This document shows, piece after piece, positions 1 to 64,000 of a stretch of DNA of 64,000 bases. This DNA is from Paraescarpia echinospica (taxonomy: Eukaryota > Annelida > Polychaeta > Sabellida > Siboglinidae), in assembly GCA_020002185.1 (NCBI GenBank), contig CM034538.1, positions 4,060,773 through 4,124,772 of the forward strand. The letters run 5' to 3'. The notes beneath the pieces are model-generated. The model searched no databases. It saw nothing but the letters and a program-made list of their open reading frames with translations, and was not told the origin of the DNA. Each line of letters starts with the position of its first letter. Position 1 is the first letter of the stretch. The translations under genes and the position numbers were made by a program.

Positions 1-110
1 CAGCCATAGACAGGCTGCCAGCCATAGACAGGCTGCCAGCCATAGACAGGCTGCCAGCCATAGACAGGCTGCCAGCCATAGACAGGCTGCCCACTACACA
101 GTGTACACAT
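1..110. repeat. 18-bp minisatellite, cut by window start
   Basis: The unit GCCATAGACAGGCTGCCA repeats head to tail from base 1, with about six nearly identical copies. The array continues beyond the left edge. It runs into the next array through the shared word GGCTGCC. Confidence 0.9.
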
Positions 111-402
111 GGGTTGCCCACTACACATGGGCTGCCCACTACACATGGGCTGCCCACTACACATGGGCTGCCCACTACACATGGGGTGCCCGCTACACAT
201 GGGCTGCCCACTACACATGGGCTGCTCTCTACACAGCGTACACACAGGATACCCACTACACACAGGCTGCCCACTACACATGGGCTGCCCACTACACAGT
301 GTACACATTGGCTGCCCACCAATACACATGGGTTTCCTGCAACACACGGGCTGCCCACTACACACAGGTGCCCAATACAGATGGGCTGCACACTGTACAT
401 AG
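108..402. repeat. 18-bp minisatellite (CACATGGGCTGCCCACTA)
   Basis: About 15 copies of an 18-bp unit with scattered substitutions and short insertions. The unit length is a multiple of three, so open frames run through it on +; they are repeat artefacts. Confidence 0.9.
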
Positions 403-711
403 GCTGTCGGGTCACTCACACTTACATTTTACAGTGTTAAAGCCTTGAATGGGATCAAAACTGGTTTTGCTCTGGATTAAAACTGCTGGAGCAGGAACAG
501 GGAAGTAACGAATGGCAGAAGATAACCAGAGAATGCCTTGTAATGAATTCAGCTTCTAGCGGCTGCCAAGACACACCTGGCAGGAATTACACCTCCCCAC
601 TGGCGGCTGTAGCAAGATAACCAGCTGGGCTCATTTCCCCTTCTTAGTCTCTGTCTTACTTCCTTGTCTCACAGCCCACACACCCAGTCCCACATACCAT
701 GGCCTGCCAGA
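403..711. other. unique spacer, no feature seen
   Basis: Mixed-composition DNA between two arrays. I see no exon-like frame with splice sites, no RNA gene and no transposon end. Confidence 0.6.
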
Positions 712-1942
712 GGCACAATCTATCAGTGGCCTGGTTACTCTGGTCTATCAATGGTCCAGTTACTCTGGTCTATCAGTGGCCCAGTTACTTTGGTCTATCA
801 ATGGCCCTATTACTCTGGTCTATCAGTGGCCCAGTTACTTTGGTCTATCAATGGCCCTATTACTCTGGTCTATCAGTGGCCCTGTTACTCTGGTCTATCG
901 ATGGTCCAGTTACTCTGGTCTATCAGTGGCCCAGTTACTTTGGTCTATCAATGGCCCTATTACTCTGGTCTATCAGTGGCTCTGTTACTCTGATCTATCG
1001 ATGGTCCAGTTACTCTGGTCTATCAGTGGCCCAGTTACTTTGGTCTATCAATGGCCCTATTACTCTTGTCTATCAGTGGCCTTGTTACTTTGGTCTATCA
1101 ATGGCCCTATTACTCTGGTCTATCTATCAGTGGCCATGTTACTCTGGTCTATAAATGGTCCAGTTACTCTGGTCTATCAGTGGCCCAGTTACTTTGGTCT
1201 ACCAATGGCCCTGTTACTGTGGTCTATCAATGGTCCAGTTACTCTAGTCTATCAGTGGCCCAGTTACTGTGGTCTGTCAATGGCCCTGTTACTCTGGTCT
1301 ATCAGTGGCCCAGTTACTCTGGTCTATCAATGGTCCAGTTACTCTGGTCTATCAGTGGCCCAGTTACTTTGGTCTATCAGTGGCCCTGTTACTCTGGTTT
1401 ATCGATGGCCCAGTTACTTTGGTCTATCAATGGCCCTGTTACTCTGGTCTATCAGTGGCCCAGTTACTTTGGTCTATCAATGGCTCTGTTACTCTGGTCT
1501 ATCAATGGCCCTGTTACTGTGGTCTATCAATGGCCCTGTTACTCTGGTCTATCAGTGGCCCAGTTACTTTGGTATATCAATGGCCCTGTTACTCTGGTCT
1601 ATCAGTGGCCCAGTTATTTTGATCTACCAATGGCCCTGTTACTCTGGTCTATCAGTGGCCCTGTTACCTTGGTCTACCAATGGCCCTGTTACTCTGGTCT
1701 ATCACTGGCCCTGTTACTTTGGTCTACCAATGGCCCTGTTACTCTGGTCTATCAGTGGCCCGGTTACTTTGGTCTATCAATGGCGCTGTTACTTTGGCCT
1801 ATCAATGACCCTGTTACTCTGGTCTATCAGTGGCCCAGTTACTTTGGTCTATCAGTGGCCCAGTTACTTTGGTCTATCAATGGCCCTATTACTCTGGTCT
1901 ATCAGTGGCCCTGTTACTCTGATCTATCAGTGGCCCAGTGAG
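712..1942. repeat. 25-bp minisatellite, about 50 copies
   Basis: The unit is TACTCTGGTCTATCARTGGC plus CC(A/T)(G/A)T. Variants alternate (CAGT, CTGT, CTAT endings), which suggests higher-order duplication of unit blocks. Long open frames on + exist only because the 25-bp unit lacks stop codons. Confidence 0.95.
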
Positions 1943-2129
1943 TTACATTGTGACTTGTTGACCAACTTCACCCCCCAGTGTCATTGCTGCCCTGGTTATT
2001 GTTCACTGTAGCTTGTACAATCTGTAAAACCTGTTGTAAATCTGCCTTACCTCTAATGAAGACACATTACTGGACACTGGTCTGCCTTACCGGATACTGG
2101 TCTGCCTTGTGATGGGGGGCTTGGGGCAG

Positions 2130-2320
2130 ACAGTGGGCTTGAGTATTGCCCTCCTGCCCACTGCCCCTATCCAAGCTGGTGTGCTCATCCCTACACCGGC
2201 TACTATGCTGGGGTAAACTCCCGGTTCCACTGCCTGTACCCCTCCTGTCTGCTCTGTGACAGTGACTACCTCACCAGGTTCACCCACGTGGGCAAAAAAC
2301 ATAATCTCTCAATTAGTTGA
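2130..2320 (+). CDS. candidate exon with one C2H2-like zinc finger (uncertain)
   Basis: A GC-richer island between minisatellites. One + frame carries a Cys/His/aromatic-rich stretch that includes FHCLYPSC followed by H-x4-H twelve residues later, matching the C-x4-C-x12-H-x4-H spacing of a C2H2 zinc finger. A possible acceptor AG precedes 2130 and a possible donor (CCAC|GTGGGC) lies at 2287/2288, which would leave the last histidine to another exon. Read without splicing, the frame stops at 2318-2320. No flanking exon was found. It could be an isolated exon, a pseudogene fragment or chance; a minus frame is also open here. Confidence 0.25.
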
Positions 2321-2516
2321 CATTAATATTGCCCTATTACCTTCCATATTGGCCTGGTCTGCATGTGGCCTGGGACAACACTTGATGTTTATCTATGTAA
2401 TCATTCCCCATTCTAGGCATGGCTGGATCATTACATGCAATTAACTCATGGCTTAAACAAACTAGAAATAACACAAACACACACTGAGTCTCTAATTCAC
2501 TTGGCCTTCCTAGAAC

Positions 2517-3032
2517 TCAATAAATGTAGTCATTCTACAATGTCTGGTGACGTTGTTATAAGTGTAGTAATTTTACAATGTCTGGTGACGTTGTTATAAA
2601 TGTAGTCATTCAACAACGTCTGGTGATGTTGTTATAAGTGTAGTAATTTTACAACATCTGGTGATGTTTTTATAAATGTAGTCATTCTACAATGTATGGT
2701 GATGGTGTTATAAAAGTAGTCATTCTACAATGTCTGGTGATGTTGTTATAAATGTAGTCATTCTACAATGTCTGGTGATGTTGGTATAAATGTAGTCATT
2801 CTACAATGTATGGTGATGGTGTTATAAAAGTAGTCATTCTACAATGTCTGGTGATGTTGTTATAAATGTAGTCATTCTACAATGTCTGGTGATGTTGGTA
2901 TAAATGTAGTCATTCTACAATGTCTGGTGATGTTGTTATAAATGTAGTCATTCTACAATGTCTGGTGATGTTGTTATAAATGTAGTCATTCTACAATGTC
3001 TGGTGATGTTGTTATAATGTAGTCATTCTACC
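2517..3032. repeat. 38-bp minisatellite, about 13 copies
   Basis: The unit contains GTAGTCATTCTACAATGTCT and GGTGATGTTGTTATAAAT. Some copies alternate GTCTGG and GTATGG, showing a two-unit higher-order period in the middle. Confidence 0.95.
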
Positions 3033-3149
3033 ACAAGATCACATAGCCTGATGTCATAGCCTGGTCACCAGATACACTCATGTCAGTCTGCTGGGCAGGT
3101 AACCTCAAGTCACTAACATTGTGTCTCTAGTTAGTACCAACTAAGACAA

Positions 3150-3580
3150 CCATGTAACATCTCCAGTCTCTACCAACCTATCCATACCACTGCAGCTCTC
3201 CATGTGTAACATCTCCTGTCTCTACCAACCTGTCCATGCCACTGCAGATCTCCATGTGTAACATCTCCAGTCTCTACCAACCTGTCTGTGCCACTGCAGC
3301 TCTCCATGTGTAACATCTCCAGTCTCTACCAACCTGTCCATGCCACTGCATATCTCCATGTGTAACATCTCCAGTATCTACCAACCGTCCGTGCCACTGC
3401 AGCTCTCCATGTGTAACATCTCCCATCTCTACCAACCTGTCCGTGCCACTGCAGCTCTCCATGTGTAACATCTCCCATCTCTACCAACCTGTCTGTGCCA
3501 CTGCAGCTCTCCATGTGTAACATCTCCAGTATCTACCAACCTGTCCATGCCACTGCAGCTCTCCATGTGTAATCCACGAT
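3150..3580. repeat. about 51-bp minisatellite, about 8 copies
   Basis: The unit contains CTCCATGTGTAACATCTCC and CTACCAACCTGTCCATGCCA followed by CTGCAG. Each copy holds a CTGCAG|CTCTCC word that resembles a 3' splice site, but I found no exon beside it. Confidence 0.9.
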
Positions 3581-3789
3581 ACTGTTAATGTACCAGTGTA
3601 CTCAGCTAACCCAAATGAATCCTACACAACCCTACCCTATATACAAGTTTATGACCCCTGCTGGAACCACTCCATGCCCAGATACAGGCTGCTGACTGCC
3701 GGATTATGTCATCTCAATACAAAATGTGTCTGAAGTATCACAAGTGAGCTCATTGACCTCAACATGACTGTTGCATTAACCACTGCACA
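3581..3789. other. spacer, no feature seen
   Basis: Short unique stretch between two arrays, with no frame or motif I can support. Confidence 0.5.
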
Positions 3790-5575
3790 GCCCAGAATAG
3801 AATGAGGGATGGCCTAGTGTGGAGTGTATAACCCATGGCCTAGTGTGGGGTGTATAACCCATGGCCTAGTGTGGGGTGTATAACCCATGGCCTAGTGTAG
3901 AGTGTAGAACCCATGGCCTAGTGTAGGGTTTAGAATTCATGGCCTAGTGTAGTGTTATAACCCACGGCCTAGAGTAGAACCCATGACCTAGTGCGGGGTG
4001 TAGAAACCATGGTCTAGTGTAGGATGAGGAACCCAAGGCCCTGTGTAGGGTGTATAACACATGGCCTAGTGTAGGGTGTAGAACACATGGCCTAGTGTAG
4101 GGTGTATAACACATGGCCTATTGTAGGGTGTAGAATTCATGACATAGTGACCCACGGCCTAGAGTAGAACCCATGACCTAGTGTGGGTTGACCATGGCCT
4201 AGTGTAGGATGAGGAACCCAAGGCCTAGTGTAGGGTGTATAACACATGGCCTAGTGTAGGATGAGGAACCCAAGGCCTAGTGTAGGGTGTATAACACATG
4301 GCCTAGTGTAGGGTGTAGAACACATGGCCTAGTGTAGGGTATAGAACACATGGCCTAGTGTTGGGTGTAGAACCCATGGCCTAGTGTAGGATGAGGAACC
4401 CAAGGCCTAGTGTAGGGTGTATAACACATGGCCTAGTGTAGGGTATATAACACATGGCCCAGTGTAGGTGTAGAACCCATGGCCCAGTGTAGGGTGTAGA
4501 ACACATGGCCTAGTGTAGGGTGTAGAACACATGGCCTAGTGTAGGGTGTATAACACATGGCCTAGTGTAGGGTGTAGAACACATGGCCTAGTGTAGGGTG
4601 TAGAACACATGGCCTAGTGTAGGGTGTATAACACATGGCCTAGTGTAGGGTGCAGAACACATGGCCTAGTGTAGGGTGTATAACACATGGCCTAGTGTAG
4701 GTTGTAGAACACATGGCCTAGTGTAGGGTGCATAACACATGGCCTAGTGTAGGGTGCATAACACATGGCCTAGTGTAGGTTGTAGAACACATGGCCTAGT
4801 GTAGGGTGCATAACACATGATCTAGTGTAGTGTGTATAACACATGGCCTAGTGCAGGGTGTAGAACACAGGGCCTAGTGTAGGATGCAGAACACATGGCC
4901 TAGTGTAGGGTGTATGACACATGGCCTAGTGTAGGTTGTAGAACACAGGGCCTAGTGTAGGGTGCATAACACATGGCCTAGTGTAGGTTGTAGAACACAT
5001 GGCCTAGTGCAGGGTGTAGAACACATGGCCTAGTGTAGGTTGCAGAACACAGGGCCTAGTGTAGGGTGCAGAACACATGGCCTAGTGTAGGGTGTATAAC
5101 ACATGGCCTAGCGTAGGTTGTAGAACACAGGGCCTAGTGTAGGGTGCAGAACACATGGCCTAGTGTAGGTTATAGAACACATGGCCTAGTGTAGGTTGTA
5201 GAACACATGGCCTAGTGCAGGGTGTAGAACACATGGCCTAGTGTAGGGTATAGAACACATGGCCTAGTGTAGGGTGCATAACTCACGGCCTAGTGTAGGT
5301 TGTAGAACACATGGCCTAGTGCAGGGTGCAGAAAACATGGCCTAGTGTAGGGTGTAGAACACATGGCCTAGTGCAGGGTGTAGAACACATAGCCTAGTGC
5401 AAGGTGTAGAACCCATGGCCTAGTGTAGGGTGTAGAACACACGGCCTAGAGTGGGGTGTAGAATACATGGCTCAGTGTAGGTGTAGAACCCATGGCCCAG
5501 TGTAGGGTGTAGAACACACGGCCTAGAGTGGGGTGTAGAACACATGGCCCAGTGTAGAACCCATGACCTAGTATT
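3790..5575. repeat. 26-bp minisatellite, about 65 copies
   Basis: The unit contains ACACATGGCCTAGTGTAGGG followed by TGTAGA. This is the largest array in the window at nearly 1.8 kb. Copies vary at TATAAC/TAGAAC, GGGT/GGTT and CATGG/CAGGG, so variant mapping should show internal block duplications. Confidence 0.95.
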
Positions 5576-7130
5576 GAGTGTAGATCCTGAATAAATTGCA
5601 TGTTCAAATGCACACAACCAATACAGATAGATGACACCCAATCCATTCACCAGAGGGCAGTACTGACAAAACTACATATTCAATATACACTCACCAGAGG
5701 GCAGCACTATTTACAATCCAGCCATAACATCATATGACCTGTCATCATAGACTGATTGCACGGCTCTCATAGCCCTGAGTAGTTACTGCTTTCATGAATG
5801 CACTACAGAAATAGCTGTGGGGCATTGGTTGATTGAGATTGACACCTTTACCCCCCCCTACCCCCCACTCTCTGTCATGCACACACGCACGCGCACACAC
5901 ACATACACGCCTTTTGGATCGAGGCACTGCGTAGCGCAGATCTCTTCAATTCTTCCTGTCTAAGTCAAAAATGAGAATACCTTCATGTGATGCCAGCATC
6001 AACCAAAGCATCAGGGTGAATCAGTGCACAATCTCATTATGTAACATCTTCATGTACAAATCATAGCAAAACAAGTTTTTAATATCATGTTTTGTTCTGT
6101 CACTAGTGCCTAGACATAAATGGTGTCTCTAGTCCATAATGTCACTACAAAAGAGAGAAAGTCAATAATCAAAATAAAACTGAGCGAGCCATACAACTCA
6201 CAGACTAAATACAAGAAGATTATGAACACTATAGGCTTGGCCACCTTCTAGTTTGTCTAACGGCATCAACATAGACTGTAGATTACGGTAGATCAAGAGT
6301 GTGTAGTACTGACTGTTTTAATCTCCTTCACTGTCACTTCCATCTCCAATGAGGCGGCACAGTCTCTGACACACATTGACACAACCTCTGACACATGGTG
6401 ACACAACTTCTGACACATGGCATCACAACCTCTGACACATGGCATCACAACCTCTGACACACAGTGACATAAACTCACAGTCACCTGCCCCATGTTGACA
6501 GTCACTGCCTGCCTTGTGAGACACCCTATGCATTGTTCGTGACATGTTAGACACCCATTCACAGATCAGTACAGCAGGCAGCACTCTTTGGCTTTTTGTA
6601 AGTTCTTTTAAATGATGTTCAAAGGCAGACATAGTTTAATTGGGTAGGATAAGATCCCCCAGTCAGCAGGGCTAAGGGTTTGATCACAGATAAGACAGGG
6701 TGGCATCACAGATAAGATAGGGTGGAATTAGTGGGTCAAGACTGTACAATAGTGCACTTTCAATGGCCTCAGGAATTTGCCTTTCAAGATCAACCCCTTG
6801 TCCAAAGGTACTGGAGCAAATTAAAGCTCAACAGAGTTTATTCAAACTCTCACATTTCTAAGTAACTACCTTTGCAGCAATAGAGTGTGTTTACATGCTG
6901 TAAGTCAGTCAGAATGCACCCATTGTTTAGTTGCTAAGCGGTACATGGTTAAGGTGTCAACATGTTAACTGGGCTTTAGGGGAAACCCCTGTCAACCAGT
7001 CAACAGTAACATGTTTATTCCCGCATCCAGTGTACAGCATTGACAAAGATTCTTCACACCTGTTTGTATATGGCACTGACAGTTCAGTTCTTATTACATT
7101 GTCTTCATTTGTGCTAATGAAGCATACATG
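5576..7130. other. AT-rich spacer with a small 21-22 bp repeat
   Basis: About six diverged copies of a CCTCTGACACATGGCATCA word lie at 6357-6475. Homopolymer C and CA runs lie at 5849-5910. No supported exon or RNA gene. Confidence 0.6.
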
Positions 7131-7134
7131 AAGC

Positions 7135-7410
7135 ATGCACACACACGTATGGCATCACATGAACTCATGTGTGCAGTGTGCACACAAACTCACATGCAAA
7201 CACACACACACACATGCATGCACACACACACAGACACACACACACACGATCGGATATGTGCACACAAACTCACATGCAAGCACACACACACATGACCTGA
7301 TGTGTGCACACAAACATACACTAACATGCATATACACACGCACATGATCTCATGTGTGCACACAAACATACACTAACATGCATGCACACACACACGCATG
7401 CACACACAAA
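7135..7410. repeat. CA-rich microsatellite with a ~60-bp higher-order unit
   Basis: Interrupted (CA)n tracts are separated by words such as CTCATGTGTGCACACAAAC, which recur about every 60 bp, so the locus is both micro- and minisatellite. Histidine/threonine-rich frames here are not genes. Confidence 0.85.
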
Positions 7411-7461
7411 ATTTTTTTAAATTAACAAACACAGAACTGTTAATTTAAAAAGGGATATTTA

Positions 7462-7600
7462 ACTTGTGAACACCAAGACAGTTCCTGTTGCCATGAACAC
7501 CAAGACAGTTCCTGTTGTCATGGACACCAAGACAGTTTGTGTTACCACAGACACCAAGGCAGTTCCTGTTGCCATTGACACCAAGATAGTTCTTATTGCG
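7462..7600. repeat. 27-bp minisatellite, about 5 copies
   Basis: The unit reads approximately GACACCAAGACAGTTCCTGT plus TGCCATG. The copies decay toward the right end. Confidence 0.85.
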
Positions 7601-7904
7601 ATGGAGACAGCTCCTATCACAAAGAAGGCAGCTGTGTGGTAAAATATTTGAATGGCATTTTCTCTCTGAGACTAGCTGATTAGCATGGCTGTGCTCAGAT
7701 CTCCCGGGAGCTGCCAAGATGGCTGACAGAGTGAGCACATGGCAGGACACTGGCGGACAGCACTGGAAGAGACCAATCAATAAACTATGTCTAAATTTGG
7801 GATAAAAGACAATGTTTCCCTATGTGGATTCTAACTGCTGCGCATCAACCAGGCCTGCAAACCAGTGATCCTCATTAAAGGTTGTGACAGCATAAAAAGA
7901 GATG

Positions 7905-8400
7905 TATTGACAGGTATGAATGAATGTGTCAATAAACAGTACTGGGACTGTGACAGTGTTAACGCTCATGTATGAATGTGTCAACATTGAGCACTGGGAC
8001 TGTGTCAGTGTTGATGCTCATGTATGAATGTGTCAACATTGAGCACAGGCATTGTGTGAGTCTTTACAGTCATGTATGAATGTGTCAACAATTAACCCTG
8101 GTTGTCAACAGTGACATTGTTACTTAGTGACATACTGTCAATGTTATATATGCTGACACATTCAAACATACATGCTGACATAGTACCAATGTTCGAAGTT
8201 GTCACATTCGTACTTGAATGTCAACACCAGCAATATTAAAGCTGACAGTGCCAATTGATGCTGACAGTGCCAAAAAATGCAAACAGTTTCAATGCTGGCA
8301 TATTCAATACTGTAGTGTCAATGTTAACAGTTTCAACACTGACCATTTCATGCTGACAGTGTCAACACTGACAGTGTCAGTGCTGACAATGTCAACATCT
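7905..8400. repeat. ~52-bp minisatellite grading into TGTCAACA-rich repeats
   Basis: Three to four copies of a unit holding CATGTATGAATGTGTCAACA lie at 7905-8105. They are followed by a degraded tract in which CTGACAGTGTCAACA words recur to 8400. Confidence 0.75.
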
Positions 8401-10254
8401 CCCTTCCAACCCCATGCACACAACTTGCCTGGCAATAAACATAGCTGTAGAGGTGTTGAGACCCACAAGAACCTGGTAGAGACTGTCTACAGATAGCCAG
8501 GCACTGGGGAAGGAGGAATGTGGCCCAGCTTTCAGGTAAACCAGGAGCCATTGAAGAGCGCAGTGCCAGCTCAATAGGCTGCATTCCTTTCATTCTAAAC
8601 AACAGACACATTCCATCATGGTTCTTCATGGACTCAGTACATGACTGGGTAATGCCTCCTGGCCAGCCACATGGGGTCCAGCTGGCTTCAAACATACAAC
8701 CTAATCCAAGTGTCTACAAAGGCAAACTGTGGACCACGTGCATTCATGCACACACAGAACTAAACTGATACTTTTATTTACACACGACTACACGTATTCA
8801 ATTCAATATATTTTATTCAAACAAACATCCAAATAGACAGTATAGGTAATCGCCTCAACATGATTTTTGTTGTGATATATAATGCATTATACATAATGTT
8901 GTTTGAAAGAAATACACAAGAAGTTAAAAACATGTAGTTAATGTATCCCCTAACTATGTTATAGTAAATCACACTAGAGAAATTATAAGATGAATGTGTG
9001 AATATTGCACACATCCCAATAGCCTACACATTTAAGGACAAATGGTCATACTGTAGTTCACATAGTTACGTATATATGTTTAGTACAAAATAATAAGATG
9101 TAAAAATATAATAAAAAAATGCATATGATTCTGATATTTCAGAATCAGTTTCAATAATTAACATTAATAATTACATATTGGACAGTAAGTGATATATCAT
9201 ACATGTAACTTATTAACAATACCACAAGTACACTATTTACAAATTAAGTTATTACTCAGTCATACAGAACTATCAATACCCAAAATTCCATACACATTTG
9301 AAACATCAGCAAAACAAAGAATTTTTTAACAATTCCTGATGAAGACTTCCAGTCCAATGGCAGCCTAATGTTGAGTCTCAAAAAATAGTACAATTTCCAC
9401 TGTTCATATGAGTAGTACCTGTAGCCAACAACCCAAGCTGCCCCCTCTCTATGCCTCTAATTGCACACCCATGTATGAACAAGGAAGGTGTTGCAAACAT
9501 TCCTGTTCAGTTCACACAAAGTCCGAAACAATCCGGTATGTTGTTGAATTACGTGAACACATTGCAGACTCCAACCAAGTTATGTAAGCCACTTGTGGGT
9601 AATACTTTGTATTTATAAGTGGTGCTCTCACACTAATCTCCCCATCACATTCCAGTGCAGTCCTTGTGATGGCACATTACAACTAACACTCACTCTATAA
9701 TTATCTCACCCACTTCACGTTCTCTAATAGCTTTGTAGGACATTTTTAACCCATTTATTTTATTATTCACAGCAGCTCGTGAGATATTGGCCTGAATCAA
9801 AGCCACACTAGGTCTAAGTATGACAGACTAAAGATCTCTAGGTACAAATGCCATTGCTTGGACAGTGAGGCATACAATACAGAAATATCTGAGGTAGGAC
9901 ATCACTGCTTGGATAGAGAGATATCTAAGATAGATATAAAGAGGTGTCTATTGAAGACAGTGATATGCACTTTTGCTAGAAATCATCATGCACATAAATC
10001 AAACAGTTTCCTGTAAAGCTAGAAGACTCTAGGCTGCATGTGTTGCACGTGTAGCTTGTCAGCGTGATGAAATGGTAGTTGCAGCCTTACTACATGGCAG
10101 CCAATGTCTATAAACATACCATTTTCAGAAAGTCCCTGTTGAATTCTTGCATTATGTTAATCATATTTATTTTAGCATCTTCCCATGTAACAAGGCCTGG
10201 CAGGAACAGTTGTGTATACATTATAAATGACTGACAAGGCCACTATCACTCACT
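8401..10254. other. AT-rich spacer; possible LINE 3' tail near 8.8 kb
   Basis: At 8797-8825 the minus strand reads TGTTTGAATAAAATATATTG and ends in GAATTGAATACG, which resembles the short repeat tail of a LINE. The AT-rich DNA beyond it has no readable reverse transcriptase frame. Nothing else supported. Confidence 0.4.
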
Positions 10255-11216
10255 GTGGCCATATGGATCTCCCTCTGACCGGACAGGGACATGACCAATG
10301 ACTGTAAAATGACCTGACCAATGACTGTAAAGTGACCTGACAGTGACATGACCAATGACTTTGGTATGACCTGACAGGGACATGACCAATGCATGGGGTG
10401 TCACCTGACAGTGACATGATCAATGGGTTGTCTAGGCTTGTGTACTTACACACGACACTTGGGTTATCTAGGCATGTGTACTTACACGACACTTGGGTTA
10501 TCTAGGCCTGTGTACTTACAAGACACTTGGGTTATCTTGGCCTATGTATTTACACACGACACTTGGGTTATTTTGGCCTGTGTACTTACATACGACACTT
10601 GGGTTATCTAGGCCTGTGTACTTACACGACACTTGGGTTATCTTGGCCTATGTACTTACACACGACACTTAGGTTGTCTAGGCATGTGTACTTACATACG
10701 ACACTTGGGTTGTCTAGGGCTGTGTACTTACATACGACACGGGTTGTCTAGGCCTGTGTACTTACATACGACACTTGGGTTATCTAGGCCTGTGTACTTA
10801 CAAGACACTTGGGTTATCTTGGCCTATGTATTTACACACGACACTTGGGTTATCTTGGCCTGTGTACTTACATACGACACTTGGGTTATCTAGGCCTGTG
10901 TACTTACACGACACTTGGGTTATCTAGGCCTATGTACTTACACACGACACTTAGGTTGTCTAGGCATGTGTACTTACATACGACACTTGGGTTGTCTAGG
11001 GCTGTGTACTTACATACGACACTTGGGTTGTCTAGGCCTGTGTACTTACATACGACACTTGGGTTATCTAGGCCTGTGTACTTACACGACACTTGGGTTA
11101 TCTTGGCCTATGTACTTACATGCGACACTTGGGTTATCTTGGCCTATGTACTTACATGCGACACTTGGGTTGTCTAGGCATGTGTACTTACATACGACAC
11201 TTGGGTTGTCTAGGCC
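10255..11216. repeat. 22-bp array followed by 33-36 bp minisatellite
   Basis: Positions 10270-10420 hold diverged copies of a GACCTGACAGTGACATGACC word. Positions 10425-11216 hold about 22 copies of a unit with GTGTACTTACATACGACACT and TGGGTTATCTAGGCC. A block of several units (10500-10740) recurs almost exactly at 10785-11040, a clear segmental duplication inside the array. Confidence 0.93.
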
Positions 11217-12080
11217 ACGTGTTGAAGTTTTGTTCCATCGCCAGTGACACAATAACGACAACTCTGAGAAACATTTAAGTCTATCCGTGTGTCAATAGGT
11301 TTGATACGGCTGCGATCCAAGGCCTACACATTGGACGTTAGACAGTTTGATGCCAAGCTGTCAGTAAACCACACAGCCCAGAGGTGACTGTCTCCCTGAC
11401 ATGCTAGCAAGCCCTGACAGAGACAGACACAGGGCGGTTTACAACACCCACACACACAACTCGGAATTGTGAATCTTGATGAAGACATCCTGTGTCTGAG
11501 TGAGTCAGTGTCATTACTGTCGGCCGAGTCCTGGTGCTGACAGACCAGCTATTGTGTGGCTGACACAAGGCACAGTGATGGAAGGAACATGGCCGCCTCA
11601 AAAAGCACAACAAAATACATTAGGAGCTGCCAGCATGTGAGGTGGGAGGATGCTCTATTGGTTTAGCCCAGTCACAGACCCATCGATGCACTGGCACTGT
11701 GGACGGCTCAAATATTAATTACATATTAATGTCAGCTGATCAGCGGGCTGGCATTGCTGATGCTATGTCTGTACTGCTGGATTAACGGGATCGTAGTAGT
11801 TTTAAATCAAGTGGAATAATACAGTTTTCTTATGGCTTGAGTCAATATTTGAAAGAGAGAAATAAATTAAGATAAAAAACTCTTAACAAGAAATCAACTG
11901 AGAGTTCTTTACCACTTGTGAAAGTTAATGGTGTAATTAATTTGTGAATGTGCAATGAGAAAAACAAAAAAATTAATTTAACAAAACAACAGATACATAT
12001 TGTTCCTACCTATATTCTGACATGATATGGTCATTATAATAATAATGTCATCCTGACTAATCGATTCAGTAGCACATATT
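11217..12080. other. spacer, no feature seen
   Basis: Mixed then AT-rich DNA. Short frames occur on both strands, but none has recognisable protein character or paired splice sites. Confidence 0.5.
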
Positions 12081-12084
12081 CACT

Positions 12085-13272
12085 GCAGTACCAGTACCAT
12101 GCATTCATTGTAGGCCCTAAATTTGTACCATGCATTCACTGCGGGCCCGGCACTGGTACCATACATTCACTGTGGCACTGGTACAATACATTCACTGTGG
12201 CACTGGTACAATACATTCACTGTGGTACTGGTACCATACATTCACTGTGGCACTACTGTGGCACTGGTATACATACACTTCACTGTGGCACTGGTACCAT
12301 ACATTCACTGTGGCATTGGTACAGTACATTCACCGTGGCACTGGTACCATACATTCACTGTGGCACTGGTACCATACATTCACTGTGGCACTGGTACCAT
12401 ACATTCACTGTGGCACTGGTACCATACTTTCACTGTGGCACTGGTACCATACATTCACTGTGGCACTGGTATCATACATTCACTGTGGTACTGGTATCAT
12501 ACATTCACTGTGGCACTGGTACCATACATTCACCGTGGCACTGGTACAGTACATTCACCGTGGCACTGGTACCATACATTCACTGTGGCACTGGTACCAT
12601 ACATTCACTGTGGCACTGGTACCATACATTCACTGTGGCACTGGTACCATACATTCACTGTGGCACTGGTACAATACATTCACTGTGGTACTGGTATCAT
12701 ACATTCACTGTGGCACTGGTACCATACATTCACTGTGGCACTGGTACCATACATTCACTGTGGCACTGGTACCATACATTCATTGTGGCACCGGTACCAT
12801 AAATTCACTGTGGCACTGGTACCATACATTCACTGCGGGTTTGACACTGGTACAATACTTTCACTGTGGCACTGGTATCATACATTCACTGTGGCACTGG
12901 TACAGTACATTCACTGTGGCACTGGTATCATACATTCACTGTGGCACTAGTACAATACATTCGCTGTGGCACTGGTACCATACTTTCACTGTGGCACTGG
13001 TACAATACATTCACTGTGGCACTGGTACCATACATTCACTGCGGGTTTGACACTGGTACCATACATTCACTGCGGGTTTGACACCGGTACCATACATTCA
13101 CTGCGGGTTTGACACCGGTACCATACATTCACTACGGGTTTGACACTGGTACCATACATTCACTGCGGGTTTGACACTGGTATCATACATTCACTGTGGC
13201 ACTGGTATCATACATTCACTGTGGCACTGGTATCATACATTCACTACGGGTTTGACACTGGTACTGTACAGT
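12085..13272. repeat. 25-bp minisatellite with a 31-bp variant block
   Basis: The main unit is ATTCACTGTGGCACTGGTAC plus CATAC. From 12830, and mainly 13030-13265, a longer variant appears in which GTGGCACTGG becomes GCGGGTTTGACACTGG. About 45 copies. Frames open on + are repeat artefacts. Confidence 0.95.
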
Positions 13273-14490
13273 GATAGTTATTAAACATGTTCAACTTTTA
13301 TGAATGATCATTAATCCGAATTTAATCGATCGGTTTTATAATTAACTAATAATAATTCACTACTAATAATTTATTTACTGAAATGCAATTAGAATGATGT
13401 CACTACATGTTAGTCCATGTACACCAACGTTTCATTTCTATGATCTATCTTAAACTTGGCACAAACATAGCAAAATGAACCTTCATGATTATTCACACTA
13501 ACCATATATGCCATAAACCTAACTAGGTCAATTCTCAAATGTATTAGTGTACACACTGACGTACTAGAATTAAAGTATACAGGTTATTTGTAAACATGCC
13601 TTTGCATCACTGTTAACTGATAGTCTGATACACTTGCCAGATATCTAGAATTCCTACAATCTGCCAATCATTATAACACCAGTCAATCACTGATACCTAG
13701 CTCACCACCCCAAACTGCACCAAATGAACTAGCCAAGCTGTCAATATTCACAGCACCCTCTGCTGTCAATGATCAGTGGGCCTAGCTGTCAATCATCATA
13801 GTGTGCCAGGAATGTCTGCAATCTCACAGCAATGTCTGTAGTACAACCAGCAGTGCTGTCTTGCTAAGAGTTGGTGTCATCTGAGATCTAAAATCCTCAC
13901 AAGTCGAAGCATCATCCCTTGCAGATACCCTATGCAATGTGTGCAAGTTTGTTGAACATGTACATCTTTGTCCCATGCTGGAATATCCTCACAGGACCCA
14001 TCATCTTTGTATGGGAAGTAACACTTTGTACAAACCTCAACAAATGTGGTGTTTTGAGTGGTGTTTCAACCAAGACACCAGAGTTGATGTGTAACGCTTT
14101 TGTGAGAACGTATTGATAATGTGCAATAACTAAAACTGACCAACAAGCCTCATTTCACAGTGACACAACTGTTTGATTGTGACCCGCTGCCAGACTGAGG
14201 TCAGACTGCAGCCACAGGGAATACTCAAGTACAAGTGTGTGTTGTACATGACTCATGAGATTAAATCACTTTCAGAAATACAAATTAAGTTATGCATTGT
14301 AACTGTTGCATTCCTGTGCCATACGGCTGAACAGAATACTTTGGCTTTACTCAAGGTGGTACAACATAACAATAATTAGACATCCCCAATGGGAATGAAT
14401 GGAACGAACGTCTACCACAACATGCACACACAAACTTCTCTTCAAAAGACAACATTTCCTAACTGGGTATTTACTACTTAAGGCCCTAAT
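13273..14490. other. AT-rich spacer, no feature seen
   Basis: Low-complexity AT-rich DNA followed by ordinary sequence. Several short open frames have no recognisable content. Confidence 0.5.
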
Positions 14491-14494
14491 GGCA

Positions 14495-15445
14495 CATTGG
14501 GCATAAGTGGACTGGAGTGGTAAGTGGGCTGGAGCACAAGGGTAGTAAGTGGACTGGAGCACAAGGGTAGTAAGTTGAATGGAGCACAAGTGTGGTAAGT
14601 GGACTGGAGCACAAGGGTAGTAATTGCATTGGAGACAAGGCTAGTAAGTGGACTGGAGCACAAGTGTAGTAAGTGGACTGGAGCACAAGGGTAGTAAGTA
14701 GACTGGTACACAAGGGTAGTAGGTGGACTGGAATACAAGGGTAGTAAGTAGACTGGAGCACAAGGGTGGTAAGTAGACTGGAGCACAAGGGTTGTAAGTG
14801 GACTGGAGCACAAGGGTACTAAGTAGACTAGAACACAAGGGTAGTATGTGGACTGGAGCACAAGGTAGTAAGTAGACTGGAATACAAGGGTAGTAAGTGG
14901 ACTGGAGCACAAGGGTAGTAAGTGGACTGGAGCACAAGGGTAGTAAGTAGACTGATACACAAGGGTAGTAGGTGGACTGGAACACAAGGGTAGTAAGTAG
15001 ACTGGAGCACAAGGGTTGTAAGTGGACTGGAGCACAAGGGTACTAAGTAGACTAGAATACAAGGGTAGTATGTGGACTGGAGCACAAGGTAGTAAGTAGA
15101 CTGGAATACAAGGGTAGTAAGTGGACTGGAGCACAAGGGTAGTAAGTGGACTGGAGCACAAGGGTAGTAAGTAGACTGATACACAAGGGTAGTATGTGGA
15201 CTGAAGCACAAGGGTAGTAAGTGGACTGGAACACAAGGGTCGAAGGTGGATTGGAGCACAAGGGTAGTAAGTGGACTGGAACACAAGGGTTGTAGGTGGA
15301 TTGGAGCACAAGGGTCGTAAGAAGACTGGAGCCCAAGGGTAGTAAGTGGACTGGAGCACAAGGGTCATAAGTAGACTGGAGCACAAGGGTAGTAAGTGGA
15401 CTGGAGCATACGAGTAATAGCTGGGCTGAAGCATAAAGGTAGTAA
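14495..15445. repeat. 25-bp minisatellite, about 38 copies
   Basis: The unit is GTAAGTGGACTGGAGCACAA plus GGGTA. A block at 14830-15050 resembles the block at 15055-15190, indicating duplication of a run of units. The first bases, GTAAGT, match a strong 5' splice site, but no exon was found next to the array. Confidence 0.95.
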
Positions 15446-16545
15446 GTGGAATTGTTAGTTTCAACCGTGGATCTGGCAGACGGGTCAGATACACTACACT
15501 CTATGCCAATTAATGCAAACATGACATGTAACACAACTACCATGCTACTGCCACTCTCAAATAAACTGTCAATGATCCAAGCATTTATAACCCCTCAGCA
15601 CTGCCAAATCACCTGTGTAATTAGACTGTGCATTCTGCCCCACCCACTACCTAACTGCCTGGGCATGACTTGGCCTGACCTGTTTGTTTGGATCTGACAG
15701 TCTGAACCTGACTGTTTGGATCTGACATTCTGGACCTGACCATGTGAATTTGTCTGGACATTATATTCTGGATCTGACCATGTGGACTTGACTATATTGT
15801 ACTACAGCAACAATCCCCTTGTCCAGTACAGTTTACAATCAGTGCACCCATCATTATCAACATAAAAAATGTAATCATTCCTAACTGTAATAAAATTTAA
15901 AAATTGCAAATCAACAAATGTATTGTTTTATATTAAATAAGGAACAGCCACTCAAAGTGCAGTGAGGCTCTTATATGGTCCAGAATTTTCCATGGTCACA
16001 AATCATGTCTTTTATCCCTTTCTGTCATACTTCGAAGAATATTCTGTTAAATATGTGAATAAGTAATATGTTACAATATGTATCATATAGTGATATACTG
16101 TTTGCTAAACATAATCTGCAACATATCTGGCTTGTCTTCTACATGAGCATATGTACCAGCTTTTTTGCACAAATGCATGTGCATCTATGAGAGCTATCGA
16201 CTTAGCTCGGAATTTCAGAGGATATTGACGCTAAAGAAGTCATTAACTTGATTGCCTTGTGTTTACTAAAAAAAAACAATATTTTCAATGGCGTGGGTTA
16301 CTATAGTCTGCCGGGTAAAACAAAAATATTCATCAATTTCGTTTTATAACAACATTGCACTCCTGAATTTGTTATTTAATCTAGGGTGGGGTAAATATGA
16401 TGATTTACACCAGGTAATAAAATTCTGGAATGGGAAGTTGGAACATAGTCGATAATTAACTGAAAGAGTACCACAATAGTAATGTCATATTTAGTGTTTT
16501 AAAGGTGGCACTACATAGCACACAACTTTGTAGCCCTGCACATTT
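15446..16545. other. AT-rich spacer, no gene seen
   Basis: Nothing beyond short TCTGGACCTGAC-like words (15670-15790) that hint at a decayed tandem repeat. Confidence 0.5.
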
Positions 16546-16549
16546 ATAT

Positions 16550-16885
16550 TAGTCTTTCAGTATACAATCAGGACTCAAACACATCTCAATTTTTTTCATA
16601 ATTAACTGTATTAAATTTGATACCTCAATTCTGTAATTTCACATCCTTTCAGACATAACATAACAAATTATTGTGTTTTGGAGCATTTTGAGGCCTAAAT
16701 AATGTTCTATATGCTACAGCGAAGCGCACTTGAAATGAGCAATATATTGGTGCATGCTGATGCAAACAGGAGCAACATCTGGGTGCCACAAATGTGCTAA
16801 GATGTATTGATGTATCAAATGTAGGCGAAAATATAGTTATAACGACAAAATTGAGGTGGGTCTGGATTCTACAAGTGTTTATAAT
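16550..16885. mobile_element. decayed inverted-repeat element (MITE-like copy)
   Basis: The two ends are inverted copies of each other: near 16565 the sequence reads CAGGACTCAAACACATCTCA then TTTGATACCTCA, and near 16815-16880 it reads TGATGTATCAAATGTAGGCG then AATTGAGGTGGGTCTGGATT. The same words form the ends of the better preserved element at 17872-18618, so the two belong to one family. No coding capacity. Confidence 0.55.
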
Positions 16886-17313
16886 TATTACTCTTAGACA
16901 ATAATCATTGATTTATTTTAAAACCTTACTTGGTAATTAGCCTTTATTTTATGAAATATTACTAAGTTAATTTAAATATTATATGCAATACTACTCCAAT
17001 ACTAATAATTATTAATTAAGTCTAACCAAGTGTAACTCTAAGTTATGTCATATTATCATGTAACATGTGTAAACAAGATCATAAATATAATCATTAGGCC
17101 TATTTGGTGTGCACTTTGTAGACAATTCATGAGCAGTTCTTCTGCTACAAAGGTCTAATTGTCTGACTTGGCAGAGAACATATACGTGCAAATCCTCGTA
17201 GACGTAGAGAGGATGACGTCTCCTCCGAAGTATCGCGTAGACCGGAGTCGTACACGGCCGCCCCCTCCCCCCTGACCTGAGAGAGATGCACAACAAAAAC
17301 AAAGCTTACTCAC

Positions 17314-17405
17314 CCCATGATGCTTTCTTTGTAAACTGGTCCGCTGCCCAACGAAATCTGCCCTTCACGCTGGACGTAACTGGAAGCTTCTTCTAAATCA
17401 TTCGC
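17314..17405 (-). other. candidate exon divergent from SRP9 (uncertain)
   Basis: On - an open frame ends at a good donor, ATCATGGG|GTGAGTAAG, at 17314/17313. It encodes an acidic, then Ser/Gly-rich stretch that includes GSGPVYKESIMG, with no start codon inside. It lies about 240 bp from the SRP9 start in head-to-head orientation, so it could be an early exon of a divergently transcribed gene. No partner exon was identified. Confidence 0.25.
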
Positions 17406-17479
17406 TTCGCCTGGGATGTTTACTTATTTTTTATCAAAATAACTGCGATTCACCGGTAAGAAATCATGACAAGCTACGG

Positions 17480-17636
17480 CCAGATGTGTTCCGCAATGCC
17501 GCCATCTTGAATACCGAATAGCATTGTGGGTAATGCGACCCAGATACCAAACCGGAAACAGATGGTACCATCCGTCGCTTGTGTGGTGATGTGTCAGAAA
17601 TCTTTACAACTTTAGTCTTATTTAGTTACCTTTAAC
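17480..17636. promoter_or_regulatory. CpG-richer SRP9 promoter / 5' UTR, with YY1-like site
   Basis: CpG-containing DNA just before the SRP9 start. GCCGCCATCTTG (about 17499-17510) is the complement of the CAAGATGGCGGC word bound by YY1, common at animal housekeeping start sites, and ACCGGAAAC follows near 17551. The transcription start is inferred only. Confidence 0.45.
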
Positions 17637-20600
17637 ATGACGTACATTAATTCGTGGGAGGAGTTTGCAAAGGCAGCAGAAAAGCTGTATTTGGCCGACC
17701 CAGCGAAGGTATCAAATTTACTAGGCAGTTTACTAACAACAGTGTTTTCAGATAACAATGCGGTTTGTCAAAATTTACAAAAAAATTAATACTAGTAATA
17801 GTCTATAATTATAGTGGTCTTGTCGTTGATCGTGTCAACAATATAAACATGCCGTTTTCATAAAAATTTGCGGGCACTTGTGTCGAATCCGGACCCACCT
17901 CGATTTTGCCCTTATAACTTGAGTTTTGCCTAACTTTGATACCTCAGTGACAGTGTGTTAGTTCCACCATTCAACCTTATCCCAGGCATATTTACATTTA
18001 AGAATATTGCGGCTTAGCGCACTTTTAAGGCGTAAATAGCGCCCCGGTTTGCATTAACATATGCTGCTGTATCGCTCATTTTATATGCGCGATGCGGTAA
18101 CGTATGGCCGCACCGGCGTAGACTAAAAAAGGTAAGTTCTTATATAGCACTGTATTCAGTGCTCAAAGCGCTTTACACTTTATTCCCTGGCAGACCTGTA
18201 CAATCGAACTCCTCAATTTCTCTGGGAAGCATTCAGCTACACTGCAATTAATGCGCAAATACTATTCATACACAACTATTCACCACTATCTATAGCCAGG
18301 TACTCATACAGCTGAGTGAACTGAAGCAATATAAACTAAACAAACTTGCCCAAAGTTCAACACCGCCACACAGGATTCGAGCCCGTGTTCTCTCAGTCAA
18401 GAATCTGAAGCTCTTACTGCTGCGCTACTGTGCTCCACAAGACTAGTGCAAACCGGGTCACTATTTGGGCTACAAAAGTGCGCTAAGACACAATATTTTT
18501 GTAATTTTGCTTAGGATGATGTTGAATGATGGAACTAATGCACTGAGGTATCAAAGTTAAGCAAAACTCAAGTTATAACGACGAAAGCGAGGTACGTCCG
18601 GATTTGACACAAGTGCCCATTTACAAAATACATCCATATTGTAACTCCCTGCCACTTATATTGGAATAATTCAAATTCATTTTTTGAATTGACACCAGCC
18701 CTACATAGGACCATAACATTCTAACCACAATATAATATAATGGTGCACTTGGTTTCTGCCAAGCGCAGTCATAATATGCAGTTTTTACAACAAATTTTAG
18801 AAATCGTTCTGCAAAGTATCGATATTATTAATCAGAACGCACCAAACGAATGCACACGGTTTCTGCTGAGTCGTGTTCAAAATCATCACTGTACGGTAAG
18901 ACGCAGTGTATCAATGCCGTCACTGTCTGCTTATATGCAGCATTGGAAACAAAGAACAATCCAGCAGCCACCTGCTATTTACCTGCCAAGAACACTGGAT
19001 TAGACAAACGTGATATTATTTAATTGATATTTTAATCAACAGGTGTACGTCCTTATCTATCTGTGCCACTATGATGTCTCAGTAGCCCACAGCTGCACAA
19101 GTCAATTATAGAAAGAAGATCTTTAGAAAAACAATTTTGTATCATAATTTATGTAAACTGCATAACTGTAATAACAAAATTAAATCTTTATAAAAACAAT
19201 TTTGTATCATAATTTATGTAAACTGCAAAACTGTAATAACAAAATTCAATCTTTATAAGAATATAAAATTTACAATTAACTAATTTTGTTTCAGTGTCGG
19301 TTCGTGCTGAAGTATCGACATAGTGGTGGACAGCTTGTTATCAAGATGACCGACGATCGGGTGGTAAGTAATACTTGGTGCTTGACATCCAGATGACAAC
19401 AATATGTCCAGCCTTCAGTTCCGTCCAAGTGACATATATCTGCGTCACATTAGAGAAGAACAAGAAAAACATACATTGCTCGCTGCTATTAGGATAGGTA
19501 TGCTAACAGTGTTAGTGTTTACATAAGAAACAACCTACACATGTGTCAAACTGACGTTTTCTTTTTAACTGACAATGTACAGTAATATGACCATAAACCA
19601 AGCCAAAAACCAGTAAAGTCAGTCAGATAGAGGGCTAGGTTGTCATCATTGGAACTGACTAGGCTAATAAACTATTGTGATACTAATATGGAATAACAAA
19701 AAAGCAATCTGAATCCATGATTTGTGGGTTGTGTTGTCACATGACCTTGAAGGCAGTTGATTCCCGAAATGGTGGTTCCATGAATGACACTGTATATTGT
19801 CAATGATTGTTGATGTTCAATCAACAAATATATATACTTACAAAATAAAGTTGCAAAGCATATTTACAAACAATAAAGTCCTGGGACAACTAGTCCTGTT
19901 CATTTATTTTGCCAACTGTCACTACTGTGAATAGTTGAATGATAGTAACCATCGATAGTTATATTCTTCTACTGATAATACACTGTCATTGCATTGACTA
20001 ATTGTAATGGAGTTTGGTGTATTGTTACATTCCTGTGAGCTTCCTATCACTGTTTGGTGTATTGTTACACTCCTGTGAGCCTCCAATCGCTTGTGTTTGG
20101 TGTATTGTTACACTCCTGTGAGTCTCCAGTCGCTTGTGTTTGGTGTATTGTTACACTCCTGTGAGCCTCCAATGGCTTGTGTTTGGTGTATTGTTACACT
20201 CCTGAGAGCCTCCAATCGCTTGTGTTTGGTGTATTGTTACACTCCTGTGAGCCTCCAATCGCTTGTGTTTGGTGTATTGTTACACTCCTGTGAGCCTCCA
20301 ATCACTTGTTTGGTGTATTGTTACACTCCTGTGAGCCTCCAATCGCCTGTGTATGGTGTATTGTTACACTCCTGTGAGCCTCCAATCGCCTGTGTTTGGT
20401 GTATTGTTACACTCCTGTGAGTCTCCAATCGCTTGTGTTTGGTGTATTGTTACACTCCTGTGAGCCTCCAATCGCTTGTGTTTGGTGTATTGTTACACTC
20501 CTGTGAGCCTCCAATCGCCTGCGTTTGGTGTATTGTTACTCCTATGAGCCTCCAATCGCCTGCATTTGGTGTATTGTTACATTGCTGTGAGTCTCCAATC

Positions 20601-21007
20601 GCTTGTGTTTGGTGTATTGTTACACTCCTGTGAGCCTCCAATCGCTTGTGTTTGGTGTATTGTTACACTCCTGTGAGCCTCCAATCGCTTGTGTTTGGTG
20701 TATTGTTACACTCCTGTGAGCCTCCAATCACCTGTGTTTGGTGTATTGTTACACTCCTGTGAGCCTCCAATCGCTTGTGTTTGGTGTATTGTTACACTAC
20801 TGTGAGCCTCCAATCGCCTGTGTTTGGTGTATTGTTACATTCCTGTGAGCCTCCAATCGCTTGTGTTTGGTGTATTGTTACGCTCTCCTGTGAGTCTCCA
20901 ATCGCTTGTGTTTGCAGTGTCTGCAGTACCAGACGGAACACGCCCAGGACATAAAAAAACTGGAGAAGTTGACAAGTCAACTAATGCGACACATGGCCTC
21001 CAAGTGA
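17637..21007 (+). CDS. SRP9: signal recognition particle 9 kDa protein (SRP9), 3 exons
   Basis: SRP9 pairs with SRP14 to bind the Alu domain of SRP RNA and slow translation while the ribosome is targeted to the ER. Exons read 17637-17708, 19295-19363 and 20918-21007, all joining in phase 0 with GT-AG introns, giving 76 residues (human is 86). Exon 1 encodes SWEEFAKAAEKLYLADPAK, nearly the human N-terminus. Exon 2 encodes VLKYRHSGGQLVIKMTDD, matching the beta-strand region. Exon 3 starts CLQYQTEHAQDIKKLEK and ends HMASK-stop. The short C-terminus is usual for invertebrates. Intron 1 carries an inverted-repeat element with a SINE inside it. The last exon is boxed between two minisatellites; the downstream one is made of copies of its own stop-codon region. 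Start choice is fixed by homology. Confidence 0.95.
17872..18618. mobile_element. foldback / MITE-like element with long terminal inverted repeats, in SRP9 intron 1
   Basis: The left end GGGCACTTGTGTCGAATCCG is matched in inverse by the right end (CGGATTTGACACAAGTGCCC). The match continues inward through TTATAACTTGAGTTTTGC, TTTGATACCTCAGTG and further to CACTTTTGTAGCCC-like words, so each arm is near 190-250 bp. Flanks ATTTGC and ATTTAC could be a decayed 6-bp target duplication. No transposase frame. A SINE (18127-18437) sits between the arms. Confidence 0.75.
18127..18437 (-). mobile_element. tRNA-derived SINE, nested in the foldback element
   Basis: Read on -, the sequence begins GGAGCACAGTAGCGCAGCAG, an A-box-like tRNA start, and about 45 bp later has GGCTCGAATCC, a good B box. 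These are the internal RNA polymerase III promoter parts typical of a tRNA-derived head. The body ends with AAAGCGCTTTGAGC near 18165. A second copy lies at 31512-31895 in the same orientation, sharing CAAAGCGCTTTACACTTTAT and AGCCAGGTACTCAT. Confidence 0.75.
18640..19290. other. rest of SRP9 intron 1
   Basis: AT-rich intron. A ~70-bp direct duplication lies near 19120-19260, sharing AACAATTTTGTATCATAATT and ATGTAAACTGCA. An 87-codon frame at 18740-19003 has no recognisable content and I do not call it a gene. Confidence 0.6.
20010..20915. repeat. 43-bp minisatellite abutting the SRP9 exon 3 acceptor
   Basis: About 20 copies of a unit holding CTGTGAGCCTCCAATCGCTT and GTGTTTGGTGTATTGTTACA. 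The final copy runs straight into the splice acceptor: ATCGCTTGTGTTT then GCAG|TGT, where other copies have GGTG. The acceptor's pyrimidine/TG tract is therefore itself part of the array. Confidence 0.93.
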
Positions 21008-21818
21008 AGTACAAATGAACTGATACAACACATGGCCTCCAAGTGAAGTACAAGTGAACTGATACAACACATGGCCTCCAAGTGAACTGATACAACACAC
21101 GGCCTCCAAGTGAAGTACAATTGAATTGATACAACACACGGCCTCCAAGTGAAGTACAATTGAACTGATACAACACACGGCCTCCAAGTGAAGTACAAGT
21201 GAACTGATACAACACACGGCCTCCAAGTGAAGTACAAGTTAACTGATACAACACATGGCCTCCAAGTGAAGTACAAGTGAACTGATACAACACACGGCCT
21301 CCAAGTGAAGTACAATTGAACTGATACAACACACGGCCTCCAAGCGAAGTACAAGTGAACTGATACAACACATGGCCTCCAAGTGAAGTACAAGTTAACT
21401 GATACAACACACGGCCTCCAAGTGAAGTACAAGTGAACTGATACAACACACGGCCTCCAAGTGAAGTACAAGTGAACTGATACAACACATGGCCTCCAAG
21501 TGAAGTACAAGTTAACTGATACAACACACGGCCTCCAAGTGAAGTACAAGTGAACTGATACAACACACGGCCTCCAAGCGAAGTACAAGTTAACTGATAC
21601 AACACACGGCCTCCAAGTGAAGTACAAGTGAACTGATACAACACACGGCCTCCAAGTGAAGTACAAGTGAACTGATACAACACATGGCCTCCAAGTGAAG
21701 TACAAGTGAACTGATACAACACACGGCCTCCAAGTGAAGTACAAGTTAACTGATACAACACACGGCCTCCAAGCGAAGTACAAGTGAACTGATACAACAC
21801 ACGGCCTCCAAGTGAACT
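20987..21818. repeat. 39-bp minisatellite made from the SRP9 stop-codon region
   Basis: About 21 copies of a unit containing ACACACGGCCTCCAAGTGAA and GTACAAGTGAACTGATACA. The first copy overlaps the last SRP9 codons (CACATGGCCTCCAAGTGA encodes HMASK-stop). Every later copy repeats this coding end plus the first 3' UTR bases, so the array lies in the 3' UTR. Long frames on - are artefacts. Confidence 0.95.
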
Positions 21819-22793
21819 GTAGGCAGTGTAACAGTGTTACAAATGTTGTTAGTCTGTTACAGTGCAGATATGACTATTCTAGTCAACTGCCCAGTGACCA
21901 GAGCTGGGACTTTGACCATTGGACTGGCTTTGTATCTTCCCATGAATGAGGATGTCTTTGGTTGGTTCAACTGGTCAGCAAGTTTCGTGAAACCTGCTTG
22001 AAATGTGCTGCATCTTGGCATATTGATGTCAGTGATTTAAATGATTATCTTTAAATGTGTTTCTATGCACATTGATTTCACTATGTTCAAACATCTTATT
22101 TAAATCTGAATGTGTTGTAAGCGTTTTGGCACATCGACACCAGTGATTTAACTTTATTTAAACTTGTGTCTCATCACTATGTTCAAGCATCTTGTTTAAA
22201 ACTTCTATAAATGTATTCTGTGTGTCTTGAGGTAAACATCTTATTTTGAGTTACCTCTGGGTAGTTATTCATAGGTTGTGTATACAACAAATTTGAAATG
22301 TACATAAATTGTTGTTAAAGTGTCATACGACAGTAGCAATGCATTTCTATTGTTGTATATGTGTATAAACACTGTAGATGTAATGCAGTTTGCAGGACTT
22401 GCCTCTTGTTGTCAACTGGCAGCTTGGTCAAGTCTTCCTTGTCTGTCACAAATATGTCAGGGCAATCATTTTTTATTTGCATTTCTAAAAATTCACTAAA
22501 ATCCACAAGTTAGTTTGGGTATTTCACGAAGTGATTTTCTCTACCCATGTCCAAGAACAGTTGAGTTTTTGTCGAGGTTCAACATGGGTGGTGCATGTCT
22601 CATTGTGGAGGGTAGACAGTGAGGGCAAATACAGTGTGAGGTACATTGAATAAGTGTCACCCTGATAGTAGCCTGGTTGTGTCACACCAAGTGTACACTA
22701 TGGGACACATGGTTGTGTCAAATAACTGTCAAGACCTACAGTCTACTGCTTTGACTGGTTTCAAAGATGTATGGAAGATAAATCAGTTGTATT
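21819..22793 (+). other. probable SRP9 3' UTR / intergenic
   Basis: Unique sequence between the stop-codon array and the AATAAA at 22794. No further exon seen. Confidence 0.5.
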
Positions 22794-22799
22794 AATAAA
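22794..22799 (+). terminator. candidate SRP9 polyadenylation signal AATAAA
   Basis: First plausible canonical hexamer downstream of the SRP9 repeats, followed by AT-rich sequence. Inferred from position. Confidence 0.4.
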
Positions 22800-22943
22800 G
22801 TTTTATAAATTAATTCATTCACTGACTTGATACATATGGTTTTTGCATATAGAAGCTATCATAATTGTCATATACTCTCTCCCACGATAGTATTGCACAT
22901 GTACAGAACAGAAAACATCAGGTCATTCAGGTGATAGTATGGT

Positions 22944-22949
22944 TTTATT
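22944..22949 (-). terminator. candidate PUS10 polyadenylation signal AATAAA
   Basis: The + strand TTTATT reads AATAAA on -, about 165 bp after the PUS10 stop. It is only ~145 bp from the SRP9 signal on the other strand, so the two genes would end back to back. Confidence 0.45.
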
Positions 22950-23110
22950 TGTTTGTTTGTTATGGGAATCCTGTAACAAAATATGTTGATAAACATTTCG
23001 TGAAAAAGACATCATAACAAACACGTCATCGCAAACACATCATCACAAACAAGCTGAAGTTGAGACATTCTGTTGGCTTCTGGCCATGTGGTTCTCGCCG
23101 TGCCAACCCT

Positions 23111-26100
23111 TCAATGCGCCAGTGTGGGAGGAAGCTTGGGAAATCTCTGGTTGACTTCCTCAGTACCTGAACAGGTAACAAGTATTCTAGTTACTGATAC
23201 GAAACAACTACACACTATAATTAAACACGTTATCATAAAATAATCTGTACATTCACCATTAATATAGCACCACAATATCTTGTTCAGTGACATTTTTATG
23301 CATGTAGTTGTGTACATTAACCCTCACCTCCCTGTCATAGAGCCTCCACTGTGTCCCGGAGACATCACACAGACACATCAAGCCTCTTTGGCCAATCCAA
23401 CTCTACCTCCTGCAACCAACAACCGTGGGTTAAGGATTGTTACTGGTTTTAGGGTTCCATTGTTCATAAAATCACACACTTTTTTGCAATTGGTCGTACA
23501 TCCGCCAATCAGTTGAGAATATTTTATGTAACTTAACTGCTCACATTTACGTCATAACAAGCATGGCGCAGGAATAGTGTAGGAAACTGACTTCTGCGTC
23601 TGTGTGTATCTTGTGCCATCCACAAAATGGGCATTTTTGTAATGAAGTTGTCCAAGCTTTGAATCATCTTGATTTGAACCCAGATTCCACTGAGTCAGAT
23701 CTTCTAACCACTCCACAACGACCTGACACCATGCCCCCCTCCCGTACAGTGATTAGTTTTCACAGGTCACTCCACAATAAGCAGGAGAGAAAATCTATCC
23801 TAGTGACCTCATCCCATTTTTGGCAGATCAAAACATCTCACTCTTAGACCATATCAGTTATTTGGAATACGTCATAAATACACAGTGACATAGATTGATA
23901 TAGTGACACCGACTCTCATTGTGACATTGAGCAGTATTATCAGTAATGATGACAGACCTCAACGTTGAGTTCCAGGATGTCGCAGTCTGTCTGCAGTATT
24001 TCCCCCACACACGGCCTTGTCCGGCCAAAGTCTCCGTGCACAAACTCCTTTATGTACCTGGTGACAGTCAAGGAATCACCATCACACAGTCACTGCTGCT
24101 ACCGTCATCACAACAACATTTAACTACTCATTAAGTTATCATCAACACCTGGCTTATAATAGTTGTCATCAACACCTGGCTCCTAGAGTTCTCGTCAACA
24201 CCCGATTCTTATAGCTGTCATCAACACTTGAATCCTAGCATTGCCATCAACCTGATTCCTAGAGTTGTCATCAACACCTGACACCTAGAGTTGTCATCAA
24301 CTCCCTTACTCCTAAAGTCGTCTTCAACAATCATGTTAGTATTAGCAGTAGCAATAACGAGATAAGTAAATTGTGCAGCATTGTGACTTGCACTGTCAGG
24401 ATACGTTCCGGCCTGAGTGGACAGTTGAAGGCGGAAATGATGTGGGTCGAGCAACTCGGCAGACATCTTGTATACACATTTTTCCCGGACACCTTGAGGG
24501 CGCCTGAAACAGACATCACATGACACAGACAGCATGACACAAAACCTCCTTACAAATACTTATCAACAAAATGTTTGTGATGAGCAAAACGTCAGTGGCT
24601 TTTTAAGTGGCAAGGTGTTCTTATAGTTTTATTTATTAAACCCTGACTGCCACAAATGGATTTTATTGTAAACATACAAAATAAAATGTTCTCTTTGGTA
24701 AAGAGAAATACGGTGTACTTGAACTTAGACATGTATGGCACTATGTGACATATGGCACTTTATGTCGGCACTATATACCATGTGGCAGTATGATCAGATA
24801 CATGGCACTATGTGACACATGGCACTATATGCCATGTGGCACTATGTGACACATGGCACTATACACCATGTGGCACTACGAGACAAGAAGTCAGACCCAC
24901 CGGTGGAGGACTCTGATTGGTGTCTTTTGCTGCACTGTCAAGTCCTGCAGACGACAGCAACAGTCAACAGAAGTGGACATATTATTCAACAGTAACAACA
25001 TATTCAAAGTGTTTTATACAGCGTTCAAAATTACCACCAGTCAGACGCCCTGAGACTATCAATTTTTACCAACACCAACAACTTATCCAGAGACCATCAA
25101 CTTTTCCGGAGCCTGTCAACTTTCAAAAAGTGCTTGCCCACATAACTGCCATTTATTCAACAAATACTGTATATTACTTAAAACAAATAATTGGGTCTTT
25201 TTATACTTTACTATATTCTCATATGTGAATAAAGTGATAGTTCTTCATTTCTACTTAAAACACTGAGAGATACACATTATGTTTATATTTTAGGTTAATA
25301 TGTGGACCTCCACTTTTGAGTGGGACCACCAACTTGCAGTCAAAGGTGCTGGTGACCATCACTGTTTCAGTTCAGGTGTAGAAGACTGGTTTTAAGAGTG
25401 AATGGTTCACCTTGATACATTCCAACTTCTTCAAAAGGTCTGGTGTTAATGTTGCCTGTGCCCAACATAGGGCAGAGTAGGATTTAGTTTTCAGCATCTC
25501 TCCCTCCTTCAGCATGTTGGTTTCTTCCCTAAACAACAAGTGACATAGAAACTAAACAACAAACAAGAGGTGTCCTTGTATATATTGACAAAGAAACTAA
25601 ACAACAAACCAGGTAATCCAGTTAACAACCATGTAGGTAGGTAGCAACCACACACATAACAACCAACAGGTAGCAACCACACACATAACAACCAACAGGT
25701 AACAACCACACACATAACAACCAACAGGTAACAACCACACACATAACAACCAACAGGTAACAACCACACACATAACAACCAACAGGTAGCAACCACACAG
25801 ACAAAAATCACTAAAGGTAATAATCACACAGGTAAAAACCATACTAGTAACAACCATACAGGTAACAACCAACAGGTAACAACCATACAGGTAACAACCA
25901 CACAGGGAACAACCAAGCAAATAACAACCACACAGGTAACAACCACGCAGGTAACAACCACACAGGTAACAACCATGCAGGTAACAACCATATAGGTAAC
26001 TGACCGTGTGACTATTTGCAGGTCCCTCACAGCTATCTCTGTTGTACTGCTGTTAATTTCCTGTGAACACACACCGACACATTTAATTAACTTTCACTTT

Positions 26101-26757
26101 GCTGCATTAACAATACCTGAAGACTTTCTCCTTAGCACATAAGCATTCAAACTGTCCAACATTATTCTTGGCCAATGGACACAACATGTGCAAAAGTAGG
26201 TTCTAGACTTATATGGGAAAATAGTTTATTTTCTATGCTCTGAATCCAGTAAAATATGTTATTTAATGTTATTCTATACGAGACTTTGAAATCCCAACCG
26301 AGTATTCATTAAACAATGTTGGCATCACACGACTACATTCTACTTCTGTTTGCTGTTCCTGTCTACATCCCTAGCGTTGCTGTCCCACCTTCTGTACTCT
26401 TTCCAGTTCCTCCGTCCCAACGGTCACTCTGTGTGGATTCGTCATGTCCATTACAAATGGCCGACCTACAATACCACACATTGAATGACCATGTTTTAAG
26501 AGATTCTTTCAATCTCTCACAAATAGCCATCCTTTTAGAGTGAACGTCGTTATGTCCTTAGAGAGTGAACAATTTTTATATTATGTCAGATTATTCATTC
26601 AATTTGTCATAAATTGCCATCCTAATATACCAAACAGGGAATGACTCAACTAGGGCTCCCATGATAGCGGCATATAATTGTCTTAATGGGAGCCTCCCTG
26701 ACCTTACAATGATTTTTATATTGTAGTTTATGTACTTATGATGGTCAAAATAAATAC

Positions 26758-26812
<55 letters not shown>

Positions 26813-29800
26813 AAGGGGTGATGAAAAATACCAGCAACAATGAAGATAACGTCTGGCTTCAGTGGGTCACAATTGGCCATAACATAACAATAGCACTCTG
26901 ACAGCTCTGGTGTAAGGGCAAATGGCAAGACTGATAGTTCTTGATGTTAAGGCAAATAGGAAAACTAGTTAACTTGACAAACTAGTGAACAATGTGTGAG
27001 AACTCAACTGTACCTGTCCCTAACATCTTCACATCAACATCCTCACGACCTGAAGCACTGAATTTGTACTCTACAACAACAACAAAACATCTCCTTCAAG
27101 AATCCACATATCCAATGTCTCAGTCGTGCCAACAGTAAAACTAGTAGCCAGCTGGGTACAATGTCTTAGTTGTCCAAATAGTACAACTTGCAACATTTGG
27201 TTTATGTAGTGAACTAAAACAAGGCTACTTGGCACCAACCGTCAGCTCTGAAGAGGTTCTGGATCTTAGTGCAGACGAGTTCCTCAATGGACGACTCCGT
27301 CTTCCTGTTGCCATCAATGATCCACGGAGTCTGGCTGAGGGTGCGAGAGTACTTGTTGTAGCGACCTGGAACATTGGAGTAATTGTTGTAATGACCTGGA
27401 ACACTGGAGTGCTTGTTGTAAAGACCTGGAACATTGGAGTACTTGTTGTAAAGACCTGGAACATTGCAGTACTTGTTATTGCGATCTGGAACACTGGAGT
27501 GCTTGTTGTAATGACCTGGAACATTGGAGTACTTGTTGCAACGACCTGGAACATTCAGAATATTTTCCTTTTCACTCACAAAAACGCCCTCATCATAAAA
27601 CAAATAACTTTGTATCACCACTAACTGTTTGTTGGTTATGTGGTTTCTTGAAATAATATTGGTAGACTGAATTACATCATGAAAGTGGTGCTTCTGCACC
27701 CAGTTTCAATGTCAACTACCACCAGATAGTTGTCATGGTTACAATATGAAAGACGCTACTGCAATAAGTATCAAAGAAGACATTACCTGCGACAAAGAGA
27801 GCGTCGTGTTTACACCTGATGGAGACGCACTGACACGGCGCCTGCAGTCTCCTGGGGGGACACTGGTAGCAGCTGTCAGACGACACAATGTACAGTATTC
27901 AATCAAACCAATACATTTTACAAGTTTACACTAAACAACCACAGCTTACAACTGAAGTTTGAAATGAGTAAGACCAAGGTTAAGTATTTACATGGATACG
28001 CTACACTGTTGTTACAATACTCAAAGCGGTTCGTTATATCGTCATAAAATTTCATAAATCATTACAACCAAATATATATAAAAATAAATTTGTATAATTT
28101 CATATAATATTATGCTATTGTGATAACCCTTACGTCATCAAAATATTTATTCAACATCTGACTTCCCAACATCTAAATAATGCACGTCATCAGTTTTGTT
28201 GTTGTGTGCAGTGTTTATCTGTACGTTATAGAAGGTGGACAGATTCCTTAGAGAGAGTACCTTTTGAATGTGGCGTCTTCCATTCCACTGATGACCTGCG
28301 TCACTCGCATCTTGGTGAACACCTCTCTGTTCTACGACAGGACAGTCAACACATTACAGAGTAAGGTGGGTGTGTGTGTGTGTGTGTCTGTGTGCGTGTG
28401 TGGGTGTGTGTCTGTGTGCGTGTGTGTGTATGTGTGTGTGGATGTGTATGGGTGTGTGTGAGAGCATGTGTGTGCGTGTGTATGTGCCCGTGTGTGTCTG
28501 TGTATGTGTGTGTGAGAGCATGTGTGTGCACGCGTGTGTGAGTGTGCATGTGTGTGTGTGACTGTGCATTTGTGTACACGTGCGTGTGTGTGACTGAGTG
28601 CATATGTGTGGATGACTGTGTGTGCATGCATGCCTGTGTGTGCGTATATATGTGCAATTTTATTGTGCATTCATGTGTGATTGTAGAATATGTGCACGTG
28701 CGCATGTGTATGACTGTATGTTTGTGTGTATGTACATGCATGTGTGACAAAGTGTGTGACATGTTTGTGTGTATGTGTGTATGTGTGTTTGTGTGCGTGC
28801 GTGCGTGTGTGTGTGTGTGAGTACGTGTCTGTCTATCTGTCTGAGACCACCCACCTTGTGCTTCCTGAACTGGTCCGGGAACAAATCACATCTGAAATGC
28901 AACAAGTCAAAAGAACATCAATTACTCCATTTAACTGAGACATCTGTTACAAGACACCTACACTTTGATCCTTTCCAGGGATTGAGTGGCTCATTTCACG
29001 GGGCTCACTATAAAGACTCATTTACACTGGCTCACTTCCAGGGCCTAGTGACGGCTCATTTCAGAAATGTCTACGGTGTCTTCCTTCAAGCAAACAAACT
29101 ACATTGAAGCGTACATGGTCTGTGATCTGTGAACAACCACAAACAACTGGGTACTTTTGTTAAATGATCTCTGATAAAACATGCATAACTGTCATAACAT
29201 AAATAATGGTTAATAAACTGCAACAGAACCGTGCAAGACTTTAGAGCACCTGCGATTGGAATGAGAGCCCCAAGTGGACCTTTCTTCTGTTGCTGCTCTG
29301 GCAATTCAGTGGATATTTGTAAGTTTTCTGAGATGTGGCTTGGTAAGGGGTAACTGGGTAGGACTAACACCACAAACTGACAATACTCACAAGAAATGGC
29401 ACTCTCCAGCTGTGTCGGGATGTTCAAATGTCATGGCCACTTCAAAAGACGACTGAAAGAAACAAAACTGTTGATGAAACTTAACAACATGCTGGCTCTA
29501 GCCAAATAGCAAACTTCATTTATCAGTAAAAAAGAACAAAGTTTATAACTGAACTTTTGTGCAAACTTTGCAAAACAAGATTCACATGAATAAAAGTGGA
29601 GAAAACCATCAGCCTAATTTCAATGTCTCTTTCAAGTATTTTAGAATGATCTTAAGCATTCTCTGGTAAACACCTATAAGCTCTCAGGATTAACTATGTT
29701 CAACTATGTTACTTACACAACAGTGCAATACACTGGCTCACTCATATTGTTCCTGGCTTCCTGCACTGAAATTTGATGTCATTGTCCGCTGACAAAGTTA

Positions 29801-32800
29801 TCTTCACACTTCAGTTATAACCAAAATGGTATCGAGTATAAACCATCAAAGTGTCACAGATGCTGGGTAGCTATTTCAAGTTTGTCTGCCCTCTTATCCG
29901 CCCTACCCTTTGGTCAAGGGGAGCAGCGAGTTTCTCAACCAGGGTTGATCCATTGATCCACTTCCAGACGTCCTTCACCATCTTGATGTCCCCACGGTTG
30001 TCGGTGTACACCTCTCTACAATGACCACCAGTATATCATGTATCTATGTCAGTGTACACCTCTCTACAGTGACCACCAGTATGTCATGTATCTATGTCAG
30101 TGTACACTTCTCAGTCCTCTCTACAGCGACCACAAGTATGCCATATATCTATGTCAGTGTACACCTCTCTACAATGACCACCAGTACACCATGTATATAT
30201 GTCAGTGTACACCTCTCTACAGTGGCCACCAGTATATCATGTACCTATGTTAGTGTACACCTCTCAACAATGGAGACCACCAGTATGTCATGTACCTATG
30301 TCAGTGTACACCTCTCTACAGCGACCACCAATATGTCATGTACCTATGTCAGTGTGCACATCTCTACAGTGACAACCAGTATGTCATGTATCTATGTCAG
30401 TGTATTTTCAATAGGTTCAGTTAATTAAATCAGACAAAAAACTATAGTATTGACAACAGCTCTTTTGACTATAGCATTGTCAATATGTTCCATCAAGTTT
30501 CATACATAACATATCAGTTGATTGAGTTGATTGAGTCGAGTAAAATTCCGTTAATAAAGCTGTGTACACTCACGGTAGGAATTCCTTCAGCATGACCCAA
30601 ATAGCATGCTGAAAGACAACAAGTTATACAGTCGTACAACATTTTTAATACAATAATTGCAATGCTGATATATTTTATTCGCTATCAAATAAGAGTAATT
30701 TATAGTATTTTTTATTAGGCTAGTTTACACATAACCTATATTTGTATTATCTGCATTGCTTCAATTTTTTATATATAAATATGGTCCTTATTTGTATGTC
30801 CACTTGTTTAAATAAATTAATTGGCATTTGCTATTTAAAATTTCTCAAATATATGCAACAACTGTACATGAAATGCCTTGAAATAGACAGATTGGCTGCT
30901 TTGTGTCTGTGAAGTCACACCAATGACAAGCTTCTTCAATGGTGTTTCTGTTTCCTGGACTATGATACTAGATATGGTAAGTATCTCAAGAAACATTTTA
31001 TATTTTTTCCAAATCATATTTCAACTGACTCACTTAGTATTCATTGGCAGCTGATTAATTGAGTCTTCATTGGCAGATGACATTGGTCATGTGACATGAC
31101 CTGATACATTGAGTTTTCATTGGCAGCTGACATTGGTCATGTGACATGACCGTAGTGATGTCAGTCCATAGATAAAGGCTGAGTGAGTCGGATGAAATAT
31201 TCAGAGAGAATATAAAAAGTTTCTGGAGATGTAATTGGCATGCTTAATTATTATCTGTTAACAATACTAATGACAGAGAGAAATAAAAGATGACGAGGAA
31301 GAAGACATACTTCTCTGAGTAAAAGGGCAACAGGGAATGTGAGAGAACAGAAGAAATGACTGAACTCAAACTTCTCTGACTTCACTTTCTCAGAAATCTG
31401 AAAATAGAAGGTGCACAAGTCAGTGGCACAGCATTGTTGATTCTTCTGTAGGTTTAATGTGTTATATATCTGTTAGAATACACTGTGCATTGTATTTACA
31501 TAAAGTAATGGTAAGGTCAGTTCTGATATAGTGCTGTATCTGTTCCTTAGGACAGCTCAAAGCGCTTTACACTTTATTCCCTGGCCGACCTCTCAACTTT
31601 ACATTTTATTCCCTGGCCGACCTCTCAACTTTACATTTTATTCCCTGGCCGACCTCTCAACTTTACATTTTATTCCCTGGCCGACTTCTCAACTTCTCTG
31701 GGAACCATTCATCTATGCTGCAATTAATAAATGAAGACTATTCGTACATAAATATCCCCACCTCTATGTAGCCAGGTACTCATTTATACAGTTGAACTGG
31801 AGCAACATAGAATGAAAGAATTTGCTCAATGTTCGAAACTGCAGCACAGGATTCGAACCCGGGTTCTCTCGAGTGAGAATATGATGCTCTCAATTGAAAT
31901 CTGAAGTTACTTCAGGACCCACAACCAAACCCATGGTGGACAAGATCCTTGTTTTAAGGGACAACTAATGATGACTGACAAGACTCAGTAATCTGGTGGG
32001 GCAAATAATTGGTGGGAGGCAGGGCTGGGTTCAATTATGTAATTGTATTTGTAACTGATTACAGACAAATGCTGTAATTTAAATTTATTCTGGTTTTGGA
32101 ATTATTATGTAATTGTAATTGATTACTCTGTGTAATTGAAACAATTACATCAATTACAACACTTTCTGACATCACACACTTTGTCTAAAAATACTAAAAA
32201 ACAGTTGTCCCACAGCAAACCTTACAAAATACCAAATACCTAAATGGCGATAACCGTGTGTCAATCACATAACAGTGCTAATTATGGCAGTAGGTGAACT
32301 CTTGCAGAGTCTAGGACTATTGTTTGCTCAGCAGGTAGATTACCACCTGTCAGTGTCCACAGGACAATTCCCTTTGTTCTTTAGCCAGGCTGCAAGATGC
32401 CACTGTAAACTAGCTACACTAGTCATATGCCTGACATACACTGATGACTAGTTTACCACGCAACAGGAAGTCGAGATTTGACAGGATCCATTCCTGTCTT
32501 TTGGTAGTACGTTTCTTTGCACTTCCATTTTTGGGGAGCTTTATGTTTGGAATATTGTGTCGACATCAAATCGTTTGTTATTGGCCAACGCAATCGGAGA
32601 ATCTAGTTGCATCTTAATTAGCGCATACACTTGCAACTGGCAGTTGAGTTGCTTTACTGGGGCGCATACACTGACTACGCATTGTACTCCCGATTAATTT
32701 TTCAAATCGAATACGATGCCCTTAATTTGCACCGTAACGAGTTGCCCAATTAGGAATCGTAGTTGCATTACTGGCGTACACCGACAAAAAAATTCTTACG

Positions 32801-34110
32801 ATGTCTTCCAATATCTTCCGACAGTTGAGTTACCCCAAAATGGTAAACTAGTCATCAGTGTACGCCGGGCATTAGTCACAGTACTTCTCTACCGAGAGCA
32901 ACAAAGGCATTTCATTATGAATTTGTTGTCTTAATTTAACAAACAAAAGGATTATGTGGCCTTTTAATTACTTGCAATTATGAATGTTAACTAGAGGTTT
33001 CTGACTTGGAAATATGCCCCTTGAATGAAAAACTTTGTGGCTTCAATGTCATCAATGTGGAAAAAAACTTGTTTCAATAAGCAAATTATCTTTGCACCAT
33101 TTTATCAATTTAATTCAAATTGAGACAATTTCGTTTTCCATATTTCAGTCAATTCTACTTAATGATTCACCCAATCAACCCGATACCCATACATTGATCA
33201 CTTTTTTGGTAGGTTCCATTAATGCATCTGTAATTGTAACTGTAATTGAAAACGTAGTGGTGTAATTGTAATGACAAATTAAAAGTAATTGATTTGATTT
33301 TGTGTAATTGGACCCAGGCCTTATGGGAGGCTAAGTTTATTGCATGCTAGCGTCTCACACACACTGACCTTGTGAAGGAAGTCGACAGAGCAATGACCTT
33401 CCTGTAGCACACCAAGGCATGTGACACATACGCGACTGCCGCCAGCCGACACGTCATTGGCTGCGTCACCAGTTGACACATCCTTGGCTGCGTCACCAGT
33501 CGACACATCAATGGCTCCATCACCAGTTGACTCATCATTGGCTACGTCTCCAGTAGGAGTGACTCTGCCAGCCGAAACGTTCCTTCCTGTGGCATTCTTC
33601 AGTCTCTGCAGCCATCGCTCGAGCACCTGAGCAGAAAGCATCACAATTATTCTATAATTGTAATTATGAGTGTATTTCAAATACAAATACACTAAGTATT
33701 TTTTAACAATTGGATTTTGACTTCGACATAGTTCTGATGCCATGAATAATGAAACTAATACTGATGATACTAAGCAGAGAGACAATCAGACAGACAATAT
33801 AATCTGCCTGGACTGCTGATTAAAGGAATATGTGTCTTTAAAAGGATACTTTGAGTAGACATAGAGTTCCTACATTGCAAGACTAAGACTTCCTACATTG
33901 CAAAGCAGTCTGGAGTTTGTACGTTGCGAGGCAGTCTGTACACTTAGAGTTCCTACATTGCGAGGCAGTCTATACACTTAGAGTTTGTACATTGCGAGGC
34001 AGTCTGTAGGTATCTTGGTTCCTCTCTCCCAGGAAGCGAAGCACGCAGTGCACACAACAGCCCCAGTTGGAGAGTGCTGCAGCCACCGGGGCTCTCTCTT
34101 CATCTTCCAT
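23111..34110 (-). CDS. PUS10: tRNA pseudouridine synthase Pus10, 18 exons
   Basis: Pus10 isomerises uridines 54/55 of tRNA and also aids microRNA processing. On -, coding exons are 34110-33991, 33626-33369, 31397-31311, 30608-30574, 30015-29907, 29452-29391, 28891-28855, 28331-28261, 27872-27787, 27365-27240, 27049-27014, 26465-26389, 26060-26005, 25528-25411, 24944-24901, 24503-24405, 24057-23958 and 23158-23111. All have GT-AG introns and matching phases: 522 residues against 529 in human. Zinc-site cysteines are C19-x2-C22 and C107-x2-C110. The catalytic motif QTPWIIDG puts the Asp at 306, with the same spacing after GRYNKYSR as human. Later blocks include [23 protein letters not shown] and [15 protein letters not shown]. 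Exon 2 holds a 9-residue coding repeat. The last acceptor is ambiguous (23158 or 23166); 23158 keeps phase and alignment. An untranslated exon probably precedes, since an acceptor lies at 34116/34117. Confidence 0.95.
24124..24330. repeat. ~26-bp minisatellite in PUS10 intron 16
   Basis: About eight copies of a TGTCATCAACACCTGGCTCC-like unit, ending close to exon 16. It does not resemble the adjacent exons. Confidence 0.8.
24735..24890. repeat. imperfect CATGTGGCACTATGTGACA repeats in PUS10 intron 15
   Basis: Repeated TGGCACTAT words with dyad CATGGCAC/GTGCCATG character, ending about 10 bp from the exon 15 donor at 24900. Copies could fold into hairpins. Confidence 0.7.
25625..26003. repeat. 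14-29 bp minisatellite at the PUS10 exon 13 donor
   Basis: The unit on + is GGTAACAACCACACA with an alternating CATAACAACCAACA. Read on -, the array begins directly at the splice donor of exon 13 (CACG|GTCAGTTACC) and continues as GGTTGTTACCTGTGT repeats, so the donor-proximal intron is itself the array. Confidence 0.9.
26560..26756 (+). mobile_element. possible 3' end of a non-LTR element before a (CTGT)n tail
   Basis: Sequence ending GATGGTCAAAATAAATACTG precedes a perfect short tandem repeat, as LINE 3' ends often do. It holds AATAAA and no readable frame. Weak call. Confidence 0.35.
26757..26812. repeat. (CTGT)n microsatellite, about 14 units
   Basis: Uninterrupted CTGT tetranucleotides in PUS10 intron 11, likely polymorphic. 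Confidence 0.95.
27366..27555. repeat. 30-bp minisatellite copied from the PUS10 exon 10 acceptor and exon start
   Basis: Six complete upstream copies plus a partial. On - each holds a TCCAG acceptor followed by a version of the exon 10 start (GTCGCTACAACAAGTACTC, encoding RYNKYS). The unit is ten codons and the exon's frame stays open through all copies. Confidence 0.95.
28366..28830. repeat. long interrupted (GT)n tract in PUS10 intron 7
   Basis: About 460 bp of TG-rich dinucleotide repeat with CATG, CGTG and TATG interruptions. On - it is the (CA)n stretch just upstream of the exon 8 acceptor at 28332. Cys/Val- and His/Thr-rich frames here are artefacts. Confidence 0.95.
30016..30415. repeat. 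~48-bp minisatellite copied from the PUS10 exon 5 acceptor
   Basis: About nine copies. On - each contains TGTAGAGAGGTGTACACTGA, almost the true junction TGTAG|AGAGGTGTACACCGA of exon 5. Decoy copies read into an in-frame TGA after about eight codons. Confidence 0.93.
31512..31895 (-). mobile_element. second copy of the tRNA-derived SINE, with an internal 30-bp tandem expansion
   Basis: Shares AGCGCTTTACACTTTATTCC, GCAATTAAT, AGCCAGGTACTCAT and CAGGATTCGA with the copy at 18127-18437. The B box on - is GGGTTCGAATCC. The left part holds four copies of CATTTTATTCCCTGGCCGAC plus CTCTCAACTTTA, absent in the other copy. The tRNA head is cut short or decayed near 31900. Confidence 0.7.
32020..33322. 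mobile_element. hAT-like non-autonomous DNA transposon
   Basis: The left end CAGGGCTGGGTTCAATTATG and the right end (TAATTGGACCCAGGCCTT) are inverted copies, both followed inward by TAATTG-rich subterminal repeats, a familiar hAT pattern. Flanks GTGGGAGG (32012-32019) and ATGGGAGG (33323-33330) fit an 8-bp target duplication with one change. No transposase frame; another element is nested inside. It lies in PUS10 intron 2. Confidence 0.75.
32429..32873. mobile_element. inverted-repeat element nested in the hAT-like element
   Basis: The left arm contains CATACACTGATGACTAGTTT and ACCA. The right arm contains its inverse, TGGTAAACTAGTCATCAGTG, then TACGCCGGGCA. Arms are about 31 bp. The target duplication is unclear and there is no coding capacity. 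Confidence 0.6.
33436..33545 (-). repeat. PUS10: 27-bp coding minisatellite in PUS10 exon 2
   Basis: Three to four copies of a nine-residue unit, VSTGDAAKD, with variants ESTGDGAID and VSTGDAAND, in the linker between the first and second CxxC pairs (about residues 66-100). Human PUS10 has a non-repetitive linker there. Confidence 0.88.
33870..34007. repeat. repeats copied from the PUS10 exon 1 donor
   Basis: On - the true junction reads CAGACTGCCTCGCAAT|GTAC. Three or more downstream copies keep CAGACTGCCTCGCAATGTAG or CAGACTGCTTTGCAATGTAG, with AACTCTAAGTGTA between them, so the exon end and donor are tandemly duplicated into intron 1. Confidence 0.88.
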
Positions 34111-35060
34111 CAAAGTCTGCAAAGAGAATGGTATGTGTTGGATTGTTAGTCACGCTAATGACCCATGCATCATGACACGTGTTTATAAAACATGCTTTTC
34201 ATGTATGGCTCATTCACAATGGCTTTAGTTATTTCGATTATTAGTTATTATTTGACACAAACAATATGGTGTTTGCATCTATGAAGTTGGCAGTGTTTGA
34301 TGCATTCCACTGTCATCAGTTGAGACAGGTCATCGGCATAAGATACTCTCAGTGAATCTCCAATAACACCCTCTACCACAAGTGCAGGTGGGATCCACTG
34401 TGCCTGTCTTCCACCACAGCTCGTTGTATAGTCTGATATCAATAGAAAAATAGTTGACACCCTGTAATATAGCTGGCAGGCGAGGCCAACTTTGAACAGT
34501 ATTACCAATTACCTCTCAACAAAGTCAAAGATATATGCAGTCAGTCAGCAAGTATCTTCGCAGCCAGCAACACTTCGAATGGCTGAGGTCACATGACCGA
34601 AGCCAATGGAAAACAGCATTTTAGAAGCAGCACAGGCAAAACTGTCATCACGAGTGTTGTGAGGCATGCAAAAGTTTGATCAGTCTTGTCTTCATTAAAA
34701 AATTACACGTCTGAAAATATAATTTAAAAGTCTACAAAAATATTATTAATAAAATGTCATGCCTGTTATAAGAACAATTTGGATTTCATTGTTACAAAGT
34801 TATTCTACTATTCTTCTAATACCTCAATGCATTAATTCCATCATTTTATATCATTCTAAGCAAGTTTATAACATTACAAAAATATTGCATCTTGGCACAT
34901 TTTTTATCCCAAATAGTGTTGCACTTTACATCAACATGTACATTTGCTGTTATATCGCACATTTCAGGTGTGGCATGCAGACTGGCACAAACCGGATTGC
35001 TATTTGGGACTCAAAAGTGTCATAACATATGATAAGTTGCGAAACTCAACTCATCCTAAC
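34111..35060. other. spacer upstream of PUS10 with a small MITE fragment
   Basis: Around 34945-35025, CATTTCAGGTGTGGCATGCA and GCACAAACCGGATTGCTATT resemble the inner arm of the element at 17872-18618 (GTGCAAACCGGGTCACTATT). Otherwise AT-rich; an upstream untranslated PUS10 exon may lie here but I cannot place it. Confidence 0.45.
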
Positions 35061-35084
35061 GGCAGAAGACTACAACGGAACTGG

Positions 35085-36137
35085 ATGGGGCGGACAGACT
35101 GATGCGATATTCCTGGACTTCTCTTAGCCTTTGATAAAGTGTCCCACAACAGATTGCTCATGAAGTTGGACTACTGCAGCATCAGAGGGGCGATAAACAC
35201 ATGGATCAAGAATTTTCGCTCCGATCGCATGCAGCAGGTTGTAGTAGAGGGAGAAAGCTAGCACACTGGCTTTGTTATCTCAGGAGTACCGCAAGAATCG
35301 GTTCTGGGACCATCTCTGTTCCTGGTCTATATCAACGATCTTGAGGATGGAGTCAGGGCCAGACTATGACTATTCGCCGACAACACCGTCCTCTATTCCC
35401 GGATGAAGACTCCGTCTGATGCAGATGATCTCTAGGAAGACCTGAGAAAACTGGAAGTCTGGGAACAGAAATGGCAGATGTCATTCAATGTCTGAAAATG
35501 GCACCTACTGACTGTCACCAAGAAGAAGACTAGGATCCCGACCAGCTACACTCTCTAATACCACACTATGGAGAAAGTCACAAGTGCCAAGTACCTGGGC
35601 ATCAAACTCACAGACTCTTCACTAGGGCAAACAAGTCAAAGCTGCAGATGCAAAGGCCAACAGACTCAGCGCGTTTGCCTACAGAAATCTGAAAGGATGC
35701 TCCACCACCGTCCAGACGCGCTGCTTCAAAGGCCTAGCTCGACCAGACCTGGATTATGCGTCGATGGTGTGGGATCCCAATCAGCAGGTCCAACGACGCG
35801 CAGCCCGCCGATCCTGTACAACTTCAGCCCCACTGCCAGTACATCAGCCATGGTAGAGCAGCTGAACTTTGAGAACCTGCAATTCAGGAGAACAGTGGAT
35901 AAGGCTAACATGATGTACAAAGTTATGCACGGCCTTGTCGACCTGCACCCACCTCCTGGCCTATTCAAGGCGGCCTCCAGGAAAACCCGTGGTCAGCAGA
36001 ACAAACCCCTACTGCCCCACTCAAGGACAAACACTTATCTCCATTCCTTCTTCCCATCTACCATCAGAATGTGGAACTCACTTCCCTCAGACTCCTCCAA
36101 AGCCCAGTCCCTCCAAGTCTTCAGGTTCTTTCAATAA
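35085..36137 (+). pseudogene. decayed LINE reverse transcriptase and C-terminal region
   Basis: Fragments read LDFS-stop-AFDKVSHNRLL, then [20 protein letters not shown], then LFADNTVLYS, then KYLGIKLTDS, and end SFFPSTIRMWNSLPSDS before a stop at 36135-36137. This order (fingers, palm, thumb, C-terminal block) is that of a CR1/Jockey-type non-LTR reverse transcriptase. The usual YADD box reads FADN, and there are at least six in-frame stops, so it is dead. The 5' half with the endonuclease is missing. A separate LINE starts about 170 bp downstream. Confidence 0.85.
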
Positions 36138-37913
36138 GAACTGGTTGACTGCTCAACAATAGCCACTATCGTTATAATGTGCAATCTTAACCTTCTAAAA
36201 CCTTTATATAATTATATATATATATTTGTAATTCTTTATTATTATTCTTCCAAACCATTACGAATACTATAGCTGCACTGGTGTAACATAGTTACAGGAA
36301 ACTCAACGTTAACAGTTGGGTTAGTTTATCGAAGTCCAAACATAAGCATAGAAGAGAATGAAAAAATACAAAACGCAGTAAGCAAACGGGACTGTATTAT
36401 TATGGGGGATTTTAACCACGGGCATATACAATGGAAATCTCTACAGAGTATGGGGAGTGAGGACCACAAGTTTTTAGTTTTAGTTCAAGATACTTTCCTT
36501 TCTCAACATGTGCTAGAACCAACCAGGGGAGAGAATGTGTTAGACATAGTATTGTCCTCACAGAATGAATTAGTTGACAATGTCAAGATATGTGAGCCAC
36601 TGGGGAGTAGCGATCACAACCAGATACATTTTACCATCAAAGTAAACTCAGAAAGGAATAGTAAAAAGCAGTATAGGAGAAATTTCCACAAAGGAAGGTA
36701 TAAGGACATGAGGAAATATTTAACAAAAATAGACTGGAATAACACACTGAAAAATAAGACAGCAACATAATGCTGGAATATATTAAAGAGTGAAATTAAG
36801 TGCATAGTCAATAAATTTGTACCCTTCAAAAAACAAGGGAAACGCTCCAAAAAGAAACACTTATCGAAAGAAGCCATTAGAAAAATTAAGTATAAACAAA
36901 TGATGTGGAAGTCATATAGATGTATTGGAAATGATGAAGACTACAACAGTTATAAAGAAGCACTTAACCAAGCTACAGCTGAAATTAGAAATTCAAAGAG
37001 AAGCTATGAACAACAATTAGCTAATAATATAAAACATGACAGCAAGAGTTTTTATGCGTATGTTCGAAACAAACAGAAAGTTCAAGATAAGGTCGGTCCT
37101 CTAGAAGATAGTCCTGGAAATATAATATCAGAGGGATTCTTAATGGCAGAAGACCTGAATGAGTACTTTAGTTCAGTGTTTACCAGAGAAGATATTAGTT
37201 CACTGCCAGTACCAGAGGCTAAGTTCAAGGGGGCAGATTCAGACTATTTAGGACAATTAATTGTAACCCCGGAAATGGTAGCTAAGAAAATAAGGGCTAT
37301 GAAGGATAATAAATCACCTGGAGTGGATGGGATTCCGCCCAAACTACTACTGGAAATTGTAGAACAAATTTGCGTACCGCTTGCAACAGTTTTCAATTTG
37401 TCATTAGAAGAGGGAGTGGTTCCTTTAGAATGAAAAGAGGCAAACATACCGTTATTTAAAAAAGGTTCGAGAAACAAGTCAGAGAACTATAGACCAGTGA
37501 GTTTAACATCAGTGATTTGCAAATTATTAGAAAGACTAATTAAAGATCACATGGTGGATTTTCTTGTTAAACAAAACTTGATAAACCCATCTCAAAACTT
37601 GATAAACCCATCTCAACATGCTTAACAAATATGTTATGTTTTTTGGAAGACATCAGTAAGTGGGTAGATGAGTGATCACCAGTAGATATCGTCTACTTAG
37701 ATTTTCAAAAAGCTTTCGACAAAGTACCATATCAAAGATTACTGCTTAAACTAAAGGCCCATGGCATGGGAAATGGTATAATAAACTGGATAGAACAATG
37801 GCTGATTGACAGAAGACAAGGTGTAGTAGATGATGGGGAGGCTTCAAACTGGAAATCGGTATTGAGTGGGGTACCACAGGGATCAGTATTAGGACCTATA
37901 TTATTCTTAATAT

Positions 37914-38163
37914 TGTCATGAGATACCCCAGCTGATGCCCAGCAGGGAGGGTATATTTGGACTGATTGCCTAGCAGCAACCTCTGGACTCTAATTAGCAT
38001 ATAGAGTAGTGGGCGCTGCAGCCGCTGTTAGTGTAGTGAATCAGTCTAGCCTAGGATTTAGACCAGTGCAGCTGTGTATCCAAATAATAACGTATTAAAC
38101 ATATTCTTCTTGACGTGTTGTTTGTATGTTATATAATACATAGACATGAGCAATACTGTTACA
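37914..38163 (+). repeat. 5' LTR of the Gypsy element
   Basis: 250 bp, begins TGTCATGAGATACCCC and ends GCAATACTGTTACA. Matches 42600-42849 over its full length with about seven substitutions, mostly transitions. Confidence 0.95.
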
Positions 38164-38182
38164 TGGTGTCAGGAAGTGACTT
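38164..38182 (+). promoter_or_regulatory. primer binding site of the Gypsy element
   Basis: TGGTGTCAGGAAGTGACTT begins directly at the LTR edge with TGG, complementary to a tRNA CCA end. I did not identify the tRNA. Confidence 0.6.
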
Positions 38183-38279
38183 ACTGTTACGTGTTAATTG
38201 GATTACGTTATCTGGATGATTGCTGAATTACCGGCTCAGCGGGATTGCGACAACAGTGCCTGATAAGATCAGCTAGACT

Positions 38280-39154
38280 TTGTTAAGTGTGAGGCACACT
38301 GTGATGGCAATGCCTCCGTCCAGTGAGCTGGCTACGCCACCGTCGCCAACATCGCCTCCACTTAATCATATTGTGACAACGTACAACAGCAGTTTTCCAC
38401 CACCGCCGCCGTTGAAAATCGATGCACTAACTGCTGTGAATTCTTGGCGTCTATGGAAAAGCGCCTGGATAGAATATGAAGTCGCCAAAGATCTGGATGA
38501 AAAGACACAACGGAAACGCGTGAGTACGTTGTTGTCAGTGATCGGCCAGGATGCGAAAGACATCTGGCAGAATCATCCGTGGAACGATCCTGCACATCGC
38601 TACAAAGTAGAACCAGTTCTACAAATGTATGAGAATTACTGTACGCCAAGGGTGAACATACCGTATGACAGACACATCTTTCATTCTCGTAAACAGCAGG
38701 CTGGGGAAGATGTAATGACGTGGTACAACGAGCTGCGGTGAATCGGAACAAACTGTGCGTTCGATGAGATCACGACGGATGAAATTTACCGTGACCATCT
38801 TGTTTCGAGTGTTATGGACGAGAGAGTCCGAAATCAACTCCTCGAAAAATGCGACGTAACGCTGGAGAAAGCCTTAGACATCATCAGAAATTCGGAAGTG
38901 AAAGCTGAACGAGCTAAGGCATGGAATTCCGTCGGTGACATAGATGTGCACTCGATGAAGAAAAACACAAGAACGAGGCTGTTCGCAAAGCATGGCAGCG
39001 AGGCAGATCATGCAAGACCTCGAGAAAAAATGTACACGAAAACAAGCACAGTTGTGAACAGTTCGTTTTGTGGAAAGACACATGAAAGAGGCAAATGTCC
39101 AGCCTGGTGCCAGAAATGCAGAGTCTGCCAGGGCCTGAACCACTTTGCCGTTAA
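38280..39154 (+). pseudogene. Gypsy gag, interrupted
   Basis: Encodes a proline-rich start, a capsid-like region with WKSAWIEYEVAK and RHIFHSRKQQAGEDVMTWYN, and a C-terminal Cys/His zinc knuckle. An in-frame TGA at 38739-38741 stops it at about residue 153, with the frame continuing behind it. The zinc knuckle is cut before its last cysteine by the TTAA-flanked element at 39155. Gag and pol lie in the same frame once that insertion is discounted. Confidence 0.85.
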
Positions 39155-39866
39155 GGCCAAACACGGCAGGTAGATAGGATTATTTTTTAATTTGTGCAAA
39201 CAGTTACATTTTTTCTGCCCAATGCATGAAATGGGTCTTACTGAGTAAAATATATATTGAACTTTTTTCAGCCAGACCCCCGTTTCCATGGTAACAAACA
39301 AAATGGCCACCATTTTGAGCAAATATTGTCAAATTTGGAAACACTGCCATTTTTTATTGAATCCATATATAGTTATAATTCTTGCAAATCCATGTTCTCT
39401 GTAGATTCTATTGTGCAATGATCAGAGCATTTTTTTTAATGTTTTTTTTTTTTTTTTTGTGTAAAATACGAAAAAAAATATTGTTTTTTGGCAACAAATA
39501 TGGCTATATCTTTCAAAATATTCATGATTTTAAAAAAGTGTCTCATCATTGCACACAGTAGAATATGCTGATTGTAACACTGAAAACATTATTTATATAG
39601 CATAATTATTCCAAGAGATATCCTGTTTCCAAATGCAGAAATTTGAAGAAAAATGTTTTTGAGAAAATGGCTGTTAAAGATTGCATAATGGATTTCATTA
39701 CATGATATCGACATGCTTGATCCATGATTAAAACTCACTTAGAGGTACGTAATTGTCATAGAAGTGAACTTTATTGATAGTATGCATACAAAGGTATAAT
39801 AATCTGGCAGAAAACCATTTTCAGTATTTTTTGTAAAAAACACCATTTCACCTGGGGTGTCTGGCC
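39155..39866. mobile_element. piggyBac-like non-autonomous element in the Gypsy gag
   Basis: 712 bp flanked by TTAA at 39151-39154 and 39867-39870. The left end GGCCAAACACGGCAGGT and the inverse of the right end GGCCAGACACCCCAGGT match at 14 of 17 positions. TTAA duplication is the signature of piggyBac insertion. The interior is AT-rich with poly-T/poly-A tracts and no transposase. Discounting it and one TTAA brings the gag frame straight into pol. Confidence 0.85.
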
Positions 39867-39870
39867 TTAA

Positions 39871-42496
39871 GTGTCGCAAACTGAAAGTCAGAAGAGACGT
39901 CAAAACAATCGGGACAGAACAATATGGCATGAGTAGTCTGATAGACGATTCAGCTACTCGACACTCAGTTAACCATGTGGACGGACGGCAGACGGACATT
40001 GGATACATAACGCTTGATATCGGGTTGCACAAGGTGTAGTTCGAGTGCGATACCGGATCCCAATGTAACATCCTGCCGCTGAGTGACTATAAGTTAGCTA
40101 CAGGAGATACTAACTTGCAGAATCTGACACGAGTCACAGACACACTGACTGTGTATGGAGGGACGAAAGTTAAAGTGATGGGGATCACAACACTTCAAGT
40201 CCACAGAAACGGCCATAAACACAATCTGCACTTCAAAGTGATGAGCGGTAAACACCGCCAACCGCTTCTCAGCCGCCAGGCATGCGTTGGCATCGGTGCG
40301 CTGCAGTGGATTGATGTGGATGCCATTCGGCCTTTAGAGGAATCGCCGGAGACCCCGAGCATAAACAACGTTGATACAAAGCAGGCAACGAAGATATCTA
40401 GCTTTGACACCTCTGACGTACAGCACCAGTATGCAGATGTTTTCAAGGGACTTGGAAAATTACCAGGCCTGTACCACATCAAGATTGACAGAGACGTCAA
40501 TCCTGTCGTACACGCCCCTCGACGAGTACCAGTGCCTCTGAGAGACAAGCTGAAACATGAGCTGCGTGAGATGGTCAACGATGACATCATCGCGCCAGTC
40601 AGTGAACCAACAGATTGGGTTTCCAGCTTGTTGTTCGTGTTGAAGCCAGAAAAACTACGTATCTGCATGGATCCACGGGATCTAAACAGAGCTATCAAGC
40701 GAGAGCATTATCAAATGCCAACGATAGAGGAAATTGCCACACGACTAAGCGGTGCGTGTGTCTTCACTGTCATAGATGCCAAAAATGCGTTTTGGCAGGT
40801 CGAATTGGATGAGGAATCCAGCCGACTCACAACATTCAACATGCCGTTTGGACGCTACCGATGGAAGCGTATGCCATTTGGCATTTCCAGTGAACCGGAA
40901 GTCTGGCAGAGGAAGATGCATGAGACCATCGATGGATTACAGGGCATCGAAGTAATCGCAGATGATGTTCTCATCACGGGGAAAGACGACGACGAACATG
41001 ACATCAATCTGCATGCGTTCCTCAAGAGATGTCATGAGAGAAACCTAGTCCTCAACGCAGAAAAGGTACGCTACAAGCTAAACGAAGTCAGCTACATGGG
41101 ATGTCTGCTGACAGACGAGGGCATGAAACCAGACCCGAAGAAAATCGCGGCCATAATTGAGATGCCAATGCCCACGGACGTAGAAGGAGTACGCTGCCTA
41201 ATTGGTACAGTGCACTACCTAGGCAAGTTCGTGAAGGGACTGACCGACCTCACAGCTCCGTTGCGTGAATTGATACGCAAGGAAAGCGAGTTCACGTGGA
41301 ACGAGTCGCACACCAAAGCAGTGTGTGCGATACACGAGAAGCTCAGTAACGCCCCAGTGCTGCGTTACTATGACGTGGATAAAGACGTAACAATCCAGGC
41401 AGACGCATCGCAAACAGGCCTAGGAGCTGCGCTCATGCAGGACAGCCAGCCGATATGTTACGCAAGCAGAGCCATGACGGATACCAAACAAAACTACGCA
41501 CAGATCGAGAAGGAACTGTTAGCGATAGTGTTCGCGTGTGAGCGGTTCAACAACTACATATATGGTCGAGATGTAGTACACGTGGAGTCTGACCACAAGC
41601 CGCTAGAAACTACCTTCAAGAGAGAAATACACATGGCACCGAAGCGACTGCAGCGCATGAGATTACGACTGCAGAAGTATCCACTCGAAGTGAGGTACAA
41701 GAAAGGATCGGAAATGTACGTTGCAGATACATTGAGCCGAGTGTACAACACGGAGGCTAAACAAGACACTCAGAAAGATACGAATGCCGATGTCAATAAA
41801 GTTGACGACTTAGACGAGATGATGTACAGCGACAACATCATGCTGCCTGAAGATAAATTGATCGAGCTGCAGCACGCCACGAAGGAAGACGCAGTGTTGC
41901 GAGAACTTGAGAAGGCCATCAAGTCAGGGTGGCCAGCAGCGAATACCGGTCAGGAAGCACTAAAACCGTATGTGCAGTTCAAAGATGAACTGTTAGTTGA
42001 AGTTGGATTAATCTTCAAGGGAGACAGATTAGTAATGCCCCATGTGATGTGACCGGGAATGGTGAAATTGATACACCAGGGCCACATTGGAATAGAGGGA
42101 TGCCTGTGCAGGGCGCGCGAAGTCATCTATTGGCCCGGTATGAACGCTGAGGTGAAGGACCACATCAGCAAGTGCGACGTTTGCAACGCACACCGACTGG
42201 AACAGTGCCGTGAGAAGCTGCAAACACACGAGTTCCCCCATCTGCCATGGGCCAAGGTCGCAACAGATTTGTTTGAGCTCGACGGACACCAGTATGTCAT
42301 ACTGGTAGACTACTACAGTAACTTCTTCGAGATCAACGAGCTGAAGAAGACAATGACACAGGCTGTTGTCAATGCTCTACGGCCGACCGGTCAACGACGA
42401 CCGGCTGTTGTTGTTGACATTCCGTTATTGCCGTGTCCTCGCCCGAACACGCCGCGGGGGACACCAGGCAAGACGAGCCAAGTGCAAGACACATGA
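39871..42496 (+). pseudogene. Gypsy pol: protease, reverse transcriptase, RNase H, partial integrase
   Basis: The protease motif DTGSQCNILP is near 40050, preceded by an in-frame TAG at 40037-40039. The long open part 40115-42052 carries RT blocks including LRICMDPRDLNRAIKREHY, VIDAKNAFWQVELDEESS, and the catalytic IADDVLI near 40955-40975, then RNase H with QADASQTGLGAALMQ and YAQIEKELLAIVF. An in-frame TGA at 42050-42052 precedes integrase. That part keeps its HHCC zinc region and the first core Asp (ATDLFELDG) but then jumps to a short tail, so the second Asp and Glu of DDE are missing. The RT motif set (RVPVPLRDKLKHEL, PFGRYRWKRMPFG) resembles Mag/CsRn1-type Gypsy elements; lineage is inferred. 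Confidence 0.9.
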
Positions 42497-42582
42497 CACT
42501 TCAAGATCGTGTTGACATTAAGCCACCACGACGGCTCATGAACGAAATGTGAATCCCAAAACTGAAAAACAAAACAAAAAAA

Positions 42583-42599
42583 TGTAAAACAAAAAGGGA
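42583..42599 (+). promoter_or_regulatory. polypurine tract of the Gypsy element
   Basis: Purine-rich AAAACAAAAAGGGA borders the right LTR, where plus-strand priming occurs in this class. Confidence 0.6.
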
Positions 42600-42849
42600 T
42601 GTCACGAGTTACCCCAGCTGATGCCCAGCAGGGAGGGTATATTTGGACTGATTGCCTAGCAGCAACCTCTGGACTCTAATTAGCATATAGAGTAGTGGGC
42701 GCTGCAGCCGCTGTTAGTGTAGTGAATCAGTCTAGCCTAGGATTTAGACCAGTGCAGCTGTGTATCCAGATAATAACGTATTAAACATATTCTTCTCGAC
42801 GTGTTGTTTGTATGTTATATAATACATAGATACGAGCAATACCGTTACA
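42600..42849 (+). repeat. 3' LTR of the Gypsy element
   Basis: 250 bp, starts TGTCACGAGTTACCCC and ends GCAATACCGTTACA, followed by the target duplication AATAT. Confidence 0.95.
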
Positions 42850-43904
42850 AATATATATCAAAGATTTGGATGATAAAATAACAAGCAAGGTGTTGAAATT
42901 TGATATAAAGATGATATAAAGTGTTTAGAGGGATTAAAAGTGATGGAGATAGACAGCATTTACGAGATGATCTTGACAGGTTGATGGTCTGAAAAGTGGC
43001 AAATGGTGTTCAATTTTGGGAAATGTAAATGCCTCCACACAGGACATGGGAACGAAGAGGTAGAATATACAGTACTACTGTAAAAGAAAAGGACTTAGGG
43101 TTAACCATTAGTGCTGATATGAAGGTTTCAGAGCAGTGCGGAATTACAGCTTCAAAGGGAAATCAAATCCTTGGATTAATTAGGCGAAACATAACGTATA
43201 AAGAAAAAGAGCTAATAATACCGCTGTACAAAACAACAGTTAGGCCTCATTTAGAATATTGTATTCAAGCGTGGAGGCCATATCGCAGGAAGGACATAGA
43301 TATGCTAGAAAGAGTGCAGAGGAGAGCAACTAAAATGATACCAAAACTGAGGGATCTTAGTTACGAAATATGCCTAAAAAATGCGATTTAACAACACTAG
43401 AGACCAGGAGATTGAGAGGAGATCAGATAGAAGTGTTTAAAATATTGAATGGTTATGAAAATATTGATAGAAATATTTTTTTCTCAGTTACGAAAGATAG
43501 AAGGACTAGAGGACATGAAGTTACATTAGCAAAGGAGCAGAGTAGATTAGATATAAGAAAGTTTTCATTTTCACAAAGGACTGAAAATTAATGGAACAGA
43601 TTATCTGCTGATTGTGTGGGTGCTAGTAGCATGAATATGTTTAAAAATAAAATCGACACATACCTCAGACGGGCGGGATACACATAGATAAAAGGGTCGG
43701 ACTCTCGATAAGCCAAAGGGCTTCCTTGTCCACCTGCCACTTAGTCTCTGGGTGGCAATCTTGTTAAATCTTAACTTATTTTAAAACCCATGCACACCCC
43801 TACAACAACTGTGGAGTTATTCCTCGACTGCCGGAGTTTCCACAATAACCTGAATGTTTTACAACTTGATGACTGATCAATGTCAGTGATGTGTAATGTT
43901 GGAA

Positions 43905-44012
43905 TTATTTTATAGGTCCTACATTGATTTGAGGTATCAAATTTAGACAAACATTTTGTTGTAACATTAAAATCGAGGTGGGCCTTCATTATACACAAGT
44001 GCCAACAATTTA
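43905..44012. mobile_element. end fragment of the foldback/MITE family
   Basis: Contains GAGGTATCAAATTTAGACAA, AAAATCGAGGTGGGCC and ACACAAGTGCC in the same order as the right end of the 17872-18618 element. No matching left arm was found. Confidence 0.55.
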
Positions 44013-44485
44013 TCTAAACAAAATTAATTAAAAACAACGACAAGTTCTAAAAATAAGTGATTGATTTGCGGTTCCAGAATTATGCGCTAGGTGGGGACTG
44101 AGGGCCTGGGGTGCCCGGTAGACGCACGTTATACGCTATTATCGCCCAGAAAAAAATTTGCAATATGTTTACAGGCTCTAGTTTTTAAAATTGTCAACTA
44201 CACGTATCGATGATACAAAATGATACTATGTTTGCAAGCACCTCTAATTGTAAATTGCAGGAAATATCTTTTCCAACGGCGGTCTCACAATCCATCTTGG
44301 CCATGCCGAATGTTTTGTTCTTGCCACGCTTTATTTATAATACAAGTTACCAAAAATAATAAGAAGAAAGGTTTTTTTAGAATTACGACAATATAATAAT
44401 TCGATTTGTATTTAACTAATAAATATTTGGATAAAATAATGGCCAGTTGATTAAGCACCATTTACAATCACGTTCCACAAAGAAT

Positions 44486-44584
44486 GCGGAACCGGAAGTT
44501 TTCTTTGAGTTGATGGTTCAACTCCCACTGTCCAAACCTTTTGTTTCGGTAGTTCGCTACTAATTTATATGTTTCGGGTTTAAA
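44486..44584 (+). promoter_or_regulatory. C1orf198 proximal promoter with ETS-type site
   Basis: ACCGGAAGTT at 44491-44500 is an ETS-family core (CCGGAAGT), common near housekeeping starts, about 90 bp before the ATG. The ATG context is AAAATGG. No TATA box in the expected place. Confidence 0.4.
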
Positions 44585-47500
44585 ATGGCCACGGTGTACG
44601 TAAACGTAGATGAGTACTTTGCCACAATCAATCCTCTTGCAAGGAAAATCTCGCAGGACCTCGAAAACATAAAACAAAGCTATGGGGATGACTGGAATGA
44701 TTTCTCCTGCGATCAACAAGATAAGGAGTTGTGGAACAATTTGGTACCCCCTGAAATCACAGACAAATACGTGTCACAGACAGAGTCAAGTAACGAAGAC
44801 GTGCCGTCTGTGTTTCCTAAATTGAAGATTTCGTGTGGAGAGAAGATTATTGTCGATTTTGACAATGATGATGTACGTAGCTATATTTTAGAATTATTTT
44901 GCATTTTATTTATAAATGAAATAATTCGGGAATGTTATAAAATAATTTACGAAGTCCAATAATTTAATAAAATTCTGATTAAAACTATAGAGGGGTATAG
45001 GCTTCGAAAGGGTTGCGTGCATGTGTTGAATCTACACCTAAGACTAAGTAGTTTAATGTTGTTGTGTCATTGTTTGATGCTTGGACCGCAGTGGTCCAGT
45101 CCATCGGAGTTCGGATCTAACTCTGGCCGTTTTGAAACTTTGTTCACCCTGCATTGCCTGTGTCTTTCAAAAGAGACACAAAGTTAGTTGGACAGTTGGT
45201 TCTTGGCTCCTTTTTTTCCTGTCGCTGCTTCCATGGCTGGCAGTCAATCTGACATCTTTGTTTGCAATGTTGTTGATGGGTTTGCTAAGTAACTGTTGTG
45301 AAATTGTGAGAACTTCAATTTGTGGTAAACTGTGATATACTCATGAAGAATGGTTCTGATAAGTTATATTTATTTACTTGTTTTCATTGTTTCTGATGTC
45401 ACTGCTATATATAGTGCAGTTGTTGTTTTTGAAAAGTTGCTTATGTTGTCAGAACGTACAGTACAGTTGTTGTTTGTGTTGTTATCACTATGTGGTATAG
45501 TTGTTTTTTTGTGTTGTGACTGTTGTCATTATTTGTGTTTTCAGTGCTATATAGTACAGTTGTTGTTTGTATTATCATTCTTTGTCTTCCCCGACACTCA
45601 GATCTTTCAGGGTTTTTGAACTGGTTTAACTTTCCTTTCAGGGCTGGACGTGGACAGATGAACATTCTGGACCATTTTCTTGGAGAAGTCTGGTAAGCTA
45701 CTGTCAGCATTCTCTCCAGATGGTCTGGTTCAACAGTTTTCACAAATAATGTGCAATGTTGGTACAATGTCAACAAACCTGACACTAGTACTATGTTGGC
45801 ACATTGGTCAATGGCACAATGTTGACACAGTGGTAGTGCTGACATGGTGGTACAATGTTGACACAGTGGTACAATGTTGACACATGTACCATGTTGACAC
45901 AGTGGTACAATATTGACAAGGTGATACAATGTTGCCATAGTGATACAGTGTTGACACAGTGGTACAATGTTGACACTGTGATACAGTGTTGACTCAGTGG
46001 TACAATGTTGACCCAGGTACAATGTTGACAAGGTGGTACAATGTTGACACAGTGGTACAATGTTGACACAATAGTAAAATGTTGCCACAGTAGTACAGTG
46101 TTGACAAGGTGGAACAATGTTGACACAGTAGTACAATGTTGACAAAGTGGTACAATGTTGACACCACAGTGGTACAATGTTGACACAATAGTACAATGTT
46201 GCCACAGTAGTACAGAGTTGACACAGTAGTACAATGTTGACAAAGTCGTACAATGTTGACACAGTGGTACAATGTTGACAAAGTGATAACATGTTGGCAT
46301 AGTGGTACAATATTGACATGGTGGTACAATGTTGGCACAGTGGTACAATGTTGACACTGGTACAGTATTGACACAGTTGTACAATGCAGACCCAGTGGTA
46401 CAATATTGGCACAGTGGTACAATGTTGACACAGTGGTACAAAGTAGGTATGGTTGTACAAAGTTATGTACCATGTTGGCATAATGGTACAATGTTGACAC
46501 AGTGATACAATGTTGGCATGGTGGCACAAAGTTATGTACCATGTTGGCATATCATCTTGTAATGTAATCTAATTACCATATTTTACAACAGTGCATACAA
46601 TGAAATCCCCCCAAAATTAGTTATGAGAACGTATAATCATATGCAGCTGTATTTACCAAATTAAAAAACAGATTGTTAATACTACATACATATAGGTCCA
46701 TATGTATACTACTGTTAGTTTAACTTTCAGATCCAACAAGACCTCTATATCTCTCTGTCTCTCCTCCCCCCTCTCTCTCTGTTTGATGATGTTTACTAGT
46801 GTTGGTCTCATTTTCAGAGCCAACAAGACCTCTCATTCTCCCTCCCTCTCTGTTTGATGAAATCTACTAGTGTTGCTTTCACTTTCAGAACAAGCAAGAC
46901 CTGTCCCTGTTTGATGATGTCTACTAGTGTTAGTTTCACTTTCAGAGCCAACAAGACCTGACCCTGTTTGATGATGTCTACTATTGTTAGTTTCACTTTC
47001 AGAGCCAACAAGACTTGTCCTTGTTTGAGGACGAGCCACAGAAGGATATACAGAAAGCGCGCAACCTGAAGGCGACAAAGAACCCTAAACCACCTGTTTC
47101 CAACACCAACCAGTCACATTCGTTTGTACCTGAAAAGAGCATCTGGAGTTCGCCTTTTCTCGCATCCGAGAAGTCGGCGTCACACAATGTCGATCCAGAC
47201 ACACTGGAGATCTTTCAGAGGTTTGGGATAACATTTGGAGGGAAAGAGGAAGAGGATGTGTCTTCAAGTGCCGCAGGGGCTGATGAAGACTCAAGTCTCC
47301 TCAGTGGCAGAGACACTGACCGGTTGCAGCTTAGCCTCAACACAGAGCTGCTGACTGACAACATTTCAGATGACATCTCAGAGAGTACACCATCAAGTGT
47401 TGACGCTGAAATGTCAGTCACATCAATGGCTGATAGCAAGCCAGTGTCACCAACTGATGTAGCCAGCTACACACAAGACATGCAGTCCTACCAGACCTAC

Positions 47501-49653
47501 TTCTCCGACGCATATGAGCAGAGTCACCAAAATCCTGTCACCGAGCAGCCCAAGCCAGTGTCACCAGTTATTCCACTGAAACAACCTGTCCCCAAGCCTG
47601 CTTCATCAGCTACTCCACTGAAAGAATCCAAGCCTGCGTCACCAGTCACCCAGCCCAAGCCTGTACCCAAGCCTGCATCACTGGTCACCCAGCCCGAGCC
47701 TGTACCCAAGCCTGCACCACCGGTCACCCAGCCCAAGCCTGCATCACCAGTCACCCAGTCCAAACCTGTGCCCGAGGCTGTGTTACCAGTTGAATCTTCA
47801 GACAAGGCTTTGGTAAGTCTGTCAGTTCATGTTGCAATAGCCCAATGGGCAATTTTTGTAGAAATAATATCTTCTCAGCCATTGGGAGAGTCAAGAAAAG
47901 ACAACCTCCCTAAAATTTTGAATCCGTGAAAAACTTTGTTTCTTCAAATTTAGACATAAATTTGCTTCTTGTTTGTTGTGTGTCCATATTTGTTGCTTTA
48001 TTGTAATAATTAGGCTCTAACTTGTAGTACATGTACTTACAACTTACAAAACACCTTACATTGAACTACCTATGTAATAAACAATTGTATTAATGTTATT
48101 GTATTAAATATCGTAATTCACACTTTTACTTGTAAGTTTTTAAGCAACTTTGTTGCCAATATTAAATGTAAATATGTATTATTTGTTGCCAGATTTAGTC
48201 TGATTCATGATTGGCTAAGTAAGTTGCTGACACAATTTTTAAAATTTGTTGGGATTTGTGGGAGGTTGTGGCTTTTTACTTGGTTTGCCGGGTACCACCC
48301 ATATATGTTGTTTGAGGCCCTCTCTTCACTCCACTGGCTTTGCCTGGTACCACCCACCTGTGTTGTTTCAGAGTGAGGCCCTCTGTTCATTCTACTGGCA
48401 TACCTGGTACTACCTCCTGTGTTGTTTCAGAGTGAGGCCCTCTCTTCATTCTATTTGCTATGCCTGGTACCACCCATATATGTTGTTTGAGGCCCTCTCT
48501 TCACTCCACTGGCTTTGTCTGGTACCACCCACCTGTGTTGTTTGAGGCCCTCTCCGTTCTACTGGCTTTGCCTGGTACCACTCATATATGTTGTTTGAGG
48601 CCCTCTCTTTACTCCACTGGCTTTGCCTGGTACCACCCATATATGTTGTTTGAGGCCCCCTCTTCACTCCACCTGTGTTGTTTCAGAGTGAGGCCCTCTC
48701 TTCATTCTACTGGCATACCTGGTACTACCACCTGTGTTGTTTGGTCCCCCTCTTCATTCTACTGTCTTTGTCTGGTAATACCACCTGTGTTGCTTGGTCC
48801 CCTTCTTCAATCTACTGGCTTTGCCTGTTACTACCACCTGTGTTGTTTGGTCCCCTCTTCAATCTACTGGCATTACCTGGTACCACCACCTGTGTTGTTT
48901 GGTCCCCCTCTTCAATCTACTGGCTTTGCCTGGTACTACCACCTGTGTTGTTTGGTCCCCCTCTTCAATCTACTGGCTTTGCCTGGTACTACCACCTGTG
49001 TTGTTTGGTCCCCTCTTCATTCTACAGGCTTTGCCTGGTACTACCACCTGTGTTGTTTGGTTCCCTCTTCATTCTACTGGCTTTGCCTGGTACTACCACA
49101 TGTGTTGTTTGGTCCCCTCTTCATTCTACTGGCTTTGCCTGGTACCACAACCTGTGTTGTTTGGTTCCCTCTTCATTCTACTGGCTTTGCCTGGTACCAC
49201 AACCTGTGTTGTTGGTCCCCCTCTTCATTCTGCTGGCTTTGCCTAGTACTACCACCTGTGTTGTTTGATCCCCTCTTCATTCTACTGGCTTTGTCTGGTA
49301 CTACCACCTGTGTTGTTGGTCCCCCTCTTCATTCTACTGGCTTTGCCTGATACTACCACCTGTGTTGTTTGGTCCCCTCTTCATTCTACTGGCTTTGCCT
49401 GGTACTACCACCTGTGTTGTTGGTCCCCCTCTTCATTCTACTTGGTTTGCCTGGTACTACCCACCTGTGTTGTTTGATGCCTTTTTCATTCTACTTGGTT
49501 TGCCTGGTACCACCCATCTGTGTTGTTTGATGCCTTTTTTATTCTACTTGGTTTGTCTGGTAGTAGTACCATCCACCTATTTTGTTTCAGAGTGAGGCTC
49601 TCTCTTCATTCACAAGCCAAAAGTCTGGCTTTGATTTCCTGGACAACTGGTAA
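44585..49653 (+). CDS. C1orf198: C1orf198 homologue, 4 exons
   Basis: Function is poorly known in any animal. Exons 44585-44872, 45642-45692, 47003-47812 and 49591-49653 join in phase 0 with GT-AG introns, giving 403 residues (human 327). Exon 1 carries INPLARKISQDLENIKQSYG, matching the human SPMARKIMQDKEKIREKYG block. Exon 2 encodes WTWTDEHSGPFSW, matching LTWQDEHSAPFSW. Exon 4 ends KSGFDFLDNW-stop, matching KTGFDFLDNW. The middle, exon 3, is acidic and Ser-rich and then has Pro/Lys/Val repeats such as VTQPKPVPKPAS (about residues 290-365), probably disordered. Introns 2 and 3 hold arrays; two of them repeat the next exon's acceptor. Confidence 0.93.
45760..46550. repeat. 19-bp minisatellite in C1orf198 intron 2
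   Basis: The unit is GTACAATGTTGACACAGTG with GACAAGG, GCCACAG and GGCATAG variants, about 40 copies. Cys/Leu-rich frames on - are artefacts. Confidence 0.95.
46725..47002. repeat. ~57-bp repeats copied from the C1orf198 exon 3 acceptor
   Basis: Four decoy copies (starting about 46729, 46818, 46889 and 46946) precede the true exon. Each has a CACTTTCAG-type acceptor followed by a version of the exon start AGCCAACAAGACCTG (SQQDL). Read as exons, the last decoys meet TAG within about 15 codons. Adjacent copies become closer to the true exon toward the 3' side. Confidence 0.93.
47660..47790 (+). repeat. C1orf198: coding repeats in C1orf198 exon 3
   Basis: Imperfect copies of a CCCAGCCCAAGCCTGTACCC unit encode Q-P-K-P-V-P-K-P-A-S-x-V-T, a proline/lysine-rich, likely unstructured segment. 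Confidence 0.85.
48280..49590. repeat. ~53-60 bp minisatellite copied from the C1orf198 exon 4 acceptor
   Basis: About 25 copies. Several early ones (near 48365, 48424 and 48682) keep TGTTGTTTCAGAGTGAGGCC and CTCTCTTCATTC, almost the true junction TTTTGTTTCAG|AGTGAGGCTCTCTCTTCATTC at 49590/49591. Others have lost the CAGAGTGA core and read TGTTGTTTGGTCCCCCTCTT. Long + frames here are repeat artefacts. Confidence 0.95.
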
Positions 49654-52135
49654 CCAGACAGCTGATTCAACACAAGCAAAGACTGTTCACAAGCTGAACA
49701 TAATAGCTGATTCAGTGGTCATGGTGCTAAGTGTAATAGATCTATGGAAAGAGAAAGTTGATTTATAAAGTTAACATACTGTGCAATGTGCATTGAGTCA
49801 GAACATGATGCCTTTCTAGTTCCCAACTTTACGGTAACATTAGTATATACATAGTGTTAGTTTGCATTTCTATTCAGAATCTCTGTAACCGTGTACCATT
49901 TTCATATACATGATTTATAAGTCCATGTACTCAACATTTATTATTTAAATATATTATACTATTACTGCTATACATCTACATCAACCAAAGGTATATGTTG
50001 TATTATTTAACATGGTGCTCACCTGGAAACTACAGAAATGTCTCTAGACATGATATGGCTTTCTTCTCCCATTCCTGCGCACACTTTATATACTTATAGT
50101 TTACAGTAACTTTATGTCAACTTGCATGTACCATTCAGAATATTTAAATGTTTAATTTATTTACTAAGCTTTATAACTTTGTGTTCATAGTTTACTGTGT
50201 GTGTGACTGAAATAGATGTATTCTATCATGAATGATGACTGTGTAGTACGACTGAATAACTTGTCATTGCTACTCTGGCTGCAAATCCTATGTGTTAAAA
50301 CGAAGCCTTTGAACAAAGTTAAACTGGTATGAAAGTGGGATGTTGAAGAGTACCCGCTACACAACCAGATCGTGCTGATAAGATCAATGTTCAGGTCCTT
50401 GGCTAATGTAAATTACAGGGGACACTATCTCGTCTGATCAACCTGTCAGCCATGGTGGAAATACAAGACATCTTTGTATCAGGTTTGTTGGTGCCAACTT
50501 ATATGAGTGAAGGATGCCCACAGTTGCATGTTTCTTGTGTAGAAAGTCAACTGTGTGGCTGTGTGTGGCCTCAAGTGCATTACTATGTATGCATTTCAAA
50601 CTACAGTTCATAGTCCACTACTGGACATTTTTATCAGATCTGTGTTTGTTAAGGTTCCAGGTCATATACTGAGCCTCTGTGTACTGTACTCTGTTCACAT
50701 GCATGGGTAGTCAGACGTATGGGGTTTAGTGAATAGTCTTTATGTAGTTAGAGTTAATTTTTTATTACTGCTATAAATGTGTAGATGATATATACAAAGT
50801 AGGAACCATTTAGACTGTTTATTTGATGTGTCAGCTGTTTTACCGGAATGATATTGGTAGAATGCAATAGCATTAGGGAGAAATATACTACTTGCAACAT
50901 TAGCTAAACATCTTAAATCTATTTGCCTGTCTTTAAAGCTGTGTGTTGTGTTTGTTTAAGTTGCAGGTAAAAGTTCTTGCCAAAGACGTTATTGCTTCAT
51001 AATGATTATTATAAAACAATTACAAAGCGACCACTTATGGAGACATCAAAATATTTGGTTTGTTTACATTATCTGTGGATGTTTTCTATGTCCAAAATAT
51101 GTGTCTGAAGTCTCAGCTGTTAAAATTAAATCAAGTATTGTTGCTAAATAGCAGTAATCATCATGTCTGATTGAAGTAATCTAGGGGGGGTTCCAAACAC
51201 TAAGGAGCCCACTCTGATGGTTGACTTGTGCGATTTATGGATTAAGTAATTGTCTTACAGCGTACAAGACATTGGTTTTACAGCATAAGAGATTAAGAGA
51301 CATTCCTTGAACTTTGGTCCAGCAAGCAAGTGTATTTTGTATTGTGGGATACAGCTGTTGACTTTGTCAAGTCGCTTGTTTATTAGTTCAAAAGGTGTCT
51401 GTGAATTTTTAAACTGTGCACTGTGAATACACAAAAGTTTTGCAAGACTCGATCAAAATGTCCCAGTTGCCACAGCGAGCTCCTTTGCATGTCTATGTAA
51501 ATATTTGTTTGCATCATTCAGGGTTGGCATTACTGAAACACTCAGATTCTAAATCATTTACTGTTAATATTAAAATGTTTAACATGATTATATATTTTCC
51601 CGTTTTTTCACATAATATAAAATTACTATATATATTTTATTAATAAATACATATTTGTAATTTTGTTATGTTAACAAGATTAATTTGTCTAGCCTGCTAC
51701 TGTTATACCTCATACCTTGTACATCATTGCAGCATCTACCATGACTGTTTACTCAACTTTAACATATGGACCAGTAGTTGGTAACACCAAAACAAAAGTT
51801 TTATGTACACCGTACTTATAAACACCTCATAAATGTGCATTTTAAGTATTTGATCTTCTGTGTACTTTGCATTATTCAAATAGTGGAATGATATTTTAAT
51901 TCGGATAAATGTTATGTATTTTCCAATAAATTACCATCTTGGTTGTAAGTTTATCTGACTGTGTATATGTCAGGGAAGTTCAATACCATACACAGAATGG
52001 CAGTGTTGTACAGTTGCATCTTGAGTTGGTTGTTTCTATTTGTAAACCCATTTACACCAAGTTACTAAACTTGCTGTCCAGTGTGCACGGTGCAGCTGTC
52101 TGCTTCTGTCCACAGCCTCAGCCAGTAATAACCAT
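49654..52135. other. C1orf198 3' UTR and intergenic, AT-rich
   Basis: No further exon supported. An exon-like window with AG and GT borders at 50417-50485 and a short terminal frame (cag|CCTCAGCC to TAG at 52146-52148) were noted but lack any recognisable content. AATAAA occurs near 51644. Confidence 0.5.
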
Positions 52136-52149
52136 GGAGGAAGTGTAGT

Positions 52150-52390
52150 GGTGGTGGGGTAACATTGGTAGGAGGTTGGTTCTTAACATTGGTAGGAGGT
52201 TGGTCCTTAAACATAGGTGAGAGGTTGGTCCTTAACATAGGTAAGAGGTTGTTCATTCACATTGGTGGGCGATTGGTCCTTGACATTGGTGGGAGGTTGG
52301 TCCTTAACATTGACGAGAGGTTGGTCCTTAATATTGATGAGAGGTTGGTCCTTAATATTGATGAGAGGTTGGTCCTTAACATTATATAAT
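52150..52390. repeat. 24-bp minisatellite, about 10 copies
   Basis: The unit is CATTGGTGGGAGGTTGGTCC plus TTAA, with GACGAGAGG/GATGAGAGG variants clustered at the right end. Confidence 0.93.
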
Positions 52391-52649
52391 TATATTTGCA
52401 GAAACCAATAGTTGTTTGATTTGAAATTGTGATGCATTTTATAACAATATCCAACATTACTGGGGGGAAAATGTGTCCAACACTTCACTTGACTACAAAA
52501 AAATCTCTAACACCCCCTTCAATGGCTGAGGAAAATATAATAATATTATATATTACACCAGATCTGCAATATTTCAACTTTGGAAACTGTTTTACATAAA
52601 TTGCATTCCCCATACTATGTTATAAAGTTTGTCTACACTACACTGTGTT

Positions 52650-53530
52650 TGCCTTGGTTTGATAAGTTGTCAAAGGGGTGGCGCGTGGTGACTGATTGAT
52701 AAGCATCTGTCGCGAGCTAGTTATTTAGATTACGAATGCTCGTTCCTGGGCCGTCCTTCCCTGTTTTACAACAAATTAATGTGTCAAAAATGAAACGAAA
52801 TGCACCGATTCGTCGGCAGTAATCTTAGCAAGAACTGCTAAAAATGCTGTCATCGAATTACGTTAACGAATAATTAGTCCTACATACATAATGCGGGTGT
52901 TTTAAGGGCAGTTGCAGTACGCCTGTGGTGTACCGCAGCTACAGCCAATCAGAATATGCAAAATATATTACAGCGCTTTAGCCAATCACGTCGAAAGCCG
53001 AACCCGCCAAGCGTCCGTTAAATTGTACGTACGTTGGTGTGTTTTACTACTGAAATACACGCCGAAGGAAATCCGATTGTATACACAAGAGGGGTAAGCA
53101 AACGTTTTGTCATGGCGTCGACTTGGAGAATGAACGATGGTTGTGAAAGGAAAACTGTTATTCTGTTCGAACACTTGGCGCAGAATTCCATCCGGGCGTC
53201 AACAACATGGGGCCTTGGTCCTTGCTTGCCCTCGCCGCTCGGCGATAATGGCAGTAGTCAGTCCTTTGTTTATAGAACTTGAATGCGATCGTTAATCACC
53301 TCGACTGGGGCTTACTGTCTTTCTCTTCCAAAATGTCCTGATCAACAACAAAATAACTCGATCTATGACATATGCGCAGTACATGCCAGCGAATACACAC
53401 AAAACATTCAAAAAATTCGCTTGGAAGAAGTCGCGGGCGCGGGGCGTTTGTTAGTTATACTGCCTAGGCTAAGTAGGCCTTCTCCCATACGTAGTAACCG
53501 ATGCGTATCGATTGTAGCCTCGTAAAGTTT
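52650..53530. other. CpG-richer block, possible promoter
   Basis: CpG density is clearly higher than in the flanks (for example around 53110-53240 and 53420-53470), like the SRP9 and 57.0-kb start regions. Open frames on + at 53034-53282 and 53283-53525 have no family I recognise. It may be an unannotated gene start. Confidence 0.3.
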
Positions 53531-55640
53531 TATATCGCCGGCAGATGATAACATTGCCATTCATAATAACGGTTATCTAGGTCGAGTATTTGTAAAATCT
53601 TTGTTGCTGAAAACATGTTTTATATTTTTTAAACAAAATAGTTAAGTATAAGTTTAACATAATTTAAAGTGTAATTATATTATTATTAAAGTTTTTATCC
53701 TTTTGTGGCTCTGACATGCCCACCACCAATAATAAAGTCAGCAGAAATCGATCTGGAAAAAATTTGTATGAAGCAGGCCTACATGTGCCTTTTTGAAATG
53801 ACTTATGTGCCCCAATCAGTTAAAAAACATTTCAGTAATTTGCATACATGATAGTACAATCACTTAAATAACCTGGCAAATGTGTAATTCCATTGTCGTT
53901 GACAGTTGGTTCAACAACTACAGTTGCAGGTGCAGTGGTTTGCCTTTTTGGTCCATCCAAGTAATGTGGTTTGTGAGAGAAAGGGAATTGTGCATTTCTT
54001 TAATGGCATTGTTACTCTGCTGGCTTTGATAAGCGATAAATGTGCACTCTAGCGGACAACCGACATAGTACACACCATGGCAGCAAAACTATGAAATCAC
54101 AGTAATAGAATTATCTGCCATTATTCCGCATAACTTCTGTTTTCCCACATAAACACATTTTTATATGCGTAATTTGTTTACTTAAATAAAACTGGTCTAA
54201 ATTATTAACCATATCTGCCACTGCCAGATGATTCATTCATTGGGTATAGGGTAGACCTGGAGCTGAGTATATTTTCATGACTACAAGTACTTTGATAATG
54301 GACGAGTACATTCCTAAAAGCTGAGTTCAAGTAGGCCTACATTCTCACGAGTACAAGTACATAAAAAAATGTAAATATTAAATCATAACTTGTTTTATTA
54401 ATTAATCTAATTTATATAACTCAGCACAAGTGAATATGCAATGGCAGTTGATCAATATTTTTTATGAGGAAAACTGAAAAACCTTTATTTCATTGGCATT
54501 AATTTCAGTGGCATCCTATGATCTTATCATCTATTTGCCACCGAATGAACATGAGTTGTTCAAGGTTGAGTCTTAATTAGCCTGCACCGTTCAGGGCGGA
54601 ATATTAGAAGTTTGCAATTTATATTTTCTGATCGTAGACTACTGGTTTTAGAGAGAGTTAGCACATGTCCATATAACAGGCTCAAAATCCCCTTTGGACT
54701 TTTTAGCCAGGCTGCAGGCACTGAATTATACTAGTATTGGAGGCAGTCTGACTTGAGCCACCTTATACTCCTACAGAGGACAACTGGCAGTTCTTGTTCT
54801 TAGCAGTTAGCACTGTCAGCCAATGCCCAGTGGCATGGTCTCCAGACTATATCAAAGGCATTTCCTGTCTAAATGGTGGGTTAACTGCTAATTGACTCTA
54901 TAGGTACCAGCAGCCAAAATTTCAGATTGCTATATCATTCATCTTGTTGTATTTTTGTGATAGAGGTTGTCAACACAAGCAAAATTAAAAAAAGAATTAC
55001 CAGCCTATCTATATTTGTTATGAAGTTATGACGTTTTTTGTATTTCTTTGATCCTCGTCAGGTGTGAAAAAATTATATTTCTTGTTTTTAGTACATCTGT
55101 AACTGCTCAATTATTATACCTGATATAACAATGACACAATATATACAAACTATACCAACAAGACTAAGAATCTGGCAGATACAACACTAGTAATAATGAA
55201 CAGTTTGTGTTTAATGACAGGTTAAAAGTGACGAAAATACTATAAAGGTGTGAAATTGAATAAAAGTGCATATTTACACGACCCTTACCAAAGTACTAAA
55301 GCATATAGCACTTTTCTATTTCTTGATTTTTACACTATTATATACATGGTTTAGCTCTATTTTTTTCAGATGCTTGTGACATTAAAGTAAGAAAAAATAA
55401 ACCCCAAAATGTAAAAAGGCATGATTTTAGTGACGGAAATGGAGGCCGAAGCAGAGAATTTCCAGCATTTTTAAAAATGGCATAACTTTTTAACTATCGG
55501 AACAAATAGCACCAAATTTTGACAGTAATAACTTGGTTAATTTATGTTTAAAAGGAATGCAACAAATTAAAAAAGTCTCATCTGCACTGTTATTTATTGA
55601 TGATCATATCACTGACTACAAATAATATATATATTTCAAT
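53531..55640. other. AT-rich spacer, no feature seen
   Basis: I see no exon, transposon end or tandem array that I can support. Confidence 0.5.
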
Positions 55641-57051
55641 TTATCTCGGAATCGTGGAGTGAAACATACAAAAATTACCATATGCACATGACAACTGAAT
55701 TCCAACAAATGGCATTAGTTCATGCTGGAGAAATTCCTCAAGAATTTGGCTATCTTTGGATGTAGCACTGGTGAATGTTTTCTCGATCAAGTGTCTCACA
55801 CTTTCCTTGCTCAAGTCAATAAACTTCTGGGCAAAGCCTGAAAGTTCATCCCATGATCTGTCACCTTTACAGAAATACAGCTGGATCAAGAGCTTGTGTG
55901 TCGTTATGATGTGTGGAAGTTTTGGAAGTCTACCATGACCAGTCATCAAAAAAGCTGGCTGCAGTTTCATGAAATTGTCGTCACCTGGAGAAAAAATATG
56001 CTCTAATTTAGTGTTTGCACTAGGGTTTAAAAAGCGAAGTCCTTGAAACATGGGTGTGGACAAAATTTCCCTACAAAAAGTTTGATAAAAAAAATGTGTA
56101 ATCATGCAAACCATGTAATTTATAACCCCCGTACAATGGACGTGAAACCTGAAAAAAATTATGTTAAACTTGATGTGAAACATGTATGTAATCTAATAAA
56201 CTGGGTTATTCAATGACATTACATCTTAGAATATGTCTAGTGTAAACGTGTGCTTTTGATTTTGAATGTTGAAATATATAGGGTAAATAATAATAAACTA
56301 CTAATGAAACAATTTCAGTGCAAGTAATACTCGTTGCCACTGATCGTATTTTGACTTTTTGTATGGTTGAAAACCACTACCAGTAGCATTGTGACCGACA
56401 TCCCCTTGTGGCTTGTAAGTTTTTTGTGGATGTGATGATCCAGAACTTTAAATAACAATAAAATTACACATACATCTATAGTAGCAAATGCTAACCTAGG
56501 ATTGTGATATTATTAATAATCTCTGAACTCGCAAACAATCGCGTATTTTCATAATTTGACATAAACAAGGCCGCGAAGCTGAACGACGCCGCCGCTAAGC
56601 GACCAGTAAACCATGACTGACGCCGATGTCTGACGTATTGTGATTAGCGTAGCCAACATACATCAACAAAATATGCCAGTACAACAGCTTCATTAACATA
56701 CAAAAAAATCATCGTTGAAATAATGTTTCTAGTTCCTGATTATCGTGTTATTTGATCCCGATCTACAAAACATAAACCATAAATGAATACAAATCTGCAA
56801 ATGTTATGCTTACACGGGAGTTACGGTTGAAATTACCGACTGGTAGATTCCCCACGACCACGTCGAGAAACTACGTTGAAATATAGATATAATTATTCAC
56901 GTAAATACCAAATCACATTACAAATGCCGTTTCAATTATATTATTAACATTTCATGCATCAAATATATTCATTTGGCTTACTTATTAAATTGTATAGCTC
57001 AATTATTAGCTGTCGGGGGCACGGGTTTTTAGATTCATCGCGCGGCTCCAT
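55641..57051 (-). CDS. unrecognised gene, 5 exons, 199 residues (predicted)
   Basis: On -, exons 57051-56982, 56870-56837, 56445-56331, 56148-56112 and 55984-55641 have GT-AG borders and join in phase to one open frame ending in TAA. It starts MEPRDESKNPCPRQLIIELY in a CpG-rich region. Exon 2 gives SRRGRGESTSR. Exon 3 is polar with GFQPYKKSKYDQWQR. The last exon has a compact, helix-like domain with MTGHGRLPKLPHI, KLLIQLYFCKGDRSWDELSG, FAQKFIDLSKESVRHLI and ILEEFLQHELMPF. No signal peptide or membrane segment. I do not recognise the family. Uncertain points: exon 4, a possible alternative exon up to 56070, and a possible donor at 55679/55678 that would extend the gene downstream. Confidence 0.55.
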
Positions 57052-57180
57052 TTTCACTAGGTTTGTTGTATCACGTGTAGGATATGAACTTCGAGTGACC
57101 CTTTCTAATGCGCTTGCGCTGTGACCCTACAACGTGCAGAGCTAGTTTGGGTTGCATATTTGATAAAGAAAAGGATGGCG
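56850..57180 (-). promoter_or_regulatory. CpG-richer start region of the 57-kb gene
   Basis: CG-containing sequence such as TCGCGCGGCTCC lies around the predicted ATG at 57051, and TATCACGTG lies about 20 bp upstream. Position fits a 5' UTR and core promoter. Confidence 0.35.
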
Positions 57181-57289
57181 TTAACGTTGATACCCACTTT
57201 GTTAGTGGTTAAATCACAAAAAATATGACATTCACATTTGAAAATTCACAAACTTTTTAATCATAGTTTTTTATATGATACCATATAAG

Positions 57290-60200
57290 AAGAAGAAGAA
57301 TTTGTTTTATTTGACCCAGACATTTCAAATAATTCATACAATACATCCATGTCAAAAAAATGAAATAATACAAATACATAACCTTATACTAGTAAACATT
57401 GCATAATGTATGATAAATAACGAAAAGTAGGGTCAGGAGACTCCTCTAAGACTATGGTAGTCGCTATCGAGAAGCCGCCTTTTGTAATAAAACTTTAACT
57501 GAATCAATACATCACCTAATCAAATTCTTCCAGAATAAGAAGAAAAAAAGAAAAAAAATTGTATGCATGTATGTAGTGTGAGCAATCTTACATGCTTATT
57601 GAGTTTGTCGTTTAGGCACTGTTTTGTACTGTTCAAGTTGACAGGTGGTTGTCGGTTCTTAATTTTGCATACATATATAGCAATTTTGCCTGGTGCATGT
57701 TTCTTGATAGTTTTGTAAAAAATAAAGTTTGACATACTTGGCAAATCCTTGTGAACTGTGTGTACTAAGCTTTTCTTTGACAATATCAGGAATGTTATTT
57801 AGTAAAAGTGGTAAATTATGCCTAAACATTTCTTAGCAAATTCATGTTTAATTAATTGATTATGTACCTCATAGTTAAACATTATCCTCCAGTTTTGTAA
57901 ATAAACTGGTAAGTCATTGTGTAAATATTTATAGTAAAATTTTAATTGTTGGGATTTAAGAATGTCATCTACTTTTAACAAGTTAAGTTTTTTGTGAAGT
58001 GGTTCTGTGTGGGAAGTATAATTACTTAAGGTAATAATTCTCAGGGCTTTTTTAAGTTTTATTATTCTATTTGATTGAAAGCCCCACGCCATGATGCAAT
58101 AATTAATGTGTGGCACTATTAAAGAATTATATAATATTATTTTAATATGAAGAGGTAACACATGTTTCAATTTATTTAAAATGCCAATTTTTTTAGAACA
58201 AGCATTTGATATTTTTTAGTGTGCTTTTTCCAGTTTAGATTTGTATCTATAATTAAACCCAAAAAATTAAATTCTTTGACTTGTTCAATATTTACATTGT
58301 CTATCTTCAGAGTAAGTGTCTGTATATTTTTCTTTGCCTTTTGAAATGTCGTGTTTCGATTTTGCTATGTTTAGCGATAATTTATTTATTTTGAGCCATT
58401 CATTTATTTTTAAAAGTTCTTCATTTATTAAGGATTCTAATGTTATCGCTGAAAGTGTTTAGTGTACTTGATAGAGTTGTATCGTCAGCATAAATTATGA
58501 AATTAAACATTTTACTGGCTTGTGCAAAATCATTGATATATATATGATGAATAACAGGGGTCCTAAGATTGAACCTTGTGGTACACCTGTTGTTATTGAT
58601 AACACATTTGATTTTATATTGTCAATTTCCGTATATTGTTTACGATTTGTTAGATAACTGCTGAATAAGTTCAGATGTGTTCTATGTATACCATAATATT
58701 TCAATTTGTCAATTAAAATTAAATGGTCAATGGTATCAAAGGCTTTGGAAAGATCTAGGTATATATTAATGGGTATTTCATCCTTATCCAGTTTAGTTAT
58801 TATTCTATCTATTAATTCTAGTGCTGTGTATTCAGTTGAATGTTTAGGTCGGAATCCATACTGATGGTCAAAAAAAGCTTAGAGTCTTTTAAATAAGATG
58901 ATAATTGGTCCCAAAAATTTTTTTCGAGTACTTTTGAAATAGCTGGTAGAAGAGATATTGGTCTATAATTATTGAATACTGCTGGCTCACCTTTTTTTAT
59001 AAATGGGAATTACCTTAGCAATTTTTAGTTTATCGGAATATTCCTGTGGTTAATACTTGATTTGTTAATAAAGTTAAAGATTTGGTTAGTGCAGGTTCGA
59101 GCATTTTTAGCAGTTTGGTAGAGAGACCATCACATCCACAGCTATTTTTGTTGGGTAGATTAATTATTGTTCTCTTTATGGTATCTTCTTCAACATATTT
59201 AAATGTAAAATTACAGTTTACTATTTTATTTAGATAATATGAATGATCATGAATGCCTTTGTATTTAATATCATTAGCCAGATTACTACCTATATTTGTA
59301 AATAATGTATTGAATTTATTTGCAATTTCTAATTTGTCTGCCACAATAGAATCGGATTCTTTAAAATATTTTGGATATGATTTATTCATTTTACGTTTAG
59401 ACAGGATTTCATTTATAGTTTTCCAAGTGTTTTTTATATCAAATTTAAATTGATTAAAACACTTGTCAAAGTATGATTGCTTTGCGAAAACTTCTTTTCA
59501 AAATACTATTGTATGTTTTTAGATTAATCAATAATACGCCATATTCAAAAGATTCAGGGTTTGGGATTTTTAATTGTTTATTAAGTTTGTCTCTGTATCG
59601 TATTGAGGTTAGCAAGCCTTGAGTTATCCATGTAGATTTTTTATGTTTATATTTATTAAATTTAACTAATTTGCTAGTCATATATTTATTTTAGCTTGAT
59701 TTATTTCGTTGATGATAATGTTATAATTATGGTTTGGATCAGTATTTGAACTTGTATCTAATTTTTTATGTATTTCAGAAGAGATTATATCATTTCTGAC
59801 TTTTAACATAGCCTCTTTATTTTGTACATTAACTCGTATAAATTTTGTAGTATGTTCCTCTTTTAGAGCAGTGTTCATAAGCATAAAATATGGATGATGA
59901 TCAGAATTTTTTTTAATTAATATTCCTGCTGTACTTTGCAAAATATGCTTTGTTAAATTACAAAACAAATTATCTATAAGTGTGCCAGTACATGTTGTGA
60001 ACCTTGTAGGAAGAGTAATTTGGGGGAAGAGACTAAATGAAGTTAACATGTCAAAGAATGTGCTACAAATTTTTAGCATATTTATATTGTAGTCCCCTGC
60101 AAGAATAAGGTTGTTGTTTTGATGATGTTGCACAGATGACAGGACCATTGTAAATTAATTTATAAATTCGTTATAGTTTTCAATTAAAGGCCTTGGTGGT

Positions 60201-60959
60201 CGGTATATATTTCCTATAGTGACTGTCTGCGATAAGCCTCCTCCATTTACTTGTATTATTTATCCCTCCTCCCATTGTTCATACATATTTAATTTCATCT
60301 TTACTTCATAATCAAAGTGTTTATATATATTAATAATCCCCCTTTGGTGCTGCAACTTTTTCCTTGGGATATACAGTCATATCCATTTAATTGAATTAGT
60401 GATAAGTCATCATTATCAGATAACCAGCTCTCTTGGAGACATATTATGCTAAATTTAAGGAAGACAAGTCATTTACAAATGCCTCGAGCTCACTAAACTT
60501 TGCTTTAATGGTCTGTATATTTGAGCTTAGGATACTGAAATGTTTATTATTGTTTTGAACTAACAAATTTAATTTTTCAAAATCATAATATGACGATCGG
60601 CGTATTGTTGGCAATTCATTATTTTCGTCAACAGTATTACTGATGTTTAGAATATTATTTAGACAATTATTTGTAATACCACCTGTAAATTGGAGAAAAG
60701 TTTCGTCAGTTATCATTTCAGTGTATTTTAATGAGATCAGCATATTTTCAATGTGCAATAATGTTTCAGTAAGAGTGTGTGCCTTTAGTGTTTGAGTTAC
60801 TAGATTTTGTTTAATAATATTTGTATTTTGTTCATGTAAAGATAAAGCAGTGCATGATAAGTAGCTACTTAAAGTGTCAGAGATAGAAAAAAAACACATT
60901 ATGTTTAGAAACAAATTCAAGAAAAAAAAGGCGATGTAATAGAAAAAAGTCAGGACCAT
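57290..60959 (-). pseudogene. CR1/Jockey-like LINE, endonuclease plus reverse transcriptase, decayed
   Basis: On - and in order: an N-terminal hydrophobic/Asn-rich segment ending FSILSSNIQTIKAKFSELEA (60.5 kb), endonuclease pieces IICLQESWLSDND, IGNIYRPPRP, LILAGDYNINML and SDHHP, then a linker. RT pieces follow: NSCGCDGLSTKLLKML, GVPQGSILGPLLF (58.58 kb), IIYADDTTL (58.49 kb) and LYNSLIVPHINYCIMAWG. The C-terminal part ends near 57.8 kb. Several frameshifts separate these, so it is inactive, though the YADD box survives. The 3' end near 57290 finishes with a TTCTTCTTCTT tail on -, as expected for CR1-like elements. Confidence 0.88.
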
Positions 60960-61017
60960 TTGACATGGCCCGAGAAAAAAAAAACTTAAGAATAAAACTG
61001 TATTTCTAGTGGTAGGA

Positions 61018-61622
61018 GCTAATGCATTCTACTGCATTCTAACCAACACATTTCCAACATATAAAAATGCAAAAAGGTTATTATATTATAACAAATAAAA
61101 AAAGTGTGTGTAAAATAAATAAACAGAAAACGAATCACAAGTCACGACACAAGTGAGTGACAAATTGCACTAAGAGATTTTTTTAAAATGATTTAGAGAA
61201 TACTGCAAATAGCAAAACAAGATATTGGAAGTAAACGTACGTTAATACAAACGCAAGGTACCCTTTAACTAACTTTGTTTACATACATATAGTTCCTATA
61301 GCTAACATTGCAAATGCAATCTAATGCATTTTACCCAACGCATTTCTAATATATATAAATGCATAGGTTATTTTATTATAACAAATAAAAAGTCGTGTGG
61401 AAAATAAAGAAGCATTAAACAGAAAACGGATCACAAGTCACGACACAAGTGAGTAACAAACTGCACTAAGATATATTCAAAAAAAGTTGATATAGGGAAC
61501 ACTGCAAATAGCAAAAACAAGATATTAAAGAAGAAAAAAACCCTACGTTAATAGAAAAACAGGTACCTTTTAACCAACTTATTTACATACATACAGTTCA
61601 TATAGCTGACATTGCCAATCGC
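61018..61622 (-). repeat. two ~300-bp tandem units at the LINE 5' end
   Basis: 61018-61317 and 61318-61622 share CTAATGCATT, CACAAGTCACGACACAAGTG, CTGCAAATAGCAAAA and CATATAGCT in the same order. They lie directly 5' of the minus-strand LINE frame and end in a CpG-containing stretch. Their position suggests promoter monomers. Confidence 0.75.
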
Positions 61623-62585
61623 AGAACTAGATTTCGTGTCAGCAGGCTGCGAAATAAGGCCGGTCCGATCGTCCCGGATGAGTAGTTTCAGTGATCGGAC
61701 TAGTCCATGTTTAATGGAGCAGTCACATCGGACTAGCTGTTATTATGTAAATTAATTTACACTATGTATACGCTAGTTGGGTGTTGTGATGGATTAAAAC
61801 AAAATCAGACAGTAAAGTAGCATTTGATCACAGGCAGCTAAATATTCCGTACGACCGTCAGATGGGAAACTTGCTGAACGCAGTGAATGTAAATGGCGGC
61901 TGTTTACATCCGGTTAGCGTAGGATAGGTAGTGCCACCTAGCGACCATGAGTGATGAGCGACATGAACAAACATACATGCGTGGGTTATAGACATCATTA
62001 CGTGCTATCCCGTCGTGATGGTAGTTGCGTCATTCCTGCATTGGGTGATTATTTTAGCAATAAGTTACCAAACGCCAGCAATGTTACTGATTGTTTAGTC
62101 GGCTTCTGAAAAGTAAAGGGCAAATGATGCAACTTAGTCCGACAATGTCGGTCCTTTGTCGCCGTAAGGCTTCAAATTCTGCTGGAATCGCCTTGTCCAC
62201 GACTCCTGTTTCCTGCCCCTGATTAAACTAGTCATTTCTTCTGATAACTTTGCAATTGAATCTACGAAATCACATGTATTTGTTCCTATTAATGACACAT
62301 TTAGTTGAACATTTAATTGAAATGGGAAACGGCTTGTTTTCTTTATGAAATAAAGCCACTTTTACTATGTGCCACAACTGTCACACATATATGATACAAC
62401 AGTATGATTGATTTTTAAGGACTAGTAAAACAATATGAGGACTAGTTGTTTCTGAGTCAGCTAGTCCGACGGACTACCTGTCAACTAAATCCGCCGTGCA
62501 CCCTGTGTCAGTCAGAAATGTCACGGTGAGCAACAACTGATTGTTCACATCATTATCACCGACATTTGGTGCTATGCCTTGCTTG
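61623..62585. other. spacer with GGACTAG-type dyads
   Basis: Words CGGACTAGTCC (61696), TCGGACTAGC (61729) and CTAGTCCGACGGACTAC (62461) form short palindromes. This may be an unrecognised DNA element, but I could not define its ends. Confidence 0.35.
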
Positions 62586-63314
62586 TCATTGGTACTTGTC
62601 CAGCTCATTCGAGGTGTATATCCTGTGAATCATGTTGTTGACATCCTTGATTACAATGTTCCCATTGTAAGTCCAGCAGTCTCTGATTTTGTTTGCTTTT
62701 TTTAACACTCTTGTTGCGTAAGCCAACTTTGAGCGCATTATTGTCAAATCTTCATTTATGAAGATCTTCAAACTTCGCTCGGCTACTCGTTCGGTCTTTT
62801 GTTTAAGTGAAGCTCTTGACTGAAACACTCTGTCGCGTGTCTTCTCCGATTTGAAGCGGACGATTATGGGTCGCGGCCTGGTGGAGGTGTCCGTTTTGTG
62901 ACCAATTCTGTGTACCCGTTCAAAGTCGCTGGGCAATACAGCAGGACTGATTTTCATGTGCTCGTTGCAAATTTTGATGAGCTTTGACTCAAGGTCCTCC
63001 CCATGACCTGTCTCCTCAATGCCACTGAAACGTAGGTTTGTCCTACGGCCATATTGTTCATTGTCATCAATTTGGTTCTGGAGATGAGTAACCTTATCTT
63101 CAAGCAGTGCAATTTTATTGTTTTTTTCATCCAGTTGTTGAAAGTTTTTGAACGTTTGTCTCAATTCACGAATCTCTTTGGCGAGTTCATCCGGAAAGAG
63201 AACCTGTTTCATTTTGTTCAGTACTGCTGAATCGTTGAGGGCTGCAATTAGTCTTAGAACTAACTGATCTTCTTGGTTATCCTCAACATTGCTTGATCTA
63301 CGCGACTTTGGCAT
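62586..63314 (-). CDS. LINE ORF1p-like protein, intact frame
   Basis: 242 residues from MPKSRRSSN. An in-frame ATG 26 codons upstream is less likely because its extension looks unrelated. Layout: a basic/acidic start, a coiled coil over about residues 40-95 (IRELRQTFKNFQQLDE, IALLEDKVTHLQNQI), an RRM-like domain beginning RRTNLRFSGIEE with RPIIVRFKSEKTRDRVF, and a C-terminal domain with SLKIFINEDLT and YATRVLKKANKIRD. This is the coiled coil-RRM-CTD order of L1-type ORF1p, an RNA-binding chaperone of LINE particles. No stop or frameshift. No ORF2 follows directly; the decayed LINE downstream starts over 1.6 kb away. It could be a solo remnant or a retained gene. Confidence 0.8.
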   Translation of the reverse strand: MPKSRRSSNVEDNQEDQLVLRLIAALNDSAVLNKMKQVLFPDELAKEIRELRQTFKNFQQLDEKNNKIALLEDKVTHLQNQIDDNEQYGRRTNLRFSGIEETGHGEDLESKLIKICNEHMKISPAVLPSDFERVHRIGHKTDTSTRPRPIIVRFKSEKTRDRVFQSRASLKQKTERVAERSLKIFINEDLTIMRSKLAYATRVLKKANKIRDCWTYNGNIVIKDVNNMIHRIYTSNELDKYQ

Positions 63315-63624
63315 ATTGTAAGCCGACTTGCAAACGCGGAACACAATAATAAGTGGGTGTCTACAGTTCCACTGTCCGGCGTTGTTTGCCAATGCCAGAC
63401 GTTGTTACGTAATGCACCCTGCTACACAAGCAGGCACTGACACTGAGGCGTAATGTGCATCGATTTCAGGCTTAAGTTATGGAACTAATAGCAGCTAAGC
63501 AACCTCTATCTAGCACTTTCACAAAGTTCAGCGTGCTCTATCTCCTCCGGTCAGTCACCCACCTTGAAAACCTCCACACTCCAAGGCCTCCCCACCACAA
63601 CAAAATATGCAAAGCTATCCCCGG

Positions 63625-63636
63625 GCAGCCATCTTG
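63625..63636 (-). promoter_or_regulatory. YY1-like site upstream of the ORF1p frame
   Basis: On - this reads CAAGATGGCTGC, close to the YY1 site that sits at the 5' end of human L1. It lies about 310 bp before the ORF1p start, in the sense orientation. Confidence 0.4.
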
Positions 63637-63659
63637 TCACATCTCGATATTAGTACCAA

Positions 63660-64000
63660 TTTAAAGATCGTTCTTTTGTCGTTCTGGTGATATAAATAAC
63701 TTGTGTATACGACGGTTAGGGCAAGAGCACGGACAGATTAAAAAGTACCATCGAATATATCCGTGCTGTAATCCGCTCGAATAATTTGCCCATAATTAAC
63801 AAGAACTATAGCATTCGTTCAAGCCATTATACCACATCTGTAATACATTTTCTCAGTAAAACAAAATACACATGTGAACACAGAAAGGAATGAACTTTAT
63901 TTCTGTATACAATATATGATATTTAATGCAAAAATAAAACAGTTATAGACATGTCAATTAGTCATTATTACGCAGTGGTTGGACCAATTCCACAGAGCTG
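63660..64000. other. right edge, no feature seen
   Basis: Ordinary AT-leaning sequence with no supported gene or repeat before the window ends. Confidence 0.5.

Follow-up and report, generated by a model that had tools for sequence, protein, structure and literature searches.

The window analyzed here is the whole 64,000-nt stretch of Paraescarpia echinospica DNA, one haplotype of the nuclear genome of a deep-sea, vestimentiferan-like tubeworm (assembly GCA_020002185.1, contig CM034538.1, positions 4,060,773 to 4,124,772, forward strand), in which three genes were recognized and rebuilt end to end. The stretch is crowded with short tandem repeats. SRP9 (17637..21007, plus strand) has three coding exons (17637-17708, 19295-19363, and 20918-21007), and its spliced frame of 76 residues is intact. 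PUS10 (23365..34116, minus strand) has 18 exons and an intact spliced frame of 528 residues, which shares 80% identity with Ridgeia piscesae PUS10 over 97% of the query and 86% identity with Lamellibrachia satsuma PUS10 over 61% of the query. C1orf198 (DUF4706; 44585..49653, plus strand) has four exons (44585-44872, 45642-45692, 47003-47812, and 49591-49653) with an intact spliced frame of 403 residues, and its exon 3 is 76% identical to a Ridgeia protein.

To add exon edges of further genes to the sample, we scanned nine open frames against Pfam, seven from 1-17.5 kb (where 35 are listed) and two from 50-64 kb, together with a piece of 37 residues lying near 17.3 kb. The scan gave three weak matches (E values of 0.45, 0.03, and 0.0077), all under the curated cut-offs, and a PDB search with the 37-residue piece gave a single match with an E value of 0.22. 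Since these matches were all weak, the region outside the three genes is described as having no gene recognized rather than no gene. Relatives sought in prokaryote genome contigs were not found there.

The earlier note had listed six tandem arrays that contain copies of a neighboring gene boundary and two that abut one, and tandem repeats finder (TRF) output and unit scoring confirmed that all eight exist at the three genes. TRF arrays enter five exon edges by 17-36 bp, while the sixth edge is represented by units that carry the junction. The boundaries carried in the arrays are one donor (PUS10 exon 1), four acceptors, and one stop codon (SRP9).

In SRP9, the TRF array ending nearest the exon 3 acceptor has a 43-bp unit in 21 copies (20012..20914, plus strand) and stops 3 bp short of the acceptor, thus abutting the exon with zero exon bases inside. 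A 39-bp array (20972..21816, plus strand) enters the same exon by 36 bp. Its seed is the final 36 bp of the coding sequence including the stop codon, and it extends to the 3' side. Among the 21 extra copies scored, TGA is present in 18 and CGA in 3.

PUS10, on the minus strand, carries three boundary-containing arrays. The 34-bp array at the exon 1 donor (33913..34008; exon end 33991) enters the exon by 18 bp, and GT is present in all four extra copies, the outermost of which lies beyond the TRF end. The Ridgeia PUS10 model has a 9-residue insert at the joint of exons 1 and 2 that, by eye, resembles a copy of this array, and the model may include one array copy as exon, a point of importance for annotation. 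The 48-bp array at the exon 5 acceptor (29999..30404; exon start 30015) enters the exon by 17 bp and keeps AG in six of seven extra copies; a stop follows each of the six upstream acceptors tested. The 30-bp array at the exon 10 acceptor (27347..27555; exon start 27365) enters the exon by 19 bp and comprises seven copies counting the genic one, with AG in 6/6 extra copies. At the exon 13 donor (exon end 26005), a 15-bp TRF array of about 24 copies (25639..26000) begins 4 bp beyond the donor and only abuts the exon, with zero exon bases inside.

In C1orf198, on the plus strand, the 57-bp array at the exon 3 acceptor (46769..47028) enters the exon by 26 bp. AG is present in 4/4 extra copies, the outermost lying ahead of the TRF start, and the upstream acceptors run into stops. 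Upstream of the exon 4 acceptor (exon start 49591) lie a 55-bp and a 52-bp array (48284..49562), and the TRF array end is 28 bp ahead of the acceptor. Seven extra units reached the score, all of them inside the 55-bp array or at its end, with AG and the exon start kept in three; none of about 16 units in the exon-nearer 52-bp array reached it. The exon 4 array is the weakest among the six. Taking the five splice-edge arrays together, the splice dinucleotide is kept in 23 of 28 scored extra copies.

Tandem repeats are hard to assemble, and one of the "mirage" arrays of the amphioxus draft is reported to be aberrantly assembled (PMC3087553). An assembly or gene-model artefact is nevertheless extremely improbable here: the scored array copies differ from one another, the frames of SRP9, PUS10, and C1orf198 are all intact, and Ridgeia has a likely copy of the PUS10 exon 1 array as judged by eye.

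The exon 10 array of PUS10 also bears on whether arrays have been retained because duplicated splice sites yield useful alternative proteins. All six of its upstream acceptors are in frame, and the in-frame open stretch is 180 bp; together with the AG in every extra copy and the Ridgeia insert, this speaks for such retention. However, the differences between copies fall 3/9/5 at codon positions 1/2/3, so that silent changes are not in excess, and a coding role for this array is not supported. GRYNKYS, a motif at exon 10, occurs just once in P0129 (47 residues upstream) and in P0130 (13 upstream), and the upstream acceptors of PUS10 exon 5 and C1orf198 exon 3 lead into stops. We therefore regard retention for useful proteins as very improbable.

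Comparison with relatives bears on the direction of growth at two of the arrays. At PUS10 exon 10, GRYNKYSR and SQTPW are invariant across the window protein and four relatives. At C1orf198 exon 3, SQQDLSLF is common to five of eight homologues (P0001, P0002, P0005, P0007, and P0008), the other three not covering the site. In both cases compared, it is the exon copy that is conserved, and these two arrays thus grew outward.

Most of the arrays have no exon edge near them. Of the 42 arrays, 32 are separated by more than 30 bp from any recognized exon edge, and bases 1-17500, where no gene was recognized, are 47% array. Two arrays are wholly exonic (exon fraction 1.00 each), with periods of 27 and 39 that are both multiples of 3: the 27-bp array in PUS10 coding exon 2 (33448..33554, minus strand), a region whose length differs from Ridgeia in the between-species comparison, and the 39-bp array in C1orf198 coding exon 3 (47628..47768, plus strand). 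A 32-bp array (31565..31695, plus strand) was seeded inside a dispersed element with no exon edge; its unit is single in the element copy at 18171-18197 and fourfold in the copy at 31565..31695. Amplification by the same process has thus reached the interior of exons and a dispersed element too. Since arrays arise far from edges, in exon interiors, and in a dispersed element, an exon edge is not needed for an array.

The earlier note's proposal of a process that duplicates exon edges outward would, by the note's own test, be refuted if tandem copies of exon edges were no commoner next to exons than minisatellite density predicts. Within the window this test goes against the proposal: exon edges have an outward copy less often (7/50) than intron probes do (447/1400). 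Arrays cover 13.6% of the first 25 intron bases vs 22-34% beyond 125 bases, and 4 of 45 splice edges lie within an array vs 14.7 expected. Judged by density, splice-signal targeting was rejected, since arrays are depleted at edges; a lower base-level density there is what would be expected if exons resist arrays.

Whether there is an excess over chance depends on the null: the counts are below expectation by array density and above it under random per-array seeding. Counted per array, post hoc and in this single window, five (strict TRF) to six arrays straddle an edge vs 0.27-2.05 expected, depending on the setting. Over all settings, P ranged from <0.0001 to 0.0185 for six arrays and reached up to 0.0574 for five; without GC weighting, P for six was 0.0001 to 0.0021. 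With GC weighting, about 1-2 are expected, a two- to sixfold excess (P of 0.0005 to 0.057). The whole-window rate gave P of 0.0005 for six and 0.0033 for five, while matching for both GC and region raised the expectation to about 2.0 (P of 0.016-0.019 for six and 0.052-0.057 for five). GC preference was rejected as the sole cause, because it raises the expectation about 1.5- to 2-fold and the excess remains. Purely random seeding thus sits uneasily with these counts, although they are post hoc; as they also come from a single window, a seeding bias toward exon edges is possible but unproven.

It was proposed that an edge-preferring process, such as R-loop- or splicing-linked repair, copies edge segments outward into introns. 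The straddling arrays, six where about 2.0 are expected with GC and regional matching, speak for such a process. On the other hand, outward copies and arrays are scarcer at edges, like arrays arise without edges, and the SRP9 stop codon is not a splice junction. We consider this process unlikely; if it operated, minisatellites in this tubeworm genome would be born several times more often at exon edges than elsewhere, by a transcription- or splicing-linked mechanism, and the continual copying of splice sites out into introns would maintain a reserve of alternative ones. Of the original proposal, seeding at exon edges with outward growth is supported, and the dedicated edge-acting process stays hypothetical.

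The arrays are probably minisatellites of the "mirage" type, produced by ordinary expansion in a repeat-rich region, with outward growth tolerated under selection for the exon copy. A general tandem-duplication process, presumably replication slippage or unequal exchange, would copy segments of about 15-60 bp, and at these arrays the first duplicated segment would have straddled an exon edge by chance, with no targeting of splice sites. Since selection maintains both the exon copy and its reading frame, such an array could grow only outward. Duplicated splice sites or stop codons would come to lie in the intron or on the 3' side, where they drift as minisatellite copies elsewhere do, while splicing presumably stays unchanged at the genic site.

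Our literature search found no paper joining vestimentiferan and minisatellite, or combining minisatellite, exon-intron boundary, and annelid. Introns can be gained when proto-splice sites are tandemly duplicated (Rogers, as cited in PMC3087553), and potato RdRp is reportedly such a case. That route to new introns likewise duplicates a segment with splice signals; the tubeworm arrays, in contrast, sit within introns or just beyond a stop codon on its 3' side. In human segmental-duplication genes, internal tandem repeats with a mean unit of about 30 bp occur at exon-intron boundaries and can alter splicing (PMC2812944). They resemble the tubeworm arrays in having minisatellite units at exon edges but, unlike them, are tied to recent segmental duplications, and some form new introns with transcript support. 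Among annelids, earthworm metallothionein genes also have an intron rich in minisatellite units (PMC12783039); units containing exon edges are described here for the tubeworm and are not mentioned in the available portion of that report.

The earlier note knew of no described system of this kind, but the amphioxus (lancelet) mirages are published (PMC3087553, PMC3902484). Mirages are minisatellites whose units, from tens of bp, span an exon edge; the original one is in Adh3 (described via PMC3087553), a further case is in TnC, and likened ones are in PGBD5. Donors and acceptors are both affected, AG or GT is kept in many but not all copies, regular splicing is undisturbed, and length is unstable between haplotypes or tissues. 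The tubeworm arrays are alike in having units of tens of bp that include the exon boundary, in occurring at both donors and acceptors, in keeping AG or GT in many but not all copies, and in having the genic copy at the array end (PMC3087553, PMC3902484). They differ in belonging to another phylum, in that one is seeded by a stop codon, and in that several occur per gene in two genes within 33 kb of a minisatellite-rich stretch. On our analysis, they would be a fresh example of the known mirage type rather than a new system. The mirages in the literature that we found are from lancelets, and the presence of several within two genes of a single annelid window suggests that mirages arise wherever minisatellite turnover is high. 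The tubeworm, with its 1.08-Gb assembly, thus provides a second lineage, beside the lancelets, in which edge seeding can be counted.

A search of the species' own assembly (1,083,790,144 bases, 3111 contigs) placed the window at 4060773-4124772 of contig C8. For C1orf198 exon 3, a protein of Ridgeia piscesae matched at 76% identity, and PUS10 was 80% identical to Ridgeia piscesae (97% of the query) and 86% to Lamellibrachia satsuma (61% of the query). The Ridgeia homologues of PUS10 and C1orf198 shared the locus prefix NP493_270. The window thus comes from the nuclear genome of a vestimentiferan-like siboglinid. Rebuilt from their splice sites, SRP9 (17637-21007, forward strand), PUS10 (23365-34116, reverse) and C1orf198 (44585-49653, forward) had uninterrupted frames over 3, 18 and 4 exons, respectively. 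The PUS10 exons were located with the human PUS10 sequence, and the name SRP9 was taken over from the earlier note as presumed; the name C1orf198, of the same origin, was backed by a DUF4706 match of a homologue. A noncoding exon upstream of PUS10 exon 1 is possible, since an acceptor-like site precedes exon 1.

We then surveyed tandem repeats with TRF. The window had 86 TRF rows, and those with a period of at least 7 merged into 42 arrays. Together these took up 23.5% of the window; among intron bases the share was 32.7%, and of the 3036 exon bases 364 lay in arrays. Cover was 47% at 1-17500, 25% at 17500-34200, 0.4% at 34200-44500, 46% at 44500-49700 and 1.6% at 49700-64000. The window is array-rich relative to contig C8, since 20 spread 10-kb stretches of that contig, counted for periods of 7-100, averaged 8.6% (median, 5.0%; range, 0.6%-27.8%). 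The GC content was 45.8% in array DNA, 37.9% in other noncoding DNA, 50.1% in exons and 45.2% at exon edges.

The three genes have 50 edges (23 acceptors, 22 donors, 2 starts and 3 stops). Six arrays reported earlier to be seeded from gene signals were recovered: five edges lay inside TRF arrays, and the C1orf198 exon 4 junction was present in units of a 55-bp array, which TRF ended 28 bp short of the acceptor. In the 52-bp array between the 55-bp array and exon 4, no unit reached the junction score. The two arrays described as abutting edges were likewise found, within 5 bp of the SRP9 exon 3 acceptor and of the PUS10 exon 13 donor. The splice dinucleotide was retained in 23 of the 28 extra copies scored; at SRP9, 18 of 21 kept the stop codon.

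The earlier note had proposed a genome-wide process that copies exon edges outward into introns, making such copies commoner than minisatellite density would give. In the window they were not. With edge 30-mers and outward copies matching at least 22/30 within 1 kb, copies were found at 7 of 50 edges, versus 447 of 1400 intron probes, which take in the 0.8-kb array past the SRP9 stop. The 7 include PUS10 exon 12, whose single copy at 22/30 looks like chance. Among other controls, 341 of 1402 probes (1.1-17 kb and 50-62.8 kb) and 34 of 422 exon-interior probes had a copy. Four of 45 splice edges lay within an array versus 14.7 expected, and when all 50 edges were rotated within each gene, the 5 observed in arrays compared with a mean of 12.9 (standard deviation, 3.5); as few as 5 occurred in 1.1% of rotations. 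Arrays made up 13.6% of the 25 intron bases nearest an exon, against 22%-34% past 125. Copies and arrays were thus scarcer at edges than in introns, the very outcome that the earlier note had named as counting against its proposal.

A second null disagreed with the first. Here each array was reduced to one unit, and we calculated how many edge-straddling units to expect if founders fell at random. Omitting two arrays wholly in exons, we observed 5 straddlers strictly, or 6 counting C1orf198 exon 4. A first run gave expectations of 0.27-1.60 depending on the setting, and a second gave whole-window rates of 0.63 (flat) and 1.05 (GC weighted). In a third run, with the 52-bp array at C1orf198 exon 4 as the straddler and the 55-bp array as nonstraddling, the flat expectations were 0.63 for the whole window, 1.28 for transposon-poor parts and 1.00 for gene spans, and the GC-weighted ones were 0.97, 2.05 and 1.99. 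The corresponding GC-weighted P values, from a post hoc test designed with the data of this one window in view, were 0.0005, 0.0185 and 0.0164 for 6 straddlers and 0.0033, 0.0574 and 0.0522 for 5. This test takes GC as the sole seeding preference and includes no selection against straddling arrays; allowing for such selection, the excess would be larger.

The exon copy at PUS10 exon 10 was invariant in the window protein and four relatives, and that at C1orf198 exon 3 was common to 5 of 8 homologues, namely those covering that copy. Because the conserved copy is the exon copy, these two arrays grew from exon to intron. For SRP9, the human C-terminus suggests that conservation would likewise lie with the exon copy. 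At the exon 1/exon 2 joint, the PUS10 model of Ridgeia contains nine inserted residues, RAKYTDCLM, the second half of which resembles by eye the array copy past the exon 1 donor in the window; this predicted insert suggests that Ridgeia probably carries at least one outward copy there. Some homologous proteins had residues upstream of C1orf198 exon 3 (P0002, 13; P0005, 11; P0007, 57; P0008, 98) or PUS10 exon 10 (P0129, 47; P0130, 13), stretches that we infer to be intron read-through. A search blind to copies in other frames found the junction motif once in each, with no second motif in these stretches, and the two arrays therefore look lineage specific. In P0130, the frame enters a repeated RLDVR motif just past PUS10 exon 10, apparently a further minisatellite, situated at the opposite edge of that exon; other relatives may thus have other arrays near edges.

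We also examined upstream acceptors in the arrays. A stop was reached from all 6 tested at PUS10 exon 5 and all 4 at C1orf198 exon 3 (2 also out of frame), and all 3 at C1orf198 exon 4 were out of frame. At PUS10 exon 10 (array 27347-27555, reverse strand), all 6 were in frame, with 180 bp open. Differences among 7 copies fell 3, 9 and 5 times at codon positions 1, 2 and 3, so nothing there suggested coding in the extra sequence. Splicing here would remain at the genic sites; in amphioxus globins, according to PMC3087553, RT-PCR suggested the same.

The array-forming process also acts away from exon edges: 32 of the 42 arrays were more than 30 bp from every recognized edge. Two arrays lay wholly within coding exons, PUS10 33448-33554 (27-bp period) and C1orf198 47628-47768 (39 bp); both periods preserve the frame, and both protein parts vary in length in Ridgeia and other proteins. 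A dispersed element had copies at 18161-18414 and 31555-31890 (72% identical over 249 alignment columns), with a 32-bp unit single in one (18171-18197, 27 bases aligned) and fourfold in the other (31565-31692). Two LTRs of 250 bp each (37914-38163 and 42600-42849, 97.2% identical) flank a retrotransposon with Pfam matches to RT/RNase H at 40040-42052; by eye, it is nested in an older LINE frame extending beyond it on both sides. Beside the SRP9 start, an open stretch at 17310-17400 (reverse strand) ends at a good donor-like site, GTGAGT, and may be exon 1 of a gene that is transcribed divergently within 1-17 kb; it had no Pfam match and one PDB match (E 0.22). A 183-residue open frame at 55644-56192 (reverse strand) had no Pfam match at E 0.001.

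Our literature search returned no paper combining vestimentiferan with minisatellite, or minisatellite with exon-intron boundary and annelid. The Ridgeia genome study used TRF, and its main text does not contain the word minisatellite (PMC9921365). The earlier view that no such system had been described did not hold, since 'mirage' minisatellites, with units that span an exon edge, were already published for amphioxus (PMC3087553, PMC3902484). PMC3902484 cites the TnC case and likens repeats in PGBD5 to mirages. In human genes, minisatellites where exon and intron meet are described in PMC2812944. As far as the literature searched goes, the arrays in the window are a known kind of array in a new phylum.
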